50,014 nt of DNA from Teichococcus deserti. GTDB lineage: Bacteria > Pseudomonadota > Alphaproteobacteria > Acetobacterales > Acetobacteraceae. Positions 1-50,014 of this stretch are shown one piece after another. Every line of letters begins with the position of its first letter. Within the stretch, counting starts at the first letter, position 1. The stretch spans positions 1-50,014 of the forward strand of contig NZ_MLCO01000044.1 of the NCBI RefSeq assembly GCF_001982615.1, in the 5' to 3' direction. Both the position numbers and the translations under genes were made by a program. The notes below the pieces were generated by a model that was given only the letters and a program-made list of their open reading frames with translations, was not told the origin of the DNA and made no database searches.

Positions 1-1
1 C

Positions 2-649
2 ATCGCCACCCCCGGCCTGCCGCCGGCGGTGACCGTCGAAAAACTGCGCTTCCGCCATGCCGGCGCCTCGGCCGCCGTCTTCACCGATCTCAGCCTGGCG
101 ATCGCGCCCGGCGAGCATGTCGCGCTGCTCGGCCCCAGCGGCATCGGCAAGTCCAGCCTGCTGGCGGTGATCGCCGGCCTGGCCCGGCCCGAGGCCGGCC
201 GCGTGCTGATCGACGGCCGCGACATGGCGGCGGCGCCCGCGGAGCTCCGCGCCCAGATCGCCTGGGTCGGCCAGAAGCCCTTCTTCTTCAATGCCTCGCT
301 GTCCCGCAACGTGACACTGCAGCGCGCCGCCCTGGACGAGGCCGCCGCGCAACGCGCGCTGCGCCTGGCGGGGCTCGCCCATGTGGCACGGCGCCACGGC
401 CCCCAAGGCATCGGCGAGGCCGGCCTCGGCCTGTCCGGCGGCGAGGCGCTGCGCCTGTCCCTGGCCCGCGCCTTGGTCGACCCGGCCGCGACCCTGGTCC
501 TGGCCGACGAGCCCACCGCCCATCTGGACGCGGCCACCGCGGCCTTCACCACCGAGACGCTGCTGGCGCTGTGCCAGGGACGCAGCCTGCTGCTGGCGAC
601 GCACGACCCCGTGCTGGCCGCCCGCATGGACAGGATTGTCGTGCTGTGA
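2..649 (+). CDS. cydD: CydD, ABC exporter subunit, C-terminal part (5' truncated by window)
   Basis: The ATP-binding domain of one half of the heterodimeric CydDC exporter, which sends cysteine/glutathione to the periplasm and is needed for cytochrome bd assembly. The reading frame is open from base 2, so the start and the whole transmembrane domain lie left of the window; a GTG at 29 is not a credible start. Visible motifs: Walker A GPSGIGKSS near residue 43 of the fragment, Q-loop WVGQKPFFF, signature LSGGE, Walker B LVLADEP, and H-loop LLATHD. The stop overlaps the next gene's GTG start (GTGA), as expected for a co-translated cydDC pair. Assignment as CydD rather than a generic ABC exporter rests on the cydC-cydAB context. 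Confidence 0.9.
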   Translation: MATPGLPPAVTVEKLRFRHAGASAAVFTDLSLAIAPGEHVALLGPSGIGKSSLLAVIAGLARPEAGRVLIDGRDMAAAPAELRAQIAWVGQKPFFFNASLSRNVTLQRAALDEAAAQRALRLAGLAHVARRHGPQGIGEAGLGLSGGEALRLSLARALVDPAATLVLADEPTAHLDAATAAFTTETLLALCQGRSLLLATHDPVLAARMDRIVVL

Positions 650-2325
650 ACACGCTTCTCCCGGTTCTCTCGATCTTCTGGCAGGCGCAGCGGCGCGCGC
701 TACTGGTGGGCGCTGCGCTGGCGGCGGCGACCATGCTGGCCGGCGTCGCCCTGCTCGGCCTGTCGGGCTGGTTTATTACCGCGACCGCGCTGGCCGGGCT
801 ATCGGCCAGCGCCGCCATCGGCTTCGACGTCTTCCGCCCCGGCGCCGGCATCCGCTTCCTAGCCATCGCCCGCACCGCCGGCCGCTATGGCGAGCGGCTG
901 GTCACCCATGACGCGACCCTGGCCGTCCTGGCGGCCTTGCGGGAAAGGCTGTTTCGCGGCTGGGCGGCGCCGATGGCGGCGCGGCAGCTGATGGCGCGCC
1001 CGGCCCGGCTGCTGTTCCGCCTGACCGCCGATGTCGACGCGCTGGACGGGCTGTATCTGCGGCTGCTGATGCCGCTGGGCGCGGCGCTGAGCGTGGCGCT
1101 CGGCGCCGGGGTGTCGCTGGGCCTGCTGCATCCGGCGCTGGGGCTCGGGCTGGCGGCGCTGCTGCTGGCCGCGGGGCTCGGCCTGCCCGTCGCCGCGGCG
1201 CGCGCCGGCCGCCGCCCGGCCCGCCGCCGCGCCCATGCCGCCGAGGCGCTCCGCGCCCGCACCACCGACCTGCTGGGCGGCCAGGCGGAGCTGCTGCTGG
1301 CCGGCCGCCTGCCGGCCCAGCGCGACGCCGTGCTCGCCGCCGAAACCCGGCTGGCCGATGCCGAGGACGCGCTGCACCGCATCGAGACTGGCGCGGGGTT
1401 GGGCTTCGGCCTGGCCGGCAGCCTGGCCCTGGCCGGCACGCTGCTGGCGGTGGGCGCCCTGGTCGAGGACGGCGCCATCACCACCCCCCAGGCGGCGATG
1501 GCGCTGCTGGTCGCCTTCGCCGCGCTGGAGCCTTTCGGGCTGCTGCGCCGCGGCGCGGTGGAACTCGGCCGCATCCTGCTGGCCGCCCGCCGCCTGGCGC
1601 CGCGCCTGCAAGCCGCGCCGCCGCCGGCCGCCCTGCCCCTGCCGCCGATGGGCGAGGCGCTGCGGCTGGACGCCGTCACCGCCGGCCATCCCGGCGCCGC
1701 GGCCCCGGTCCTGCAGCGGATTTCCTTCAGCCTGCGCGCCGGCGAGCGGGTCGCGGTGATCGGCGCCAGCGGCGCCGGCAAGTCGAGCCTGCTGGCGCTG
1801 GCGGCCGGCGAGCTCGCCCCCTGGCAGGGCCGGGTCGCGGCGCTGCCGGCCTGCCTGATGACCCAGCGCAGCGAGCTGTTCCAGGACAGCCTGGCCGACA
1901 ATCTGCGCCTGGCCGACCCGGCAGCACCCGACGCCGTGCTGTGGCAGGCGCTGGCCGATGCCGGGCTGGACACCGCCGTCGCCGCGCTGCCGGGCGGGCT
2001 GGCTGCCCGGCTGGGCGAGGGCGGCGCGGGGCTCTCCGCCGGCCAGTCGCGGCGGCTGGCGCTGGCCCGGCTGCTGCTGCGCGGCGCGCCGCTCTGGCTG
2101 CTGGACGAGCCGACCGAAGGCCTCGACCCGCTGCTGGCGCGCGAGGTGCTGGCACGGATTTCCGCGCGGGCCGAGGCAGCGACGCTGCTGCTGGCCACGC
2201 ATATCCGGCGGGAGGCTGAGCTCGCCGACCGCCTGCTGCTGCTGGAGGACGGCCGCCTGGTCGCCGAGCATCGCCGCGGGGAGGCGGGCTACGCCGCCAC
2301 CCTGGCGATGCTCCGCCCGGACTGA
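646..2325 (+). CDS. cydC: CydC, thiol reductant ABC exporter subunit
   Basis: Second half of the CydDC heterodimer in the inner membrane. GTG start at 646 overlaps the cydD stop; the frame reads VNTLLPVLSIFW directly from this codon. 559 aa, usual for CydC. The N-terminal ~320 residues are a hydrophobic six-helix exporter domain. The nucleotide-binding domain carries Walker A GASGAGKSS near residue 373, signature LSAGQ near 463 and Walker B LWLLDEP near 483, followed by an H-loop LLATH. It is 85 bp upstream of cydA in the same direction. A much longer upstream in-frame ATG (571) lies inside cydD and is unlikely to be used. Confidence 0.93.
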   Translation: MNTLLPVLSIFWQAQRRALLVGAALAAATMLAGVALLGLSGWFITATALAGLSASAAIGFDVFRPGAGIRFLAIARTAGRYGERLVTHDATLAVLAALRERLFRGWAAPMAARQLMARPARLLFRLTADVDALDGLYLRLLMPLGAALSVALGAGVSLGLLHPALGLGLAALLLAAGLGLPVAAARAGRRPARRRAHAAEALRARTTDLLGGQAELLLAGRLPAQRDAVLAAETRLADAEDALHRIETGAGLGFGLAGSLALAGTLLAVGALVEDGAITTPQAAMALLVAFAALEPFGLLRRGAVELGRILLAARRLAPRLQAAPPPAALPLPPMGEALRLDAVTAGHPGAAAPVLQRISFSLRAGERVAVIGASGAGKSSLLALAAGELAPWQGRVAALPACLMTQRSELFQDSLADNLRLADPAAPDAVLWQALADAGLDTAVAALPGGLAARLGEGGAGLSAGQSRRLALARLLLRGAPLWLLDEPTEGLDPLLAREVLARISARAEAATLLLATHIRREAELADRLLLLEDGRLVAEHRRGEAGYAATLAMLRPD

Positions 2326-2410
2326 GGCCGCCCCTTGCTGAATCACCGGCGCCGTGCTCCCGCGGCGCCGCAACCGAGAGGACACCGGGGCCCTCCCCCG
2401 GCGGCATCGG

Positions 2411-3997
2411 ATGGAACTGGACGTCGTATCCCTATCGCGGCTGCAATTCGCGCTGACCGCCCTCTACCACTTCCTCTTCGTGCCCCTGACGATCGGATTG
2501 TCGATCCTGCTGGCCATCATGGAAACGGTCTATGTGATGACCGGCCGCACCGTGTGGCGGGAGATGACCCGTTTCTGGGGCACGCTCTTCGGCATCAACT
2601 TCGTGCTCGGCGTGGCCACGGGGCTGACCATGGAATTCCAGTTCGGCATGAACTGGAGCTACTACAGCCATTATGTCGGCGACATCTTCGGCGCGCCGCT
2701 GGCGATCGAAGGGCTGATGGCCTTCTTCCTGGAAGCCACCTTCGTCGGGCTGTTCTTCTTCGGCTGGGACAAGCTGTCGCGGCTGGGGCATCTGGCGGCG
2801 ACCTGGGCGGTGGCCATCGGCTCCAACTTCTCGGCGCTGTGGATCCTGATCGCCAATGGCTGGATGCAGAACCCGGTCGGCGCCGCCTTCAACCCGGCGA
2901 CCATGCGGATGGAGGTCACCGACTTCTGGGCCGTGGTCTTCAACCCCGTGGCCCAGGCGAAGTTCGTCCACACCGTCTCGGCCGGCTATGTCACCGCCGC
3001 GCTCTTCGTGCTGGGCGTCTCCGCCTGGTACGTCCTGAAGGGCCGCCACCTGGCGTTGGCCCGCCGCTCGATGACGGTCGCCGCCTCCTTCGGCCTGGCG
3101 GCGTCGCTGTCGGTCGTCGTGCTCGGTGACGAGAGCGGCTATCTGGCGACCGAGCACCAGCAGATGAAGCTCGCCGCCGTCGAGGCCATGTGGGAGACCG
3201 AGCCGGCCCCCGCCGCCTTCACCGCCTTCGGCTTCCCCGACCAGCAGGCGCGCGAGACGCATTACGCCATCCATATCCCGGCGGTGATGGGGCTGATCGC
3301 GACTCGCTCGCTGACCACCGAGGTGCCGGGCATCAAGGACCTCGTGGTCCGCGCCGAATCCCGCATCCGCCAGGGTATTCTGGCATATGACGCCCTGCAG
3401 CAGATCCGGGCCGCGCGCGGCGCCGGCGTGCCATCGGAAGTGACCGCGTCGTTTGAAGAGAACGGCCGGCTGCTCGGCTACGCCTATCTGCTGCGCCGCT
3501 ATGTCGACGACCCGCGCCAGGCGACGGAAGAACAAATTGCCAAGGCGGCCTGGGACACGGTGCCGCATGTGCCCTCGCTGTTCTGGGCCTTCCGCATCAT
3601 GGTCGGCATCGGCATGTACATGATCCTGCTGACCGCGGTGTTCTTCTTCCTGTCCGCGCGCAGAAGGCTGGATCGGTATCGCTGGCTGCTCTGGGTCGCC
3701 GTCTGGTCGATCCCGCTGCCCTGGATCGCCGCCGAGATGGGCTGGATCGTCGCCGAGTTCGGCCGGCAGCCCTGGATCATCGAAGGCGTGCTGCCCACCG
3801 CCATGGCCGTCTCCCATGTCGGCATCACCGAGCTGCTGATCACCATCGCCGGCTTCACCCTGTTCTACAGCGTCCTCGCCGTCGTCGAGATGGGGCTGAT
3901 GCTGAAGGCGATCCGCAAGGGCCCGCAGCCGGCCCCCGCCCCCGCTCCAATGCTGTCAGCCGGACAGGCGCCGCCGCGCGCCATCCCGGCGGAGTGA
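2411..3997 (+). CDS. cydA: CydA, cytochrome bd ubiquinol oxidase subunit I
   Basis: Catalytic subunit of the high-affinity bd quinol oxidase, reducing O2 to water with quinol electrons and carrying hemes b558, b595 and d. 528 aa from ATG 2411, close to the E. coli length. His20 in ALYHFLFVP matches the conserved N-terminal heme ligand; the [18 protein letters not shown] helix carries the conserved glutamate; GRQPW is near residue 451. A long insert between the quinol-binding Q-loop region and the last helices marks the long-Q-loop (E. coli-type) subfamily. The start is chosen where homology begins ([15 protein letters not shown]); the upstream ATG at 2354 would add an Arg-rich stretch. Confidence 0.97.
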
Positions 3998-4004
3998 CCG
4001 TGTC

Positions 4005-5156
4005 ATGATCCTGCATGAGCTCCTCGACTACCCGACCCTCCGGCTGATTTGGTGGGTGCTGCTCGGCGTGCTGCTGATCGGCTTCGCCGCAACGGACGGC
4101 TTCGACCTCGGCGTCGGCGCGCTGCTGCCCTTCGTCGGCCGCACCGACCTCGAGCGCCGCGTCGCCATCAACACCATCGGCCCGGTCTGGGAAGGCAACC
4201 AGGTCTGGCTGATCCTCGGCGGCGGCGCCATCTTCGCCGCCTGGCCGCAGCTCTACGCCGTGTCCTTCTCGGGTTTCTATCTCGCGATGTTCGTGGTCCT
4301 CGCCGCCCTCATCCTGCGCCCCGTCGGCTTCAAGTATCGCGGCAAGCGCGACGACCCGCGCTGGCGCGCCGCCTGGGACTGGGCGCTGTTCACCGGCGGC
4401 TTCGTCCCCGCGCTGATCTTCGGCGTCGCCGTCGGCAACGTGCTGCAGGGCGTGCCCTTCCGGCTGACCGATGAATACGGCATCCGCTACGAAGGCTCGT
4501 TCTTCGGCCTGCTCAACCCCTTCGCCCTGCTTTGCGGGCTGCTGTCGCTGTCGATGATGGTGATGCATGGCGGCGCCTGGCTGTCGCTGAAGGCCACCGG
4601 CCCCGTCGCCGCGCGCGGCCGCCGCTACGGTAGCATCGCGGCCCTCGCGGCGCTCGGCCTCTTCGCCTTCTGCGGGCTGCTGACCTGGCTCTGGCTCGGC
4701 GGCTACCGCATCACCAGCCCGATCGACCCGGCCGGCCCCTCCGCGCCCCTGCTGAAGGAAGTGACCCGCGACGGCGCCAGCTGGCTCGCCAACTACGCGA
4801 CGTACCCCTGGATGCTGATCGCCCCCGTCGCCGGCTTCCTCGGCATCCTCGGCGCCTTCCTCGGCCTGCGCGCCGGGCGGGAGGTGAGCACCTTGCTCTG
4901 CAGCAAGCTTGCCACCTTCGGCATCATCTCGACCGCCGGCCTGTCGATGTTCCCCTTCCTGCTGCCCTCCTCGCTCGACCCGCGCTCGAGCCTGACGGTC
5001 TGGGACAGCTCCTCCTCCCACCTCACCCTGTTCATCATGCTGGTCGCGACCGCCATCTTCCTGCCCCTGATCCTGGCCTACACCGCCTGGGTCTACCGGG
5101 TCCTCTGGGGGAAGGTCAGCGAGGCCAGCGTGCGCGACAGCTCCGACGCCTACTGA
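4005..5156 (+). CDS. cydB: CydB, cytochrome bd ubiquinol oxidase subunit II
   Basis: Membrane partner of CydA, 383 aa, starting 7 bp after cydA. It has the polytopic pattern of the family with N-terminal [27 protein letters not shown], containing the GFDLG motif typical of CydB, and EGNQVW in the second loop. It is needed for a stable oxidase, and in E. coli-type enzymes it contributes to the proton/O2 pathway. The gene is followed after 14 bp by the micro-ORF cydX, giving an uninterrupted cydDCABX unit. Confidence 0.97.
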
Positions 5157-5170
5157 AAGGAACGACGACC

Positions 5171-5281
5171 ATGTGGTACTTTGCCTGGCTGCTCGGCCTG
5201 CCCCTGGCCGCCGCCTTTGCGGTGCTGAACGCGATGTGGTTCGAACTGATGGAACAGGGCGAAATCGCCCCGCAGGAATGA
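5171..5281 (+). CDS. cydX: CydX, small accessory subunit of cytochrome bd
   Basis: A 36-aa ORF, too short for usual ORF cut-offs, reading MWYFAWLLGLPLAAAFAV then LNAMWFE and an acidic tail. This is the classic CydX/CbdX signature: N-terminal MWYF.W.LG, one transmembrane helix, then a W-x-E motif. CydX packs against CydA and stabilises the heme groups. A GAAAGGAA ribosome site lies at 5156-5163 just before the ATG. Its place immediately after cydB confirms the call. Some alphaproteobacterial annotations miss this gene. Confidence 0.93.
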   Translation: MWYFAWLLGLPLAAAFAVLNAMWFELMEQGEIAPQE

Positions 5282-5287
5282 CGCGCC

Positions 5288-5638
5288 ATGGACATGCTTG
5301 ACTTCCACAACCCCCTCGCCGACGTCGAAACCCACGCCGCCGAGGCCGCCAACCTGCTGCGCATGCTGGCCAACGAACGCCGCCTGCTGCTGCTGTGCCA
5401 CCTGATCGGCGAAGGCGAGGTCACCGTCGGCCGCCTGGCCGAGCTCGTCGGCCTGTCCCAGCCGGCGCTGTCCCAGCACCTGGCCCGCCTGCGCGAGGAC
5501 GGCCTGGTCGCCACCCGCCGCGCCGGGACGACCATCCACTACCGCGTCGCCGATCCGCGGGTCGCACGGCTGCTGGGGGTGCTGCACGACATCTATCAAG
5601 ATGAAGAAGAAAGCTCTGAAGCTGTCGTGGTGAACTGA
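5288..5638 (+). CDS. ArsR/SmtB-family winged-helix regulator in the cyd operon
   Basis: 116 aa, starting 6 bp after cydX, so almost certainly co-transcribed with it. A winged helix-turn-helix spans about residues 45-85 (VTVGRLAELVGLSQPALSQHLARLREDGLV). The first helix holds LLLLCHLIGEGEV with a single cysteine, Cys37, at the position of the first reactive cysteine of the persulfide sensors BigR/SqrR. The second cysteine of those sensors near the C-terminus is absent here (VLHDIYQDEEE). No arsenic- or zinc-type Cys cluster is visible. Likely role, by inference: redox- or sulfide-linked control of the oxidase operon. Confidence 0.85.
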   Translation: MDMLDFHNPLADVETHAAEAANLLRMLANERRLLLLCHLIGEGEVTVGRLAELVGLSQPALSQHLARLREDGLVATRRAGTTIHYRVADPRVARLLGVLHDIYQDEEESSEAVVVN

Positions 5639-5657
5639 AGAGAAGCATTTGGGCAGG

Positions 5658-5697
5658 CCAGGGGAATGAATTCCCCTGGACCCCTTCTTCTTTCTGT
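5658..5697 (+). terminator. Dispersed hairpin element, copy A
   Basis: A 9-bp stem CCAGGGGAA / TTCCCCTGG with loop TGAA (5658-5679), then the tail ACCCCTTCTTCTTTCTG. It lies 20 bp beyond the ArsR stop, in the sense direction. It belongs to a five-copy family in this window (others at 5848, 30183, 32829 and 34902), and shares a 22-nt tail with the 30183 copy at two mismatches. Probable transcription terminator; the T-run is broken by C, so it may be weak or have another RNA role. Confidence 0.65.
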
Positions 5698-5743
5698 CAG
5701 ATTGCCATGTCCACGTGACGACAGTACGTGGCCCGGCCCAGCC

Positions 5744-5774
5744 AAAGCGCGACCTGTAAGGGCGCGCTTTTTTT
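5744..5774 (+). terminator. Rho-independent terminator
   Basis: Perfect 8-bp stem AAAGCGCG (5744-5751) / CGCGCTTT (5763-5770) with an 11-nt loop, running into seven T. It lies about 100 bp beyond the regulator gene and after another small hairpin (CCACGT 5711-5716 / ACGTGG 5726-5731). It is a second stop for the cyd operon or the 3' end of a short untranslated RNA. The 280-bp gap 5639-5918 holds only this and two hairpin-element copies; no gene is credible there. Confidence 0.8.
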
Positions 5775-5847
5775 ATGAAATGGCGTCCCGCCGTGACACC
5801 CGGGGGCGGGCGCCATCGAAGCGCAGGTCTGCAAAAGGCCGGTGATC

Positions 5848-5890
5848 AGAAAAAAGATGGGGGTTCGGGGGAATTCATTCCCCCGACCTG
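5848..5890 (-). terminator. Dispersed hairpin element, copy B
   Basis: On the minus strand: stem TCGGGGGAA, loop TGAA, TTCCCCCGA, then ACCCCCATCTTTTTTCTG. It lies just past the 3' end of the SDR gene (stop at 5919) in that gene's sense. Compared with copy A the stem differs at paired positions so that pairing is kept. The six-T run makes this copy a good intrinsic terminator. Confidence 0.7.
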
Positions 5891-5918
5891 TCCCTGCCTT
5901 CTCTGCCCCTGTCTTCCC

Positions 5919-6656
5919 TTACGCGTTCAGCCCCCCATCCACGACGATCCCCGTCCCCGTCACCTGGGCGGCGCCCGGCCCGGCGAGGTAGGCCACGGCG
6001 CCGGCGATGTCTTCCGGCTTGCCGTAGTGGCCGAGGGCGATGCCCGCGCGCTGGGCTTCGGCCTGGGGGCCGGCGGCGGGGTTCATGTCGGTGTCGGTCG
6101 GGCCCGGGTGGACCAGGTTCACCGTGATGCCGCGGGGGCCCAGGTCGCGGGCCAGGCCGCGGGTCAGCGAGATCAGCGCCGACTTGCTCATCGAATAGAC
6201 GCTGATGCCGGGCATGGCCACGCGCTCGGCCAGGCAGGAGCCGATGCTGATGATGCGGCCGCCTTGCGACAGGTGCGGGATGGCGGCCTGGATCGACAGG
6301 ACCACGCCGCGGATGTTGACGTCGATGATGGCGTCGATGTCGTCCAGGCTCATCGACTCCAGCGGGCCGCCGCGGGCGACGCCGGCATTGTTCACCAGGA
6401 TGTCGAGGCCGCCGAGGCCGGCCACCGCCTCCTCCACCGAGTGCTTGATAGCGGCGGGATCGGCGCTGTCCGCGGCGATGGCCAGGGCGCGGCGGCCGAG
6501 GCCTTCGATCTCCTTCGCCACGCCCGCGGCGCGCTCGGGGGAGCTGACATAGGTGATGGCGACGTCGGCGCCGCGGCGCGCCAGCTCGCGGGCGATGGCG
6601 GCGCCGATGCCGCGGGAGCCGCCGGTGACCAGGGCGCGCTTGCCGAGAAGATCCAT
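5919..6656 (-). CDS. SDR-family NAD(P)-dependent oxidoreductase
   Basis: Classical short-chain dehydrogenase/reductase, 245 aa from the ATG at 6656 (MDLLGKRALVTGG). The dinucleotide motif TGGSRGIG is at residues 11-18, NNAG at about 89-92, and the catalytic Ser140, Tyr154 and Lys158 (YSMSK) are all present. The C-terminal GIVVDGGLNA is typical of FabG-like members. The substrate cannot be read from the sequence. It is transcribed divergently from a TetR regulator across a 99-bp gap, a common repressor-target arrangement, so the TetR protein probably controls it. A longer start upstream would run into the shared promoter. Confidence 0.9.
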   Translation of the reverse strand: MDLLGKRALVTGGSRGIGAAIARELARRGADVAITYVSSPERAAGVAKEIEGLGRRALAIAADSADPAAIKHSVEEAVAGLGGLDILVNNAGVARGGPLESMSLDDIDAIIDVNIRGVVLSIQAAIPHLSQGGRIISIGSCLAERVAMPGISVYSMSKSALISLTRGLARDLGPRGITVNLVHPGPTDTDMNPAAGPQAEAQRAGIALGHYGKPEDIAGAVAYLAGPGAAQVTGTGIVVDGGLNA

Positions 6657-6702
6657 GGTGAGCGTCTTTCTGTGGTGTTCGATACATAAATCCTGGCGCC
6701 GG

Positions 6703-6739
6703 TTGAAGCCCCGCGTCAAGTGAATTATATATCGATCGA
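6703..6739 (+). promoter_or_regulatory. Candidate promoter/operator of the TetR gene
   Basis: TTGAAG (6703-6708), 17-bp spacer, TATATA (6726-6731), then the palindrome TCGATCGA (6732-6739), all in the AT-rich SDR/TetR intergenic region. The palindrome just after the -10 is a plausible TetR operator half. Read from sequence only. Confidence 0.4.
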
Positions 6740-6755
6740 CAGAGAATTAGGTGCC

Positions 6756-7343
6756 ATGGCGGAACGCGGACGTCCCCGGAGCTTCGATCGCGAGCGCGCG
6801 CTGGCCTCGGCCATGCTGCTGTTCTGGCGGCGCGGCTACAGCGCGACGTCGGTGGCCGAGCTGTGCCAGGCGATGGGGATTGGCTCGCCCAGCCTCTATG
6901 CCGCCTTCGGCAGCAAGGAGGCGCTCTATGCCGAGGCGCTGAAGCTCTATGGCGAGCGCTTCGGCCCGCGCATCTGGACCGGCTTCGACGCGGCGCCCAC
7001 GGCGCGCGAGGCGATCCGGTCACTGCTGCTGGATTCGGCCGGGACCCTGGCCGAGGATTCCTGCGGCTGCATGGTGACGCTGGCCAATATCGGCGAGCCG
7101 GGGGCCTGCCAGGCCCAGGCGCTGCTGGCCGAGATGCGCGCCGCCATCCTGGAGAAGGTCACCGGCCGGCTGGCGGCGGCGCAGAGGTCGGGGGAATTGC
7201 CCGGAACGGTCGATGTCGCGGCGCTGGGGCGGTTCTATCTCGGCGTGCAGCAGGGCATGTCGGTGCAGGCGCGCGACGGCGCCGCGCAGCCGGCTTTGGC
7301 GGCGATGGCGGAGGTCGCCATGGCCGCCTGGCCCGCGGCCTAG
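6756..7343 (+). CDS. TetR/AcrR-family transcriptional regulator
   Basis: 195 aa from ATG 6756 (MAERGRPRSFDRE). The N-terminal DNA-binding domain has the usual TetR helix-turn-helix, SVAELCQAMGIGSPSLYAAFGSKEALYAEAL at about residues 33-63. The C-terminal ligand domain contains CGCMVTLAN, a cysteine pair seen in several TetR proteins of this length that are paired with oxidoreductases. GTG 6720 is an alternative start but would place coding sequence over the promoter-like TATATA. It is divergent from the SDR gene and overlaps the 3' end of the convergent exported-protein gene by 4 bp. Confidence 0.88.
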   Translation: MAERGRPRSFDRERALASAMLLFWRRGYSATSVAELCQAMGIGSPSLYAAFGSKEALYAEALKLYGERFGPRIWTGFDAAPTAREAIRSLLLDSAGTLAEDSCGCMVTLANIGEPGACQAQALLAEMRAAILEKVTGRLAAAQRSGELPGTVDVAALGRFYLGVQQGMSVQARDGAAQPALAAMAEVAMAAWPAA

Positions 7344-8128
7344 TTGTCGCCGAGCTCGCGATAGGCGCCGCGCTCGGGGTCGTAGCCGTAGCGCTTCATC
7401 TCGGCGCCGGAGAGGGTGACGGGGCGGCCGTCGCGCTCCTCGCTGCGGTCGAGGGACATGACGATCACCGGCCAGCCGGGGCGCGCCATGGCGACGCGGG
7501 CGTCGAAGACGGGCGCACCTTCCAGCGTCACGCAGGGGCTTTGCGGCGGCATGCATGCAGCGCCGTTGTCGCTGCCGCCGGGGATGGTGCCGGCGTAGCG
7601 CCATTGGCTGCGCGCGGCCTCCAGCTTGAAGATCTCGAAGCCGTAGATCGAGCTGCCCTGGAAGCTGCTGATGGTGCGCAGCGCCAGGATCAGGTCGCCG
7701 CCCGGCAGGGCGTGCTGCCGCAGCGGCGCCTTCTCGTCGACCTGCGGCGCGTCGCCGCCGGCGCCGCCCGTGCCGATGCGCCCCATGCCGGCCTGCAGGC
7801 TGGCGGGGATCCAGCGGCTGCCCTCGCGGCGGAAACTCGCCTGGTAGAGCGGCAGGGTGGCGTCGGGGGCGGTGAAGACGACACCGCCCGTCGGCGCCGG
7901 CTGCGCCGTGGCCAGGCCCAGATACAGTTCGCCGCCGGCCGGCAGGGTCACCCGGCTGCCCCACCAGAAGGACAGCACCTGGCCATCCGCCAGCCGGCAG
8001 GCACCCTCGGCGTCGCGGCGGGCGCAGAAGGAATCCTCCACCTGCCGGGGCGAGGGGGGCGCGGGGTCGGCGGCCCAAGCGGCGAGCGGCAGGGTCAGGA
8101 AGGCGGCGGCGAGGGCAGCGGTTTTCAT
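7340..8128 (-). CDS. Exported protein of unknown function
   Basis: 262 aa from ATG 8128. MKTAALAAAFLTLPLAAWA is a clear Sec signal peptide with cleavage likely after AWA (residue 19). The mature protein has four cysteines (FCARRDAEGAC, and ACMPPQSPC), spaced for two disulfides in the periplasm. I do not recognise a domain. It reads like a small beta-rich secreted protein (VTLPAGGELYLGL, GSSIYGFEIFKLE). The longer upstream start at 8194 would hide the signal peptide and cover an iteron-like site. It converges on the TetR gene and is divergent from the deacetylase gene. Confidence 0.75.
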   Translation of the reverse strand: MKTAALAAAFLTLPLAAWAADPAPPSPRQVEDSFCARRDAEGACRLADGQVLSFWWGSRVTLPAGGELYLGLATAQPAPTGGVVFTAPDATLPLYQASFRREGSRWIPASLQAGMGRIGTGGAGGDAPQVDEKAPLRQHALPGGDLILALRTISSFQGSSIYGFEIFKLEAARSQWRYAGTIPGGSDNGAACMPPQSPCVTLEGAPVFDARVAMARPGWPVIVMSLDRSEERDGRPVTLSGAEMKRYGYDPERGAYRELGDN

Positions 8129-8189
8129 GCCGCGCAAGATAGGAAGCGGTTCCGCCAGGGTCGCATCATTCCCCCGTGACGGGGCCTGC

Positions 8190-8203
8190 GGCACCAGACT
8201 CCA
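8190..8203 (-). repeat. Isolated iteron-like site d1
   Basis: Exact copy of the iteron core TGGAGTCTGGTGCC on the minus strand, also found twice near parB/repA (20413, 20489). It lies in the divergent gap between the exported-protein gene (start 8128) and the deacetylase gene (start 8269), about 62-66 bp from either start. Confidence 0.7.
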
Positions 8204-8268
8204 CGCATCTTGGAAGGCGGTCCGGGGGGTGGCAGGCTCCCGGCCAGCAAGCTTTGGGAGACGAGCGG

Positions 8269-9438
8269 ATGGCCTATGACCTGATCCTGGCCGGCGGCCG
8301 GGTGGTCGACCCGTCGCAGAAGATCGACGCGGTGATGGATGTCGCCTTCGAGGGCGGCAAGGTGGCGAAGCTGGCGCCCTCGATCGAGGCGCCGCCGGGC
8401 TGCGAGCGGCGCGATGTCAGCGGGCTGATCGTTACCCCCGGCCTGATCGACCTGCACACCCATGTCTATGACGGCGGCACCTCGCTGGGCGTCAACGCGG
8501 AAGAGTTCGCGCGGATCTCGGCGGTGACCACGGCGGTCGATACCGGCAGCGCCGGCCCGGGCAATTTCGCCGGCTTCCGCAAGCACGTCATCGAGCGCAG
8601 CCAGGTCCGCATCCTGGCCTATCTGCACGTCTCCCATGCCGGCATCTTCGGCTTCTCCAAGCGCGTCATGGTGGGCGAGAGCGAGGAGCTGCGCCTGATG
8701 AACCCGATCGAGGCGGTGCAGGTGGCGGACGCCAACCGCGACGTCGTGGTCGGCATCAAGGTGCGGGTGGGGCGGCATTCCTCCGGCACCTCGGGGGCGG
8801 TGCCGCTGAACATCGCGCTGCAGGTGGCCGACGAGGTCGGCATGCCGCTGATGGTGCATATCGACCACCCGCCGCCCTCCTATGAGGAGGTGATCGCCCA
8901 GATGCGGCCGGGCGACGTGCTGACCCATGCCTTCCGCCCCTTCCCCAATTCGCCGGTGAACGCCCAGGGCAAGGTCAAGCAGGCGGTGCTGGCGGCGCGC
9001 GACCGCGGCGTGCTGTTCGACATCGGCCATGGCCAGGGGTCTTTCTCGTTCAAGACCGCCCGCGCCATGCTGGCCAACGGCTTCATGCCCGACACCATTT
9101 CGTCGGATGTTCATTCGCTCTGCATCACCGGGCCGGCCTTCGACCAGGTGACCACCCTGTCGAAGTTCCTGTGCCTCGGCGTGCCGCTGTCCGACGTCAT
9201 CGCCGCCTCGACCAACCTGGCGGCGGCGGCGCTGCAGCGGCGGGAGCTGGGGACGCTGAAGCCGGGCAGCATCGGCGACGCCTCCATCCTGTCGCTGCGC
9301 GAGGGCCGCTTCGACTATGTCGACGTGGTCGGCGAGCGGCTGGAAGGCAGCCAGCGCCTGGTGGCCGAGGGCGTGGTGATCAATGGCCGCTGGTGGCATG
9401 GCCGGTCCGCCGACGAACCGATCCACGGCACCATCTGA
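8269..9438 (+). CDS. Amidohydrolase/deacetylase-family metallohydrolase
   Basis: 389 aa from ATG 8269 with GGGAG at 8256-8260. Amidohydrolase-superfamily barrel: His63 and His65 in DLHTHVYDGG bind the first metal, Lys164 in GIKVRVG is the likely carboxylated bridging lysine, later ligands are in MVHIDHPP and TISSDVHSL. This pattern fits the dihydroorotase-like deacetylase group (COG3964, often annotated amidohydrolase/deacetylase), whose members remove acetyl groups from small acetylated carboxylates such as N-acetyl amino acids; the exact substrate is unknown. It stands alone, ending in a strong terminator at 9463. Confidence 0.85.
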   Translation: MAYDLILAGGRVVDPSQKIDAVMDVAFEGGKVAKLAPSIEAPPGCERRDVSGLIVTPGLIDLHTHVYDGGTSLGVNAEEFARISAVTTAVDTGSAGPGNFAGFRKHVIERSQVRILAYLHVSHAGIFGFSKRVMVGESEELRLMNPIEAVQVADANRDVVVGIKVRVGRHSSGTSGAVPLNIALQVADEVGMPLMVHIDHPPPSYEEVIAQMRPGDVLTHAFRPFPNSPVNAQGKVKQAVLAARDRGVLFDIGHGQGSFSFKTARAMLANGFMPDTISSDVHSLCITGPAFDQVTTLSKFLCLGVPLSDVIAASTNLAAAALQRRELGTLKPGSIGDASILSLREGRFDYVDVVGERLEGSQRLVAEGVVINGRWWHGRSADEPIHGTI

Positions 9439-9462
9439 CCCTTCTTCCAGTGCCGAGCTTGG

Positions 9463-9490
9463 ACGGGGCCCTTGCGGCCCCGTTTTCGTT
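9463..9490 (+). terminator. Rho-independent terminator
   Basis: ACGGGGCC (9463-9470), 5-nt loop, GGCCCCGT (9476-9483), then TTTCGTT. It lies 25 bp after the deacetylase stop. Confidence 0.85.
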
Positions 9491-9550
9491 TCAGCCCACC
9501 CGCCCCTCACCGCAAAATGTGGCGATCTGACGAAACCTCAACCAGGCCTC

Positions 9551-9578
9551 TTGATTGTAGCCTCGGCTACATGCTCAA
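9551..9578. promoter_or_regulatory. Palindromic operator candidate for the metal transporter
   Basis: Perfect inverted repeat TGTAGCC-TC-GGCTACA (9556-9571), flanked by TTGA on the left and TCAA on the right, 64 bp before sitA. Size, symmetry and position suit an MntR/Mur/Fur-type metalloregulator box. The regulator itself is not in the window. Confidence 0.55.
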
Positions 9579-9634
9579 TGGCGGGCCTCAAATGCCTGCC
9601 GTGACCACAGCTCGACCTTCAAGAGGAAGCCTGG

Positions 9635-10555
9635 ATGCGCCTGACGCGACGGATTGCCGCCAAGACCGCTGGCCTGGCCCTGCTGGCCGGGCTGCTGGCC
9701 CTGCCCTCCCTCGCCGAGGCGCGCGACCGCCCGCTGCGGGTGGTGACCACCTTCACGATCCTGCAGGACATGGCGCAGAACGTGGCCGGCGACGCCGCGG
9801 TGGTGGACTCCATCACCCGCCCCGGCGCCGAGATCCATGACTACGAGCCCACCCCCCAGGACATCGTGAAGGCCCAGGCCGCCGACCTGGTGCTGTGGAA
9901 CGGCATGGGGCTGGAGCGCTGGTTCGAGCGCTTCTTCCAGCGCGTGAAGGACGTGCCTTCCGCCGTGCTGACCGACGGCATCACGGGCATCGCCATCACC
10001 GAGGGCCCCTACAAGGGCCGTGCCAACCCGCATGCCTGGATGTCGCCGGCCAATGCGGTGGTCTATGTCGAGAATATCCGCAAGGCGCTGGCCGCGGCCG
10101 ACCCGGCCAATGCGGCGGTCTATGCCGCCAATGCGGCGCGCTACACCGCCGAGATCCGCGCCCTCGACGCGCCGATCCGCGCCCAGCTGTCGCGCATCCC
10201 CGAGGCGCAGCGCTGGCTGGTGACCTGCGAGGGCGCCTTCTCCTACCTGACCGCCAATTACGGCCTGCAGGAGCTGTATCTCTGGCCGATCAATGCCGAG
10301 GAAGAGGGCACGCCGCGGCAGATCCGGAAAGTGGTCGACACCGTCCGCCGCCAGAAGATTCCTGTTCTTTTCTGCGAAAGCACCGTCAGCGACCGGGCGA
10401 TGCAGCAGGTGGCGCGGGAGGCGCGGTCGCGCTTCGCCGGCGTCCTCCATGTCGACAGCCTGACCGGGCCGGAAGGCGACGCGCCGAGCTTCCTGCGCCT
10501 GCTGGATTTCAACGCGAAGGCGATCCTGGCCGCCTTCCAGGACCGGAGGAGCTGA
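9635..10555 (+). CDS. sitA: Metal ABC transporter substrate-binding protein (SitA/PsaA type)
   Basis: 306 aa with a signal peptide (MRLTRRIAAKTAGLALLAGL, cleavage near ALPSLAEA). Cluster A-I solute-binding protein. The four metal ligands are in place: His68 (EIHDYEPTP), His133 (NPHAWMSP), Glu199 (CEGAFSYL) and Asp274 (HVDSLTGP), matching the His-His-Glu-Asp set of PsaA/MntC manganese proteins rather than the three-His ZnuA set. No His-rich loop is present, also against zinc. PINAEEEGTP is a hallmark of the SitA/YfeA/PsaA group. Role: capture of Mn(II), possibly Fe(II), in the periplasm for the three genes that follow. Confidence 0.9.
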   Translation: MRLTRRIAAKTAGLALLAGLLALPSLAEARDRPLRVVTTFTILQDMAQNVAGDAAVVDSITRPGAEIHDYEPTPQDIVKAQAADLVLWNGMGLERWFERFFQRVKDVPSAVLTDGITGIAITEGPYKGRANPHAWMSPANAVVYVENIRKALAAADPANAAVYAANAARYTAEIRALDAPIRAQLSRIPEAQRWLVTCEGAFSYLTANYGLQELYLWPINAEEEGTPRQIRKVVDTVRRQKIPVLFCESTVSDRAMQQVAREARSRFAGVLHVDSLTGPEGDAPSFLRLLDFNAKAILAAFQDRRS

Positions 10556-10557
10556 GC

Positions 10558-11526
10558 ATGCTGATGGGCGCCGCCTCTGGCCCGCCTCCCCTGGTCTTCC
10601 CGCGCTCGCCCCTGCGCGGCTTCGGCGGCTGGCTGATCGAGCGCATCGCGCCCTTCGCTGAACGGACGGCAACCGAGACCCCCGCCGCGGCCGCCGCCCC
10701 CCGCATGGAGCTGCGGGTCGAGGGCGCGACCGTCGCCTATGCCAATGGCCATGTGGCGCTGCGCGATGCTTCTCTCGTCCTCGACCGGCCGACCATCTGC
10801 GGCCTGCTGGGCGTCAACGGCGCCGGCAAGTCGTCGCTGTTCAAGGCGGTGATGGGGCTGGTGACGCCCGCCGCCGGCACCGTCCGCATCGCCGGCGAAA
10901 GCGTGGCCACCGCCCAGCGCCGCAACTGGCTGGCCTATGTGCCCCAGGCCGAGGAGGTCGACTGGGCCTTCCCGGTCAGCGTGCGCGACGTGGTCATGAT
11001 GGGCCGCTACGGCTACATGAACAGCCTGCGCATCCCCTCGGCCGCCGATCGCCGCGCGGTGGAGCAGGGGCTGGCGCGCGTCGGCATGCTCGACTTCGCC
11101 GACCGGCAGATCGGCCAGCTGTCGGGCGGGCAGAAGAAGCGCGTCTTCCTGGCCCGCGCGCTCGCCCAGGACGGCCGCATCATCCTTCTGGACGAGCCCT
11201 TCGGCGGCGTCGACGTCACCACCCAGGAGCAGATTGTCTCCCTGTTGCGGGAGCTGCGGGCCGAGGGGCGGATCATTCTCGTCTCCACCCATGACCTGGC
11301 CAGCGTCCCGGGCTTCTGCGACCAGGTCGCCCTGGTGAAGGGCACCGTGCTCGCCGCCGGCCCCACGGAGAAAGTCTTCACGCCCGCGAACCTGGCGCGC
11401 GCCTTCGGCGGCACCGCCGCCACCCAGGCCGCCGGCGCCAGCGTCACCCTGGTGCCCGGCCCGGACGGGGCGCAGCTGGTGATGGATGCCGAGGGCCGCC
11501 TGCTGGGGCAGCTGCGACCCGAATGA
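10558..11526 (+). CDS. sitB: Metal ABC transporter ATP-binding protein (SitB type)
   Basis: 322 aa from ATG 10558, with GGAGGAG at 10545-10551. Walker A GVNGAGKSS, Q-loop YVPQAEEVDW (the VDW is typical of Mn/Zn transporters), signature LSGGQKKR, Walker B IILLDEPFGG, H-loop VSTHD. Unusually, about 49 residues precede the conserved start MELRVEGATVAY, with a proline-rich stretch and a short hydrophobic patch (GFGGWLIERIAPF). An internal ATG at 10705 would give a family-length protein, but the ribosome site favours 10558. Two bp downstream of sitA. Confidence 0.9.
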   Translation: MLMGAASGPPPLVFPRSPLRGFGGWLIERIAPFAERTATETPAAAAAPRMELRVEGATVAYANGHVALRDASLVLDRPTICGLLGVNGAGKSSLFKAVMGLVTPAAGTVRIAGESVATAQRRNWLAYVPQAEEVDWAFPVSVRDVVMMGRYGYMNSLRIPSAADRRAVEQGLARVGMLDFADRQIGQLSGGQKKRVFLARALAQDGRIILLDEPFGGVDVTTQEQIVSLLRELRAEGRIILVSTHDLASVPGFCDQVALVKGTVLAAGPTEKVFTPANLARAFGGTAATQAAGASVTLVPGPDGAQLVMDAEGRLLGQLRPE

Positions 11527-12383
11527 TCGAGGCCCTGCTGATCCCCTTCGACTACGAGTATATGCGCAACGCCATGCTGGTCTCGGCGGCGATCGGCGCC
11601 ATCTGCGGGCTGCTCTCCTGCTTCGTCGCGCTGAAGGGCTGGTCGCTGCTGGGCGACGCCCTGTCGCATGCAGTGGTGCCGGGGGTGGCGCTGGCCTGGA
11701 TCCTGGGGCTGCCCTTCGCGCTGGGCGCCTTCGCCTCCGGCCTGCTGGCGGCCTGGGTCATGGGCTTCATCCGCCGCAACAGCCGCATCCGCGAGGATGC
11801 CGCCATCGGCGTGGTCTTCACCGCTTTCTTCGGCGCCGGCCTGGTGCTGCTGACCCTGTTCCCCAGCAATATCCGGCTGCAGACCATCATCTTCGGCAAT
11901 GTGCTGGGCATCGCGCCGGAAGACACGCTGCAGCTGCTGATCGTCACGGGCGGCGTGCTGGCGGTGATGCTGCTGCGCGGGCGCGACCTGATGCTGTGGT
12001 GCTTCGATGCCGGCCATGCCCGGGCCATCGGCCTGAACACGTCTCTTCTCCAGATCCTGCTGTTGGGCAGCGTCGCCGCCGTCGCCGTCGCCGCCATGGT
12101 CGCCGTCGGCGCCGTGCTGGTCATCGCCATGCTGGTGGCGCCCGGGGCCACCGCCTACCTCCTGACCGACCGCTTCGGTCGCATGCTGCAGCTGGCGACG
12201 GCGATCGGCGCCGGCACCGCCTTGCTCGGCGCCTATGCCAGCTACTTCCTCGACGGCTCCACCGGCGGCGTCATCGTCAGCCTCCAGGCGCTGCTCTTCA
12301 CCGTCGTGCTGGTCGTGGCGCCCCGGCACGGGCTGCTGGCCGGCCGCCGTGCCCGCCGCGCGGCGATGGAGGCCAGCCTGTGA
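11523..12383 (+). CDS. sitC: Metal ABC transporter permease (SitC type)
   Basis: 286 aa, start overlapping the ATPase stop (ATGA). ABC-3 family permease with about eight helices; N-terminal LKGWSLLGDALSHAVVPGVAL is the conserved family segment, and DAGHARAIGLN lies in the coupling region. It ends in a basic tail (GRRARRAAMEASL). Translationally coupled to the neighbouring permease. Confidence 0.92.
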   Translation: MIEALLIPFDYEYMRNAMLVSAAIGAICGLLSCFVALKGWSLLGDALSHAVVPGVALAWILGLPFALGAFASGLLAAWVMGFIRRNSRIREDAAIGVVFTAFFGAGLVLLTLFPSNIRLQTIIFGNVLGIAPEDTLQLLIVTGGVLAVMLLRGRDLMLWCFDAGHARAIGLNTSLLQILLLGSVAAVAVAAMVAVGAVLVIAMLVAPGATAYLLTDRFGRMLQLATAIGAGTALLGAYASYFLDGSTGGVIVSLQALLFTVVLVVAPRHGLLAGRRARRAAMEASL

Positions 12384-13228
12384 TCGAGGCCCTGCTCGCC
12401 CCCTTCGCCCATGACTTCATGCGCGAGGCCCTGCTGATCGGCAGCCTGGTGGCCACCGCCTGCGCCCTGCTGTCCTGCTACATCGTGCTGAAGGGCTGGT
12501 CGCTGCTGGGCGACGCCATCGCCCATGCGGTGCTGCCGGGGGTGGTGATCGCCTCGGCGCTGGGCTTTCCCATCGCCATCGGCGCCTTCGCTGCCGGCAT
12601 GGCCTGCGCGCTCTCGGCCGGCTTCGTCCAGTCGCACAGCCGGGTGAAGGAGGATGCGGCGCTGGGCGTCGTCTTCACCGGCATGTTCGCCGCCGGGCTG
12701 GTGATGCTGGCCTTCCTGACCACCGAGGCCCACATCACCCATATCCTCTTCGGCAATATCCTGGGCATCGAGGCCGAAGACTTCTGGCAGACCCTGGCCG
12801 TTGGCGGCGCGGTTCTGGCGGTGCTGGCGGTGAAGGGCCGTGACCTGGTGCTGTTCTGCTTCGATGCCGGCCATGCCCGCAGCATCGGCCTGAATGTTTC
12901 TGCCCTGCGCTACCTTTTCCTGGCGCTGCTCTCCGCGGCGGTGGTCGCCGGGGTGCAGGCCGTGGGCGTGATCCTGGTCGTCGCCCTGCTGATCACCCCG
13001 GGCTGCATCGGCTATCTGCTGAGCGACCGCTTCGGCCGCATGGCCGCCATCGCCGCCGGCAGCGCCCTTCTGTCGAACGCCGCCGGCATCGTGCTGAGCT
13101 TCCATTTCAACGTCTCGCCGGCCGGCAGCATCGTGCTGGTGCTGTCCGGCCTCTTCGCCCTGGCCCTGGTCTTCGCGCCGCAGCACGGGCTGCTGGCGGC
13201 GCGTCGCCGGATTTCGTCCGCCGGCTGA
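12380..13228 (+). CDS. sitD: Metal ABC transporter permease (SitD type)
   Basis: 282 aa, GTG start at 12380 overlapping the previous stop (GTGA). Paralogue of the preceding permease (LKGWSLLGDAIAHAVLPGVVI and FDAGHARSIGLN repeat the same motifs), so the channel is a heterodimer as in SitCD/YfeCD. Its stop is directly followed by the convergent amidase stop with no spacer, so no separate terminator is visible. Confidence 0.92.
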   Translation: MIEALLAPFAHDFMREALLIGSLVATACALLSCYIVLKGWSLLGDAIAHAVLPGVVIASALGFPIAIGAFAAGMACALSAGFVQSHSRVKEDAALGVVFTGMFAAGLVMLAFLTTEAHITHILFGNILGIEAEDFWQTLAVGGAVLAVLAVKGRDLVLFCFDAGHARSIGLNVSALRYLFLALLSAAVVAGVQAVGVILVVALLITPGCIGYLLSDRFGRMAAIAAGSALLSNAAGIVLSFHFNVSPAGSIVLVLSGLFALALVFAPQHGLLAARRRISSAG

Positions 13229-14638
13229 TCAGACGGGGGGGCGGTGCTGCGCCCAGGGCCGCACCGCCTCGAAGGCCGCGGCCATCTGCAGCACGCCCAG
13301 ATCGTCGAAGCGCCGGCCGACGATCTGCATTCCGACCGGCAGCCCGTCGCTGGTGAAGCCGCAGGGAATGCTGGCCGCCGGGTTCTGCGACAGGTTGAAC
13401 GGGTAGGAGAACTCCGCCCAGCTCATCCAGTCCCAGGGGTGCTGCGGCCAATGCGGCGGCTGCAGCAGTTCTGCGGGGAAGGCGGCGGTGGAGACCGCGG
13501 GGGTGATCAGGAAATCCCAATCCTCGAAGAAGCGGTGGATCTCGGCGCAATAGGCATACTTCACGATCCGCATCTTCTGGTAGTCGCTGAGGGAGATGTG
13601 CAGCCCGGCCTCCAGGCAGGCGACGAAGCCGGGGTCCATGCGGTCGCGGAATTCCTCCACCCGGTCGGCATGGCGGCTGAAATGCGCCGGCCAGAAGAAG
13701 CGCGCCAGCTCCGGCCCGCGCGGGCCCCAGGGGGTGGAGGCTGGTTCCACCGCCAAGCCGAGTTCGGATTCAAACGCCTTCGCCGCCTTTTCCACCAGCG
13801 CCGCGACCTCCGGATCGACCCGGGCATGGCCGAGGTCGGCGCTGAAGGCGATGCGCGGGCGGCGCGGGCGGTCGCCCAGGCGGCGCGGATAATCGGCCGG
13901 CTGCGCCTCCAGGCTGGACTGGTCCTCGGAATGCGGCCCGGCCATGACCTTCAGCATCAGCGCGGAATCGGCCACCGTCCGGGTCAGCGGCCCCAGATGC
14001 ACGGTGTAGTCGCTGGCCGCCATCGGCGATTGCGGGATACGGCCATAGCTGGGCTTCAGCCCGAAGACGCCGCAGAAATGCGCCGGCATGCGGATCGATC
14101 CCGCCCCGTCGCTGCCCTGGTGCAGCGGGCCATAGCCGGCCGCCGCCCCCACCCCTGCCCCGGCCGAGGAGGCGCCGGCGTTGAAGCCCTGCTTCCAGGG
14201 ATTGTGGGTGATGCCGGTCAGCGGCGAATGGCTGACGCCGGTCCAGCCGAATTCCGGCGTCGTCGTCTTGCCCAGGATGATGGCGCCGGCCGCGCGCAGC
14301 CGGGCGACCATGACGTTGTCGGCCGTGGCCACGTCGCCGCGGCGCAGATGCGTGCCGTATTCGACCGGCAGGCCGGCCACCGCCTCATGGTCCTTGATGG
14401 TCACCGGGATGCCGTGCAGCGGGCCCAGCGGCGCGCCCCTGGCGATCGCCGCGTCGGCGGCCTGGGCGGCCTCCATCGCCTGCTCGGCGGCCAGGTGGGC
14501 GAAGGCGTTCAGCTTCGGCTCCAGCGCCTCGATCCGCTTCAGCACGGCGGCGGTGACCTCGCTGGGCGCGACCTGCTTGGCGCGGATCGCATCGCCCAGC
14601 GCCGTCGCCGGGGTGAAGCACAGATCGGTCTCGTTCAT
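13229..14638 (-). CDS. Amidase (amidase-signature family)
   Basis: 469 aa from ATG 14638. The Ser-cisSer-Lys triad is intact with family spacing: Lys82 (TIKDHE), Ser157 (GASSAGAG) and nucleophile Ser181 (GSDGAGSIRMPA); the steps of 75 and 24 residues match those of known members. The usual GGSSGG and GSDGGGS appear as GASSAG and GSDGAGS. The family hydrolyses amides, so the substrate cannot be fixed; its absence from a gatCAB cluster argues against GatA. Divergent from otnK. An iteron-like site and an AT-rich segment lie in the gap. Confidence 0.9.
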   Translation of the reverse strand: MNETDLCFTPATALGDAIRAKQVAPSEVTAAVLKRIEALEPKLNAFAHLAAEQAMEAAQAADAAIARGAPLGPLHGIPVTIKDHEAVAGLPVEYGTHLRRGDVATADNVMVARLRAAGAIILGKTTTPEFGWTGVSHSPLTGITHNPWKQGFNAGASSAGAGVGAAAGYGPLHQGSDGAGSIRMPAHFCGVFGLKPSYGRIPQSPMAASDYTVHLGPLTRTVADSALMLKVMAGPHSEDQSSLEAQPADYPRRLGDRPRRPRIAFSADLGHARVDPEVAALVEKAAKAFESELGLAVEPASTPWGPRGPELARFFWPAHFSRHADRVEEFRDRMDPGFVACLEAGLHISLSDYQKMRIVKYAYCAEIHRFFEDWDFLITPAVSTAAFPAELLQPPHWPQHPWDWMSWAEFSYPFNLSQNPAASIPCGFTSDGLPVGMQIVGRRFDDLGVLQMAAAFEAVRPWAQHRPPV

Positions 14639-14678
14639 GCCTGGAACCTCTTGCTGTCCGATGGCCGGAAGAGGGGGC

Positions 14679-14692
14679 GGAAGCAGACTCCA
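14679..14692 (-). repeat. Isolated iteron-like site d2
   Basis: TGGAGTCTGCTTCC on the minus strand, identical in its 14-bp core to the origin copy at 21514. It lies 41 bp upstream of the amidase start and 81 bp upstream of otnK, in their shared control region. Confidence 0.7.
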
Positions 14693-14727
14693 CGCCCGGA
14701 TCAACGGGCGGGCTTCCCTCGGGGCCA

Positions 14728-14750
14728 TTTGGATATATCATATTTGATCT
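14728..14750. promoter_or_regulatory. AT-rich control region between amidase and otnK
   Basis: TTTGGATATATCATATTTGATC stands out as AT-rich in very GC-rich surroundings and contains TATATC/TATGAT -10-like hexamers on both strands. It is the likely promoter/operator zone for the divergent genes; no regulator gene is adjacent. Confidence 0.35.
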
Positions 14751-14773
14751 GAGCGTCGCGCAAGGAGCGATCC

Positions 14774-16051
14774 ATGGCCCCTCCCCTGCTTCTCGGCGCC
14801 TTGGCCGATGACCTGACCGGCGCGGTGGAGCTGGCCGGCATGCTGGTCGCCGGCGGCGCCGCCACCCTGCTGGCCGTCGGGCCCGAGGCGGTGCCCGACA
14901 CGGCGGAAGGACGTCACGCCATCGTCGTCGCCTTGAAAAGCCGTGTCGCGCCGCCGCGCGAGGCCGAGGCCCTGGCCGATGCCTGCGTCGCGCGTTTCTC
15001 TGGCCTGAACGCACGCCAGCTTTTCTTCAAATACTGCGCCACCTTCGACAGCACCGCCGAGGGCAATATCGGCAACATGGCCGAGCGGCTCTGCGCCGGC
15101 GCGCCGTCGGGCCCGGTGATCTTTTGCCCGGCCTATCCGGAAGCGAAGCGCACCGTGTTCCGCAGCCATCTGTTCGTGGCCGACCAGTTGCTGGCCGAAT
15201 CGCCCAAGCGGCACGACCCGCTGACGCCGATGACGCAATCCGACCTGCGCCGGGTGCTGGCGCCGCAGACGCGCCTGGGCATCGGCAGCCTCTTCCTGGA
15301 AGGCATCACCGCCGGCCCCGACTCTATCCGCCGCCACGCGGAGGCCGAGTTCGCCGCCGGCCGCCCCTTCCTGATCGCCGACACCGTCGTCGAGACCGAC
15401 CTGCAGGCCCTGGCCGCCGCCAGCCTGGATTGGAAGCTGGCGACCGGCGGCGCCTCGATCGCGGCCCATTACCCGCCGCTGTGGCGGCAGCGCGGCTGGC
15501 TGGAGGGTGCCACGCCCCCTGCCCTGCCCGCGGTGCACGGCCATGGCGCCGTCCTGGCCGGCAGCTGCGCCGAGCAGACCCGCGCCCAGTTTTTCGCGTT
15601 CCGCGACGCCGGCCATCCGGTGCGGCTGCTCGATCCCCTGGCGCCGCTGGATCAGACCGTGGCGGCGGCGCTGGACTGGGCGACGCCGCGGCTGAGCGCC
15701 GGGCCCGTGGCGCTGTCGCCCTCGATCGAGCCGGAGGCCGTCGCCCGCGCCCAGGCCGCCCTCGGGCCGATCGAAGCCGGGCGGCGGGCCGAGGCGCTGC
15801 TGGGCGCGCTGGCCCAGGGCCTTGTCGCGCGCGGCGTGCGGCGGCTGGTGGTGGCAGGCGGCGAGAGCTCCGGCGCCGTGGTGCAGGCGCTGGGCATCAC
15901 CCGCCTGCAGGTGGCGCCGTTTGCCGCGCTCGGCGTCGGGCGGTGCCTGGCCGAACAGCCCGAACCCCTGGCGCTGGTGCTGAAATCCGGGAAGCTGGGC
16001 GCCATCGACCTCTTCGCCAGCAGCCTGGCCGCCCTGGAGACCGCAGCATGA
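14774..16051 (+). CDS. otnK: 3-oxo-tetronate kinase (four-carbon acid sugar kinase)
   Basis: 425 aa, DUF1537 family. The N-terminal LGALADDLTGAVELAGML carries the ADDLTG motif that defines the family; the C-terminal domain has the nucleotide-binding run VAGGESSGAVVQALG followed by GRC. OtnK phosphorylates 3-oxo-tetronate to the 4-phosphate in erythronate/threonate catabolism. It overlaps otnC by ATGA, so kinase and decarboxylase are made together. The dehydrogenase (Ltnd/Dend) and isomerase (OtnI) of the known pathway are not in the window. Start ATG 14774 follows AAGGAG at 14761-14766. Confidence 0.88.
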   Translation: MAPPLLLGALADDLTGAVELAGMLVAGGAATLLAVGPEAVPDTAEGRHAIVVALKSRVAPPREAEALADACVARFSGLNARQLFFKYCATFDSTAEGNIGNMAERLCAGAPSGPVIFCPAYPEAKRTVFRSHLFVADQLLAESPKRHDPLTPMTQSDLRRVLAPQTRLGIGSLFLEGITAGPDSIRRHAEAEFAAGRPFLIADTVVETDLQALAAASLDWKLATGGASIAAHYPPLWRQRGWLEGATPPALPAVHGHGAVLAGSCAEQTRAQFFAFRDAGHPVRLLDPLAPLDQTVAAALDWATPRLSAGPVALSPSIEPEAVARAQAALGPIEAGRRAEALLGALAQGLVARGVRRLVVAGGESSGAVVQALGITRLQVAPFAALGVGRCLAEQPEPLALVLKSGKLGAIDLFASSLAALETAA

Positions 16052-16689
16052 CCGACAGCCTCGCCGCCTCCCTGGTCGAGACCTACAAGGCGCTGGCCCG
16101 GCATGGGCTGAACCATGGCAGCAGCGGCAATGTCAGTGCCCGGGTCGGCGCCGAGATGCTGGTGACGCCCACCGGCGCCACGGCAGAAAGCCTGACGCCG
16201 GCGCAGATGGTGCGCATGCCGATCCTGGGCCCGGCCGCCGCCGGCAGCGCGCCTTCCAGCGAATGGCCGATGCATGCCGCAGTCTATGCCGCCTGTCCTG
16301 AAGCCGGCTGCGTCATCCACAGCCATGCCGATGCCTGCACCGCGCTGGCCTGCCTGGGCGAGCCGCTGCCCGCCTTCCACTACATGGTGGTGGGCTTCGG
16401 CGGCGCCACGGTGCCCATCGCCCGCTATGCCGCCTTCGGCACGCCGGCGCTGGCCGAAGCCGCCGGCCACGCCATCATCGGCCACAAGGCCTGCCTGCTG
16501 GAAAACCACGGCATGATCGTGCAGGGGCCGGATGCGGCGACGGCGCTGGCCACCGCGCTGCGCCTGGAAACCCTGGCGCGCCAATTCCTTCTCGCGCGCG
16601 GCGCCGGGACGCCCCGCATCCTGTCGGCCGAAGAAGTCGCCGCGGCGAAGGAGCGCTACAAGACCTACGGCAAGCCGGTTCCGCGCTAG
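16048..16689 (+). CDS. otnC: 3-oxo-tetronate 4-phosphate decarboxylase (class II aldolase fold)
   Basis: 213 aa, AraD/FucA-type class II aldolase. GSSGNVSAR at the phosphate site, Glu in SSEWPMH near residue 72, metal histidines in HSHAD (about 91 and 93) and the third His in ENHGM near 153. Together with the overlapping otnK this indicates the OtnC reaction, decarboxylating 3-oxo-tetronate 4-phosphate to dihydroxyacetone phosphate. An L-fuculose-phosphate-type aldolase would look alike, so the name rests on the neighbour. Its stop overlaps the convergent MFS gene's stop. Confidence 0.87.
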   Translation: MTDSLAASLVETYKALARHGLNHGSSGNVSARVGAEMLVTPTGATAESLTPAQMVRMPILGPAAAGSAPSSEWPMHAAVYAACPEAGCVIHSHADACTALACLGEPLPAFHYMVVGFGGATVPIARYAAFGTPALAEAAGHAIIGHKACLLENHGMIVQGPDAATALATALRLETLARQFLLARGAGTPRILSAEEVAAAKERYKTYGKPVPR

Positions 16690-17891
16690 CGCCGCGCCAG
16701 GATCAGGGCTGCAGCGACCAGCTGCAGCGCTCCCGCCGCCAGGAACAGCAGGGCAGAATCGAAGCGCAGCAGGCCGAAGGTCACCGGCGCGAAGGCATAG
16801 GCCGCCTGTCCGGTCGCGGTGACCAGGGCCACGGCGCGTGGCAGGTCCTCGGCGCGGAAGTCGCGCTGGGCGATCAGCGGCGGCAGCGAGGTGGCATTGC
16901 CGATGCCCAGGCCAAACAGCGCGCAGCCTGCCAGCATTACCGGCACCGAGCCGAAGGACCCGGCCAGCATCAGCGCCGAGCCCGCCGCCTGCACCACCCC
17001 GTTAAGCGCCGCCGCCTGCCGCCGGCTGGCCCCGGGCCGCAGCAACCGCCCCACCACCATCCGCCCCAGGATGGCGCAGCCCGTGGCACCCCCCATGGCC
17101 AGCCCGGCAGCGCCCGCGCCCAGCATTGGCACCAGGATGGAAAAGAGATGCGCCACCAGCCCGATCTGGGCGAAGAGCGCCAGGCTGGCCGCCGCCGTCA
17201 GCGTCGCGAAGCGCGCATCCCGCCAGGGATTCCCTGTCAGGGGCGCCGCCTCGATGGGCGGCGCGGCCGGACCCGCTGACAGTGCCTCGCCATCCGGCTG
17301 CTGGCCCATCGCAGCCGGCGTCGGCGCGAAGAACCGCCCGGCCATCCACCACAGCAGCACAGCGAAGATGGCGCCGACCAGCCCGGCGGCGGCGGAAAAG
17401 CCCAGCGCACCGATCAGCGCCACCCAGAGCGGCGACATGATCAGCCCGCCGAAGCTGGCGCCGTTGTAGGCCATGCCCAGCGCCATCGGCCGGCGGTGGA
17501 TGAACCAGGGCGCGACGGCCGCGTTCAGCGCTGCGCCGCTGGTCACCGCCCAGCCGGCGGCGCTGAGCGGCACCGCCAGGAACAGCTGCCAAGGCTGCTG
17601 CGCCGTCGCCCAGCCGAGCAGCCCGATGGCCGTCAGCGCAGCACCGGCCCGCAGCACCGCAACCTGGCCGAAACGCCGGTGCAGCCCGGCAAGCTGCGAC
17701 ACGACCGCCGCCCCGGTCAGAAACTGCACGGTGATCGCCGCCGAGAGCAGCCCGATCGGCCAGCCATGCTGCTGCGACAGGCTCTGCAGGAAGATGGGCG
17801 GGCCGTAGAAGCCGATGCCCCAGGCGAAGAAGGCGGTGACAAAGCCCGCCTGCACCACCTTCCAGCCAAAGAACCTCGTTTCGGTCTTCAT
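16686..17891 (-). CDS. MFS transporter
   Basis: 401 aa from ATG 17891 (MKTETRFFGWKVV). About twelve hydrophobic segments, with a central loop around residues 185-215 (PTPAAMGQQPDGEALSAG). The N-terminal FFGWKVVQAGFVTAFFAWGIGFYGPPIFLQSL pattern is typical of oxalate/formate- or monocarboxylate-type MFS proteins. Substrate unknown; a link to the otnKC pathway is possible but they converge rather than form an operon. It is divergent from an ArsR-type regulator that probably controls it. Starts farther upstream (18017) would run through the shared promoter. Confidence 0.85.
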   Translation of the reverse strand: MKTETRFFGWKVVQAGFVTAFFAWGIGFYGPPIFLQSLSQQHGWPIGLLSAAITVQFLTGAAVVSQLAGLHRRFGQVAVLRAGAALTAIGLLGWATAQQPWQLFLAVPLSAAGWAVTSGAALNAAVAPWFIHRRPMALGMAYNGASFGGLIMSPLWVALIGALGFSAAAGLVGAIFAVLLWWMAGRFFAPTPAAMGQQPDGEALSAGPAAPPIEAAPLTGNPWRDARFATLTAAASLALFAQIGLVAHLFSILVPMLGAGAAGLAMGGATGCAILGRMVVGRLLRPGASRRQAAALNGVVQAAGSALMLAGSFGSVPVMLAGCALFGLGIGNATSLPPLIAQRDFRAEDLPRAVALVTATGQAAYAFAPVTFGLLRFDSALLFLAAGALQLVAAALILARR

Positions 17892-17962
17892 CGCGTCAGG
17901 CCCGTCCGGTGGGATGGCGGCAGCATGGCAAGGCCGTGCGGTGACGTCTGCCCCCCGGCGCG

Positions 17963-17976
17963 TGGATTCTGGTTCC
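17963..17976 (+). repeat. Isolated iteron-like site d3
   Basis: TGGATTCTGGTTCC, one mismatch from the iteron core, flanked by the GCG...GC context also seen at the origin copies. It lies between the MFS start (17891) and the regulator start (18138). Confidence 0.55.
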
Positions 17977-18137
17977 GCCCGGGCGGAGGAAGATCCTGAA
18001 TTGTCGGTGAAGGCCATGGCGCGGCTCCTTCTGCAGCCGACCTTGTCGCGACTGCGGGGCGCGGGATGCTACGGCGCCGGTCGAAGCATGACGCAGCCCG
18101 CCGTGATAGAAAGAAGGCCGCACTGGGAAGGAAGCGC

Positions 18138-18839
18138 ATGCTGAGCACCGCAGGCTTCGCCGGCATCGCCGCGCTGATCGGCGACCCGGCCCGCGCGACC
18201 ATGCTGGCCTTGCTGCTGGACGGCCGGGCGCTGACGGCCAGCGAGCTCGCCGCCGCGGCCGGCATCACGCCGCAGACCGCCAGCGCCCATCTGGCCCGCC
18301 TGACCGAGGCCGGACTGCTGGCGATGGAGCGGCAGGGGCGGCATCGCTACCACCGACTGGCCTCGGCGGCGGTCGCGCAGATGCTGGAGAGCATCATGGC
18401 CGTCGCCGCAGGACAGGTGGCAGTTGCCCCGGTCCGGCCGCGCACCGGCCCGCGGGATGCGGCGATGCGGCTGCTGCGCAGCTGCTACGATCATCTGGCC
18501 GGCCAGGTCGCCGTCGCCCTGGCCGACCGGCTGGCGGCGCGTGGCCAGATCGAGCTGTCGCCCGATGGTGGCGCGCTGACCGAGGCCGGGCGGGGCTTCT
18601 TCGCCGAGATGGGCTTGGCCCTGCCGGAGGCGCGCGGCGGCCGCCTCATCTGCCGGCCTTGCCTGGATTGGAGCGAGCGGCGCCCGCATCTGGCCGGCCG
18701 GCTGGGCACGGCGCTCTGCGGCTTCTGCCTGGAGCAGGGCTGGATGCGCCGGGTGGGCGACAGCCGGGCCATCACGGTGACGCCGCTCGGCTGGCAGGCG
18801 CTGCATCAACGTTTCGCCCTGTCGCCGCAGGACTTCTGA
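18138..18839 (+). CDS. ArsR-family helix-turn-helix regulator
   Basis: 233 aa from ATG 18138 with GGAAGGAA just upstream. N-terminal winged helix: LIGDPARATMLALLLDGRALTASELAAAAGITPQTASAHLARLTEAGLL. The C-terminal extension has CRPCLDWSERRPHLAGRLG followed by LCGFC, a conserved cysteine-containing module in a group of long ArsR-type regulators; the four cysteines could bind metal or sense redox. Divergent from the MFS gene, its probable target. It lies directly left of the partition genes but shows no sign of belonging to them. Confidence 0.85.
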   Translation: MLSTAGFAGIAALIGDPARATMLALLLDGRALTASELAAAAGITPQTASAHLARLTEAGLLAMERQGRHRYHRLASAAVAQMLESIMAVAAGQVAVAPVRPRTGPRDAAMRLLRSCYDHLAGQVAVALADRLAARGQIELSPDGGALTEAGRGFFAEMGLALPEARGGRLICRPCLDWSERRPHLAGRLGTALCGFCLEQGWMRRVGDSRAITVTPLGWQALHQRFALSPQDF

Positions 18840-18849
18840 AGCGCCGCGG

Positions 18850-18938
18850 TTTTCCCTTGTAAAACTGCCGGGGTGAGACGCCGTGGCGCCGCCATCTAGC
18901 AGCGCCACGACGAAGAGAAATTTTCCCTTGTAGAACTG
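18850..18938. repeat. Direct repeats and hairpin upstream of parA (candidate centromere/operator)
   Basis: TTTTCCCTTGTAAAACTG (18850-18867) recurs as TTTTCCCTTGTAGAACTG (18921-18938), 71 bp apart, with one difference. Between them is an inverted repeat GTGGCGC / GCGCCAC (18883-18908). A reverse half GAGGGAAACTGG follows at about 18941. Such repeats before a par operon are typical of a partition site that doubles as the par promoter operator. Confidence 0.5.
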
Positions 18939-19006
18939 GTGAGGGAAACTGGTCGGGCAGGGGAGGGACGTGTAGAGGATTCCTCGACAGCTACGACGAG
19001 GTCGCC

Positions 19007-19681
19007 ATGCCAGCCCGCACCGTCAAGAAACCCGAGCGATGCCGGACCATCCTGGTCTCGAGCCCCAAGGGCGGCGTGGGGAAATCGTCTCTGGTCCGCA
19101 ACATTTTGGTCGCGGCCGCCAAGCGCGGGCTGCGGGCCGAGGGCGTCGACTTTGACCCCCAGGGCACGCTGCACAAATGGGCGATCCGCCGCGAGCGGGT
19201 GCGCGAAAGCTTTCCCGAATGCCCCGAGGTGCCGGTGCGCGAGGCCGAGCTTGGCAATTGGCGCAATGCGCTGAAGCCGGGGGAGGGGACGCAGCTGCTG
19301 GTGTTGGACACGCCGCCCAGCATCGAGGTGCATTACAGCGCTGCCATCAGCCTCTGCACCTCGGCGGATTTCGTGCTGGTGCCGACGGGGGCGACGCAGG
19401 ACGATGTCGACAGCGTCATGCCCTGGATGGCGACCCTGGCCTCGGCCGAGGTCAAGGCGGCCTTCATCCTGAACAAGGCCAATCGCCGCACCAAGAGCTA
19501 TGAAAGCATCCGCGCCAAGCTGCTGCAGGGCGGCGCGCTGTGCCCGATCGAGATCCCGCTGCTGGAGGATATCCATGTCAGCGCCGGCAAGGGGCTTGGC
19601 GTGCTGGACTTCAACCGTGGGCGCGCCAACGACACCTTCGAGGCGCTCTGGTCCTATGTCGCGCGGGAGGTCGGCCTGTGA
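19007..19681 (+). CDS. parA: ParA-family partition ATPase
   Basis: 224 aa. Deviant Walker A KGGVGKSS at residues 21-28 with the signature lysine Lys21, Walker A' VDFDPQGT around 47-54, Walker B LLVLDTPPS. Short N-terminus without an HTH, so a type Ib-like plasmid ParA in size; such ATPases move plasmid copies using nucleoid DNA, and their adaptor usually does the repressing. The stop overlaps the GTG of the next gene. Orientation is convergent with repA, with the iterons between. Confidence 0.9.
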   Translation: MPARTVKKPERCRTILVSSPKGGVGKSSLVRNILVAAAKRGLRAEGVDFDPQGTLHKWAIRRERVRESFPECPEVPVREAELGNWRNALKPGEGTQLLVLDTPPSIEVHYSAAISLCTSADFVLVPTGATQDDVDSVMPWMATLASAEVKAAFILNKANRRTKSYESIRAKLLQGGALCPIEIPLLEDIHVSAGKGLGVLDFNRGRANDTFEALWSYVAREVGL

Positions 19682-20388
19682 AGCGCCCTGGATTGTCGCG
19701 CAACGCGCTGAAGTCGCTGGATGTCGACCAGAGCGCCGCGGGCGCACCGCCGGATCGCCGCGCCAAGGACATCGCCGAGCTGATCACGGTGGACGAGGAG
19801 GCGATGCGCACCATCGCCAAGGTCTTCGCCGGCACCAGCCTGCCGAAGGACCCTCGCAAGGTGCGCTCGCTGCTGAAGCTGCGCGGCGAGGTGAACGAGG
19901 CCTGGAGTCAGGCGCGCAACGCCTTCGTGCAGATCGGCCGGGCGTTGAACGACCTGGACAGCGAGCTGACGCGGGATGAGCGTGACCGGCTGCGGCTGGG
20001 CTTCCAGCAGCTGTTCCCCTTCAGCGAGACGGTGGCCAGCCAGTTCCGCCAGATCGCACTCGCCGTCGATGAGGGGCGGCTGCCGCTCGAGGTGCTGCCG
20101 GGCTCCTACGGCACGGCCTACCAGCTTGCGCTGCTGAAGCCGGCCGAGCTGGAGGAGGCACAACTGCGCGGGCTGCTGCGCGCCGATGTCACCCGCAACG
20201 CCGTCATCCAGTTCCGCCGAGAGGTCCTGGCTGTCGCCCGGCATCGCCCGGCGGGCCTGGACCGCAACCGCCTGCTGGCCGAGCTGCGCCGCATCGAGGC
20301 CGACCGCCGTCGCCTGGTGGAGCAGCTGGCCAGGCTGCGGGTCCGCCGCCGGCAGATCAGCGCCATCCTGTCCGGCGAGGAAGGATAG
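19678..20388 (+). CDS. ParB-position protein of the partition operon (no canonical ParB domain)
   Basis: 236 aa from GTG 19678, overlapping the parA stop (GTGA). I see no ParB/Srx NTPase motif (no GERRxxA) and no ribbon-helix-helix. The protein is predicted mostly helical: FSETVASQFRQIALAVDEGRLP then LPGSYGTAYQLALLKPAEL resembles a helix-turn-helix-bearing segment, and the last 45 residues (LLAELRRIEADRRRLVEQLARLRVRRRQ) form a strongly basic coiled coil suited to dimerisation. By position it is the centromere-binding adaptor. A longer ATG start at 19540 lies inside parA and is rejected. Confidence 0.75.
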   Translation: MKRPGLSRNALKSLDVDQSAAGAPPDRRAKDIAELITVDEEAMRTIAKVFAGTSLPKDPRKVRSLLKLRGEVNEAWSQARNAFVQIGRALNDLDSELTRDERDRLRLGFQQLFPFSETVASQFRQIALAVDEGRLPLEVLPGSYGTAYQLALLKPAELEEAQLRGLLRADVTRNAVIQFRREVLAVARHRPAGLDRNRLLAELRRIEADRRRLVEQLARLRVRRRQISAILSGEEG

Positions 20389-20393
20389 CTGCG

Positions 20394-20502
20394 TGGAGTC
20401 TGCTGCCGGGCTTGGAGTCTGGTGCCGGCCGCTCCCTTGACGCTCCGGCCGTGGAGTCTGGTTCCGCCCTGTGGAGTCTGGTTCCGCGTGGAGTCTGGTG
20501 CC
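20394..20502 (+). repeat. Iteron cluster between par operon and repA
   Basis: Five same-direction 14-bp cores at 20394, 20413, 20452, 20472 and 20489: TGGAGTCTG(C/G)T(G/T)CC. Start-to-start steps are 19, 39, 20 and 17 bp, so four of the five steps or double-steps are near two helical turns, as in plasmid iterons. They begin 5 bp after the partition gene and end near the repA terminator. Confidence 0.85.
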
Positions 20503-20521
20503 CGCCGGGGCTGAGTCCATG

Positions 20522-20551
20522 AAAAAAGGCGCCCGGCGAGGGGCGCCTTCC
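20522..20551 (-). terminator. Terminator of repA
   Basis: On the minus strand: AAGGCGCC, 8-nt loop, GGCGCCTT (20526-20549), ending in six T. It lies 26 bp after the repA stop and insulates repA from the convergent par operon. Confidence 0.85.
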
Positions 20552-20576
20552 GGCAGGGTAGGGCAGGGAGAACCCC

Positions 20577-21476
20577 TTAGAGCTTGGCGATCGCCGGCCG
20601 GGAAGGGGACAGCGTGATGCCCCGCTCGGTGACCGAGACACGGGCATCCGGATAGGCGGCCAGCGCCAGTTCCAGGCATTCGATGAAATGCGCGCGGAAC
20701 TTGCGGATCAGCTTGAAGCCGCCGCCGAACTGCGCGTGCAGCGCCATCCAGCTGACCTCGACATCCCGCGTCAGCACGTGCAGGCGATAGGCCAGCCAGA
20801 TATAGACGTCGATCACCATGGAGCGCGGCCCGATGGCGCGCAGCGCGTTCTCCGAAACGGGGACGGGATGGTCCTTCAGTGCGCGGTAGAATTCCTCGTT
20901 CAGCAGCACCCGGTCCTGCCACAGCGCCGGCTGGTCGGAGACCATGTTGGACATGCTGATGCTGCCATCGACGAAGCCGCCATGGCGCATCACCTCCTTG
21001 CCGGCGCGGTCGGTGAAGAACTGCAGGCGGCAGTTGGAGATGCGCTTCGCCTGCTCGTTCACCAGCTTGTAGGTGGTGCCGCCGATGGACAGCCCCATGC
21101 TGCCCAGCCAGACCCGCATGCTGCGGCCGAGCTCGATCTCGCGCGAGCCGGCGCGCACCGCCTCGCTCTGCAGGAACAGCAGGATGAAGCGGGCATAGGA
21201 GCCGTAAGGAATGCCGGTCGGCTTGCCCGAGCGGTCATAGCCGGATTCCAGCAGCAGGGTCAGGTTGTGCCCCTCGCGACGCCAGACCACGTCGGTTTGC
21301 GGCTTGTGCGGCAGCGAGGTCAGGGCGAAGCCGCTATAGGTGAAGCCGATCTTCTCGGCATCTTCCGACAGGACCTGGTAGGCAGCTTCCACCAGCAGCC
21401 GTTCATGCTTGCTGTCGGCCTGCTGGCGGGCGTGGTCGATGCCATGCCGGATGATGAGCTGATGAACCTCGGCCAT
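20577..21476 (-). CDS. repA: Plasmid replication initiator RepA (Pfam RPA type)
   Basis: 299 aa from ATG 21476 (MAEVHQLIIRHGIDHARQQ). It matches from memory the RPA-type replication initiator of alphaproteobacterial plasmids: GFALTSLPHKP near residue 50, GIPYGSYARFILLFLQSEAV, ELGRSMRVWLGSMGLSIGG, then a C-terminal part with the helical IDVYIWLAYRLHVL and FRAHFIECLELALAAYPDARVSV. It binds iterons to start replication. Iteron-like repeats on both sides support this. A TTGACG -35-like hexamer (21506-21511, minus) abuts the first iteron (21514), so RepA could repress its own promoter. Confidence 0.88.
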   Translation of the reverse strand: MAEVHQLIIRHGIDHARQQADSKHERLLVEAAYQVLSEDAEKIGFTYSGFALTSLPHKPQTDVVWRREGHNLTLLLESGYDRSGKPTGIPYGSYARFILLFLQSEAVRAGSREIELGRSMRVWLGSMGLSIGGTTYKLVNEQAKRISNCRLQFFTDRAGKEVMRHGGFVDGSISMSNMVSDQPALWQDRVLLNEEFYRALKDHPVPVSENALRAIGPRSMVIDVYIWLAYRLHVLTRDVEVSWMALHAQFGGGFKLIRKFRAHFIECLELALAAYPDARVSVTERGITLSPSRPAIAKL

Positions 21477-21513
21477 GGCGCAAAATGGTCGCCAAGCCTG
21501 TCTCTCGTCAATT

Positions 21514-21694
21514 TGGAGTCTGCTTCCAGAAGCAATTCGAAGGCTATTTGATTCTTCTATTAGTCTGTGGACCCAGGCTCCACGGGACAAGCGCGAGTCG
21601 CGGCGCCAGACTCCATAGAAGGCGGAAACTGACTCCTGGGGATCTTCGTCTCCCGCTGTGGATATCCTGCGATGGCCGTGTGGAGTCTGGTTCC
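21514..21694. other. Origin-like region: iterons, AT-rich stretch, DnaA-box-like site
   Basis: Upstream of repA, five copies of the iteron core in mixed orientation: + at 21514-21527 and 21681-21694 (exact), - at 21602-21615 (one change), and weaker - copies at 21571-21584 and 21624-21637. AT-rich DNA at about 21535-21570 (CTATTTGATTCTTCTATTAG) could unwind. TGTGGATAT at 21658-21666 is one base from the DnaA box. The whole 274-bp gap 21477-21750 has no gene. Probable oriV. Confidence 0.7.
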
Positions 21695-21750
21695 GGGCAG
21701 GTCCCATTCGCAGCATTCCCAGCGGGTTGGCGGGCGATGCCGCGACTCGG

Positions 21751-23130
21751 TCACAGGCCGGTGCGGCGGAACAGGCGGCGCAGCCAGGGCAGCTGGTTGC
21801 CATAGGGCGGGTAGCGGGTCGGCAGGTCGATGCGCGGGCTCTGCTGGTAGAGGCTGCGCGGGTTGCTGAAGTCGCGGAAGCCGGCCTCGCCATGCGCGCG
21901 GCCCTGGCCGCTGGCGCCGACGCCGCCGAAGGGCAGGCCGGGCACCGCTGCCTGCAGCACATTGTCGTTGCGGACGAAGGCGCCGGAGCGCGTCGCGGCC
22001 TGCAGCCGCCCGGCCAGCGCCTCGTCGCGACCATGCAGATAGGTGGCCAGCGGCGAGGGCCCGGCCCGCAGCGTCGCGACCAGCCCGCGCTCGTCATGCC
22101 AGGGCACCACCGGCAGGATCGGCCCGAAGATCTCCTCGCGCAGCAGGGGCGAGTCCGGCGCGACATCGACCATCAGGGTCGGCGCCACATGCAGCCGGCC
22201 GGCGGCCATGCTGCCGCCCTGCAGGATCTGGCCCTGGCCCAGCAGCCCGGCGATGCGGTCGAACTGGCCGCGATGCGCCAGGCGCTGCGCCGCCGCGCCA
22301 TCGGCCCCGTAGAAGTCGATCATCGCCTGGCGCAGGGCGTCGAGCAGGCGGTCGCGGAGATCCTCATGCACCAGCACGTGGTTCGGCGCGATGCAGGTCT
22401 GGCCGGCGTTCAGGAACTTGCCCCAGACGATGCGGCGCGCGGCGATGCGCGGATCGGCGGTCGGCTCGACGATGGCCGGATTGCAGCCGCCGAGCTCCAG
22501 GGTGCAGCTCGCCAGGTTTGCCGCCGCGGCCAGCGCCACCTTCCGCCCGGTGGCCACCGAACCGGTGAAGAAGATGTGGTCCCAGGGCTGCGCGGTCAGC
22601 CGCGCCGCGAGGCCGGCATCGCCCTGCAGCAGCCGGACGTGACCCGGGTCGAAACTCTCCTCCACCAGTCGTTGCAGCAGCGCGGCGGTCGCCGGCGCGA
22701 ATTCCGAAGGCTTCAGCAGCACGGTGTTGCCGGCGGCCAGCGCGCTGACCAGCGGCATCAGCGCCAGCTGCAGCGGGTAGTTCCAGGGGCTGAGGATCAG
22801 CACCGCGCCGCGCGGCTCCGGCTGCAGCGCGGCGCGGGCTGGCCAGTGCAGCGGGCCCATGGCAACGCGGCGCGGCCGCATCCAGCGCGCCAGGTGCTTC
22901 TGCACATGCGCCAGCTCCTGCCGCAGCGGCAGGACTTCCGAGGTCCAGGCCTCGAAGGCGGGCTTGCCGAGGTCACTGTGCAGCGCTTCGAGGAACGCGT
23001 CTTCGAGGCGCGCCAGGCCCTGCGCCAGCCGGCGCAGCGCGGCCCGCCGGGCTTCCAGCGGACGCGTCGCGCCGGTGTGGAAGAAGGCTTGCAGCGCCGT
23101 CAGCGCAGCCGTGTCGGGGCAGGGATGCAT
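21751..23130 (-). CDS. NAD(P)-dependent aldehyde dehydrogenase (coniferyl-aldehyde type)
   Basis: 459 aa from ATG 23130. Class-3-like ALDH lacking the N-terminal extension of long ALDHs. ILSPWNYPLQL, GNTVLLKPSE, FFTGS, catalytic Glu212 in ELGGCNP and nucleophile Cys246 in NAGQTCIAPN are all present; GGCNP replaces the common GGKSP. C-terminal LPFGGVGASGQGRAHGEAGFRDFS is typical. The C-terminus ends with a basic tail (WLRRLFRRTGL) after a short hydrophobic bit, as in membrane-associated fatty aldehyde dehydrogenases. Substrate likely an aromatic or medium/long-chain aldehyde. Stands alone; its 3' end borders the origin region. Confidence 0.87.
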   Translation of the reverse strand: MHPCPDTAALTALQAFFHTGATRPLEARRAALRRLAQGLARLEDAFLEALHSDLGKPAFEAWTSEVLPLRQELAHVQKHLARWMRPRRVAMGPLHWPARAALQPEPRGAVLILSPWNYPLQLALMPLVSALAAGNTVLLKPSEFAPATAALLQRLVEESFDPGHVRLLQGDAGLAARLTAQPWDHIFFTGSVATGRKVALAAAANLASCTLELGGCNPAIVEPTADPRIAARRIVWGKFLNAGQTCIAPNHVLVHEDLRDRLLDALRQAMIDFYGADGAAAQRLAHRGQFDRIAGLLGQGQILQGGSMAAGRLHVAPTLMVDVAPDSPLLREEIFGPILPVVPWHDERGLVATLRAGPSPLATYLHGRDEALAGRLQAATRSGAFVRNDNVLQAAVPGLPFGGVGASGQGRAHGEAGFRDFSNPRSLYQQSPRIDLPTRYPPYGNQLPWLRRLFRRTGL

Positions 23131-23168
23131 CCCTGCCCAGATAAGCCCGCGCCGCGGCGCCGCAAGGG

Positions 23169-24806
23169 TCAGGCGGCCAGGTAGCCCAGCTGCCGGTCCA
23201 TCGCCTGGGCCGCCGCGCTGCGCTCGGCCGCCGGGCCGAAGCCGCCGCCGCCCGAGGTCTCCAGCCGGATGGTGTCGCCCCGCATCAGCCGCAGGTTGTT
23301 CACCTTGGAGCCCAGCGCCTGCCGCGCGCCGCCACGGATCAGGAAGAGCGCGCCGGCGCTGCCCGGCTCGCCGCCTTCGAGCCCATAGGGGCGGTGCTTG
23401 AAGCGTTCGAGGTTGGCGGTGAAGACGGCCTCGGCGCTGTCGATGCGCCATTCGCGGAACAGGCCGAGCCCGCCGCGCTGCCGCCCCGCGCCGCCGGAGC
23501 CCGGCAGCAGCCCGTAGCCGGTCAGGGTGATCGGCAGCTCGCTCTCGATCATCTCCACCGGGATGTTCGAGTTGTTGTGCATGCCGTAGGTGTAGCCGTT
23601 CAGCCCATCGGTGTCGTCATGCGCGCCGCTGCCGCCGACCTCGATCTCAACCAGCACGCCGCGCTCGCCCTGCTCGCCGATGGTCTGGAAGGAGCAGACA
23701 TAGCTGACGCCGTAATAGGCCGCCGGCACCCGCCCCGGCACCGCCTTGTGCAGCGCGCCGAGCAGCGTCGTCGCCAGGCGGTGGCCGGTCGCGATGCGGT
23801 TGGCGACCGGCGCCGGATGGCGGGCGTTGACGATGCTGCCCTCCGGCGCGATCACCGTGACCGGGCGGTAGCAGCCGGCATTGGGCGGGATCTCCGCATC
23901 CGCGATGGCCATCACCGCATAGGAGACCGCGGAGCCCGAGGAGGCCAGCGTCGCATTCACCGGCCCCACCGCCTGCGGGCCGCAGCCGGACAGGTCGATC
24001 ACCATCTCCTCGCCGCGCACTTCGACCTCGGCATGGATGCGGATCGGCCTGGCGTCGATGCCGTCGTCGTCGAGGAAGTCCTCGAAGTCGTACTTGCCGT
24101 CGGGAATGCGGCCGATCATCGCGCGCATGGCGCGTTCCGACCCGTCCAGGATGCGGGCGCAGGCCTCGGTCAGCGTGGTCGCGCCGACGCGGTCGGCGAG
24201 CTTGCGGATATTCGCCTCGCCCACCGCCAGCGAGGCCAGCTGCGCCTGCAGGTCACCCCAGAGCATGTCGGGGCGGCGGACATTCTGGCGCATCATGGCC
24301 AGCAGGTCGTCGTTGATGACGCCGGCCTTGACCAGCTTCAGCGGCGGGATGCGCAGCCCTTCCTGGAAGACCTCCGTCGCCGTCGCGGCATAGGAACCGG
24401 CGGCCATGCCGCCCATGTCGAGATGGTGGCAGAGCGTGCCGACGATGGCGACGCGCTGGCCCTCGGCGAAGACCGGGCGGAAGGCCAGGATGTCGGGAAT
24501 GTGCTGGCCGCCGCAATAGGGATCGTTGGTGATGACGACATCGCCGTCTTCCCAGCGCTCCAGCGGCAGGTGGTCGCGCAGCACGGTGCGCAGCCCGGTG
24601 CTCATCGAGTTCAGGTGCTGCGGGATGCGCGCCGACTGCGCGACATTGTCGCCATGCGCGTCGAAGATCGCCGTCGAATAGTCCAGCAGCTCGCGTACGA
24701 TGGTGGAGCGGCTGGTGCGCCAGACGGTGACATCCATCTCGGCGGCGGCGGCGGTCAGGGCGTTGCGCAGGATTTCCAGCGCGATGGCGTCGAGGGGGGT
24801 GCTCAT
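23169..24806 (-). CDS. hyuB: Hydantoinase/oxoprolinase subunit B
   Basis: 545 aa, HyuB family. N-terminal IALEILRNALTAAAAEMDVTVWRTS is the family start; NDPYCGGQHIPDI and HLDMGGMAAGSYAATATEVFQEGLRIPP are conserved blocks. C-terminal GLGLFREWRI and ETSGGGGFGP (the usual GGGGYG motif) are present. With HyuA it forms an ATP-dependent enzyme that opens cyclic amides such as hydantoins or 5-oxoproline. Start ATG overlaps the hyuA stop (ATGA). Last gene of the operon. Confidence 0.92.
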   Translation of the reverse strand: MSTPLDAIALEILRNALTAAAAEMDVTVWRTSRSTIVRELLDYSTAIFDAHGDNVAQSARIPQHLNSMSTGLRTVLRDHLPLERWEDGDVVITNDPYCGGQHIPDILAFRPVFAEGQRVAIVGTLCHHLDMGGMAAGSYAATATEVFQEGLRIPPLKLVKAGVINDDLLAMMRQNVRRPDMLWGDLQAQLASLAVGEANIRKLADRVGATTLTEACARILDGSERAMRAMIGRIPDGKYDFEDFLDDDGIDARPIRIHAEVEVRGEEMVIDLSGCGPQAVGPVNATLASSGSAVSYAVMAIADAEIPPNAGCYRPVTVIAPEGSIVNARHPAPVANRIATGHRLATTLLGALHKAVPGRVPAAYYGVSYVCSFQTIGEQGERGVLVEIEVGGSGAHDDTDGLNGYTYGMHNNSNIPVEMIESELPITLTGYGLLPGSGGAGRQRGGLGLFREWRIDSAEAVFTANLERFKHRPYGLEGGEPGSAGALFLIRGGARQALGSKVNNLRLMRGDTIRLETSGGGGFGPAAERSAAAQAMDRQLGYLAA

Positions 24807-26878
24807 GCCGCGAGGGCCTCCGTCTGGCCTGCGCTCTGGCGCCGGGCGATCAGCGTGTGGTCGGGGCCGGGGGCGCAGCGCCAGCCTTCGGCGAGAAAGA
24901 TGGTGGTGTATTCCTCCTCGATCAGCGCCGGGCCGCTGACCGGCGCGGTCAGCTGCTCGCGCTGGTGCACCGGCACCTCGCGCCAGGCATCGCCCAGCCA
25001 GATGCGGCGGGCCTCCGGCTTGCGGTCGGCGCCGAGGCCGGGGGCGCGGCGGGTGCGGGCGCGCGCCAGCAGGCCGGTGGCGGAAAGCCGCAGCGCCACC
25101 AGCTCCACGGGGGCGGCCGTGTTGCTGTAGGAGAAGCGGCGGGCGTGCTCGGCATGGAAGGCCGCCAGCAGGGTGGAGAGCGCGGCGGGCTCGGCGGCCG
25201 GGGCCTCCCAGGGGATCACCAGCTCGAAGGCCTGGCCGCGATAGCGCAGGTCGGCGGAGACGTTGAAGCGGCGCTCGCTGGCGGGCACGCCATCGGCGGC
25301 CAGCAGCGCGTCGCCCTGCTCGCGCAGCTCCTGCAGGAAGGCGGCGATGCGCGGCAGGTTGTCTTCGATCGCCGGCATGACGCGGCTGCGCGTCAGGTCG
25401 TGCATGATGTCGGAATGCAGGATGCCGAAGGCGGAGAAGGTGCTGGCATCCGCCGGGAAGATCACCTCCGGCACGCCGAGCTCCTCCGCGACCGGGATGG
25501 CATGCAGCCCGCCGGCACCGCCGAAGGACAACAGGGAAAACTCGCGCGGGTCGAGGCCTTTCTCGAACAGCGAGAGCCGCGCGGCGGCGGCCAGGTTGGT
25601 GTCGGTCACCGCCAGCATTCCGGCGGCCGCCTGCTGCGCGCCGAGGCCGAGCGGCGCGCCGATCCGCGAGACGATGGCGGCCTCCGCGGCCGGCGCGTCC
25701 AGCGGCATGGCGCCGCCGAGGAAGAAGCGCGGGTCGAGCCGGCCGAGGGCGATATTGGCATCGGTCACCGCGGGCTCGGTGCCGCCGCGGCCGTAACAGA
25801 CGGGACCCGGGCGGGAGCCGGCGCTGCGCGGGCCGACACGCAGCCGCCCGGCATCGTCGACCGAGGCCAGCGAGCCGCCGCCGGAGCCGATGGTGCGGAT
25901 CTCGATCATCGGCAGGCGCACCGGAAGCCCGTCGATCTCGCCCTGGGTCATGCGGGTGACGCTGCCCTCATGCACGACGCAGATGTCGAAGCTGGTGCCG
26001 CCCATGTCGACGCCCAGCAGGTTCGGCCGCTGCAGCGATTCCGCCATGCGCAAGGTCGCCAGCGCGCCGCCGGAGGGGCCGGAGAGCAGCAGCCGCGCCG
26101 GCTGGCGCGATGCGACCTCCGCCGAGCAGACGCCGCTGTTCGACTGCACCAGCAGCAGCCGGCCGGTGATGCCGGCTTCCGCCAGGCGCCCGGTCAGCCT
26201 GGCGAGATAGGCGCCGACGACGGGCATCAGCAGCGTGTTCAGCGCTGTGGTCGAGCTGCGCTCGTATTCGCGGATCTCCGGGCTGAGCTCGCTGGAGAGA
26301 CAGAGCGGCAGTTCCGGACACGCGGCGCGAATGGCCTGCGCCAGGGCCTGCTCATGCGCCGGGTTCACATGGGCGTTGAGCAGGCAGATGGCGACGGCCT
26401 CGGCGCCCAGCGCGTCGAGCGTCTCCAGCAGCGGCGCGATCGAAGTGGGATCGATCGCGCGCTCGACGCTGCCGTCGCCGCGGATGCGTTCGGCGACGCC
26501 CAGGCGGCGGTCGCGCGGGATCAGCGGCGCATCGTGATGCGGCTTCAGCCCGTAGATGTCCTTCCGGCTATGGCGGCCAATTTCAAGAATATCCTCGAAG
26601 CCTGCGGTGGTGAGAAGGACACCCTTGGCCAGGCGGCGCTCCAGCACGGCATTGGTCGCGATGGTGGTGCCGTGCAGCAGCAGGCGGATGTCGGTCAGCG
26701 CGAAGCCATAGCGCGTGGCGGCCTCGTTCAGCCCGGTGATCAGGCCGATCGAGGGGTCTTCCGGGGTCGTCGGCGTCTTCAGGCTGCGCAGCGCGCCGCT
26801 GCGCTCGTCCAGGATCTGCAGATCGGTGAAGGTGCCGCCGATATCGATGCCGATTCGGATGAAGGGATCAGGGGACAC
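24803..26878 (-). CDS. hyuA: Hydantoinase/oxoprolinase subunit A
   Basis: 691 aa from a GTG at 26878 (SPDPFIRIGIDIGGTFTDL) with GGAG a few bases upstream. The N-terminal IGIDIGGTFTD phosphate-binding loop and the central LLGVDMGGTSFDICVV segment are the ASKHA-type ATPase motifs of the HyuA family; GRGGTEPAVTDANIALGRL is also conserved. ATP-dependent ring opening together with HyuB. Neighbouring TRAP transporter genes in the same direction suggest import and hydrolysis of the same anionic cyclic amide. Confidence 0.93.
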   Translation of the reverse strand: MSPDPFIRIGIDIGGTFTDLQILDERSGALRSLKTPTTPEDPSIGLITGLNEAATRYGFALTDIRLLLHGTTIATNAVLERRLAKGVLLTTAGFEDILEIGRHSRKDIYGLKPHHDAPLIPRDRRLGVAERIRGDGSVERAIDPTSIAPLLETLDALGAEAVAICLLNAHVNPAHEQALAQAIRAACPELPLCLSSELSPEIREYERSSTTALNTLLMPVVGAYLARLTGRLAEAGITGRLLLVQSNSGVCSAEVASRQPARLLLSGPSGGALATLRMAESLQRPNLLGVDMGGTSFDICVVHEGSVTRMTQGEIDGLPVRLPMIEIRTIGSGGGSLASVDDAGRLRVGPRSAGSRPGPVCYGRGGTEPAVTDANIALGRLDPRFFLGGAMPLDAPAAEAAIVSRIGAPLGLGAQQAAAGMLAVTDTNLAAAARLSLFEKGLDPREFSLLSFGGAGGLHAIPVAEELGVPEVIFPADASTFSAFGILHSDIMHDLTRSRVMPAIEDNLPRIAAFLQELREQGDALLAADGVPASERRFNVSADLRYRGQAFELVIPWEAPAAEPAALSTLLAAFHAEHARRFSYSNTAAPVELVALRLSATGLLARARTRRAPGLGADRKPEARRIWLGDAWREVPVHQREQLTAPVSGPALIEEEYTTIFLAEGWRCAPGPDHTLIARRQSAGQTEALAA

Positions 26879-26929
26879 GGGAACTCCGCTCGCAGCGTGC
26901 TGCGCTGGGGATGGAGGGATGCATGGCGG

Positions 26930-28294
26930 TCAGCCCAGGACCTGCGGCAGCCAGGTGGCGAGCTCCGGCCAGGCCAGCAGGGCCGCGACCGCCACGAGAT
27001 AGGCTGCGAGGAAAGGCATGACGCCGGCGAAGACATCGGTGATCGGCCCGCCCTTGGGGCGCATGCCCTGCAGCACGTACATCACCGTGCCGTCGGGCGG
27101 GCTGATCTGCGCGATCTCCACCAGCATGGTGACGATCACGCCGAACCAGATCGGGTCGTAGCCGAGGCCGACGACGATCGGGAAGACCACGGGCACCGTG
27201 GTGATGATCATGGAGAAGCCCTCCATGAAGGTGCCGAGCGCGAAATACATGCCGATGATGGCCAGCATGATGGCCCAAGGGGGGACCGGCAGGCCGCCGA
27301 TCATCGTCGCCACCGTCTGCGGCACGTCGAGCCCGGTCAGCACGTAGTTCAGCAGATAGGCGCCGAGGATGATCAGCCCGAGCAGCGCGGTGTTGCGCGC
27401 CGTCGCCTCGGCCGAGGCGTTCAGCATGCGGAAGCTGAGCTTGCCTTCCAGTGCCGCGAAGCCGGCGGCGCCGACGACGCCCAGCGCCGCGGCCTCGGTC
27501 GGCGTCGCATAGCCGCCATAGATCGAGCCGAGCACCAGCAGCATCAGCAGCAGCGTCGGCACCAGCCCGCCAAGCGCGCGCAGCTTCTCGGCCAGCGGCA
27601 CGGGGGGCGGCTTCGGCAGCGGCGAGCGCAGCCCATGCGCGGTGATCACCGCGACGAAGAGGGCGGTGACCAGCACGCTCGGGATCAGCGCCGCGATATA
27701 GAGCGCGCCGACCGAGGTCTCGGTGATCAGCCCATAGACGATGAAGGTGATGCCGGGCGGGATCAGGTTGCCCATGGCGCCGCCGGCGGCCAGCGAGCCC
27801 AGCACCATGCGCTGGCTGTAGCGGGTGCCCTCGAAATAGGGCAGCGCGACCGACCCCATGGTCGCCGCCGTCGCGACCGAGGAGCCCGAGACGGCGGAGA
27901 ACAGCGCGCAGGAGGCGATGTTGGTGTGCAGCAGCCCGCCCGGCAGCCGGTTCAGCCAGACGTTCAGCGCGCGGTAGAGCCGGTCCGACAGCCCCGCGCG
28001 CAGCAGGATCTCGCCCATCAGCAGGAACAGCGGCACCGCGATCAGGACGAAGTTGCTGGACGGGCCCCAGAAGGTCTGGCCGGCAAACAGCCAGAAGGGC
28101 CGGTCAGAGAACAGAAAACCGGCGAGCAGCGCCAGCAGGCCGAGCACGGCGGCGATATGCACGCCGGCGCCGAAGAACACCATGAAGACCGCGACCAGGC
28201 CCAGGATTTCTGCCAGTGGCAGGGCTGGGCCGCCGCCCGCGGCGGCGAAGAACAAGGCTGCCAGGAGTGCGACGAGGAACAGAAGAGCGATCAT
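26930..28294 (-). CDS. dctM: TRAP transporter large permease (DctM)
   Basis: 454 aa, twelve-helix membrane subunit. Conserved blocks: VPLFLLMGEILLRAGLSDRLY, SCALFSAVSGSSVATAATMGSVALP, GSLAAGGAMGNLIPPGI and YATPTEAAALGVVGA. Drives uptake with a sodium or proton gradient. Start overlaps the DctQ stop (ATGA). 51 bp upstream of hyuA. Confidence 0.95.
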   Translation of the reverse strand: MIALLFLVALLAALFFAAAGGGPALPLAEILGLVAVFMVFFGAGVHIAAVLGLLALLAGFLFSDRPFWLFAGQTFWGPSSNFVLIAVPLFLLMGEILLRAGLSDRLYRALNVWLNRLPGGLLHTNIASCALFSAVSGSSVATAATMGSVALPYFEGTRYSQRMVLGSLAAGGAMGNLIPPGITFIVYGLITETSVGALYIAALIPSVLVTALFVAVITAHGLRSPLPKPPPVPLAEKLRALGGLVPTLLLMLLVLGSIYGGYATPTEAAALGVVGAAGFAALEGKLSFRMLNASAEATARNTALLGLIILGAYLLNYVLTGLDVPQTVATMIGGLPVPPWAIMLAIIGMYFALGTFMEGFSMIITTVPVVFPIVVGLGYDPIWFGVIVTMLVEIAQISPPDGTVMYVLQGMRPKGGPITDVFAGVMPFLAAYLVAVAALLAWPELATWLPQVLG

Positions 28295-28926
28295 GCGGCG
28301 CGCTCCCGCGCCATGGCGACGGCTTCCAGCGCCTCTTCCGCCTCGTCGTCGATGGTCCGCGCGCCGAGCAGCGCATCGGCCTCGGCGAAGCGGCCCAGCG
28401 CCAGCTCCAGCAGCGATTCCAGCAGCAGCGCCAGGATCATCGCCACGAAGGCGAAGAGGCCGAAGGTCCAGACCCCCTGCGGGATCGCCATCGGGATGCG
28501 CAGCTTGCTGTTGTCATGCGCGTCGAACATCAGCGACTCATCCAGCAGCGACCACGCCGCCCAGGCGGCGAAGACGGCGAAGCCGGCGAGCAGCACGAGG
28601 GCCAGCACATGCAGCACGGCGCGGATGCGCAGCGGCATGCGGTTGACCAGCACGTCGACGCGGATATGGGCGCGCGCCGCCAGCGTATGCGCCAGCGACC
28701 AGGAGATGCCACCGGCCAGCATGTAGCTGGTGATCTCCACCGTCGCCGCGCTGGAGACGTGGAAGACCGAGCGCCCGACGATGTCGGCGGTGATGAACAG
28801 CGCGCAGAGGATGTAGTTCCAGCCGGCCAGATAGGCCATCACGGCGGACAGCTTCGCGATCCCCTGGCGCAGCGCCTGCGCCGCGCGCAGCGGCGCCGGG
28901 GCGGCAGCCCCGGCAGCGCGCCTCAC
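28291..28926 (-). CDS. dctQ: TRAP transporter small permease (DctQ)
   Basis: 211 aa from GTG 28926, overlapping the DctP stop (GTGA). Four hydrophobic segments; AHIRVDVLVNRMP in the middle is the conserved DctQ motif. The C-terminal 45 residues (EEALEAVAMARERAA) are a soluble, acidic-then-basic helix longer than in many DctQ proteins. Confidence 0.9.
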   Translation of the reverse strand: MRRAAGAAAPAPLRAAQALRQGIAKLSAVMAYLAGWNYILCALFITADIVGRSVFHVSSAATVEITSYMLAGGISWSLAHTLAARAHIRVDVLVNRMPLRIRAVLHVLALVLLAGFAVFAAWAAWSLLDESLMFDAHDNSKLRIPMAIPQGVWTFGLFAFVAMILALLLESLLELALGRFAEADALLGARTIDDEAEEALEAVAMARERAA

Positions 28927-29999
28927 GGGCGGTACTCCACGCCGGAGATCGGCGCGATCACCTGGTTGTAGATCTCGCCGCAGCGCGCGCCGCAGCGCTT
29001 GACGAAGCCGGGCAGCACGGTGCTGCGCAGCGTGGCGCGCACCAGCTCGCGGTCGGCCTCCGTCGCCGCCACTTCGGTCATCGGCCGCGCCGCGAGCTGG
29101 TGCAGCCTGCAGCCTTCGGGCTTGCCGGTGTTGCAGTCGAGCCCGTCGCGGGTCGCGGCGGCGCCGAGATCCCAGAGCTTCTCATGCATCTCGGCGAAGG
29201 TCGCCTCCAGCAGGCCGCGCACCTGCGGGTCCAGCCGGTTCCACCAGGCCAGGTTGACCATGTAGCCGGCGACCGACCAGGAGAGCGGGAGGTCGGAGAT
29301 ATGCGAGGTCACCTCCGGCCAGCGCGCCGAGGCGCCGCTGCCGGTCCCGGTCACCGCGCAATCCACCACCCCGCGCTCCAAGGCGCTGTAGACCTCGGGA
29401 AAGCCGACGCTGACCGGCAGGCCGCCGATCTTGTCGATCAGGTCGACCAGCGAATTGCCGAAGGTGCGGATCTTGCGCTCGCGCAGCTCGGCCAGCGAGC
29501 GGAAGGGCTGGCGGCAGAACAGCACCTGCGCCGGGAAGGGGTAGAGCACGACGAGGCGGGTGTTGAACCGCTCGAGCTCCTTGTTGGCCACCGGCAGCAC
29601 GGCTTCGGCGATGCGCTTGGCGGTCGCGATGTCGGCGCTCAGCCCGGCCAGGTCGATGCCGTCCAGGAAGGGCACGTCGCCCGACAGCGTCGACAGCGTG
29701 CCCGCGCCGATATCCGCCTGGCCGGAGCGCACCAGCCGGACGATCTCGTTGCCGCCCAGGTTGCGCTCGGCATGCGAGCTCAGCTGCACGGTGATGCGGC
29801 CGTTGGAGCGCGCCTGCAGCTGCTCGCGCAGCAGCGGCGTGTCGACGCGGGTGAATTGCGGCATGGTCGGCAGCGGCTGCGTCACCGCGACGATGCGCAG
29901 CTTCGGCCCGTCGGGAAGCATGGCCGGCGCCTGTGCCTGCGCGGCGAAGGATGTCAGCCCGAGCCAGGCGGCCAGGCCGCCCGCGATCCATTTGTTCAT
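28923..29999 (-). CDS. dctP: TRAP transporter substrate-binding protein (DctP)
   Basis: 358 aa; signal peptide MNKWIAGGLAAWLGLTSFAAQAQA. DctP-type fold: NEIVRLVRSGQADIG, LRERKIRTFGNSLVDLIDKIGGLPVSVGFPEVYSALERGVVDCAV, the last a conserved block containing the carboxylate-binding Arg region (RKIRTFG). The cysteines near the C-terminus (DCNTGKPEGC, KRCGARC) could form disulfides. The ligand is an organic anion, by context the HyuAB substrate. First gene of the five-gene operon; LysR lies upstream in the same direction. Confidence 0.92.
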   Translation of the reverse strand: MNKWIAGGLAAWLGLTSFAAQAQAPAMLPDGPKLRIVAVTQPLPTMPQFTRVDTPLLREQLQARSNGRITVQLSSHAERNLGGNEIVRLVRSGQADIGAGTLSTLSGDVPFLDGIDLAGLSADIATAKRIAEAVLPVANKELERFNTRLVVLYPFPAQVLFCRQPFRSLAELRERKIRTFGNSLVDLIDKIGGLPVSVGFPEVYSALERGVVDCAVTGTGSGASARWPEVTSHISDLPLSWSVAGYMVNLAWWNRLDPQVRGLLEATFAEMHEKLWDLGAAATRDGLDCNTGKPEGCRLHQLAARPMTEVAATEADRELVRATLRSTVLPGFVKRCGARCGEIYNQVIAPISGVEYRP

Positions 30000-30136
30000 T
30001 CTCGTGAAGCCCCTGTTGCTCTGCTGGCGGCTTCCGTTTGAGTGGCTCTCCCGGCGCCGCGCTTGATCGCAGCTGCATTGCCGGCCATCGGATCGCAGGG
30101 CCGGATCGCTGTCGAATCCTTAATTTGGATCGAACC

Positions 30137-30153
30137 GATAAAAGGAATTTATC
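30137..30153. promoter_or_regulatory. Candidate LysR-type box upstream of dctP
   Basis: Inverted repeat GATAAA-AGGAA-TTTATC in an AT-rich island of the 264-bp LysR/dctP gap (30000-30263). Length and T-N11-A-like symmetry suit a LysR regulator site, about 140 bp before the operon start. Confidence 0.5.
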
Positions 30154-30182
30154 AGGCGAGACAAAACCGAATGAAAACAAGA

Positions 30183-30228
30183 GCAGGGGTAATGACGTCC
30201 CCCTGCACCCCCTTCTTCTTTCTGTCAG
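30183..30228 (+). terminator. Dispersed hairpin element, copy C
   Basis: GCAGGGG (30183-30189) pairs with CCCCTGC (30200-30206), then ACCCCCTTCTTCTTTCTGTCAGGC, near-identical to the copy A tail. The outer stem pair is changed on both arms compared with copy A (G-C for C-G). It lies 58 bp past the LysR stop; read on the minus strand the hairpin runs into TCTTGTTTTC, so it may end the LysR transcript. Confidence 0.55.
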
Positions 30229-30263
30229 GCTGCCGCGCCAGGGCAGCAGCGCGGGACGCCGCC

Positions 30264-31151
30264 CTACAAGTGCTCCGCCAGACGGCGGGCCTCGCCGGCG
30301 ACCGCAGCCGCCAGGTGACTTTTGGGGCTGCGCAGGTAGCTCAGATGGAAGGCGTTGCGCGGCAGCGTGACATCGGCCACCTCCAGCTGGCGCAGACGGC
30401 CGGCGGACAAGTCCTGCTGCGCCATCAGCAAAGGCAGGATCGACAGGCCGACGCCATCCAGCACCAGCCGCGTCATCGCCGTCAGCGAGGTGCTGCCCCA
30501 GAGCCGCAGCCCGGGCGTGCCGCTGGCCTCCAGCGCCCGGCGGATCTCGGCCGACAGGGGCGAGCTGTGCGAGAAGCTGACCACCGGCCAGGGCAGCAGC
30601 TCCGCCATCCGCAAGGGGCGTTGCGGCAGGTCGATATCGGCCCGCGCCACCCAGCCCAGCTCGACCTGGCACAACGCCGCATTCACCGCCCGTGGATCCT
30701 CGACCGGCCCGACCAGCATCACCACGTCGAGCGCCCCGTCCAGCAGCTGGTCGCGCAGGTTCGGCGTGATGTCGACGACGATATCCAGCACCAGCGCGGG
30801 ATAGCGGCGGTGGATGCTCTCCATCAGCTGCGGCAGCAGCGTGTGCACCAGCGTCTCCGCCAGCCCCAGGCGCAGCACGCCGTCCATCGTCGCCGGGGCG
30901 GCCACGGCCTGCAGCATCTCGCCGCGCAGCTCCAGCATGCTCTCGGCATAGCGCAGCGCGGCCACCCCCTCCGGCGTCAGCGCAGTGCGCCGCAGCCGGT
31001 GCTCGAACAGCGTGACGCCCAGATCCTGCTCCAGCTGGCGGATCCGCGCCGACAGCGCCGGCTGCGTGGTGTTCAGCCGCTGCGCCGCGGCGCGGAAGCC
31101 GCCCAGCCGCGCGATCCAGACGAAGGTCTCGAGCGACTTCAGGTCGCGCAT
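30264..31151 (-). CDS. LysR-family transcriptional regulator
   Basis: 295 aa from ATG 31151 (MRDLKSLETFVWIARLGGFRAAAQRLNTTQPALSARI), the classical LysR helix-turn-helix. The C-terminal effector domain contains LRLGLAETLVHTLLPQL and GVGLSILPLL. It lies upstream of, and in the same direction as, the TRAP-hyuAB operon with a long AT-rich gap between, so it is the likely activator. The extended frame to 31238 reaches the DnaA-box region and starts with an unconserved Pro/Ala stretch. Confidence 0.9.
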   Translation of the reverse strand: MRDLKSLETFVWIARLGGFRAAAQRLNTTQPALSARIRQLEQDLGVTLFEHRLRRTALTPEGVAALRYAESMLELRGEMLQAVAAPATMDGVLRLGLAETLVHTLLPQLMESIHRRYPALVLDIVVDITPNLRDQLLDGALDVVMLVGPVEDPRAVNAALCQVELGWVARADIDLPQRPLRMAELLPWPVVSFSHSSPLSAEIRRALEASGTPGLRLWGSTSLTAMTRLVLDGVGLSILPLLMAQQDLSAGRLRQLEVADVTLPRNAFHLSYLRSPKSHLAAAVAGEARRLAEHL

Positions 31152-31230
31152 CGGCAACAGGGCGGCATGGCAGGTCCGGGCAGGGGCGGGTGCCAGGATA
31201 GGAACCGCCGCGCCGCCCGGGCAAGGATGG

Positions 31231-31265
31231 TTATCCACAGATTCGGTGGACCGCTTTGTGGATAA
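31231..31265. promoter_or_regulatory. Inverted pair of perfect DnaA boxes
   Basis: TTATCCACA at 31231-31239 and its reverse complement TGTGGATAA at 31257-31265, 17 bp apart. A third partial match (TGTGGACGG) follows at 31270. They lie between the LysR gene and zwf, about 80-110 bp upstream of zwf. Confidence 0.7.
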
Positions 31266-31343
31266 CGCTGTGGACGGCGCGGTCCGGCGCAGCGGGCGCC
31301 GCCCCCGCTAGGCTTCCGCGCTGCGCTGCGGCAGGATGCGGCC

Positions 31344-32819
31344 ATGGCCCGCATCCTCCCCGTCGCCTCCTTCGACTGCACGGTCTTCGGCGCCACCGGC
31401 GACCTGACCATGCGCAAGCTGCTGCCCGCGCTCTACCACCGGCACCGCGACCGGCAGTTCCCCGACACCAGCCGCATCATCGGCGCGGCGCGGGGGCAGC
31501 TGGACGATGACGGCTTCCGCCGCCAGGCCGAGGCGGCGCTGCGCCAGCACCTGCCGGCCGATGCGCTGGAGGCCGCGACGCTGCAGGAGTTCCTGGCCCA
31601 GCTGCACTACCGCCCGATCGAGGGCAGCGGCGAGGGCGGCTGGGAAACCCTGGCCGCGACGCTCGCCGAGCGGCCGGGCCAGGTGCGGCCCTTCTACCTG
31701 GCGACCTCGCCGGAGCTCTATGGCCCGATCTGCCAGCGCCTGGCCCGCCACGGCGCGCTGTCGCCCCAGGCGCGGGTGGTGCTGGAGAAGCCGATCGGCC
31801 ACGACCTGACCAGCGCCCGCGACATCAACCGCGCCGTCGGCGAGGTGCTGCCGGAGGCGCAGACCTTCCGCATCGACCATTACCTTGGCAAGGAGACGGT
31901 GCAGAACCTGATGGCGCTGCGCTTCGCCAACCCGATCTTCGAGCGGCTCTGGCATGCCGACATGATCGACCACGTCCAGATCACGGTCGCGGAGGAGGTC
32001 GGCATCGGCGGCCGCGGCGGCTATTACGACCGGGCCGGGGCGCTGCGCGACATGGTGCAGAACCACATGCTGCAGCTGCTCTGCCTGCTGGCCATGGAGA
32101 GCCCGATCTCGCTCGACCCCGACGCGGTGCGCGACGAGAAGGTCAAGGTGCTGCGGGCGCTGAAGCCGATCGCCCCGCACGAGGCGCATCTGGCCACCGT
32201 CCGCGGGCAGTATACCGCCGGCGCCATCGCCGGGCAGCCGGTGCCGGGCTATCGGCAGGACCTGGGCGGCGAAGCCAGCCTGACGGAATCCTTCGTGGCG
32301 CTGAAGCTGCAGATCAATTCCTGGCGCTGGGCCGGCGTGCCCTTCTATCTCCGCACCGGCAAGCGGCTGCCGCGCAAGGTGTCGGAGATCATCATCGAGT
32401 TCCGCACGCCGCCCTTCAGCATCTTCCCGCGCGAGGCGGTCGGCATGCAGCCCAACCGGCTGCTGATCCGGCTGCAGCCGGAGGAAGGCATGCGGCTGGA
32501 GATGATGACCAAGGAGCCGGGGCCGGGCGGTCTCCACCTGCGGCCGACCGGGCTCGACATCTCCTTCGAGAAAACCTTCGGCCAGCGCTACCCGGATGCC
32601 TATGAACGGCTGCTCATGGACGTGGTGCGCGGCAACACCACGCTGTTCATGCGCCGTGACGAGGTCGAGATGGCCTGGCAATGGGTCGAGCCCATCCTGC
32701 AGGGCTGGACCGACCGGCCGGAAACGCCGCGTCCCTATGCAGCGGGCAGCTGGGGGCCGACGGCGGCCATCGCCATGATCGAGCGCGATGGGCGGACGTG
32801 GTACGAATCACTCGAATAA
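31344..32819 (+). CDS. zwf: Glucose-6-phosphate 1-dehydrogenase
   Basis: 491 aa, full length. Oxidises glucose-6-phosphate to 6-phosphogluconolactone, giving NADPH (or NADH), the entry to the Entner-Doudoroff and pentose phosphate routes. Coenzyme motif GATGDLTMRKLLPAL near residue 14; EKPIGHD near 148; active-site RIDHYLGKE near 176; later FYLRTGKRLP. The usual partners pgl, edd and gnd are absent here, so this may be a second, replicon-borne copy. The stop is followed within 9 bp by hairpin-element copy D. The DnaA-box pair upstream is unusual for this gene. Confidence 0.95.
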   Translation: MARILPVASFDCTVFGATGDLTMRKLLPALYHRHRDRQFPDTSRIIGAARGQLDDDGFRRQAEAALRQHLPADALEAATLQEFLAQLHYRPIEGSGEGGWETLAATLAERPGQVRPFYLATSPELYGPICQRLARHGALSPQARVVLEKPIGHDLTSARDINRAVGEVLPEAQTFRIDHYLGKETVQNLMALRFANPIFERLWHADMIDHVQITVAEEVGIGGRGGYYDRAGALRDMVQNHMLQLLCLLAMESPISLDPDAVRDEKVKVLRALKPIAPHEAHLATVRGQYTAGAIAGQPVPGYRQDLGGEASLTESFVALKLQINSWRWAGVPFYLRTGKRLPRKVSEIIIEFRTPPFSIFPREAVGMQPNRLLIRLQPEEGMRLEMMTKEPGPGGLHLRPTGLDISFEKTFGQRYPDAYERLLMDVVRGNTTLFMRRDEVEMAWQWVEPILQGWTDRPETPRPYAAGSWGPTAAIAMIERDGRTWYESLE

Positions 32820-32828
32820 AAAAAAAGG

Positions 32829-32868
32829 CCGGGGGAAAGAATTCCCCCGGACCCCCATCTTCTTTCTG
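32829..32868 (+). terminator. Dispersed hairpin element, copy D (bidirectional)
   Basis: CCGGGGGAA, loop AGAA, TTCCCCCGG (32829-32850), tail ACCCCCATCTTCTTTCTG on the plus strand; on the minus strand it runs into nine T (32820s). Paired changes relative to copy A keep the stem. It separates zwf from the convergent hydroxylase gene, whose stop codon is at 32870-32872. Confidence 0.8.
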
Positions 32869-32869
32869 G

Positions 32870-33697
32870 TTAGATAGGGCGGTTACGCAGGGCTTCCGCT
32901 TCCGCGTAGAATTTCTTCTCCCACTCCTTGTGGTTGTCCAAGCCCTCGCGGATGAAGGGGGTGAACACCGCCAGGTTCAGCAGCAGCCAATTGGTCAGGC
33001 GCGCCGGGAAGCTCAGCGGCTTCACGAAGTCGACGAACAGCACCACGCGGGTCTGGTCGGTGTGGTTCCAGGCCTCGTGCTCATAGGCGTCGTCGAAGAT
33101 GAGGGCCTGGCCCTCGTGCCAATGGCAGACCTGCTTGTCGACGCGGATCGCCAGGCGCTCGCTCTGCTCCGGCACGATCAGGCCCAGATGCAGCCGCAGC
33201 ACGCCGTTATAGGGGCCGCGATGCGCGGGCAGGTGCTTGCCGGGCTCGAAGATCGAGAACATCGCCGTCTTCAGCCCCGGGATCTTCTGCACGATCCGCC
33301 AGGTTTCCGGGCAGCGCTTGATGTTCTCGTCCGAGGACAGGCCGTAGCCCGCCAGGAAGAAGGTCTTCCAGGCGCTGTCCTTGCTGATCGTCTGCACGTC
33401 GGTCGAGATGTCGTGGAAGCTCGGCAGCTCGGACTGGCGCAGCAGGACGCGCTCCAGCTCCTTGCGGATCAGCGGCCATTCGCGCTCGACCTCGGCGGCC
33501 CAGGGGAAGGTGGCATTGTTGAAGACCGGCGGATTGCCGACCTTGCTGTAGCGCAGGTTGAGCCGCTCGGCACCGGAGACCAGGCTCATGAAGAAGCGGG
33601 TCATCAGGCTGGGACGCGCCATCGGCGCGATGTTCGCGGTGCCGAAGATTTGCTGCGGCTCAGCCGGCTCGGCCGTGCGGGGCGTGCCCTGTTGCAA
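32870..33697 (-). CDS. Aspartyl/asparaginyl beta-hydroxylase-domain protein (LpxO-like)
   Basis: 275 aa from a TTG at 33697, chosen because AGGAGA sits 5 bp upstream. Fe(II)/2-oxoglutarate dioxygenase of the AspH/LpxO family: metal His159 in PAHRGPYNGVLRLHLGL and His207 in DDAYEHEAWNHT, with Arg217 in QTRVVLFVDF near the 2-oxoglutarate site. The central HDISTDVQTISKDSAWKTFFLAGYG is family-typical. LpxO members hydroxylate lipid A acyl chains, others peptides; the C-terminal hydrophobic part (LTNWLLLNLAVFTPFI) suggests membrane contact. Target not certain. Alternative ATG at residue 26. Confidence 0.82.
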   Translation of the reverse strand: MQQGTPRTAEPAEPQQIFGTANIAPMARPSLMTRFFMSLVSGAERLNLRYSKVGNPPVFNNATFPWAAEVEREWPLIRKELERVLLRQSELPSFHDISTDVQTISKDSAWKTFFLAGYGLSSDENIKRCPETWRIVQKIPGLKTAMFSIFEPGKHLPAHRGPYNGVLRLHLGLIVPEQSERLAIRVDKQVCHWHEGQALIFDDAYEHEAWNHTDQTRVVLFVDFVKPLSFPARLTNWLLLNLAVFTPFIREGLDNHKEWEKKFYAEAEALRNRPI

Positions 33698-33791
33698 GCT
33701 GATCTCCTGATCCTTTGTCTGCGGCCGCGGAGCTTCTGCCCGCTTTCACCGGCCTCCCGCGATGCCGCGGATGGGGTGGCCCTTGCACGTG

Positions 33792-33819
33792 ATTATACGC
33801 GCTTGCGAGTCATTGTCAT
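33792..33819 (-). promoter_or_regulatory. Strong sigma70-like promoter of the hydroxylase gene
   Basis: On the minus strand: ATGACA (33819-33814), 16-bp spacer, TATAAT (33797-33792, perfect). About 90 bp upstream of the TTG start. The rest of the 269-bp gap 33698-33966 shows no gene. Confidence 0.65.
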
Positions 33820-33966
33820 GGTCCGGTCATGCGCGGCCCTCCTCACGGGCGCGGGAGCGATGCCGGCCAGGGCTTGACAGAAGGTTGGAGCCGAGGGTGG
33901 CGCAGGGCAGGATGGCCGGCAGCGGCCCGCCCGAGGCCGCGCGCAGCAGGAGAGGACAGGCGGACC

Positions 33967-34887
33967 ATGGCCCAGGCAGCCTATCGCGGCGTGTTTCCGG
34001 TGGTGCCCACCATTTTCGACGCCAAGGGCGCGCTGGACCTGGAGGGGCAGCGTCGCGCGGTGGATTGCATGATCGATGCGGGATCGCAGGGATTGTGCAT
34101 CCTGGCCAATTTCTCCGAGCAGTTCGTGCTGTCGGATGCCGAGCGCGAGCTGCTGCAGGACGAGATCCTCGGCCATGTCGCCGGCCGCGTCCCGGTGATC
34201 GTGACGACCACGCATTTCTCCAGCCGTCTCTGCGCCGAGCGCAGCCGCCGCGCCCAGCAGGCCGGCGCGGCGATGGTGATGATCATGCCGCCCTATCACG
34301 GCGCGACGATCCGGGTCGGCGAGGCGGGCGTGTACGAGTTCTATCGCCAGGTGTCGGAGGCGATCTCGATCCCGATCATGATCCAGGACGCGCCGGTGGC
34401 GGGGACGCCGCTGCCGGTGCCGCTGCTGGCGCGGATGGCGCAGGAAATCCCCAATGTCGCCTATTTCAAGATCGAGGTGCCGCAGGCCGCGTCGAAGCTT
34501 CGCGCCTTGATCGAGGCGGGGGGCGCTGCCATCGAGGGGCCGTGGGACGGGGAGGAGGCGATCACGCTGCTGGCCGACCTGGATGCCGGCGCCACCGGGG
34601 CGATGACGGGCGGCGGCTATCCGGACGGGATCCGGCAGATCACCGATCCCTATTTCGCGGGCGACCGCGCGGCGGCCGTGGCGGCCTATCAGCGCTGGCT
34701 GCCGCTGATCAATTACGAGAACCGTCAGGCGGGGCTGCTGGCGGCCAAGGCGCTGATGCTCGAGGGCGGGGTGATTCGCTGCGATGCCGGCCGGCATCCG
34801 CTGGCGCCGATGCATGAGGCGGTGCGGGCCGGTCTGCTGGAGATCGCGCGAGGCCTGGACCCGGTGGTGCTGCGCTGGGGCCGCTAG
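33967..34887 (+). CDS. DapA-family lyase/dehydratase, probable 2-keto-3-deoxy-L-arabonate dehydratase
   Basis: 306 aa from ATG 33967. Dihydrodipicolinate-synthase fold (VFPVVPTIFD start; Schiff-base lysine in VAYFKIEVP, near residue 172). CILANFSEQFVLSD and GPWDGEEAITLLADLDAGATGAMTGGGYPDGIR recall the L-2-keto-3-deoxyarabonate dehydratase group of the non-phosphorylating L-arabinose pathway, not DapA itself. None of that pathway's other enzymes or a transporter are adjacent, so the substrate could be another 2-keto-3-deoxy sugar acid. Starts farther upstream (33829) are Arg/Pro-rich and unlikely. Confidence 0.8.
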   Translation: MAQAAYRGVFPVVPTIFDAKGALDLEGQRRAVDCMIDAGSQGLCILANFSEQFVLSDAERELLQDEILGHVAGRVPVIVTTTHFSSRLCAERSRRAQQAGAAMVMIMPPYHGATIRVGEAGVYEFYRQVSEAISIPIMIQDAPVAGTPLPVPLLARMAQEIPNVAYFKIEVPQAASKLRALIEAGGAAIEGPWDGEEAITLLADLDAGATGAMTGGGYPDGIRQITDPYFAGDRAAAVAAYQRWLPLINYENRQAGLLAAKALMLEGGVIRCDAGRHPLAPMHEAVRAGLLEIARGLDPVVLRWGR

Positions 34888-34901
34888 CGCGCGGCAGCAC
34901 G

Positions 34902-34942
34902 GACAGAAAAAAGAAGGGGTCCAGGGGAATTCATTCCCCTGG
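34902..34942 (-). terminator. Dispersed hairpin element, copy E, carrying the kinase stop codon
   Basis: On the minus strand: CCAGGGGAA, loop TGAA, TTCCCCTGG, then ACCCCTTCTTTTTTCTG. The stem is identical to copy A. The TGA stop of the FGGY kinase (34933-34931) is in the loop, so the last residues (RPGE) are coded by the element. It also ends the convergent dehydratase gene. Confidence 0.75.
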
Positions 34943-36556
34943 CCTGTTCATCATCATCTTTCTGTACTTCATCTGATCCTCGTACATCTCCTTGAAGATC
35001 GCGTATTTTCTGTCGTGATATCGCTGGGCGGCGGGGTCCGGCCGGATCGTCTCGCCCGCCCCGCTCATGCTGTCCATCGCCTGATCGAGGTCGCCGAAGG
35101 CCTGTCCGGCCACTGCCCCCAGCATGGCCGCGCCGAGCAGGATGGCTTCGGGCTCGCGCGGCAGCACCAGCGTGCAGCCGGTGGCGTCGGCGTGCTCGCG
35201 CAGGAAGACCGGGTTCTTGGTGCCGCCGCCGCAGGCCAGCACGGTGTCGATGGCGTAGCCCTGGCGGTTCATGGTCTCGATGATGTGGCGGGTGCCGTAG
35301 GCCACGGCCTGCAGGGTGGCCAGGTAGAGCCGCGCCAGGTCGTCGGCGGTGGCCGACAGCGTCAGGCCGGAGATCATGCCGGAGAGCGAGGCGTCGCCGC
35401 GCGGCGAGCGGTTGCCGTGGAAGTCGGGCATGACATGCAGGCCGGCGGTCAGGCGGGCAGGGTGGTCGAGGCCCTCGGCCAGCCGCTCCAGCCGGGCGTT
35501 GAGGGCCTGGTAGATGGTCTGGCCGGCGGCCTCGGCGCGGGCGCGCTCTTCCGGATAGGCGGCGTGGGTGGTGATGACGTGGTCGATCAGGGCGCCGGTC
35601 GCCGACTGGCCGCCTTCGTTCAGCCAGAGGCCCGGCAGCATGGCCGAATGGTAGGGGCCCCAGACGCCGGGCACGAAGCGCGGCTCGGGCGCCACCGCCA
35701 TGTGGCAGGAGGAGGTGCCGCCGACCAGGGCCAGCCGCCGGTTCAGCGCCGGGTCGCCAGGGAGCGCGGCGCCGATGACGCCGAGGCCGCCGGCATGGGC
35801 GTCGATCGCCGAGGCGCCGACCGGGATGCCGGCGGGCAGGCCGAGCTCGGCCGCGGCCTGCGGCTGCAGGGTGCCGACCCGTGCGCCGGGCGGCAGGATC
35901 GTCGTGCCCAGCCGGGCGAAGCCTTCGTCGGCCAGGACACCGAGGCCGATCGACCGGAAGAAGCCCTCGTCCCAGCGGTTCTCATGCCCGAGATAGGTCC
36001 ATTTGCAGACCGTCGAGCAGAGCGAGCGCGTGGTGCTGCCGGTGGCGCGCCAGGTCAGGTAGTCGGGCAGGTCGAAGAAATGGGCGGCGCGGTCGAAGCT
36101 TTCGGGCAGGTGCTCGCGGAGCCAGAGCAGCTTGGGCATCTGCATCTCCAGCGAGACGCGGCCGCCGACATAGCGCAGCACATCGTGCTCGCCGGCATTG
36201 ATGCGGGCCGCCTGGTCGGCGGCGCGATGGTCCATCCAGACGATGATGTCCTGCCCGGGCGCGCCGTCGGGGCTGACGGTGACCGGGCGGAACGCGCTGT
36301 CGAGCACCACCAGCGAGCAGGTGGCGTCGAAGCCCAGGCCGCGGATGGCGACCTCGCCGAGCCCGGACAGCGCGCCGCGGATGGCGGCGGCGATGGCGGA
36401 CCAGATGTCGTCGGAGCTCTGCTGGACATGGTCCGGCGCCGGGCGCCAGGCGCGGATCGCCTGGGACGCCTGGCCAAGCATGCGGCCGTCGAGCGTGAAG
36501 GCGCCGGCCCGGGCGCTGCCGGTGCCCACGTCGATGCCGATGACGATGTCCTGCAT
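34931..36556 (-). CDS. FGGY-family carbohydrate kinase (pentulose kinase type)
   Basis: 541 aa. N-terminal [13 protein letters not shown] phosphate loop, MDHRAADQA, and the [20 protein letters not shown] block near 440 place it with the FGGY ribulose/ribitol-type kinases (TIGR01315-like from memory). Phosphorylates a ketopentose or related sugar; autoinducer-2 kinase (LsrK) is a distant alternative, considered because of the transporter nearby. Its last codons are inside hairpin element copy E. Downstream of the DeoR gene by 33 bp in the same direction, forming a regulator-kinase unit. Confidence 0.88.
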
Positions 36557-36589
36557 GCGGGGCGCCTCCTGGTCTGACGAGCCGGCGGG

Positions 36590-37384
36590 TTACGGAGCGG
36601 GGGGGGCCACGTCAAGCCGGCAGCCGGCGGCGGTGAGCGCCGCGGCCGGCGCCTTGGGCAGGCTGACATCGGTCAGGATGCGGGCGAAGGCGGAGACGGG
36701 GGCGAAATAGGCCGGCTTCAGCTGGCCGAGCTTGGAGCCGTCGACCACCAGCAGGGCCTCGGCGGCGCTGGCCAGCGCCATCTGCTTCACCGGCACCTCG
36801 TTGAAATTGGTGCAGGTGACGCCCTGGACCGCGTCGACGCCGCCGGCCGAGATGAAGGCCTTGTTCAGGCGCAGGCGGCGCAGGCTGGCCAGGCCTTCAT
36901 CGGAAGAGAACGTATGGGCGGTGGCGTGGAACAGCCCGCCCAGCAGGATCAGCCGGGTGTTCGGCCGGCGCGCCGCCAGGTTGGCGATGTTCAGCGCGTA
37001 GCAGACGATGGTCAGCTGCGGCCCTGGCGGCAGGCTTTCGACGAAATGCGGCATGGTGGTGCCGCAGTCGACGAAGATGGCGTCGCCGTCGCCCACCAGC
37101 CGCGCCGCATGGGCGGTGGCCTGCCGCTTGGCGGCGGCATGCTGGTCCTGCTCGAATTCCAGGGCGTAGTGGCCGTTGCGCTGCAGGCTGCCGACCGGGA
37201 CGACATGGCCGCCCAGCAGGGTCAGCCGCAGCCCGGGTTGGGCCAGGTCGCGCCGCAAGGTCATCGAGGAAACGCCGAGGTGCTGCGCCGCATTCTCCAG
37301 GCGCAGGGTGCCGCTCTGGCGCAGCAGCTCTTCCAGCTGGGCCAGGCGGCTGGCGCTGCGGCGGGTCCTGGCGGCGTTGGCCAA
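36590..37384 (-). CDS. DeoR-family transcriptional regulator
   Basis: 264 aa from a TTG at 37384, with GGGAGGAGG just upstream (about 7 bp), which decides the start. N-terminal DeoR HTH (RLAQLEELLRQSGTLRLENAAQHLGVSSMTLRRDL); sugar-phosphate-sensing C-terminal domain with FVDCGTTMPHFVESLP and VVDGSKLGQLKPAYFAP. Normally represses until a phosphorylated sugar binds. It is divergent from deoC and shares a promoter region with a palindrome over its -10. Confidence 0.9.
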   Translation of the reverse strand: MANAARTRRSASRLAQLEELLRQSGTLRLENAAQHLGVSSMTLRRDLAQPGLRLTLLGGHVVPVGSLQRNGHYALEFEQDQHAAAKRQATAHAARLVGDGDAIFVDCGTTMPHFVESLPPGPQLTIVCYALNIANLAARRPNTRLILLGGLFHATAHTFSSDEGLASLRRLRLNKAFISAGGVDAVQGVTCTNFNEVPVKQMALASAAEALLVVDGSKLGQLKPAYFAPVSAFARILTDVSLPKAPAAALTAAGCRLDVAPPAP

Positions 37385-37449
37385 GCTGTCCTCCTCCCGA
37401 TCCTTCCTGATGGGGTCGCCGCTTGACGACGGCGGACCGTGATGTGAGG

Positions 37450-37477
37450 ATTATAACAACTGTTACTAATCTGACAA
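37450..37477 (-). promoter_or_regulatory. Promoter of the DeoR gene with overlapping operator
   Basis: Minus strand: TTGTCA (37477-37472), 16-bp spacer, TATAAT (37455-37450, perfect). The palindrome TAACA-AC-TGTTA (37454-37465) overlaps the -10 and spacer, so DeoR binding there would repress its own promoter and probably the deoC one. Confidence 0.6.
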
Positions 37478-37535
37478 ACGCGCGGTGGCGGTTTTCCGAG
37501 GGAAAAGCGGCTGCCGCGGCGACGAGGATGCTGCC

Positions 37536-38231
37536 GTGACCCTGTCCGAAGCCCAGCTGGCCAACGCCGATCTCGCCAAGCTGATCGACCACACCCTGCT
37601 GAAGCCCGAGGCCTCGGCGGCGGAGCTCGGGCGCTGGGCAGCGGAAGCGCGCGAGCACGGCTTCTGCTCGGTCTGCGTCAACCCGGTGCATGTGAAGCGG
37701 GTTTCCGACCTCCTGGCCGGCAGCGGCGTGAAGACCTGCTCGGTGGTGGGCTTCCCGCTGGGCGCCAGCACGGCCGCGGCCAAGGCGCATGAGACGGCCG
37801 GGGCCGTCGCCGATGGCGCCGACGAGATCGACATGGTGATCAATATCGGCGCGCTGCGCGACGGGCGCCTCGACGAGGTGCAGGCCGATATCGCCGCGGT
37901 GCGCGCCGCCTGCGTCGGACGCGTGCTGAAGGTCATCATCGAGACCTGCCTGCTGACCGACGACCAGAAGCGCACCGCCTGCGCGCTGTCGGTCGCGGCG
38001 GGTGCCGACTTCGTGAAGACCTCGACGGGCTTTTCCAGCGGCGGCGCCACCGAGGCCGATATCGCCTTGATGCGCGGCGTGGTTGGTGCTGCCCTGGGCG
38101 TCAAGGCCTCGGGCGGCGTGCGGACGCGCGCCCAGGCGGAGGCGATGATCGCGGCCGGTGCCTCGCGCATCGGCGCCAGCTCGGGCGTCGCGCTGATCGG
38201 CGCGGCGCCGGCGACGTCCGGATCCTACTGA
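37536..38231 (+). CDS. deoC: Deoxyribose-phosphate aldolase
   Basis: 231 aa from GTG 37536 with GAGGA at 37524-37528. [12 protein letters not shown] start motif, INIGALRDG, and Schiff-base Lys161 in [14 protein letters not shown] are diagnostic. Cleaves 2-deoxyribose 5-phosphate to glyceraldehyde 3-phosphate and acetaldehyde. No phosphorylase or phosphopentomutase gene is nearby, so the substrate probably comes from imported sugar phosphorylated by the kinase at 44022 rather than from nucleosides. An in-frame GTG at 37485 is less likely. Confidence 0.93.
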
Positions 38232-38292
38232 ACCACCGGCTACCGGCCATCGCGCCCGCAGCCGGGCGCGCCCAAGGGAAGGAAACAGCATC

Positions 38293-39360
38293 ATGGTCAT
38301 GATCAACCGGCGCGGTCTCGGCGCCCTGGCGGCGGGCGGCATGCTGGCGGGGGGCCTCGGCGCCCGCCCGGCCTTCGCCCAGGCGGCGAAGGCCGTCGAC
38401 GCCAGCAAGGTCTCGGCGGAGATCAACGCCCGCACTGCGCGCAAGAAGGTCATCGCGACCGTCGTCAAGGTCGACGGCATCGCCTGGTTCGACCGCATGC
38501 GCGCCGGCGTCAAGCAGTTCGGCGAGGACCAGGGCCACGACACCTGGATGGTCGGCCCCAGCCAGGCCGATGCCGCCGCCCAGGTGCAGCTGGTCGAAAG
38601 CCTGATCGCCCAAGGGGTGGACGCCATCTGCATCGTCCCCTTCTCGGTCGAGGCGGTGGAGCCGGTGCTGCAGAAGGCGCGGCGCCAGGGCATCGTGGTG
38701 ATCTCGCACGAGGCCTCGGGGCTGAAGAACATCGACTACGACATCGAGGCCTTCGACAACCACGCCTATGGCGCCAAGCTGATGGAAGTCCTCGCCCGCG
38801 ACATGGGCGGGGAGGGCAAGTATGTGGCCACCGTCGGCAGCCTGACCTCGCAGTCGCAGATGGAATGGATCGACGGCGCCGTCGCCTACCAGAAGCAGCA
38901 TTTCCCGCGCATGCAGGAGGTGACCCGCCGCATCGAGACCTATGACGATGCGACCACCGACTACAACAAGCTGAAGGAAGTGCTGACCGCCTATCCCGAC
39001 CTGAAGGGGATCGTCGGCGCGCCGATGCCGACCTCGGCCGGCGCGGGCCGCCTGATCGCCGAGCGCAAGCTGGCCGGCAAGCTCTTCTTCAGCGGCACCG
39101 GCCTGGTGTCGGTGGCGGGCCAGTATCTGCGCAACGGCGACATCAACTACATCCAGTTCTGGGATCCGGCGGTGGCCGGCTATGCCATGAACGTCATGGC
39201 GGTGATGGCGCTGGCCAAGAAGTCGATCGGCGCCGGGCTCGACCTGGGTCTCGCCGGCTACGGCAAGCTCGAGGCGCCGGATGCGGCGCGGCCGAACATC
39301 CTGGTCGGCCAGGGCTGGGTCGGCGTCACCAAGGACAACATGGCGCAGTACAACTTCTGA
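38293..39360 (+). CDS. Sugar ABC transporter substrate-binding protein (RhaS/LsrB-like)
   Basis: 355 aa, AAGGGAAGGAAA before the ATG. Tat-like or Sec signal peptide with NRRGLGALAAGG and cleavage near ARPAFAQA. Periplasmic-binding-protein type 1 fold of the sugar/AI-2 group: VVKVDGIAWFDRMRAGVKQF, IVPFSVEAVEPVLQKARRQGIVVISHEA and GAPMPTSAGAGRLIAE. The best-fitting class in memory is the rhamnose/AI-2 (RhaS, LsrB) group. Ligand unknown; by context a deoxypentose or pentose. Confidence 0.88.
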   Translation: MVMINRRGLGALAAGGMLAGGLGARPAFAQAAKAVDASKVSAEINARTARKKVIATVVKVDGIAWFDRMRAGVKQFGEDQGHDTWMVGPSQADAAAQVQLVESLIAQGVDAICIVPFSVEAVEPVLQKARRQGIVVISHEASGLKNIDYDIEAFDNHAYGAKLMEVLARDMGGEGKYVATVGSLTSQSQMEWIDGAVAYQKQHFPRMQEVTRRIETYDDATTDYNKLKEVLTAYPDLKGIVGAPMPTSAGAGRLIAERKLAGKLFFSGTGLVSVAGQYLRNGDINYIQFWDPAVAGYAMNVMAVMALAKKSIGAGLDLGLAGYGKLEAPDAARPNILVGQGWVGVTKDNMAQYNF

Positions 39361-39433
39361 TCTTCTGTCGGTTCCGGCGCGCGGGGTGGAAGCCTCGCGC
39401 GCCGGCTGCGTCTTTCAAGGGTGACGGGGTTCC

Positions 39434-40930
39434 ATGACCGCTCCGCTGATCGAACTGCGCCACCTGGGCAAGAGCTTCGGGGCCGTGCATGCGCTGAAGG
39501 ATGTCTCGCTGACCATCGGGCGGGGCGAGATCCATTGCCTGGCCGGCGAGAACGGCTCCGGCAAGTCGACGCTGATCAAGGTGATCTCCGGCGTGAACCA
39601 GCCGGATCGCGGCGAGATCCTGATCGACGGCGAAAAGATAGAGAACATGTCGCCGCGCCAGGCCATCGCCCGTGGCGTGCAGGTCATCTACCAGGATTTC
39701 TCGCTGTTTCCGAACCTCAGCGTCGCCGAGAACCTGGCGCTGTCGACCGAGCTGCAGGCCGGGAAGAAGCTGGTCTCCTGGCGGCGCGTCCGCCAGATCG
39801 CCGAGGAGGCGACGCGCAAGCTGGGTGTCGCGCTCGAGCTCGACGCGCTGGTCGAGACGCTGCCCACCGCCGGCAAGCAGCTGGTCGCCATCGCCCGCGC
39901 GCTGATGTCCGACCCGCGCCTGCTGATCATGGACGAGCCCACCACCGCGCTGACCGGACGCGAGGTCGAGGCGCTGTTCCGCGTGGTGCGCGACATCCAG
40001 AGCCGCGGCATCGCCGTGCTTTTCGTCAGCCACAAGATGCGCGAGATGCTGGAGATCAGCGAGCGCATCACCGTCATCCGCAGCGGCGAGGTGGTGGCCT
40101 CCGGCGACATCGGTGATTTCGACGAGGCCCGCATCACCCGCGCCATGACCGGGCAGGAGCTGGCCTCGGAAGGCTATCGCTGGGAAGGCGATCCGACCGC
40201 GCCGGCGCTGCTGGATGTGCAGGGCCTGACCGTCCCGGGCCAGCTGGACGATATTACCTTCGCCCTCAAGCCCGGCGAGATCGTCGGCGTCTCCGGCCTG
40301 CTCGGTTCGGGCCGCACGGAGCTGGCGCTGGCGCTGTTCGGCATGAAGCGTGGCTATGCCGGGGAAATCCGGCTGTCGGGCCGGCCGCTGCGCCTCGACG
40401 GCGTCCAGGCCGCCATCGCCGAAGGCATCGCCTACGTTCCCGAGGACCGGTTGACCGAGGGCCTGTTCCTGGCCGCGACCATCGACCGCAACATGCTGGC
40501 CACCTCGCATGATCGCCTCAGCCGCTTCGGCGTCATGCAGAACGGCCAGGCGGCGCGGGAATCCGAAGAGATGATCCGCGAGATGGCCATCGCCACGCCC
40601 ACCGGCAACCGGCCGGTGACGCAGCTCTCGGGCGGCAATGCCCAGCGCGTGGTGATCGGCCGCTGGCTGATGAACGACCCGAAGCTGCTGATCCTGAATG
40701 GCCCGACGGTCGGCGTCGATGTCGGCTCCAAGGCCGGCATCCATCGCAAGATCCGCGAACTTGCCCGCGCCCGCGGGCTGGGAGTGCTCATGATCTCCGA
40801 CGACCTGCCGGAGCTGGTGGACAACTGCAACCGCATCCTGGTGCTGCATCGCGGCCGCCTGGTCGCCGAGCTGGAGGCCGAGGCCACCAGCGAGGCCGAT
40901 CTCTCCACCCGCCTGGGGGCGCTGCAATGA
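39434..40930 (+). CDS. Sugar ABC transporter ATP-binding protein (RbsA/MglA type)
   Basis: 498 aa with two fused ATPase domains. Domain 1: Walker A GENGSGKSTL near residue 38 and Walker B LLIMDEPTTAL. Domain 2: degenerate Walker A GLLGSGRTEL, signature LSGGNAQRVVIGRW, and LNGPTVGVD in place of DEPT. A weak second site is normal for this family, but loss of the Walker B Asp-Glu (NGPT) and the absence of a clear signature in domain 1 (LPTAGKQ) together suggest one working ATP site per protein. Ends overlapping the next gene's start (ATGA). Confidence 0.93.
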   Translation: MTAPLIELRHLGKSFGAVHALKDVSLTIGRGEIHCLAGENGSGKSTLIKVISGVNQPDRGEILIDGEKIENMSPRQAIARGVQVIYQDFSLFPNLSVAENLALSTELQAGKKLVSWRRVRQIAEEATRKLGVALELDALVETLPTAGKQLVAIARALMSDPRLLIMDEPTTALTGREVEALFRVVRDIQSRGIAVLFVSHKMREMLEISERITVIRSGEVVASGDIGDFDEARITRAMTGQELASEGYRWEGDPTAPALLDVQGLTVPGQLDDITFALKPGEIVGVSGLLGSGRTELALALFGMKRGYAGEIRLSGRPLRLDGVQAAIAEGIAYVPEDRLTEGLFLAATIDRNMLATSHDRLSRFGVMQNGQAARESEEMIREMAIATPTGNRPVTQLSGGNAQRVVIGRWLMNDPKLLILNGPTVGVDVGSKAGIHRKIRELARARGLGVLMISDDLPELVDNCNRILVLHRGRLVAELEAEATSEADLSTRLGALQ

Positions 40931-41919
40931 GCGGCCTGGCGAATGCGCTGCGCCGCCATCCGGAGCTGATGGTCGCCGCCGTCCTGGTGATCGCCGTGCT
41001 GGCGATCGGCACCATCAACCCGGTCTTCTGGCAGCCCTCCAACCTGTTCAGCCTGCTGCGCGCCAGCGTCATCACCGGCATCCTGGCGCTGGCCGTGCTG
41101 CTGGTCATGCTGTCGGGCGGCATCGACGTCTCCTTCCCGGCCTTCGCCATCGCGGCCATGTATCTGACCGTCAAGGCGATGATCGCCTGGCAGTTCGACG
41201 GCGTGCTGCTGCCCTTCCTGATGGCAAGCTCCATCGGCCTGGCGCTCGGCCTGGTCAACGCGGTCTTCGTCCATTACCTGCGGATGATCCCGCTGATCGT
41301 GACGCTGGGCACCGGCACCGCGGTGCGCGGCTTCATCCTGGGCGTGGTCGGCACCAGCCAGATCAACATCGACCAGATGCCGCCGCTGCTGATCGCCTTC
41401 GCCCGCGGCGAGTTCTTCTCGGTCACCCAGGCGGATGGCAGCCAGGCCGGGCTGTCCTCGATGGTGCTGGTCTATGCCGGGCTCGCGATCGCGGTGCATC
41501 TGATCCTGCGCCACACCATGCTCGGCCGCGGCATCTATGCCCTCGGCGGCGGCGAGGAGGCGGCGCGGCGCGTCGGCTTCAACACCCGCCGCATCACCTT
41601 CGTCATCTATGGTCTGGCCGGGGCGCTCGCGGGCTTCGCCGGGCTGCTGCACGGCGCCATGATCTGGACCGCCAATCCGCGCGACATGGTGGGGCTTGAG
41701 CTCGATGTCATCGCGGCGGTGGTGCTCGGCGGCGCCAGCATCTTCGGCGGCCGCGGCACGGTGATCGGCACCATGCTCGGCGTGCTGACGCTCGTCGTCA
41801 TCACCAACAGCCTGATCATCCTGGGCGTCGACACCACCTGGCAGCGGGTCGTGGTGGGCGCCATCGTCATCGCGGCGACCGCGGTCACCGCCTGGCGCGA
41901 CCGCAAGCGCATCGCCTGA
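40927..41919 (+). CDS. Sugar ABC transporter permease 1
   Basis: 330 aa, RbsC-like (BPD_transp_2). LVMLSGGIDVSFPAFAIAAMY carries the conserved GGIDVS motif; LGRGIYALGGGEEAARRVGFN is the coupling loop. Overlaps the ATPase gene by 4 bp. Confidence 0.93.
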   Translation: MSGLANALRRHPELMVAAVLVIAVLAIGTINPVFWQPSNLFSLLRASVITGILALAVLLVMLSGGIDVSFPAFAIAAMYLTVKAMIAWQFDGVLLPFLMASSIGLALGLVNAVFVHYLRMIPLIVTLGTGTAVRGFILGVVGTSQINIDQMPPLLIAFARGEFFSVTQADGSQAGLSSMVLVYAGLAIAVHLILRHTMLGRGIYALGGGEEAARRVGFNTRRITFVIYGLAGALAGFAGLLHGAMIWTANPRDMVGLELDVIAAVVLGGASIFGGRGTVIGTMLGVLTLVVITNSLIILGVDTTWQRVVVGAIVIAATAVTAWRDRKRIA

Positions 41920-41932
41920 GGGAATGGCACCG

Positions 41933-42925
41933 ATGAGCACCCTGCTCCAGCGGCTGCGCGGCAGCGACACCAACCTGCTGCAGCTCGTCATCCTGACGGT
42001 GCTGATCTTCGCCGGCATGGCGGCGCTGAACCCCGAGCGGTTCCTGCGCCCCTATGTCTTCGAGAGCATCACCTTCATCGCCCCCGAGCTCGGCCTGCTC
42101 GCCATCGCCATGATGGTCGCCATGCTGACCGGCGGCATTGATCTGTCCGTTATCGGCATCGCGAATCTCTCCTGCATTCTCGCGGGCCTGTTCTTTCACT
42201 CCGTCGGCGCGCCGCGCGGGCCGGAGCTGGTGAACATGCCGCTGCCGCTGGTCCTGGCGGGCATCGGCATCGCACTGGCGACCGGGGTGATCGCCGGGGC
42301 GATCAACGGGCTGCTGGTGGCGAAGATGCGGGTGACCCCGATCCTCGCCACCATCGGCACCGGCCAGATTTTCACCGGTATCTGCCTGGTGCTGACCGGC
42401 GGGCCGGCGGTGGTCGGCTTCCCGGCGATCTGGGGGCAGTTCGGCAACGGCACCGTCTTCGGCATCGCCGCCCCGCTGGTGGTCTTCGTCGTGGTGGCCG
42501 GGCTGGTCTGGTTCGTGCTCTCCCGCACCGCCTTCGGCATCAACCTGACGCTGATCGGCACCAACCCGCGCGCCGCCGTCTTCGCTGGCCTGCGCACCCA
42601 GCGCACGGTCTTCCTGTCCTATGTGATGACGGGCGCGCTGGCTTCGGTGGCGGGCATCCTGCTCTCGGGCCGGACCAATGCGGCCAAGTCCGACTACGGC
42701 GTCTCCTACCTGCTGCAGGCGGTGCTGATCGCCGTGCTGGCGGGGACCAACCCGGCCGGCGGCCGCGGCTCGGTGCCCGGGATCGCGCTGGCGCTGGTGG
42801 CGCTGATGCTGCTCTCCTCCGGCCTGCAGATCATGCGCTTCAGCAATTTTCTTGTGGATCTGATCTGGGGCGGTTTTCTGCTGCTGTCCATCGCCTTGGC
42901 CGCCCTCCGGATGCGGAGCCGCTGA
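41933..42925 (+). CDS. Sugar ABC transporter permease 2
   Basis: 330 aa from ATG 41933, preferred over ATG 41924 because GAGGGA (41918-41923) is at normal spacing from 41933 but touches 41924. RbsC-like with MLTGGIDLSVIGIANLS; coupling loop TAFGINLTLIGTNPRAAVFAG. Paralogue of the preceding permease, so a heterodimeric channel. Confidence 0.92.
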   Translation: MSTLLQRLRGSDTNLLQLVILTVLIFAGMAALNPERFLRPYVFESITFIAPELGLLAIAMMVAMLTGGIDLSVIGIANLSCILAGLFFHSVGAPRGPELVNMPLPLVLAGIGIALATGVIAGAINGLLVAKMRVTPILATIGTGQIFTGICLVLTGGPAVVGFPAIWGQFGNGTVFGIAAPLVVFVVVAGLVWFVLSRTAFGINLTLIGTNPRAAVFAGLRTQRTVFLSYVMTGALASVAGILLSGRTNAAKSDYGVSYLLQAVLIAVLAGTNPAGGRGSVPGIALALVALMLLSSGLQIMRFSNFLVDLIWGGFLLLSIALAALRMRSR

Positions 42926-42929
42926 CGCC

Positions 42930-44012
42930 ATGACCGCCCATGTCCCGCTGCACGAGGCCCTCGCCGGCGCAGCCCCCGTCGAAATCCTGCGCCAGGGCGA
43001 GCTGTCGGCCACCCTGTTCCGCTTCCCCACCGGCGTCCCGGCGCTGCGCCTGGCCAATGCCCGCGGCGCGGTGGTGGTGCTGCCCTGGATGGGCGGCATG
43101 GTCTGGTCGGCGCGCTTCGACGGCGTGGACCTCGCCATGCAGAGCGGCTTCGACGCGCCGCAGCCGGCCACCACCATCGCCGGAACCTATGGCTGCTTCG
43201 CCTTCCACAGCGGGCTGCTGCGCAACGGGGTGCCCGGGCCGGAGGACGATCACCCCGCCCATGGCGAATTCCCCTGCGCGCCGATGCAGCGGGCCTGGCT
43301 GGAACTCGGCCAGGACAAGCGCGGCAGCTTCCTGCGCGTGGTCAGCGAGCGGCACTATGTCATGGGCTTCGGCGCGCATTACCGCGCCTGGCCCTCGGTG
43401 ACGCTGCGCCCCGGCGAGACGCTGTTCGACATCGGGCTCGGCGTGAAGAACGCCGGCGGCAAGCCGATGGAACTGATGTATATGTGCCACGTCAACTTCG
43501 CCTTCGTCGCCGACGGCGTGATCGAGCAGCCGGCCCCCTTCACCCCCGACCGCACCCAGGTCCGCCGCGCCGTGCCCGCCCATGTCACGCCGAACCCGGC
43601 CTATCTGGCGCTGATCGAGGCGCTGGCGCAGGACCCGGGCCGGATGCGGCGCCTGTCGGAACCCCAGGCCTACGACCCCGAGCAGGTCTTCTACCTGTTC
43701 GGCCTGGGCACCGACGCCAGCGGCGACACGCATCTGATGCTGCGCCGGCCGCAGGGCGACGGCTTCGGCCTGTCCTATTCGCCGGAACGCTTCCCGCAGA
43801 CGGTGCGCTGGATCATGGCCGATCCGGACCAGCAGGTGGCGGCCTTCGCGCTGCCCTCGACCTGCCAGCCGGAGGGCCATGCCGCCGAGACGCGGAAGGG
43901 CCATGTGCAATGGCTGCCCCCGGGCGGCCGGGCCGACTTCACCGTCCGCGCCGGCTATCTCGACCCCGCCGCGGCCGAGGCCTGCGGCGCCCTCATCTCT
44001 TCTTTGACGTAG
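42930..44012 (+). CDS. DUF4432-family aldose-1-epimerase-like protein
   Basis: 360 aa, 4 bp after the permease. Galactose-mutarotase-like beta-sandwich; LPWMGGMVWSARFDGVDLAM, CFAFHSGLLRNG, HGEFP (conserved His) and MELMYMCHVNFAF are the recognisable blocks of DUF4432. Family members occur in sugar ABC operons and are thought to act on sugar anomers. The reaction here is unproven. Confidence 0.8.
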   Translation: MTAHVPLHEALAGAAPVEILRQGELSATLFRFPTGVPALRLANARGAVVVLPWMGGMVWSARFDGVDLAMQSGFDAPQPATTIAGTYGCFAFHSGLLRNGVPGPEDDHPAHGEFPCAPMQRAWLELGQDKRGSFLRVVSERHYVMGFGAHYRAWPSVTLRPGETLFDIGLGVKNAGGKPMELMYMCHVNFAFVADGVIEQPAPFTPDRTQVRRAVPAHVTPNPAYLALIEALAQDPGRMRRLSEPQAYDPEQVFYLFGLGTDASGDTHLMLRRPQGDGFGLSYSPERFPQTVRWIMADPDQQVAAFALPSTCQPEGHAAETRKGHVQWLPPGGRADFTVRAGYLDPAAAEACGALISSLT

Positions 44013-44021
44013 GAGCGGGCC

Positions 44022-44930
44022 ATGGGCGCGCGCATCGGCGTGGTCGGCAGCAATATGGTCGACCTGATCACCTATATCGACCGCATGCCGGCGGCCGGCG
44101 AGACGCTGGCGGCGCCGCGCTTCGCCATGGGCCATGGCGGCAAGGGCGCCAACCAGGCGGTGGCGGCGGCCAAGCTCGGCGCCGAGGTCATGCTGGTCAG
44201 CCGCGTCGGCGATGATCTTTTTGGTGGCGGCACCATCAAGAACTTCCAGGACCTGGGCATCGATACGAAGCATGTCCGCGCCGTCCCCGGCACCCAGAGC
44301 GGCGTGGCGCCGATCTTCGTCGAGGCCTCGGGCGAGAACCGCATCCTGATCGTCAAGGGCGCCAACGAGCACCTGCTGCCCGCCGATGTCGACGCCGCGG
44401 CCGATGACCTGAAGGGCTGCGCGCTGATCCTGCTGCAGCTCGAGGTGCCGCTGGAAACCGTCTACCACACCATCGCCTGGGCGGCGGGGCAGGGCATCCC
44501 GGTGCTGCTGAACCCGGCGCCGGCGGTGCCGGAGCTCGATGTCGGGCGCATCCTGGGCGCCAGCTTCCTGGTGCCGAACCAGACCGAGCTGACCATCCTG
44601 ACCGGCCTGCCCGCCGAGACCCGCGACCAGGCCGAGGCCGCCGCGAGGACCCTGGTCGCCCGCGGCATCCGCCAGGTGCTGGTGACGCTGGGCGCCGAGG
44701 GCGCGCTGCTGGTGACCGCGGATGCGGCGCAGCACGTCCCCTCGGTCCGCGTGACGCCGGTCGACACCAGCGGCGCCGGCGACGCCTTCATCGGCGCCTT
44801 CGCCCAGCATTACGTGGCGCATGGCGACACGCTGGAGGCGATGCGCTGGGGCGCGCGCTATGCCGCGGATTCCATCACCCGCCCGGGCACGCAGATGGCC
44901 TTCGCCACCCGCGCGCAATTCGCAGGCTAG
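44022..44930 (+). CDS. rbsK: Ribokinase-family sugar kinase (ribokinase or deoxyribokinase)
   Basis: 302 aa, PfkB fold. GGKGANQAVAAAKLG at about 41-55 binds the sugar, and DTSGAGDAFIGAFA near 248 carries the anion hole and catalytic Asp. Phosphorylates ribose or 2-deoxyribose at O5. With deoC in the same operon a deoxyribokinase role (deoK) is attractive; the sequence alone does not decide. Its TAG stop lies in the first unit of a 63-bp tandem repeat. Confidence 0.88.
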   Translation: MGARIGVVGSNMVDLITYIDRMPAAGETLAAPRFAMGHGGKGANQAVAAAKLGAEVMLVSRVGDDLFGGGTIKNFQDLGIDTKHVRAVPGTQSGVAPIFVEASGENRILIVKGANEHLLPADVDAAADDLKGCALILLQLEVPLETVYHTIAWAAGQGIPVLLNPAPAVPELDVGRILGASFLVPNQTELTILTGLPAETRDQAEAAARTLVARGIRQVLVTLGAEGALLVTADAAQHVPSVRVTPVDTSGAGDAFIGAFAQHYVAHGDTLEAMRWGARYAADSITRPGTQMAFATRAQFAG

Positions 44931-45050
44931 AGCGTGATGGCTTGAGGTGGAATCACCGAAAAGCCTGAATCACGCGATCAAACAAAAGGCTAGAGCGTGA
45001 TGGCTTGAGGTGGAATCACCGAAAAGCCTGAATCACGCGATCAAGCAAAA
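44925..45050. repeat. 63-bp tandem repeat, two units
   Basis: Units at 44925-44987 and 44988-45050 differ at one base (AAACAAAAGG/AAGCAAAAGG); a third begins (GGCTAGAGCG) at 45051. Each unit is self-complementary: GCGTGAT and GGCTT pair with AAGCC and ATCACGC, with GGTG-GAAT-CACC inside. Similar AGCGTGATGGCTTGAGGTGG elements are familiar from Rhodospirillales genomes (memory, not searched). Confidence 0.85.
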
Positions 45051-45052
45051 GG

Positions 45053-45096
45053 CTAGAGCGGGTTGCCTGCGTCCTTCAGCAGGCAACCCGCTCTAG
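45053..45096. terminator. Perfect 18-bp hairpin between rbsK and MFS genes
   Basis: CTAGAGCGGGTTGCCTGC (45053-45070) pairs perfectly with GCAGGCAACCCGCTCTAG (45079-45096), 8-nt loop. No T-run, but symmetric between two convergent genes. The TAG stop of the minus-strand MFS gene is part of the right arm. Confidence 0.75.
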
Positions 45097-46271
45097 CGCT
45101 GCCGCAGGGCCAGCGCCGCGATCGCGGCGAAGCCCAGCATGCTGCCGGGCAGGCCGATCTGCACCGGCAGCGGCAGGGCGCCGATCATGCCCGCGCCCAG
45201 CGCGCCCACCGCCATGTGCAGCGCCCCCAGCACGGCGCTGGCGGTGCCGGCGGCACCCTCCACCGCCATCAGGGCCAGCGCGATGGCCGGCGGCGCCATG
45301 AAGCCCACCCCCATCTGCGACAGCACCGTCAGCCCGATCGCCAGCCCCGGCGACAGCAGCCCGGCGACCGACAGTGCCAGGAAGGTCGCGGCCGAGCCCA
45401 GCATCATCAGCGTGCCGATCTGCACCAGCTGGGCCGGGCTGCGGCGCAGCCGCGGCGCCAGCAGGCCACCCGCCAGGAAGCCCAGCGCATAGCTCGCCGG
45501 CACCAGGCTGACCGCCAGCGCGCCCCAGCCGAACAGCCCCTCATAGATCCGCTGGGTCGCCGCCACCTCGGCATAGGCGCCGCCGATCGAGGCCGCCGTG
45601 CCCAAGGCGAAGGCCAGGAAGACGCGGTTGCGCAGAACCTTGCGGTAGCTGCCCAGCGTCGCCGCCAGCCCGCCTTCGCGGGTGCGGCTGTGATGGCTCT
45701 CGGGCAGGGCCAGCAGCACCGCCAGCATCACCAGCGCGCCGCAGAGCGCCGTCACCGCCAGCGAGGCGCGCCAGCCGAATTGCGCCGCGATGCCGCTGCC
45801 CAGCACCGGGGCCAGGCCGGGCATGATCGCCATGGCCAGCGTCAGCAGCGACATCACCCGCAGGAAGACCGGCCCGGCGAAGCGGTCGCGGGCGATGGCG
45901 CGCGGCAGGGCCAAGCCGGCGCTGGCGCCCAGCCCCTGCAGCAGCCGCGCCAGCAGCAGCATCGGCCCGCTGCTGGCGAAGGTCGCCAGCACGCCCGCCA
46001 GGATGAACAGCGTCAGCCCGCCCAGCAGCACCGGCCGCCGCCCGTGCCGGTCCGACAGCGGCCCGACCACCAGCTGCCCGAGCCCGATGCCGACCAGCAC
46101 GGCGGAGAGGATCAGCCCGGCCTGCTCGAGCTCGAGCGCCAGGTCGGCGGTGATGCGGCCAAGCGAGGGCACCACCAGGTTGGTCGCCATCTGGCCCAGC
46201 GCGGTCAGCGCCATCAGCAACAACAGGGTGCCGGCCGGCAGCGCTGTGCTGCCGGTGGTGGAACTGCTCAT
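45093..46271 (-). CDS. MFS multidrug-type exporter (Bcr/CflA-like)
   Basis: 392 aa from ATG 46271. Twelve helices; GPLSDRHGRRPVLLGG is the MFS loop 2-3 motif and RLLQGLGASAGLALPRAIARD the DHA1 motif C-like region typical of Bcr/CflA drug exporters. Drug specificity unknown. Divergent from a LysR regulator. An in-frame extension to 47207 overlaps that gene and is not real. Confidence 0.88.
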   Translation of the reverse strand: MSSSTTGSTALPAGTLLLLMALTALGQMATNLVVPSLGRITADLALELEQAGLILSAVLVGIGLGQLVVGPLSDRHGRRPVLLGGLTLFILAGVLATFASSGPMLLLARLLQGLGASAGLALPRAIARDRFAGPVFLRVMSLLTLAMAIMPGLAPVLGSGIAAQFGWRASLAVTALCGALVMLAVLLALPESHHSRTREGGLAATLGSYRKVLRNRVFLAFALGTAASIGGAYAEVAATQRIYEGLFGWGALAVSLVPASYALGFLAGGLLAPRLRRSPAQLVQIGTLMMLGSAATFLALSVAGLLSPGLAIGLTVLSQMGVGFMAPPAIALALMAVEGAAGTASAVLGALHMAVGALGAGMIGALPLPVQIGLPGSMLGFAAIAALALRQR

Positions 46272-46286
46272 TCTGCGTTGATCCCG

Positions 46287-46300
46287 GGGAGTCTGGTGCC
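46287..46300 (+). repeat. Isolated iteron-like site d4
   Basis: GGGAGTCTGGTGCC, one base from the iteron core (first T is G). It lies 16-29 bp upstream of the MFS start and 89 bp before the LysR start, 25 kb from repA. Confidence 0.6.
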
Positions 46301-46388
46301 GCGTGCGGAGAGGGCGTCGGCGCACAGGATTCTCGACGCGGCAGGCCTCGTCCAATAATGCTTGGCGGCATGACGATAAGGCGGACTT

Positions 46389-47258
46389 ATGCAAGGGATT
46401 GAGCTGCGGCATCTGCGCTGCCTGGTGGCGTTGGCCGAGGAAGGCAGCTTTTCGCGCGCCGCCGCCCGGCTGGGCACGACCCAGCCGGCGGTCAGCCAGC
46501 TGCTGAAGCGGCTGGAGGACATGGTCGGCCAGCGGCTGGTGCATCGCGACCGGCTGTCGCTGTCGCTGACCGCGCTGGGCGAGGAGGTGCTGCTGCAGGC
46601 GCGCGAGGCGCTGGCCGCGGTCGACGGCGCGCTGGAGGCGACGCGGCGCAGCCTGCGCGGCGAGGCCGGGCGGCTGCGCGTCGGCCTCAGCGTGCCCTCG
46701 CTCTATGGCGGGGTGCCGGCGCTGATCCGCCGCCTCCGCGCCGCCCGCCCCGGCGTCGCCGTGGAGATGACCGTGCTGCCCAGCACCGAGCAGCCGGCAG
46801 CCCTGCTGGAGCGCCGCGTCGATCTGGCCTTCGGCTGCGCCGATTTGCGGGCCGACGGGCTGGCACGGCGGGTGCTGGCGGACGAGGCCATGCAGGTGGT
46901 GCTGCCCGCCTGGCACCGGCTGGCGGGCAGACCGTCCCTGCCGCTGGCGGCGCTGCGCGAGGAAGGCTGGATCATGCCCCCGGCGCCGGTGCCCCTGCGC
47001 GACGAGATCCTGGGCGCCTTCCGCGCCGCCGGCTACGCGCCGCGGATCGTGGCGGAAAGCACCGACTTCCTGACCACCTTCGGCCTGGTCATGGCCGATG
47101 CCGGGCTGGCGCTCGCCGCCGAAAGCTTCGCCGACTTCGCCGGCCCGGACCTGGTTCTGGTGCCGCTGACCGGGCCGGCGCCGCGGCTGGTGCATGCCCT
47201 GGCCCATCGCCAGGACGACCGCTCGCCGGTGCTGCGCGCGCTGCTGGAGATGCTGTGA
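46389..47258 (+). CDS. LysR-family transcriptional regulator
   Basis: 289 aa from ATG 46389. N-terminal HTH LRCLVALAEEGSFSRAAARLGTTQPAVSQLLKRLE; effector domain with RLRVGLSVPSLYGGVPALIRRLR. Members of this kind control adjacent exporters or degradation genes. Divergent from the MFS gene (117-bp gap), its likely target. Converges on the amidohydrolase gene with no gap between stops. Confidence 0.9.
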   Translation: MQGIELRHLRCLVALAEEGSFSRAAARLGTTQPAVSQLLKRLEDMVGQRLVHRDRLSLSLTALGEEVLLQAREALAAVDGALEATRRSLRGEAGRLRVGLSVPSLYGGVPALIRRLRAARPGVAVEMTVLPSTEQPAALLERRVDLAFGCADLRADGLARRVLADEAMQVVLPAWHRLAGRPSLPLAALREEGWIMPPAPVPLRDEILGAFRAAGYAPRIVAESTDFLTTFGLVMADAGLALAAESFADFAGPDLVLVPLTGPAPRLVHALAHRQDDRSPVLRALLEML

Positions 47259-48758
47259 TCAGTCGCAGACATAGCGGTTGAGGGGGTAGGGCTGCCGGGC
47301 GAAGGCCGGGCAGAAGGCGCCGACCACCGGCTCGAGCTGCTCGAACAGGATCTTTCCGGATGCGTTCAGCGCTTCCAGCCGCTCGCGGGCGGCTTCGGCC
47401 TCGCGCGCCAGCTTCGCCAGGTCCAGCGTCAGCAGGGTCCGGTCCTGCACCACCATCCGCCCGGCGATCATGACATGGCGGACCGAGGTGGCGTCCTCGG
47501 CATGCACCAGCTGGTTGACCGTCCAGTTGTGCGGGATCCAGCTGATGGCGGCGAGGTCGAGGAAGACGATATCCGCCTTCATCCCCGGCGCGATGCGGCC
47601 GATCCCCTCGAGCCCCAGGGCCCGCGCCGATCCGACGGTCGCGGCGCGGTAGATCTCGTCGGCGCTGGCCCAGCCACGCGGATCCGGCCCCTGGCCCTTG
47701 GAGACCATCGAGGCGCCACGCATCGCCTCATACATGTTCTGGTTGTCCGAGCAGCTGGCGCCATCGGTGCCGAGCCCGACATTGACGCCCGCATCCAGCG
47801 CCTGGCGCAGCCGGAACAGCCCGTTGCCCAGCCGCATGTTGCTGCCCGGGTTGTGCACCAGCGAGGCGCCGCGATCGGCCATGCGGCGCAGGTCGTCATC
47901 GTCCAGCCAGACGGCATGCGCCGCGGTGAAGTCGGGACCGAGCAGGCCTTGCGCATCCAGCTCGGCGACCAGGGTGCGGCCGTAGCGCTGCATCCCGGCC
48001 AGCGCCTGCACCTTGCTCTCGCCGACATGGCTGTGCAGCGGCACGCCATGCTCCCGCGCCAGCCGGCCGCAGCCGCAGAGGAATTCGGTCGAGCAATGCA
48101 GCGGGATGGTCGGCGCGACCGCGGCACGGATGTCCTGGCCATTCCAGCGCCAGTGGCGCAGCACCTCGGCAATGCCGGCGAGCGTCGCCTCGCCGGCGGG
48201 CAGGCGCATCCTGTCGACCGCCGCCTGCAGGGCAGGCGGCAGGCTGTCGCGCAGCCCCGGGATGGCATCGTAGAACGTCGTGTCGGCGACCATCGGGGCC
48301 AGCACGGCGCGCATGCCAACCCCGGCATAGGCCTCGGCGGCTGCATCCATGCCGTCGCGGCTCGGGCCAGGGAACTCGTAATAGAGGTCATAGGCCGCGG
48401 TGCAGCCCTTCAGCACCATCTCGGCGGCGCAGATCTGCGCCGTCAGCTTCTTGTCGGACAGCGCCCGGTTGCCGCCGATCCAGGGGGCGGCGGCCAGCAG
48501 CAGCTCCAGCGTCCAGCGGTCGCCCTGGCCGCGCGCCAGCCCGCCATGGCCATGGGTATGCGCGTTCACCAGGCCGGGATGCAGCAGCAGCCCCGCCGCC
48601 TCGATGCGGCGCGCGCCCTCGGGCGCGGCAAGGTCCGGCCCGACCGCGCGGATGATGCCGTCCTCGACCAGGATATCGGCGGGCTCGGCGCGGCGCAGCG
48701 CGGGGTCGGTCAGCCGGCCGCCGGCGATCAGGGTGATGCCGGGTTGGATCTCTGCCAT
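47259..48758 (-). CDS. Amidohydrolase (TrzN/SsnA/guanine-deaminase-like subgroup)
   Basis: 499 aa from ATG 48758 with AAGGAGAA upstream. Metal ligands His67 and His69 in NAHTHGHGG, the next His in HSHVGES, then His in AAHAVWL and Asp in LGTDGASCSDNQNMYEA. C-terminal KADIVFLDL is typical of the superfamily. This is the aminohydrolase branch (subtype III) that deaminates purines, pyrimidines or s-triazines; no closer substrate can be read. Alone in its unit. Confidence 0.87.
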   Translation of the reverse strand: MAEIQPGITLIAGGRLTDPALRRAEPADILVEDGIIRAVGPDLAAPEGARRIEAAGLLLHPGLVNAHTHGHGGLARGQGDRWTLELLLAAAPWIGGNRALSDKKLTAQICAAEMVLKGCTAAYDLYYEFPGPSRDGMDAAAEAYAGVGMRAVLAPMVADTTFYDAIPGLRDSLPPALQAAVDRMRLPAGEATLAGIAEVLRHWRWNGQDIRAAVAPTIPLHCSTEFLCGCGRLAREHGVPLHSHVGESKVQALAGMQRYGRTLVAELDAQGLLGPDFTAAHAVWLDDDDLRRMADRGASLVHNPGSNMRLGNGLFRLRQALDAGVNVGLGTDGASCSDNQNMYEAMRGASMVSKGQGPDPRGWASADEIYRAATVGSARALGLEGIGRIAPGMKADIVFLDLAAISWIPHNWTVNQLVHAEDATSVRHVMIAGRMVVQDRTLLTLDLAKLAREAEAARERLEALNASGKILFEQLEPVVGAFCPAFARQPYPLNRYVCD

Positions 48759-48896
48759 GCGAATTCTCCTTCAGGCGGCCGCGGCAGGATAGCCAGGATG
48801 GCGGCGCGGGCCATCCGCTGAGGCGGTCGGTTTCTCGCAGGCGGCCATGCTGCGGCGCGAGCATTATGAATCGACATCGCAACAGCCATCTGCATC

Positions 48897-49976
48897 ATGG
48901 CCGCCACGAGCAACCGCCGCGCGGGGGTCCCGATGGCGCAGCGCCTGGTGCATTTCGCCTCCAACCGGCTGTGGGACGAGGCGGGCGCCGCTTTCGGCGC
49001 CAGCTGCGGCGCGCCGCCGGAACGGCTCTGGCTCGGCGCCGTGCCGGTCGAGGTCCAGCCCGATCCTGAAGGCGACGCCGGCGCGGTGGGCGCGCCGCTG
49101 GTCAGCGGCATCGATGATTTCGGCGCGCCCGGCGGCACGGCTGAGGCGGTGCTGGCCGACTGGCTGGACCGGGCCGAAGCGGCCGACGCCGTGCCGCTGC
49201 TGACCGTGCATGGCTTCAACTACAGCTTCGCGGAATCCTGCGCGCGCGCCGGCAATTTCTGCGACGTGGTCGAGGCGGTGGCCGGGCAGCGCCTGGCGCC
49301 GCTGGCCTTCTGCTGGCCGAGCAACGGCGTGGGCAGCATCGACGAATACCGCCGCGACCAGCAGGATTGCGACAGCTCCGGCCCGGCGCTCGCCCGGCTG
49401 ATCCGGCAGATCGCGCTGGCCGCCGCCGGCCGGGCGCGCAAGCCGGCCTATCTGGCGCATTCCATGGGCGCGCGCGCCACGCGCTGCGCCATGCAGGCGC
49501 TGGCGGCCGCCGGCCCGCTGCCGGCGGCGCCCGTCTTCGCCCAGGCCGTCATCATCGCCGGCGACGAGGCGGTGACGGCGCTGGAGCCCGGCGGCCCGCT
49601 CTGGCCGCTGGCGGATATCGCCGACTGGGTGACCATCGGCGTCTTCGCCGACGACGCCACCCTGACGAAGATCAGCGGACATCTGAACGGGGTGGCGAGG
49701 CTGGGCGCCGCCGGGCCGCTGACCCCGCCGCCACCGGAAAGCCGGGTCTTCGTGGTCGATTACGGCATGGCGGTTGCCTGGAAGGAGGCGCCGGGCGCCA
49801 CCAGCTGGAACTTCGTCGGCCACCAGTACTACCGCAACGACCCCCTGGTGATCCGCGACCTGGCTGCGGCCCTGGGCGGCACCGCCTCGCCCGAGCGCAT
49901 CGCCCGCCGCCGCTGGGCCCGCGTCGAGCCGGGCTATGCCATCCGGGAGATCGCCGGGCGGCTCTACCTGGTCTGA
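48897..49976 (+). CDS. Alpha/beta hydrolase of the DUF900 type
   Basis: 359 aa from ATG 48897; ATG 48933 (MAQRLVHFASNR) is an alternative, no clear ribosome site decides. Oxyanion block LLTVHGFNYSFAES near residue 100, nucleophile elbow AHSMGAR near 190, a C-terminal His in WNFVGHQYYRN. The pattern VHGFN...F...W / HSMG fits DUF900, a family of serine hydrolases of unknown substrate, often extracellular or cytosolic esterase-like. No signal peptide. The last gene; 38 bp of C-rich low-complexity DNA ends the window. Confidence 0.72.
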   Translation: MAATSNRRAGVPMAQRLVHFASNRLWDEAGAAFGASCGAPPERLWLGAVPVEVQPDPEGDAGAVGAPLVSGIDDFGAPGGTAEAVLADWLDRAEAADAVPLLTVHGFNYSFAESCARAGNFCDVVEAVAGQRLAPLAFCWPSNGVGSIDEYRRDQQDCDSSGPALARLIRQIALAAAGRARKPAYLAHSMGARATRCAMQALAAAGPLPAAPVFAQAVIIAGDEAVTALEPGGPLWPLADIADWVTIGVFADDATLTKISGHLNGVARLGAAGPLTPPPPESRVFVVDYGMAVAWKEAPGATSWNFVGHQYYRNDPLVIRDLAAALGGTASPERIARRRWARVEPGYAIREIAGRLYLV

Positions 49977-50014
49977 CCCGCTTCCCCCGGCCACTTCCCC
50001 CCGGCCCCTTCCCC

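Follow-up and report, generated by a model that had tools for sequence, protein, structure and literature searches.

The window analysed here, a stretch of 50,014 b that makes up one whole contig (C378) of a 597-contig, 6.25-Mb draft genome, is part of a replicon that resembles a plasmid, from a Roseomonas-type bacterium, and it carries lone copies of the iteron of its own replication initiator, RepA. Judging from comparisons within and between genomes, these copies are real, replicon-specific and conserved initiator-type sites outside the origin. Four of them lie in gaps between genes, and we tentatively propose, as a reading with close to an even chance of being right, that these gap sites are selectively maintained and bound by RepA, and that each would be an operator tuning its flanking genes.

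The repA gene (20577..21476, minus strand) encodes a replication initiator of 299 aa. Its product matches the Pfam family RepA_C (PF04796) at 73.3 bits, above the curated cut-off of 26, and its relatives in PLSDB are annotated as RepA. This match is a mark of an iteron-type theta replicon, and so are the repeats beside the initiator gene. As had been claimed from the sequence alone, the core TGGAGTCTGSTKCC is found there ten times, some of the copies being weak: seven are exact (20394, 20413, 20452, 20472, 20489, 21514 and 21681) and three inexact (21602 with one mismatch, 21569 with two, 21624 with three). Our motif scan places five direct copies in an array (20394..20502, plus strand) between repA and the gene for the probable partition partner of ParA. 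The others lie upstream of repA (21514..21694), those at 21514 and 21681 on the plus strand and those at 21569 (weak), 21602 and 21624 (weak) on the minus strand, and a DnaA-box-like sequence (21657, one mismatch) lies among them. The gene for a ParA-like ATPase (19007..19681, plus strand) was found by gene calling and family search; the ORF downstream of it, which is the probable partner (19678..20388, plus strand), has no Pfam or NCBIfam match. RepA itself has no sequence relative in the PDB, and its AlphaFold2 model (pLDDT 45) is too poor for a fold search.

The four further copies described in the sequence-only reading, two of them exact and two with one mismatch each, are all present. The exact copy at 8190..8203 (minus strand) lies 61 bp from the nearest start, in a gap (8129-8268) between a minus-strand gene without a family match (7340-8128) and a plus-strand gene for an amidohydrolase/deacetylase (8269-9438). 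The exact copy at 14679..14692 (minus strand), which is indeed the same 14-mer as the origin copy at 21514, lies 40 bp from the nearest start, in a gap (14639-14773) between an amidase gene (13229-14638, minus) and a gene for a relative of 3-oxo-tetronate kinase (14774-16051, plus). With one mismatch, the copy at 17963..17976 (plus strand) lies 71 bp from the nearest start, between genes for an MFS transporter (16686-17891, minus) and an ArsR/MarR-type regulator (18138-18839, plus; gap 17892-18137). The other copy with one mismatch (46287..46300, plus strand) is 15 bp from the start of another MFS transporter gene (45093-46271, minus), across a gap (46272-46388) from a LysR gene (46389-47258, plus). 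A candidate fifth site, missed in the earlier note, lies within the amidase gene (13735..13748, plus strand, one mismatch). The genes flanking the lone sites have no obvious common theme. Our scan for sigma-70-like promoters found none in any of the four gaps, in which the sites lie 15-71 bp from a start codon.

By our own gene calls, all four copies lie between divergent genes, as had been claimed. The calls come from a home-made codon-usage gene finder trained on the GC-rich genus; those made on other genomes of the family, where 16 of 28 exact copies appear intergenic, are unreliable and were left unused. Outside the origin, the window contains nine divergent gaps longer than 13 b (1487 b in all), four convergent gaps (535 b) and ten tandem gaps (1099 b). 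The suggested enrichment between divergent genes shows by gap count: sites occupy 4 of the 9 divergent gaps and 0 of the 14 others (hypergeometric p = 0.014, calculated by hand). By base count, divergent gaps make up 48% of the non-origin intergenic sequence, and the placement of all four sites there has p = 0.05.

This placement bears on the alternative of initiator titration or handcuffing, which we regard as well possible, if short of probable. Under titration, the lone iterons would be sinks for RepA, within ~12 kb to the left and ~25 kb to the right of the origin, that are duplicated shortly after a round starts and dampen further initiation; effects on genes would be incidental, and intergenic DNA would merely tolerate the 14-mer. 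The lone copies have one property expected of titration sites, since they repeat the origin's iterons elsewhere on the same replicon, and the probable site within the amidase gene also fits this alternative. It is less readily reconciled with the absence of all four intergenic sites from convergent and tandem gaps. We lean towards promoter control over titration, by a small margin, and the two are not mutually exclusive.

The exact lone copies stand out against the background of exact matches. In the window's own genome, all nine exact copies of the core fall on C378 (seven at repA, and the two lone copies at 8190 and 14679), while the reversed pattern has none. This is the confinement that a whole-genome scan for the core was meant to reveal, and it agrees with titration as well as with promoter control. 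When one mismatch is allowed, 13 of the 17 matches in the genome are on C378 and the four on other contigs are all within predicted genes; the reversed pattern gives three. At up to three mismatches the window has 24 matches versus 17.7 expected, so that weak matches alone mean nothing. Among 17 genomes of the genus (~88 Mb by listed sizes), exact copies number nine in the window's own genome, nine in Roseomonas sp. 18066 (G015) and one in G007. Only two of these lie outside the replicon (in G007 and on G015 contig C22), both within predicted genes. Two stray copies per ~88 Mb amount to about one per 44 Mb, or ~0.001 expected per 50 kb, and the claim that two exact lone 14-mers would be very unlikely by chance is thus upheld. 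Of 397 genomes in the family, 28 contain at least one exact copy. With G000 and G022 set aside, the forward pattern has 27 matches in 26 of these genomes versus 11 in 10 for the reversed pattern, and rates taken from reversed patterns are therefore too low by ~2.5-fold.

Weight matrices lead to the same picture. A matrix trained only on 21 iterons from Geminicoccus and Acidisphaera scores the lone sites at 26.0, 25.1, 25.0, 20.9 (13735) and 16.8 (46287) bits, and in 1,159,507 b of other Roseomonas sequence it finds a single match of at least 16 bits (18.0 bits, on G015 C22, in a gene). We also built matrices from the origin copies of three iteron families, A (the iteron studied here), B (C400-type) and C, and counted matches of at least 19 bits, with origins excluded, on cognate and non-cognate contigs, all of which had been chosen for having repA or matches. 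In 140,917 b of cognate sequence, family A has seven intergenic matches, about half of them orthologues (the G015 copies), and one that is called genic; 1,088,505 b of non-cognate sequence contain two genic matches and no intergenic one. It is very improbable, given this null count, the rarity of exact copies in the genus and the conservation described below, that the lone copies are operators of an unrelated transcription factor that happen to resemble the iteron, or products of chance, even though near matches do occur within genes elsewhere. A chance origin in particular was considered and rejected on the exact-match counts, the independently trained matrix and the conservation footprint.

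Over most of its length the window aligns at ~84-92% with two contigs of Roseomonas sp. 18066, and all five lone copies, including that at 13735, are syntenic there. The counterparts of 8190 (G015 C33:8594), 14679 (C33:2119) and 46287 (C27:15684) are conserved, and that of 17963 (C27:46183) is conserved with one change. The gene finder labels C33:8594 genic, owing to a start extension, but the alignment shows the orthologous spacer. In the four gaps together, the 18-b sites are identical at 70 of 72 positions, compared with 418 of 566 in the remaining spacer (Fisher p = 4e-7). The 18-b windows conserved at least as well as the site number 2 of 123 for the 8190 gap, 24 of 229 for 17963 and 6 of 100 for 46287; for 14679 they number 37 of 118, and so that gap by itself is no evidence. 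The two species differ at 1 of 70 positions in the lone copies and at 7 of 140 in the origin copies, and at four of the five lone sites the variant or mismatch itself is retained in both. Such near-base conservation of individual sites exceeds what interchangeable sinks would need, and it argues against titration. The G015 contigs reach ~14 kb and ~12 kb past the aligned region, and these extensions hold no more copies at up to two mismatches; the sites thus lie nearer the origin, which speaks for titration.

Beyond this species pair, the spacer between the MFS and LysR genes has orthologues in four genomes of the genus that have no exact copy of the motif (G004, G012, G010 and G001). The site is absent from all four, and the best matrix score across the four 3-kb loci is 12.4. 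For the amidase and HTH genes, related coding parts occur elsewhere, but the matches end near the gene start; nine such loci were scanned, with a top matrix score of 6.7. The motif at 13735, identical in G015, is altered in three relatives of the amidase. The sequence-only reading is supported in part. That the lone copies are true iterons, confined to the replicon and selectively kept, is well supported for their own iteron family by the counts, the conservation and the matrices. Their position between divergent genes speaks only mildly for regulation, and the probable fifth site is intragenic.

It is important to ask which protein would bind these sites. Close relatives of RepA are found in Roseomonas sp. 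18066 (97%), two Geminicoccus species (83%), Acidisphaera (80%) and an Asaia MAG (73%); the same iteron adjoins repA in the first four of these, and a one-base variant does so at the Asaia locus. Remoter RepAs go with remoter iterons, as in RHOApg (70%; GTGGAGTCTGGGGG), C592 (45%), C585 (44%) and C400 (35%). Indirectly, then, these comparisons support the view that the motif tracks RepA, the two travelling and diverging together. The five-copy array stands directly behind the operon of parA and its partner, and one could suppose that the lone copies are parS-like sites, bound by the partition protein rather than by RepA. We consider this very improbable. The motif is not a palindrome, and its divergence follows that of RepA. 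By tblastn, the loci of Geminicoccus, Acidisphaera and Asaia, which are only 5-11 kb long and in some cases cut near repA, show no match to the partner ORF, and neither does the RHOApg locus; the gene evolves fast, with 33-34% identity even where it is found. The iteron thus accompanies relatives of RepA beside which no match to the ParA partner was found, which makes RepA the likely binder, and we infer that it binds the lone sites too.

Plasmid Rep proteins repress their own rep promoters, and E. coli DnaA is both an initiator and a transcription factor, with DnaA boxes at promoters such as that of uvrB. Like E. coli DnaA boxes, the candidate initiator sites described here are dispersed near gene starts, whereas DnaA is a chromosomal initiator and RepA an iteron-type plasmid initiator. 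If the gap sites are operators, RepA in excess over the origin iterons would occupy the promoter or leader region at each of them, and one or both flanking genes would be repressed or tuned, much as initiators do at the promoters of their own rep genes. Some RepA would also be soaked up by the extra sites, with a mild effect on copy number alongside. A bolder form of this proposal, to which we give a low but not negligible probability, is that RepA is at the same time a transcription factor specific to its replicon, controlling a small regulon through single-iteron operators, so that metabolic genes would read off free RepA and, with it, copy number or replication state.

The closest precedent comes from chromosome II of V. 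cholerae. According to Baek and Chattoraj (2014; PMC3937223), the initiator RctB is titrated there by five lone iterons and a 39-mer, spread over 74 kb and ~40 kb from the origin; an oriII plasmid falls in copy number when these extra-origin sites are supplied in multiple copies, and deletion of one site alone leaves viability unaffected. Lone RctB iterons appear as initiator titrators in PMC6090056 as well. As on that chromosome, with its datA-like locus, we find lone copies of the initiator's own iteron on the same replicon, within tens of kb of the origin, and this is direct precedent for titration. The V. cholerae sites were mapped by ChIP-chip, and both binding and the drop in copy number were shown, whereas the sites described here belong to a RepA_C initiator, lie in divergent gaps and are known from sequence. 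Extra-origin initiator sites occur in plasmids too, with inhibitory roles only according to PMC3937223. RctB also represses PrctA, which overlaps iterons, and its own promoter by way of a 29-mer (PMC3937223 and PMC6090056). Our sites resemble this autorepression in that the initiator's own site is close to a start codon, and differ from it in that the neighbouring genes serve metabolism, transport or regulation and have no tie to replication. Literature searches covering the open PMC subset turned up no account of an iteron-type plasmid initiator that works at accessory-gene promoters. Initiator sites outside the origin are already known from RctB; their form here, as single iterons between divergent genes on a RepA_C replicon, looks new. 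Should RepA act at these promoters, the replication protein would itself couple copy number to accessory metabolism, with no dedicated regulator, and such coupling would offer a plasmid a direct route to being integrated into the genome in the manner of a chromid. If the copies are titration sites, the control principle of V. cholerae chromosome II would extend to another initiator family.

Some lone intergenic copies occur in other RepA/iteron families of the genus too, with less clean confinement, and several replicons have none. Family B has four intergenic and six genic matches in 588,052 b of cognate sequence, versus none and seven in 641,370 b of non-cognate sequence; the genic copies are thus about equally frequent on and off cognate contigs, and exact copies away from the origin are mostly within genes across the 17 genomes. 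The lone intergenic family B copy at G004 C2:419737 counts against confinement, the B-type repA of that genome being on C3. Family C has seven intergenic matches, including two in convergent gaps (C592:30878 and G002 C74:4985), and two genic ones in 292,965 b of cognate sequence, versus none of either kind in 936,457 b of non-cognate sequence. We left out of the count a family B pair on C105, called intergenic, which lies at the end of a contig, has identical flanks and may be an assembly artefact, as well as family C pairs on C577 and G015 C72, which form inverted repeats in convergent gaps and may be terminators. No RepA match is present in any of the three stretches, and as non-cognate sequence they would add two intergenic matches to B and up to four to C. 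Family A is thus cleanly confined, whereas for B and C the confinement is no more than suggestive.

On the complete R. mucosa AD1 plasmid, whose iteron is CGGACTCTACCGAC, seven copies lie at repA and no lone copy is intergenic; a single copy with two mismatches lies away from repA, within an annotated CDS, while the reversed-pattern control gives three. Lone intergenic copies are likewise missing from RHOApg and the C585 contig. Three genomes from other genera that carry this type of RepA showed none either, with one match at one mismatch set aside; the pattern fits the Asaia variant poorly. A regulatory role of RepA, if there is one, may have arisen more than once in large RepA_C replicons of Roseomonas. 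For example, three family B copies, one of them below 19 bits, share a 424-b gap on G011 C42 that precedes a B12-dependent ribonucleotide-reductase-like gene (a weak family match), and the copy at C592:7521, between purC and an SDR gene, is present in G015 as well, where ~100 b around it are also conserved.

A candidate fifth lone iteron, that is, a single copy away from the repA origin, is located in the window at 13735-13748, within the amidase gene. When sequences are compared, this motif is identical in the Roseomonas sp. 18066 (G015) copy, and changed in three amidase relatives.

Iterons of the B-type, the family of the RepA encoded on T. deserti contig C400, occur in congeners as well. 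In G011, three of them share one 424-b gap, with a B12-dependent ribonucleotide-reductase-like gene downstream (C42 281123-281443, or L180 1123-1443; contig size 403 kb). In G004, a lone intergenic B-type iteron is found at C2 419737 (L086 1501-1515), on a different contig from the one that bears the B-type repA.

For the C-type, another RepA/iteron family of the genus, three iterons lie in a 404-b gap of congener G002, distant from the repA cluster (C74 185205-185435, or L163 5205-5435); its flanks, named by eye, are presumably a GntR-type gene and a large regulator-like gene. A C-type iteron also separates purC from an SDR gene on T. deserti contig C592 (L042 7521-7535), which bears a repA too, and this iteron is present in G015.

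The window further contains a repeat of ~250 b (5642-5896), to which three other stretches are 77-79% similar: one on T. deserti C400 and two on G015 C22. The Rhodovastum plasmid RHOApg (L082, NZ_OW485608.1), whose RepA is 70% identical to the window's, carries capsid, terminase and tail genes, and therefore looks like a phage-plasmid.
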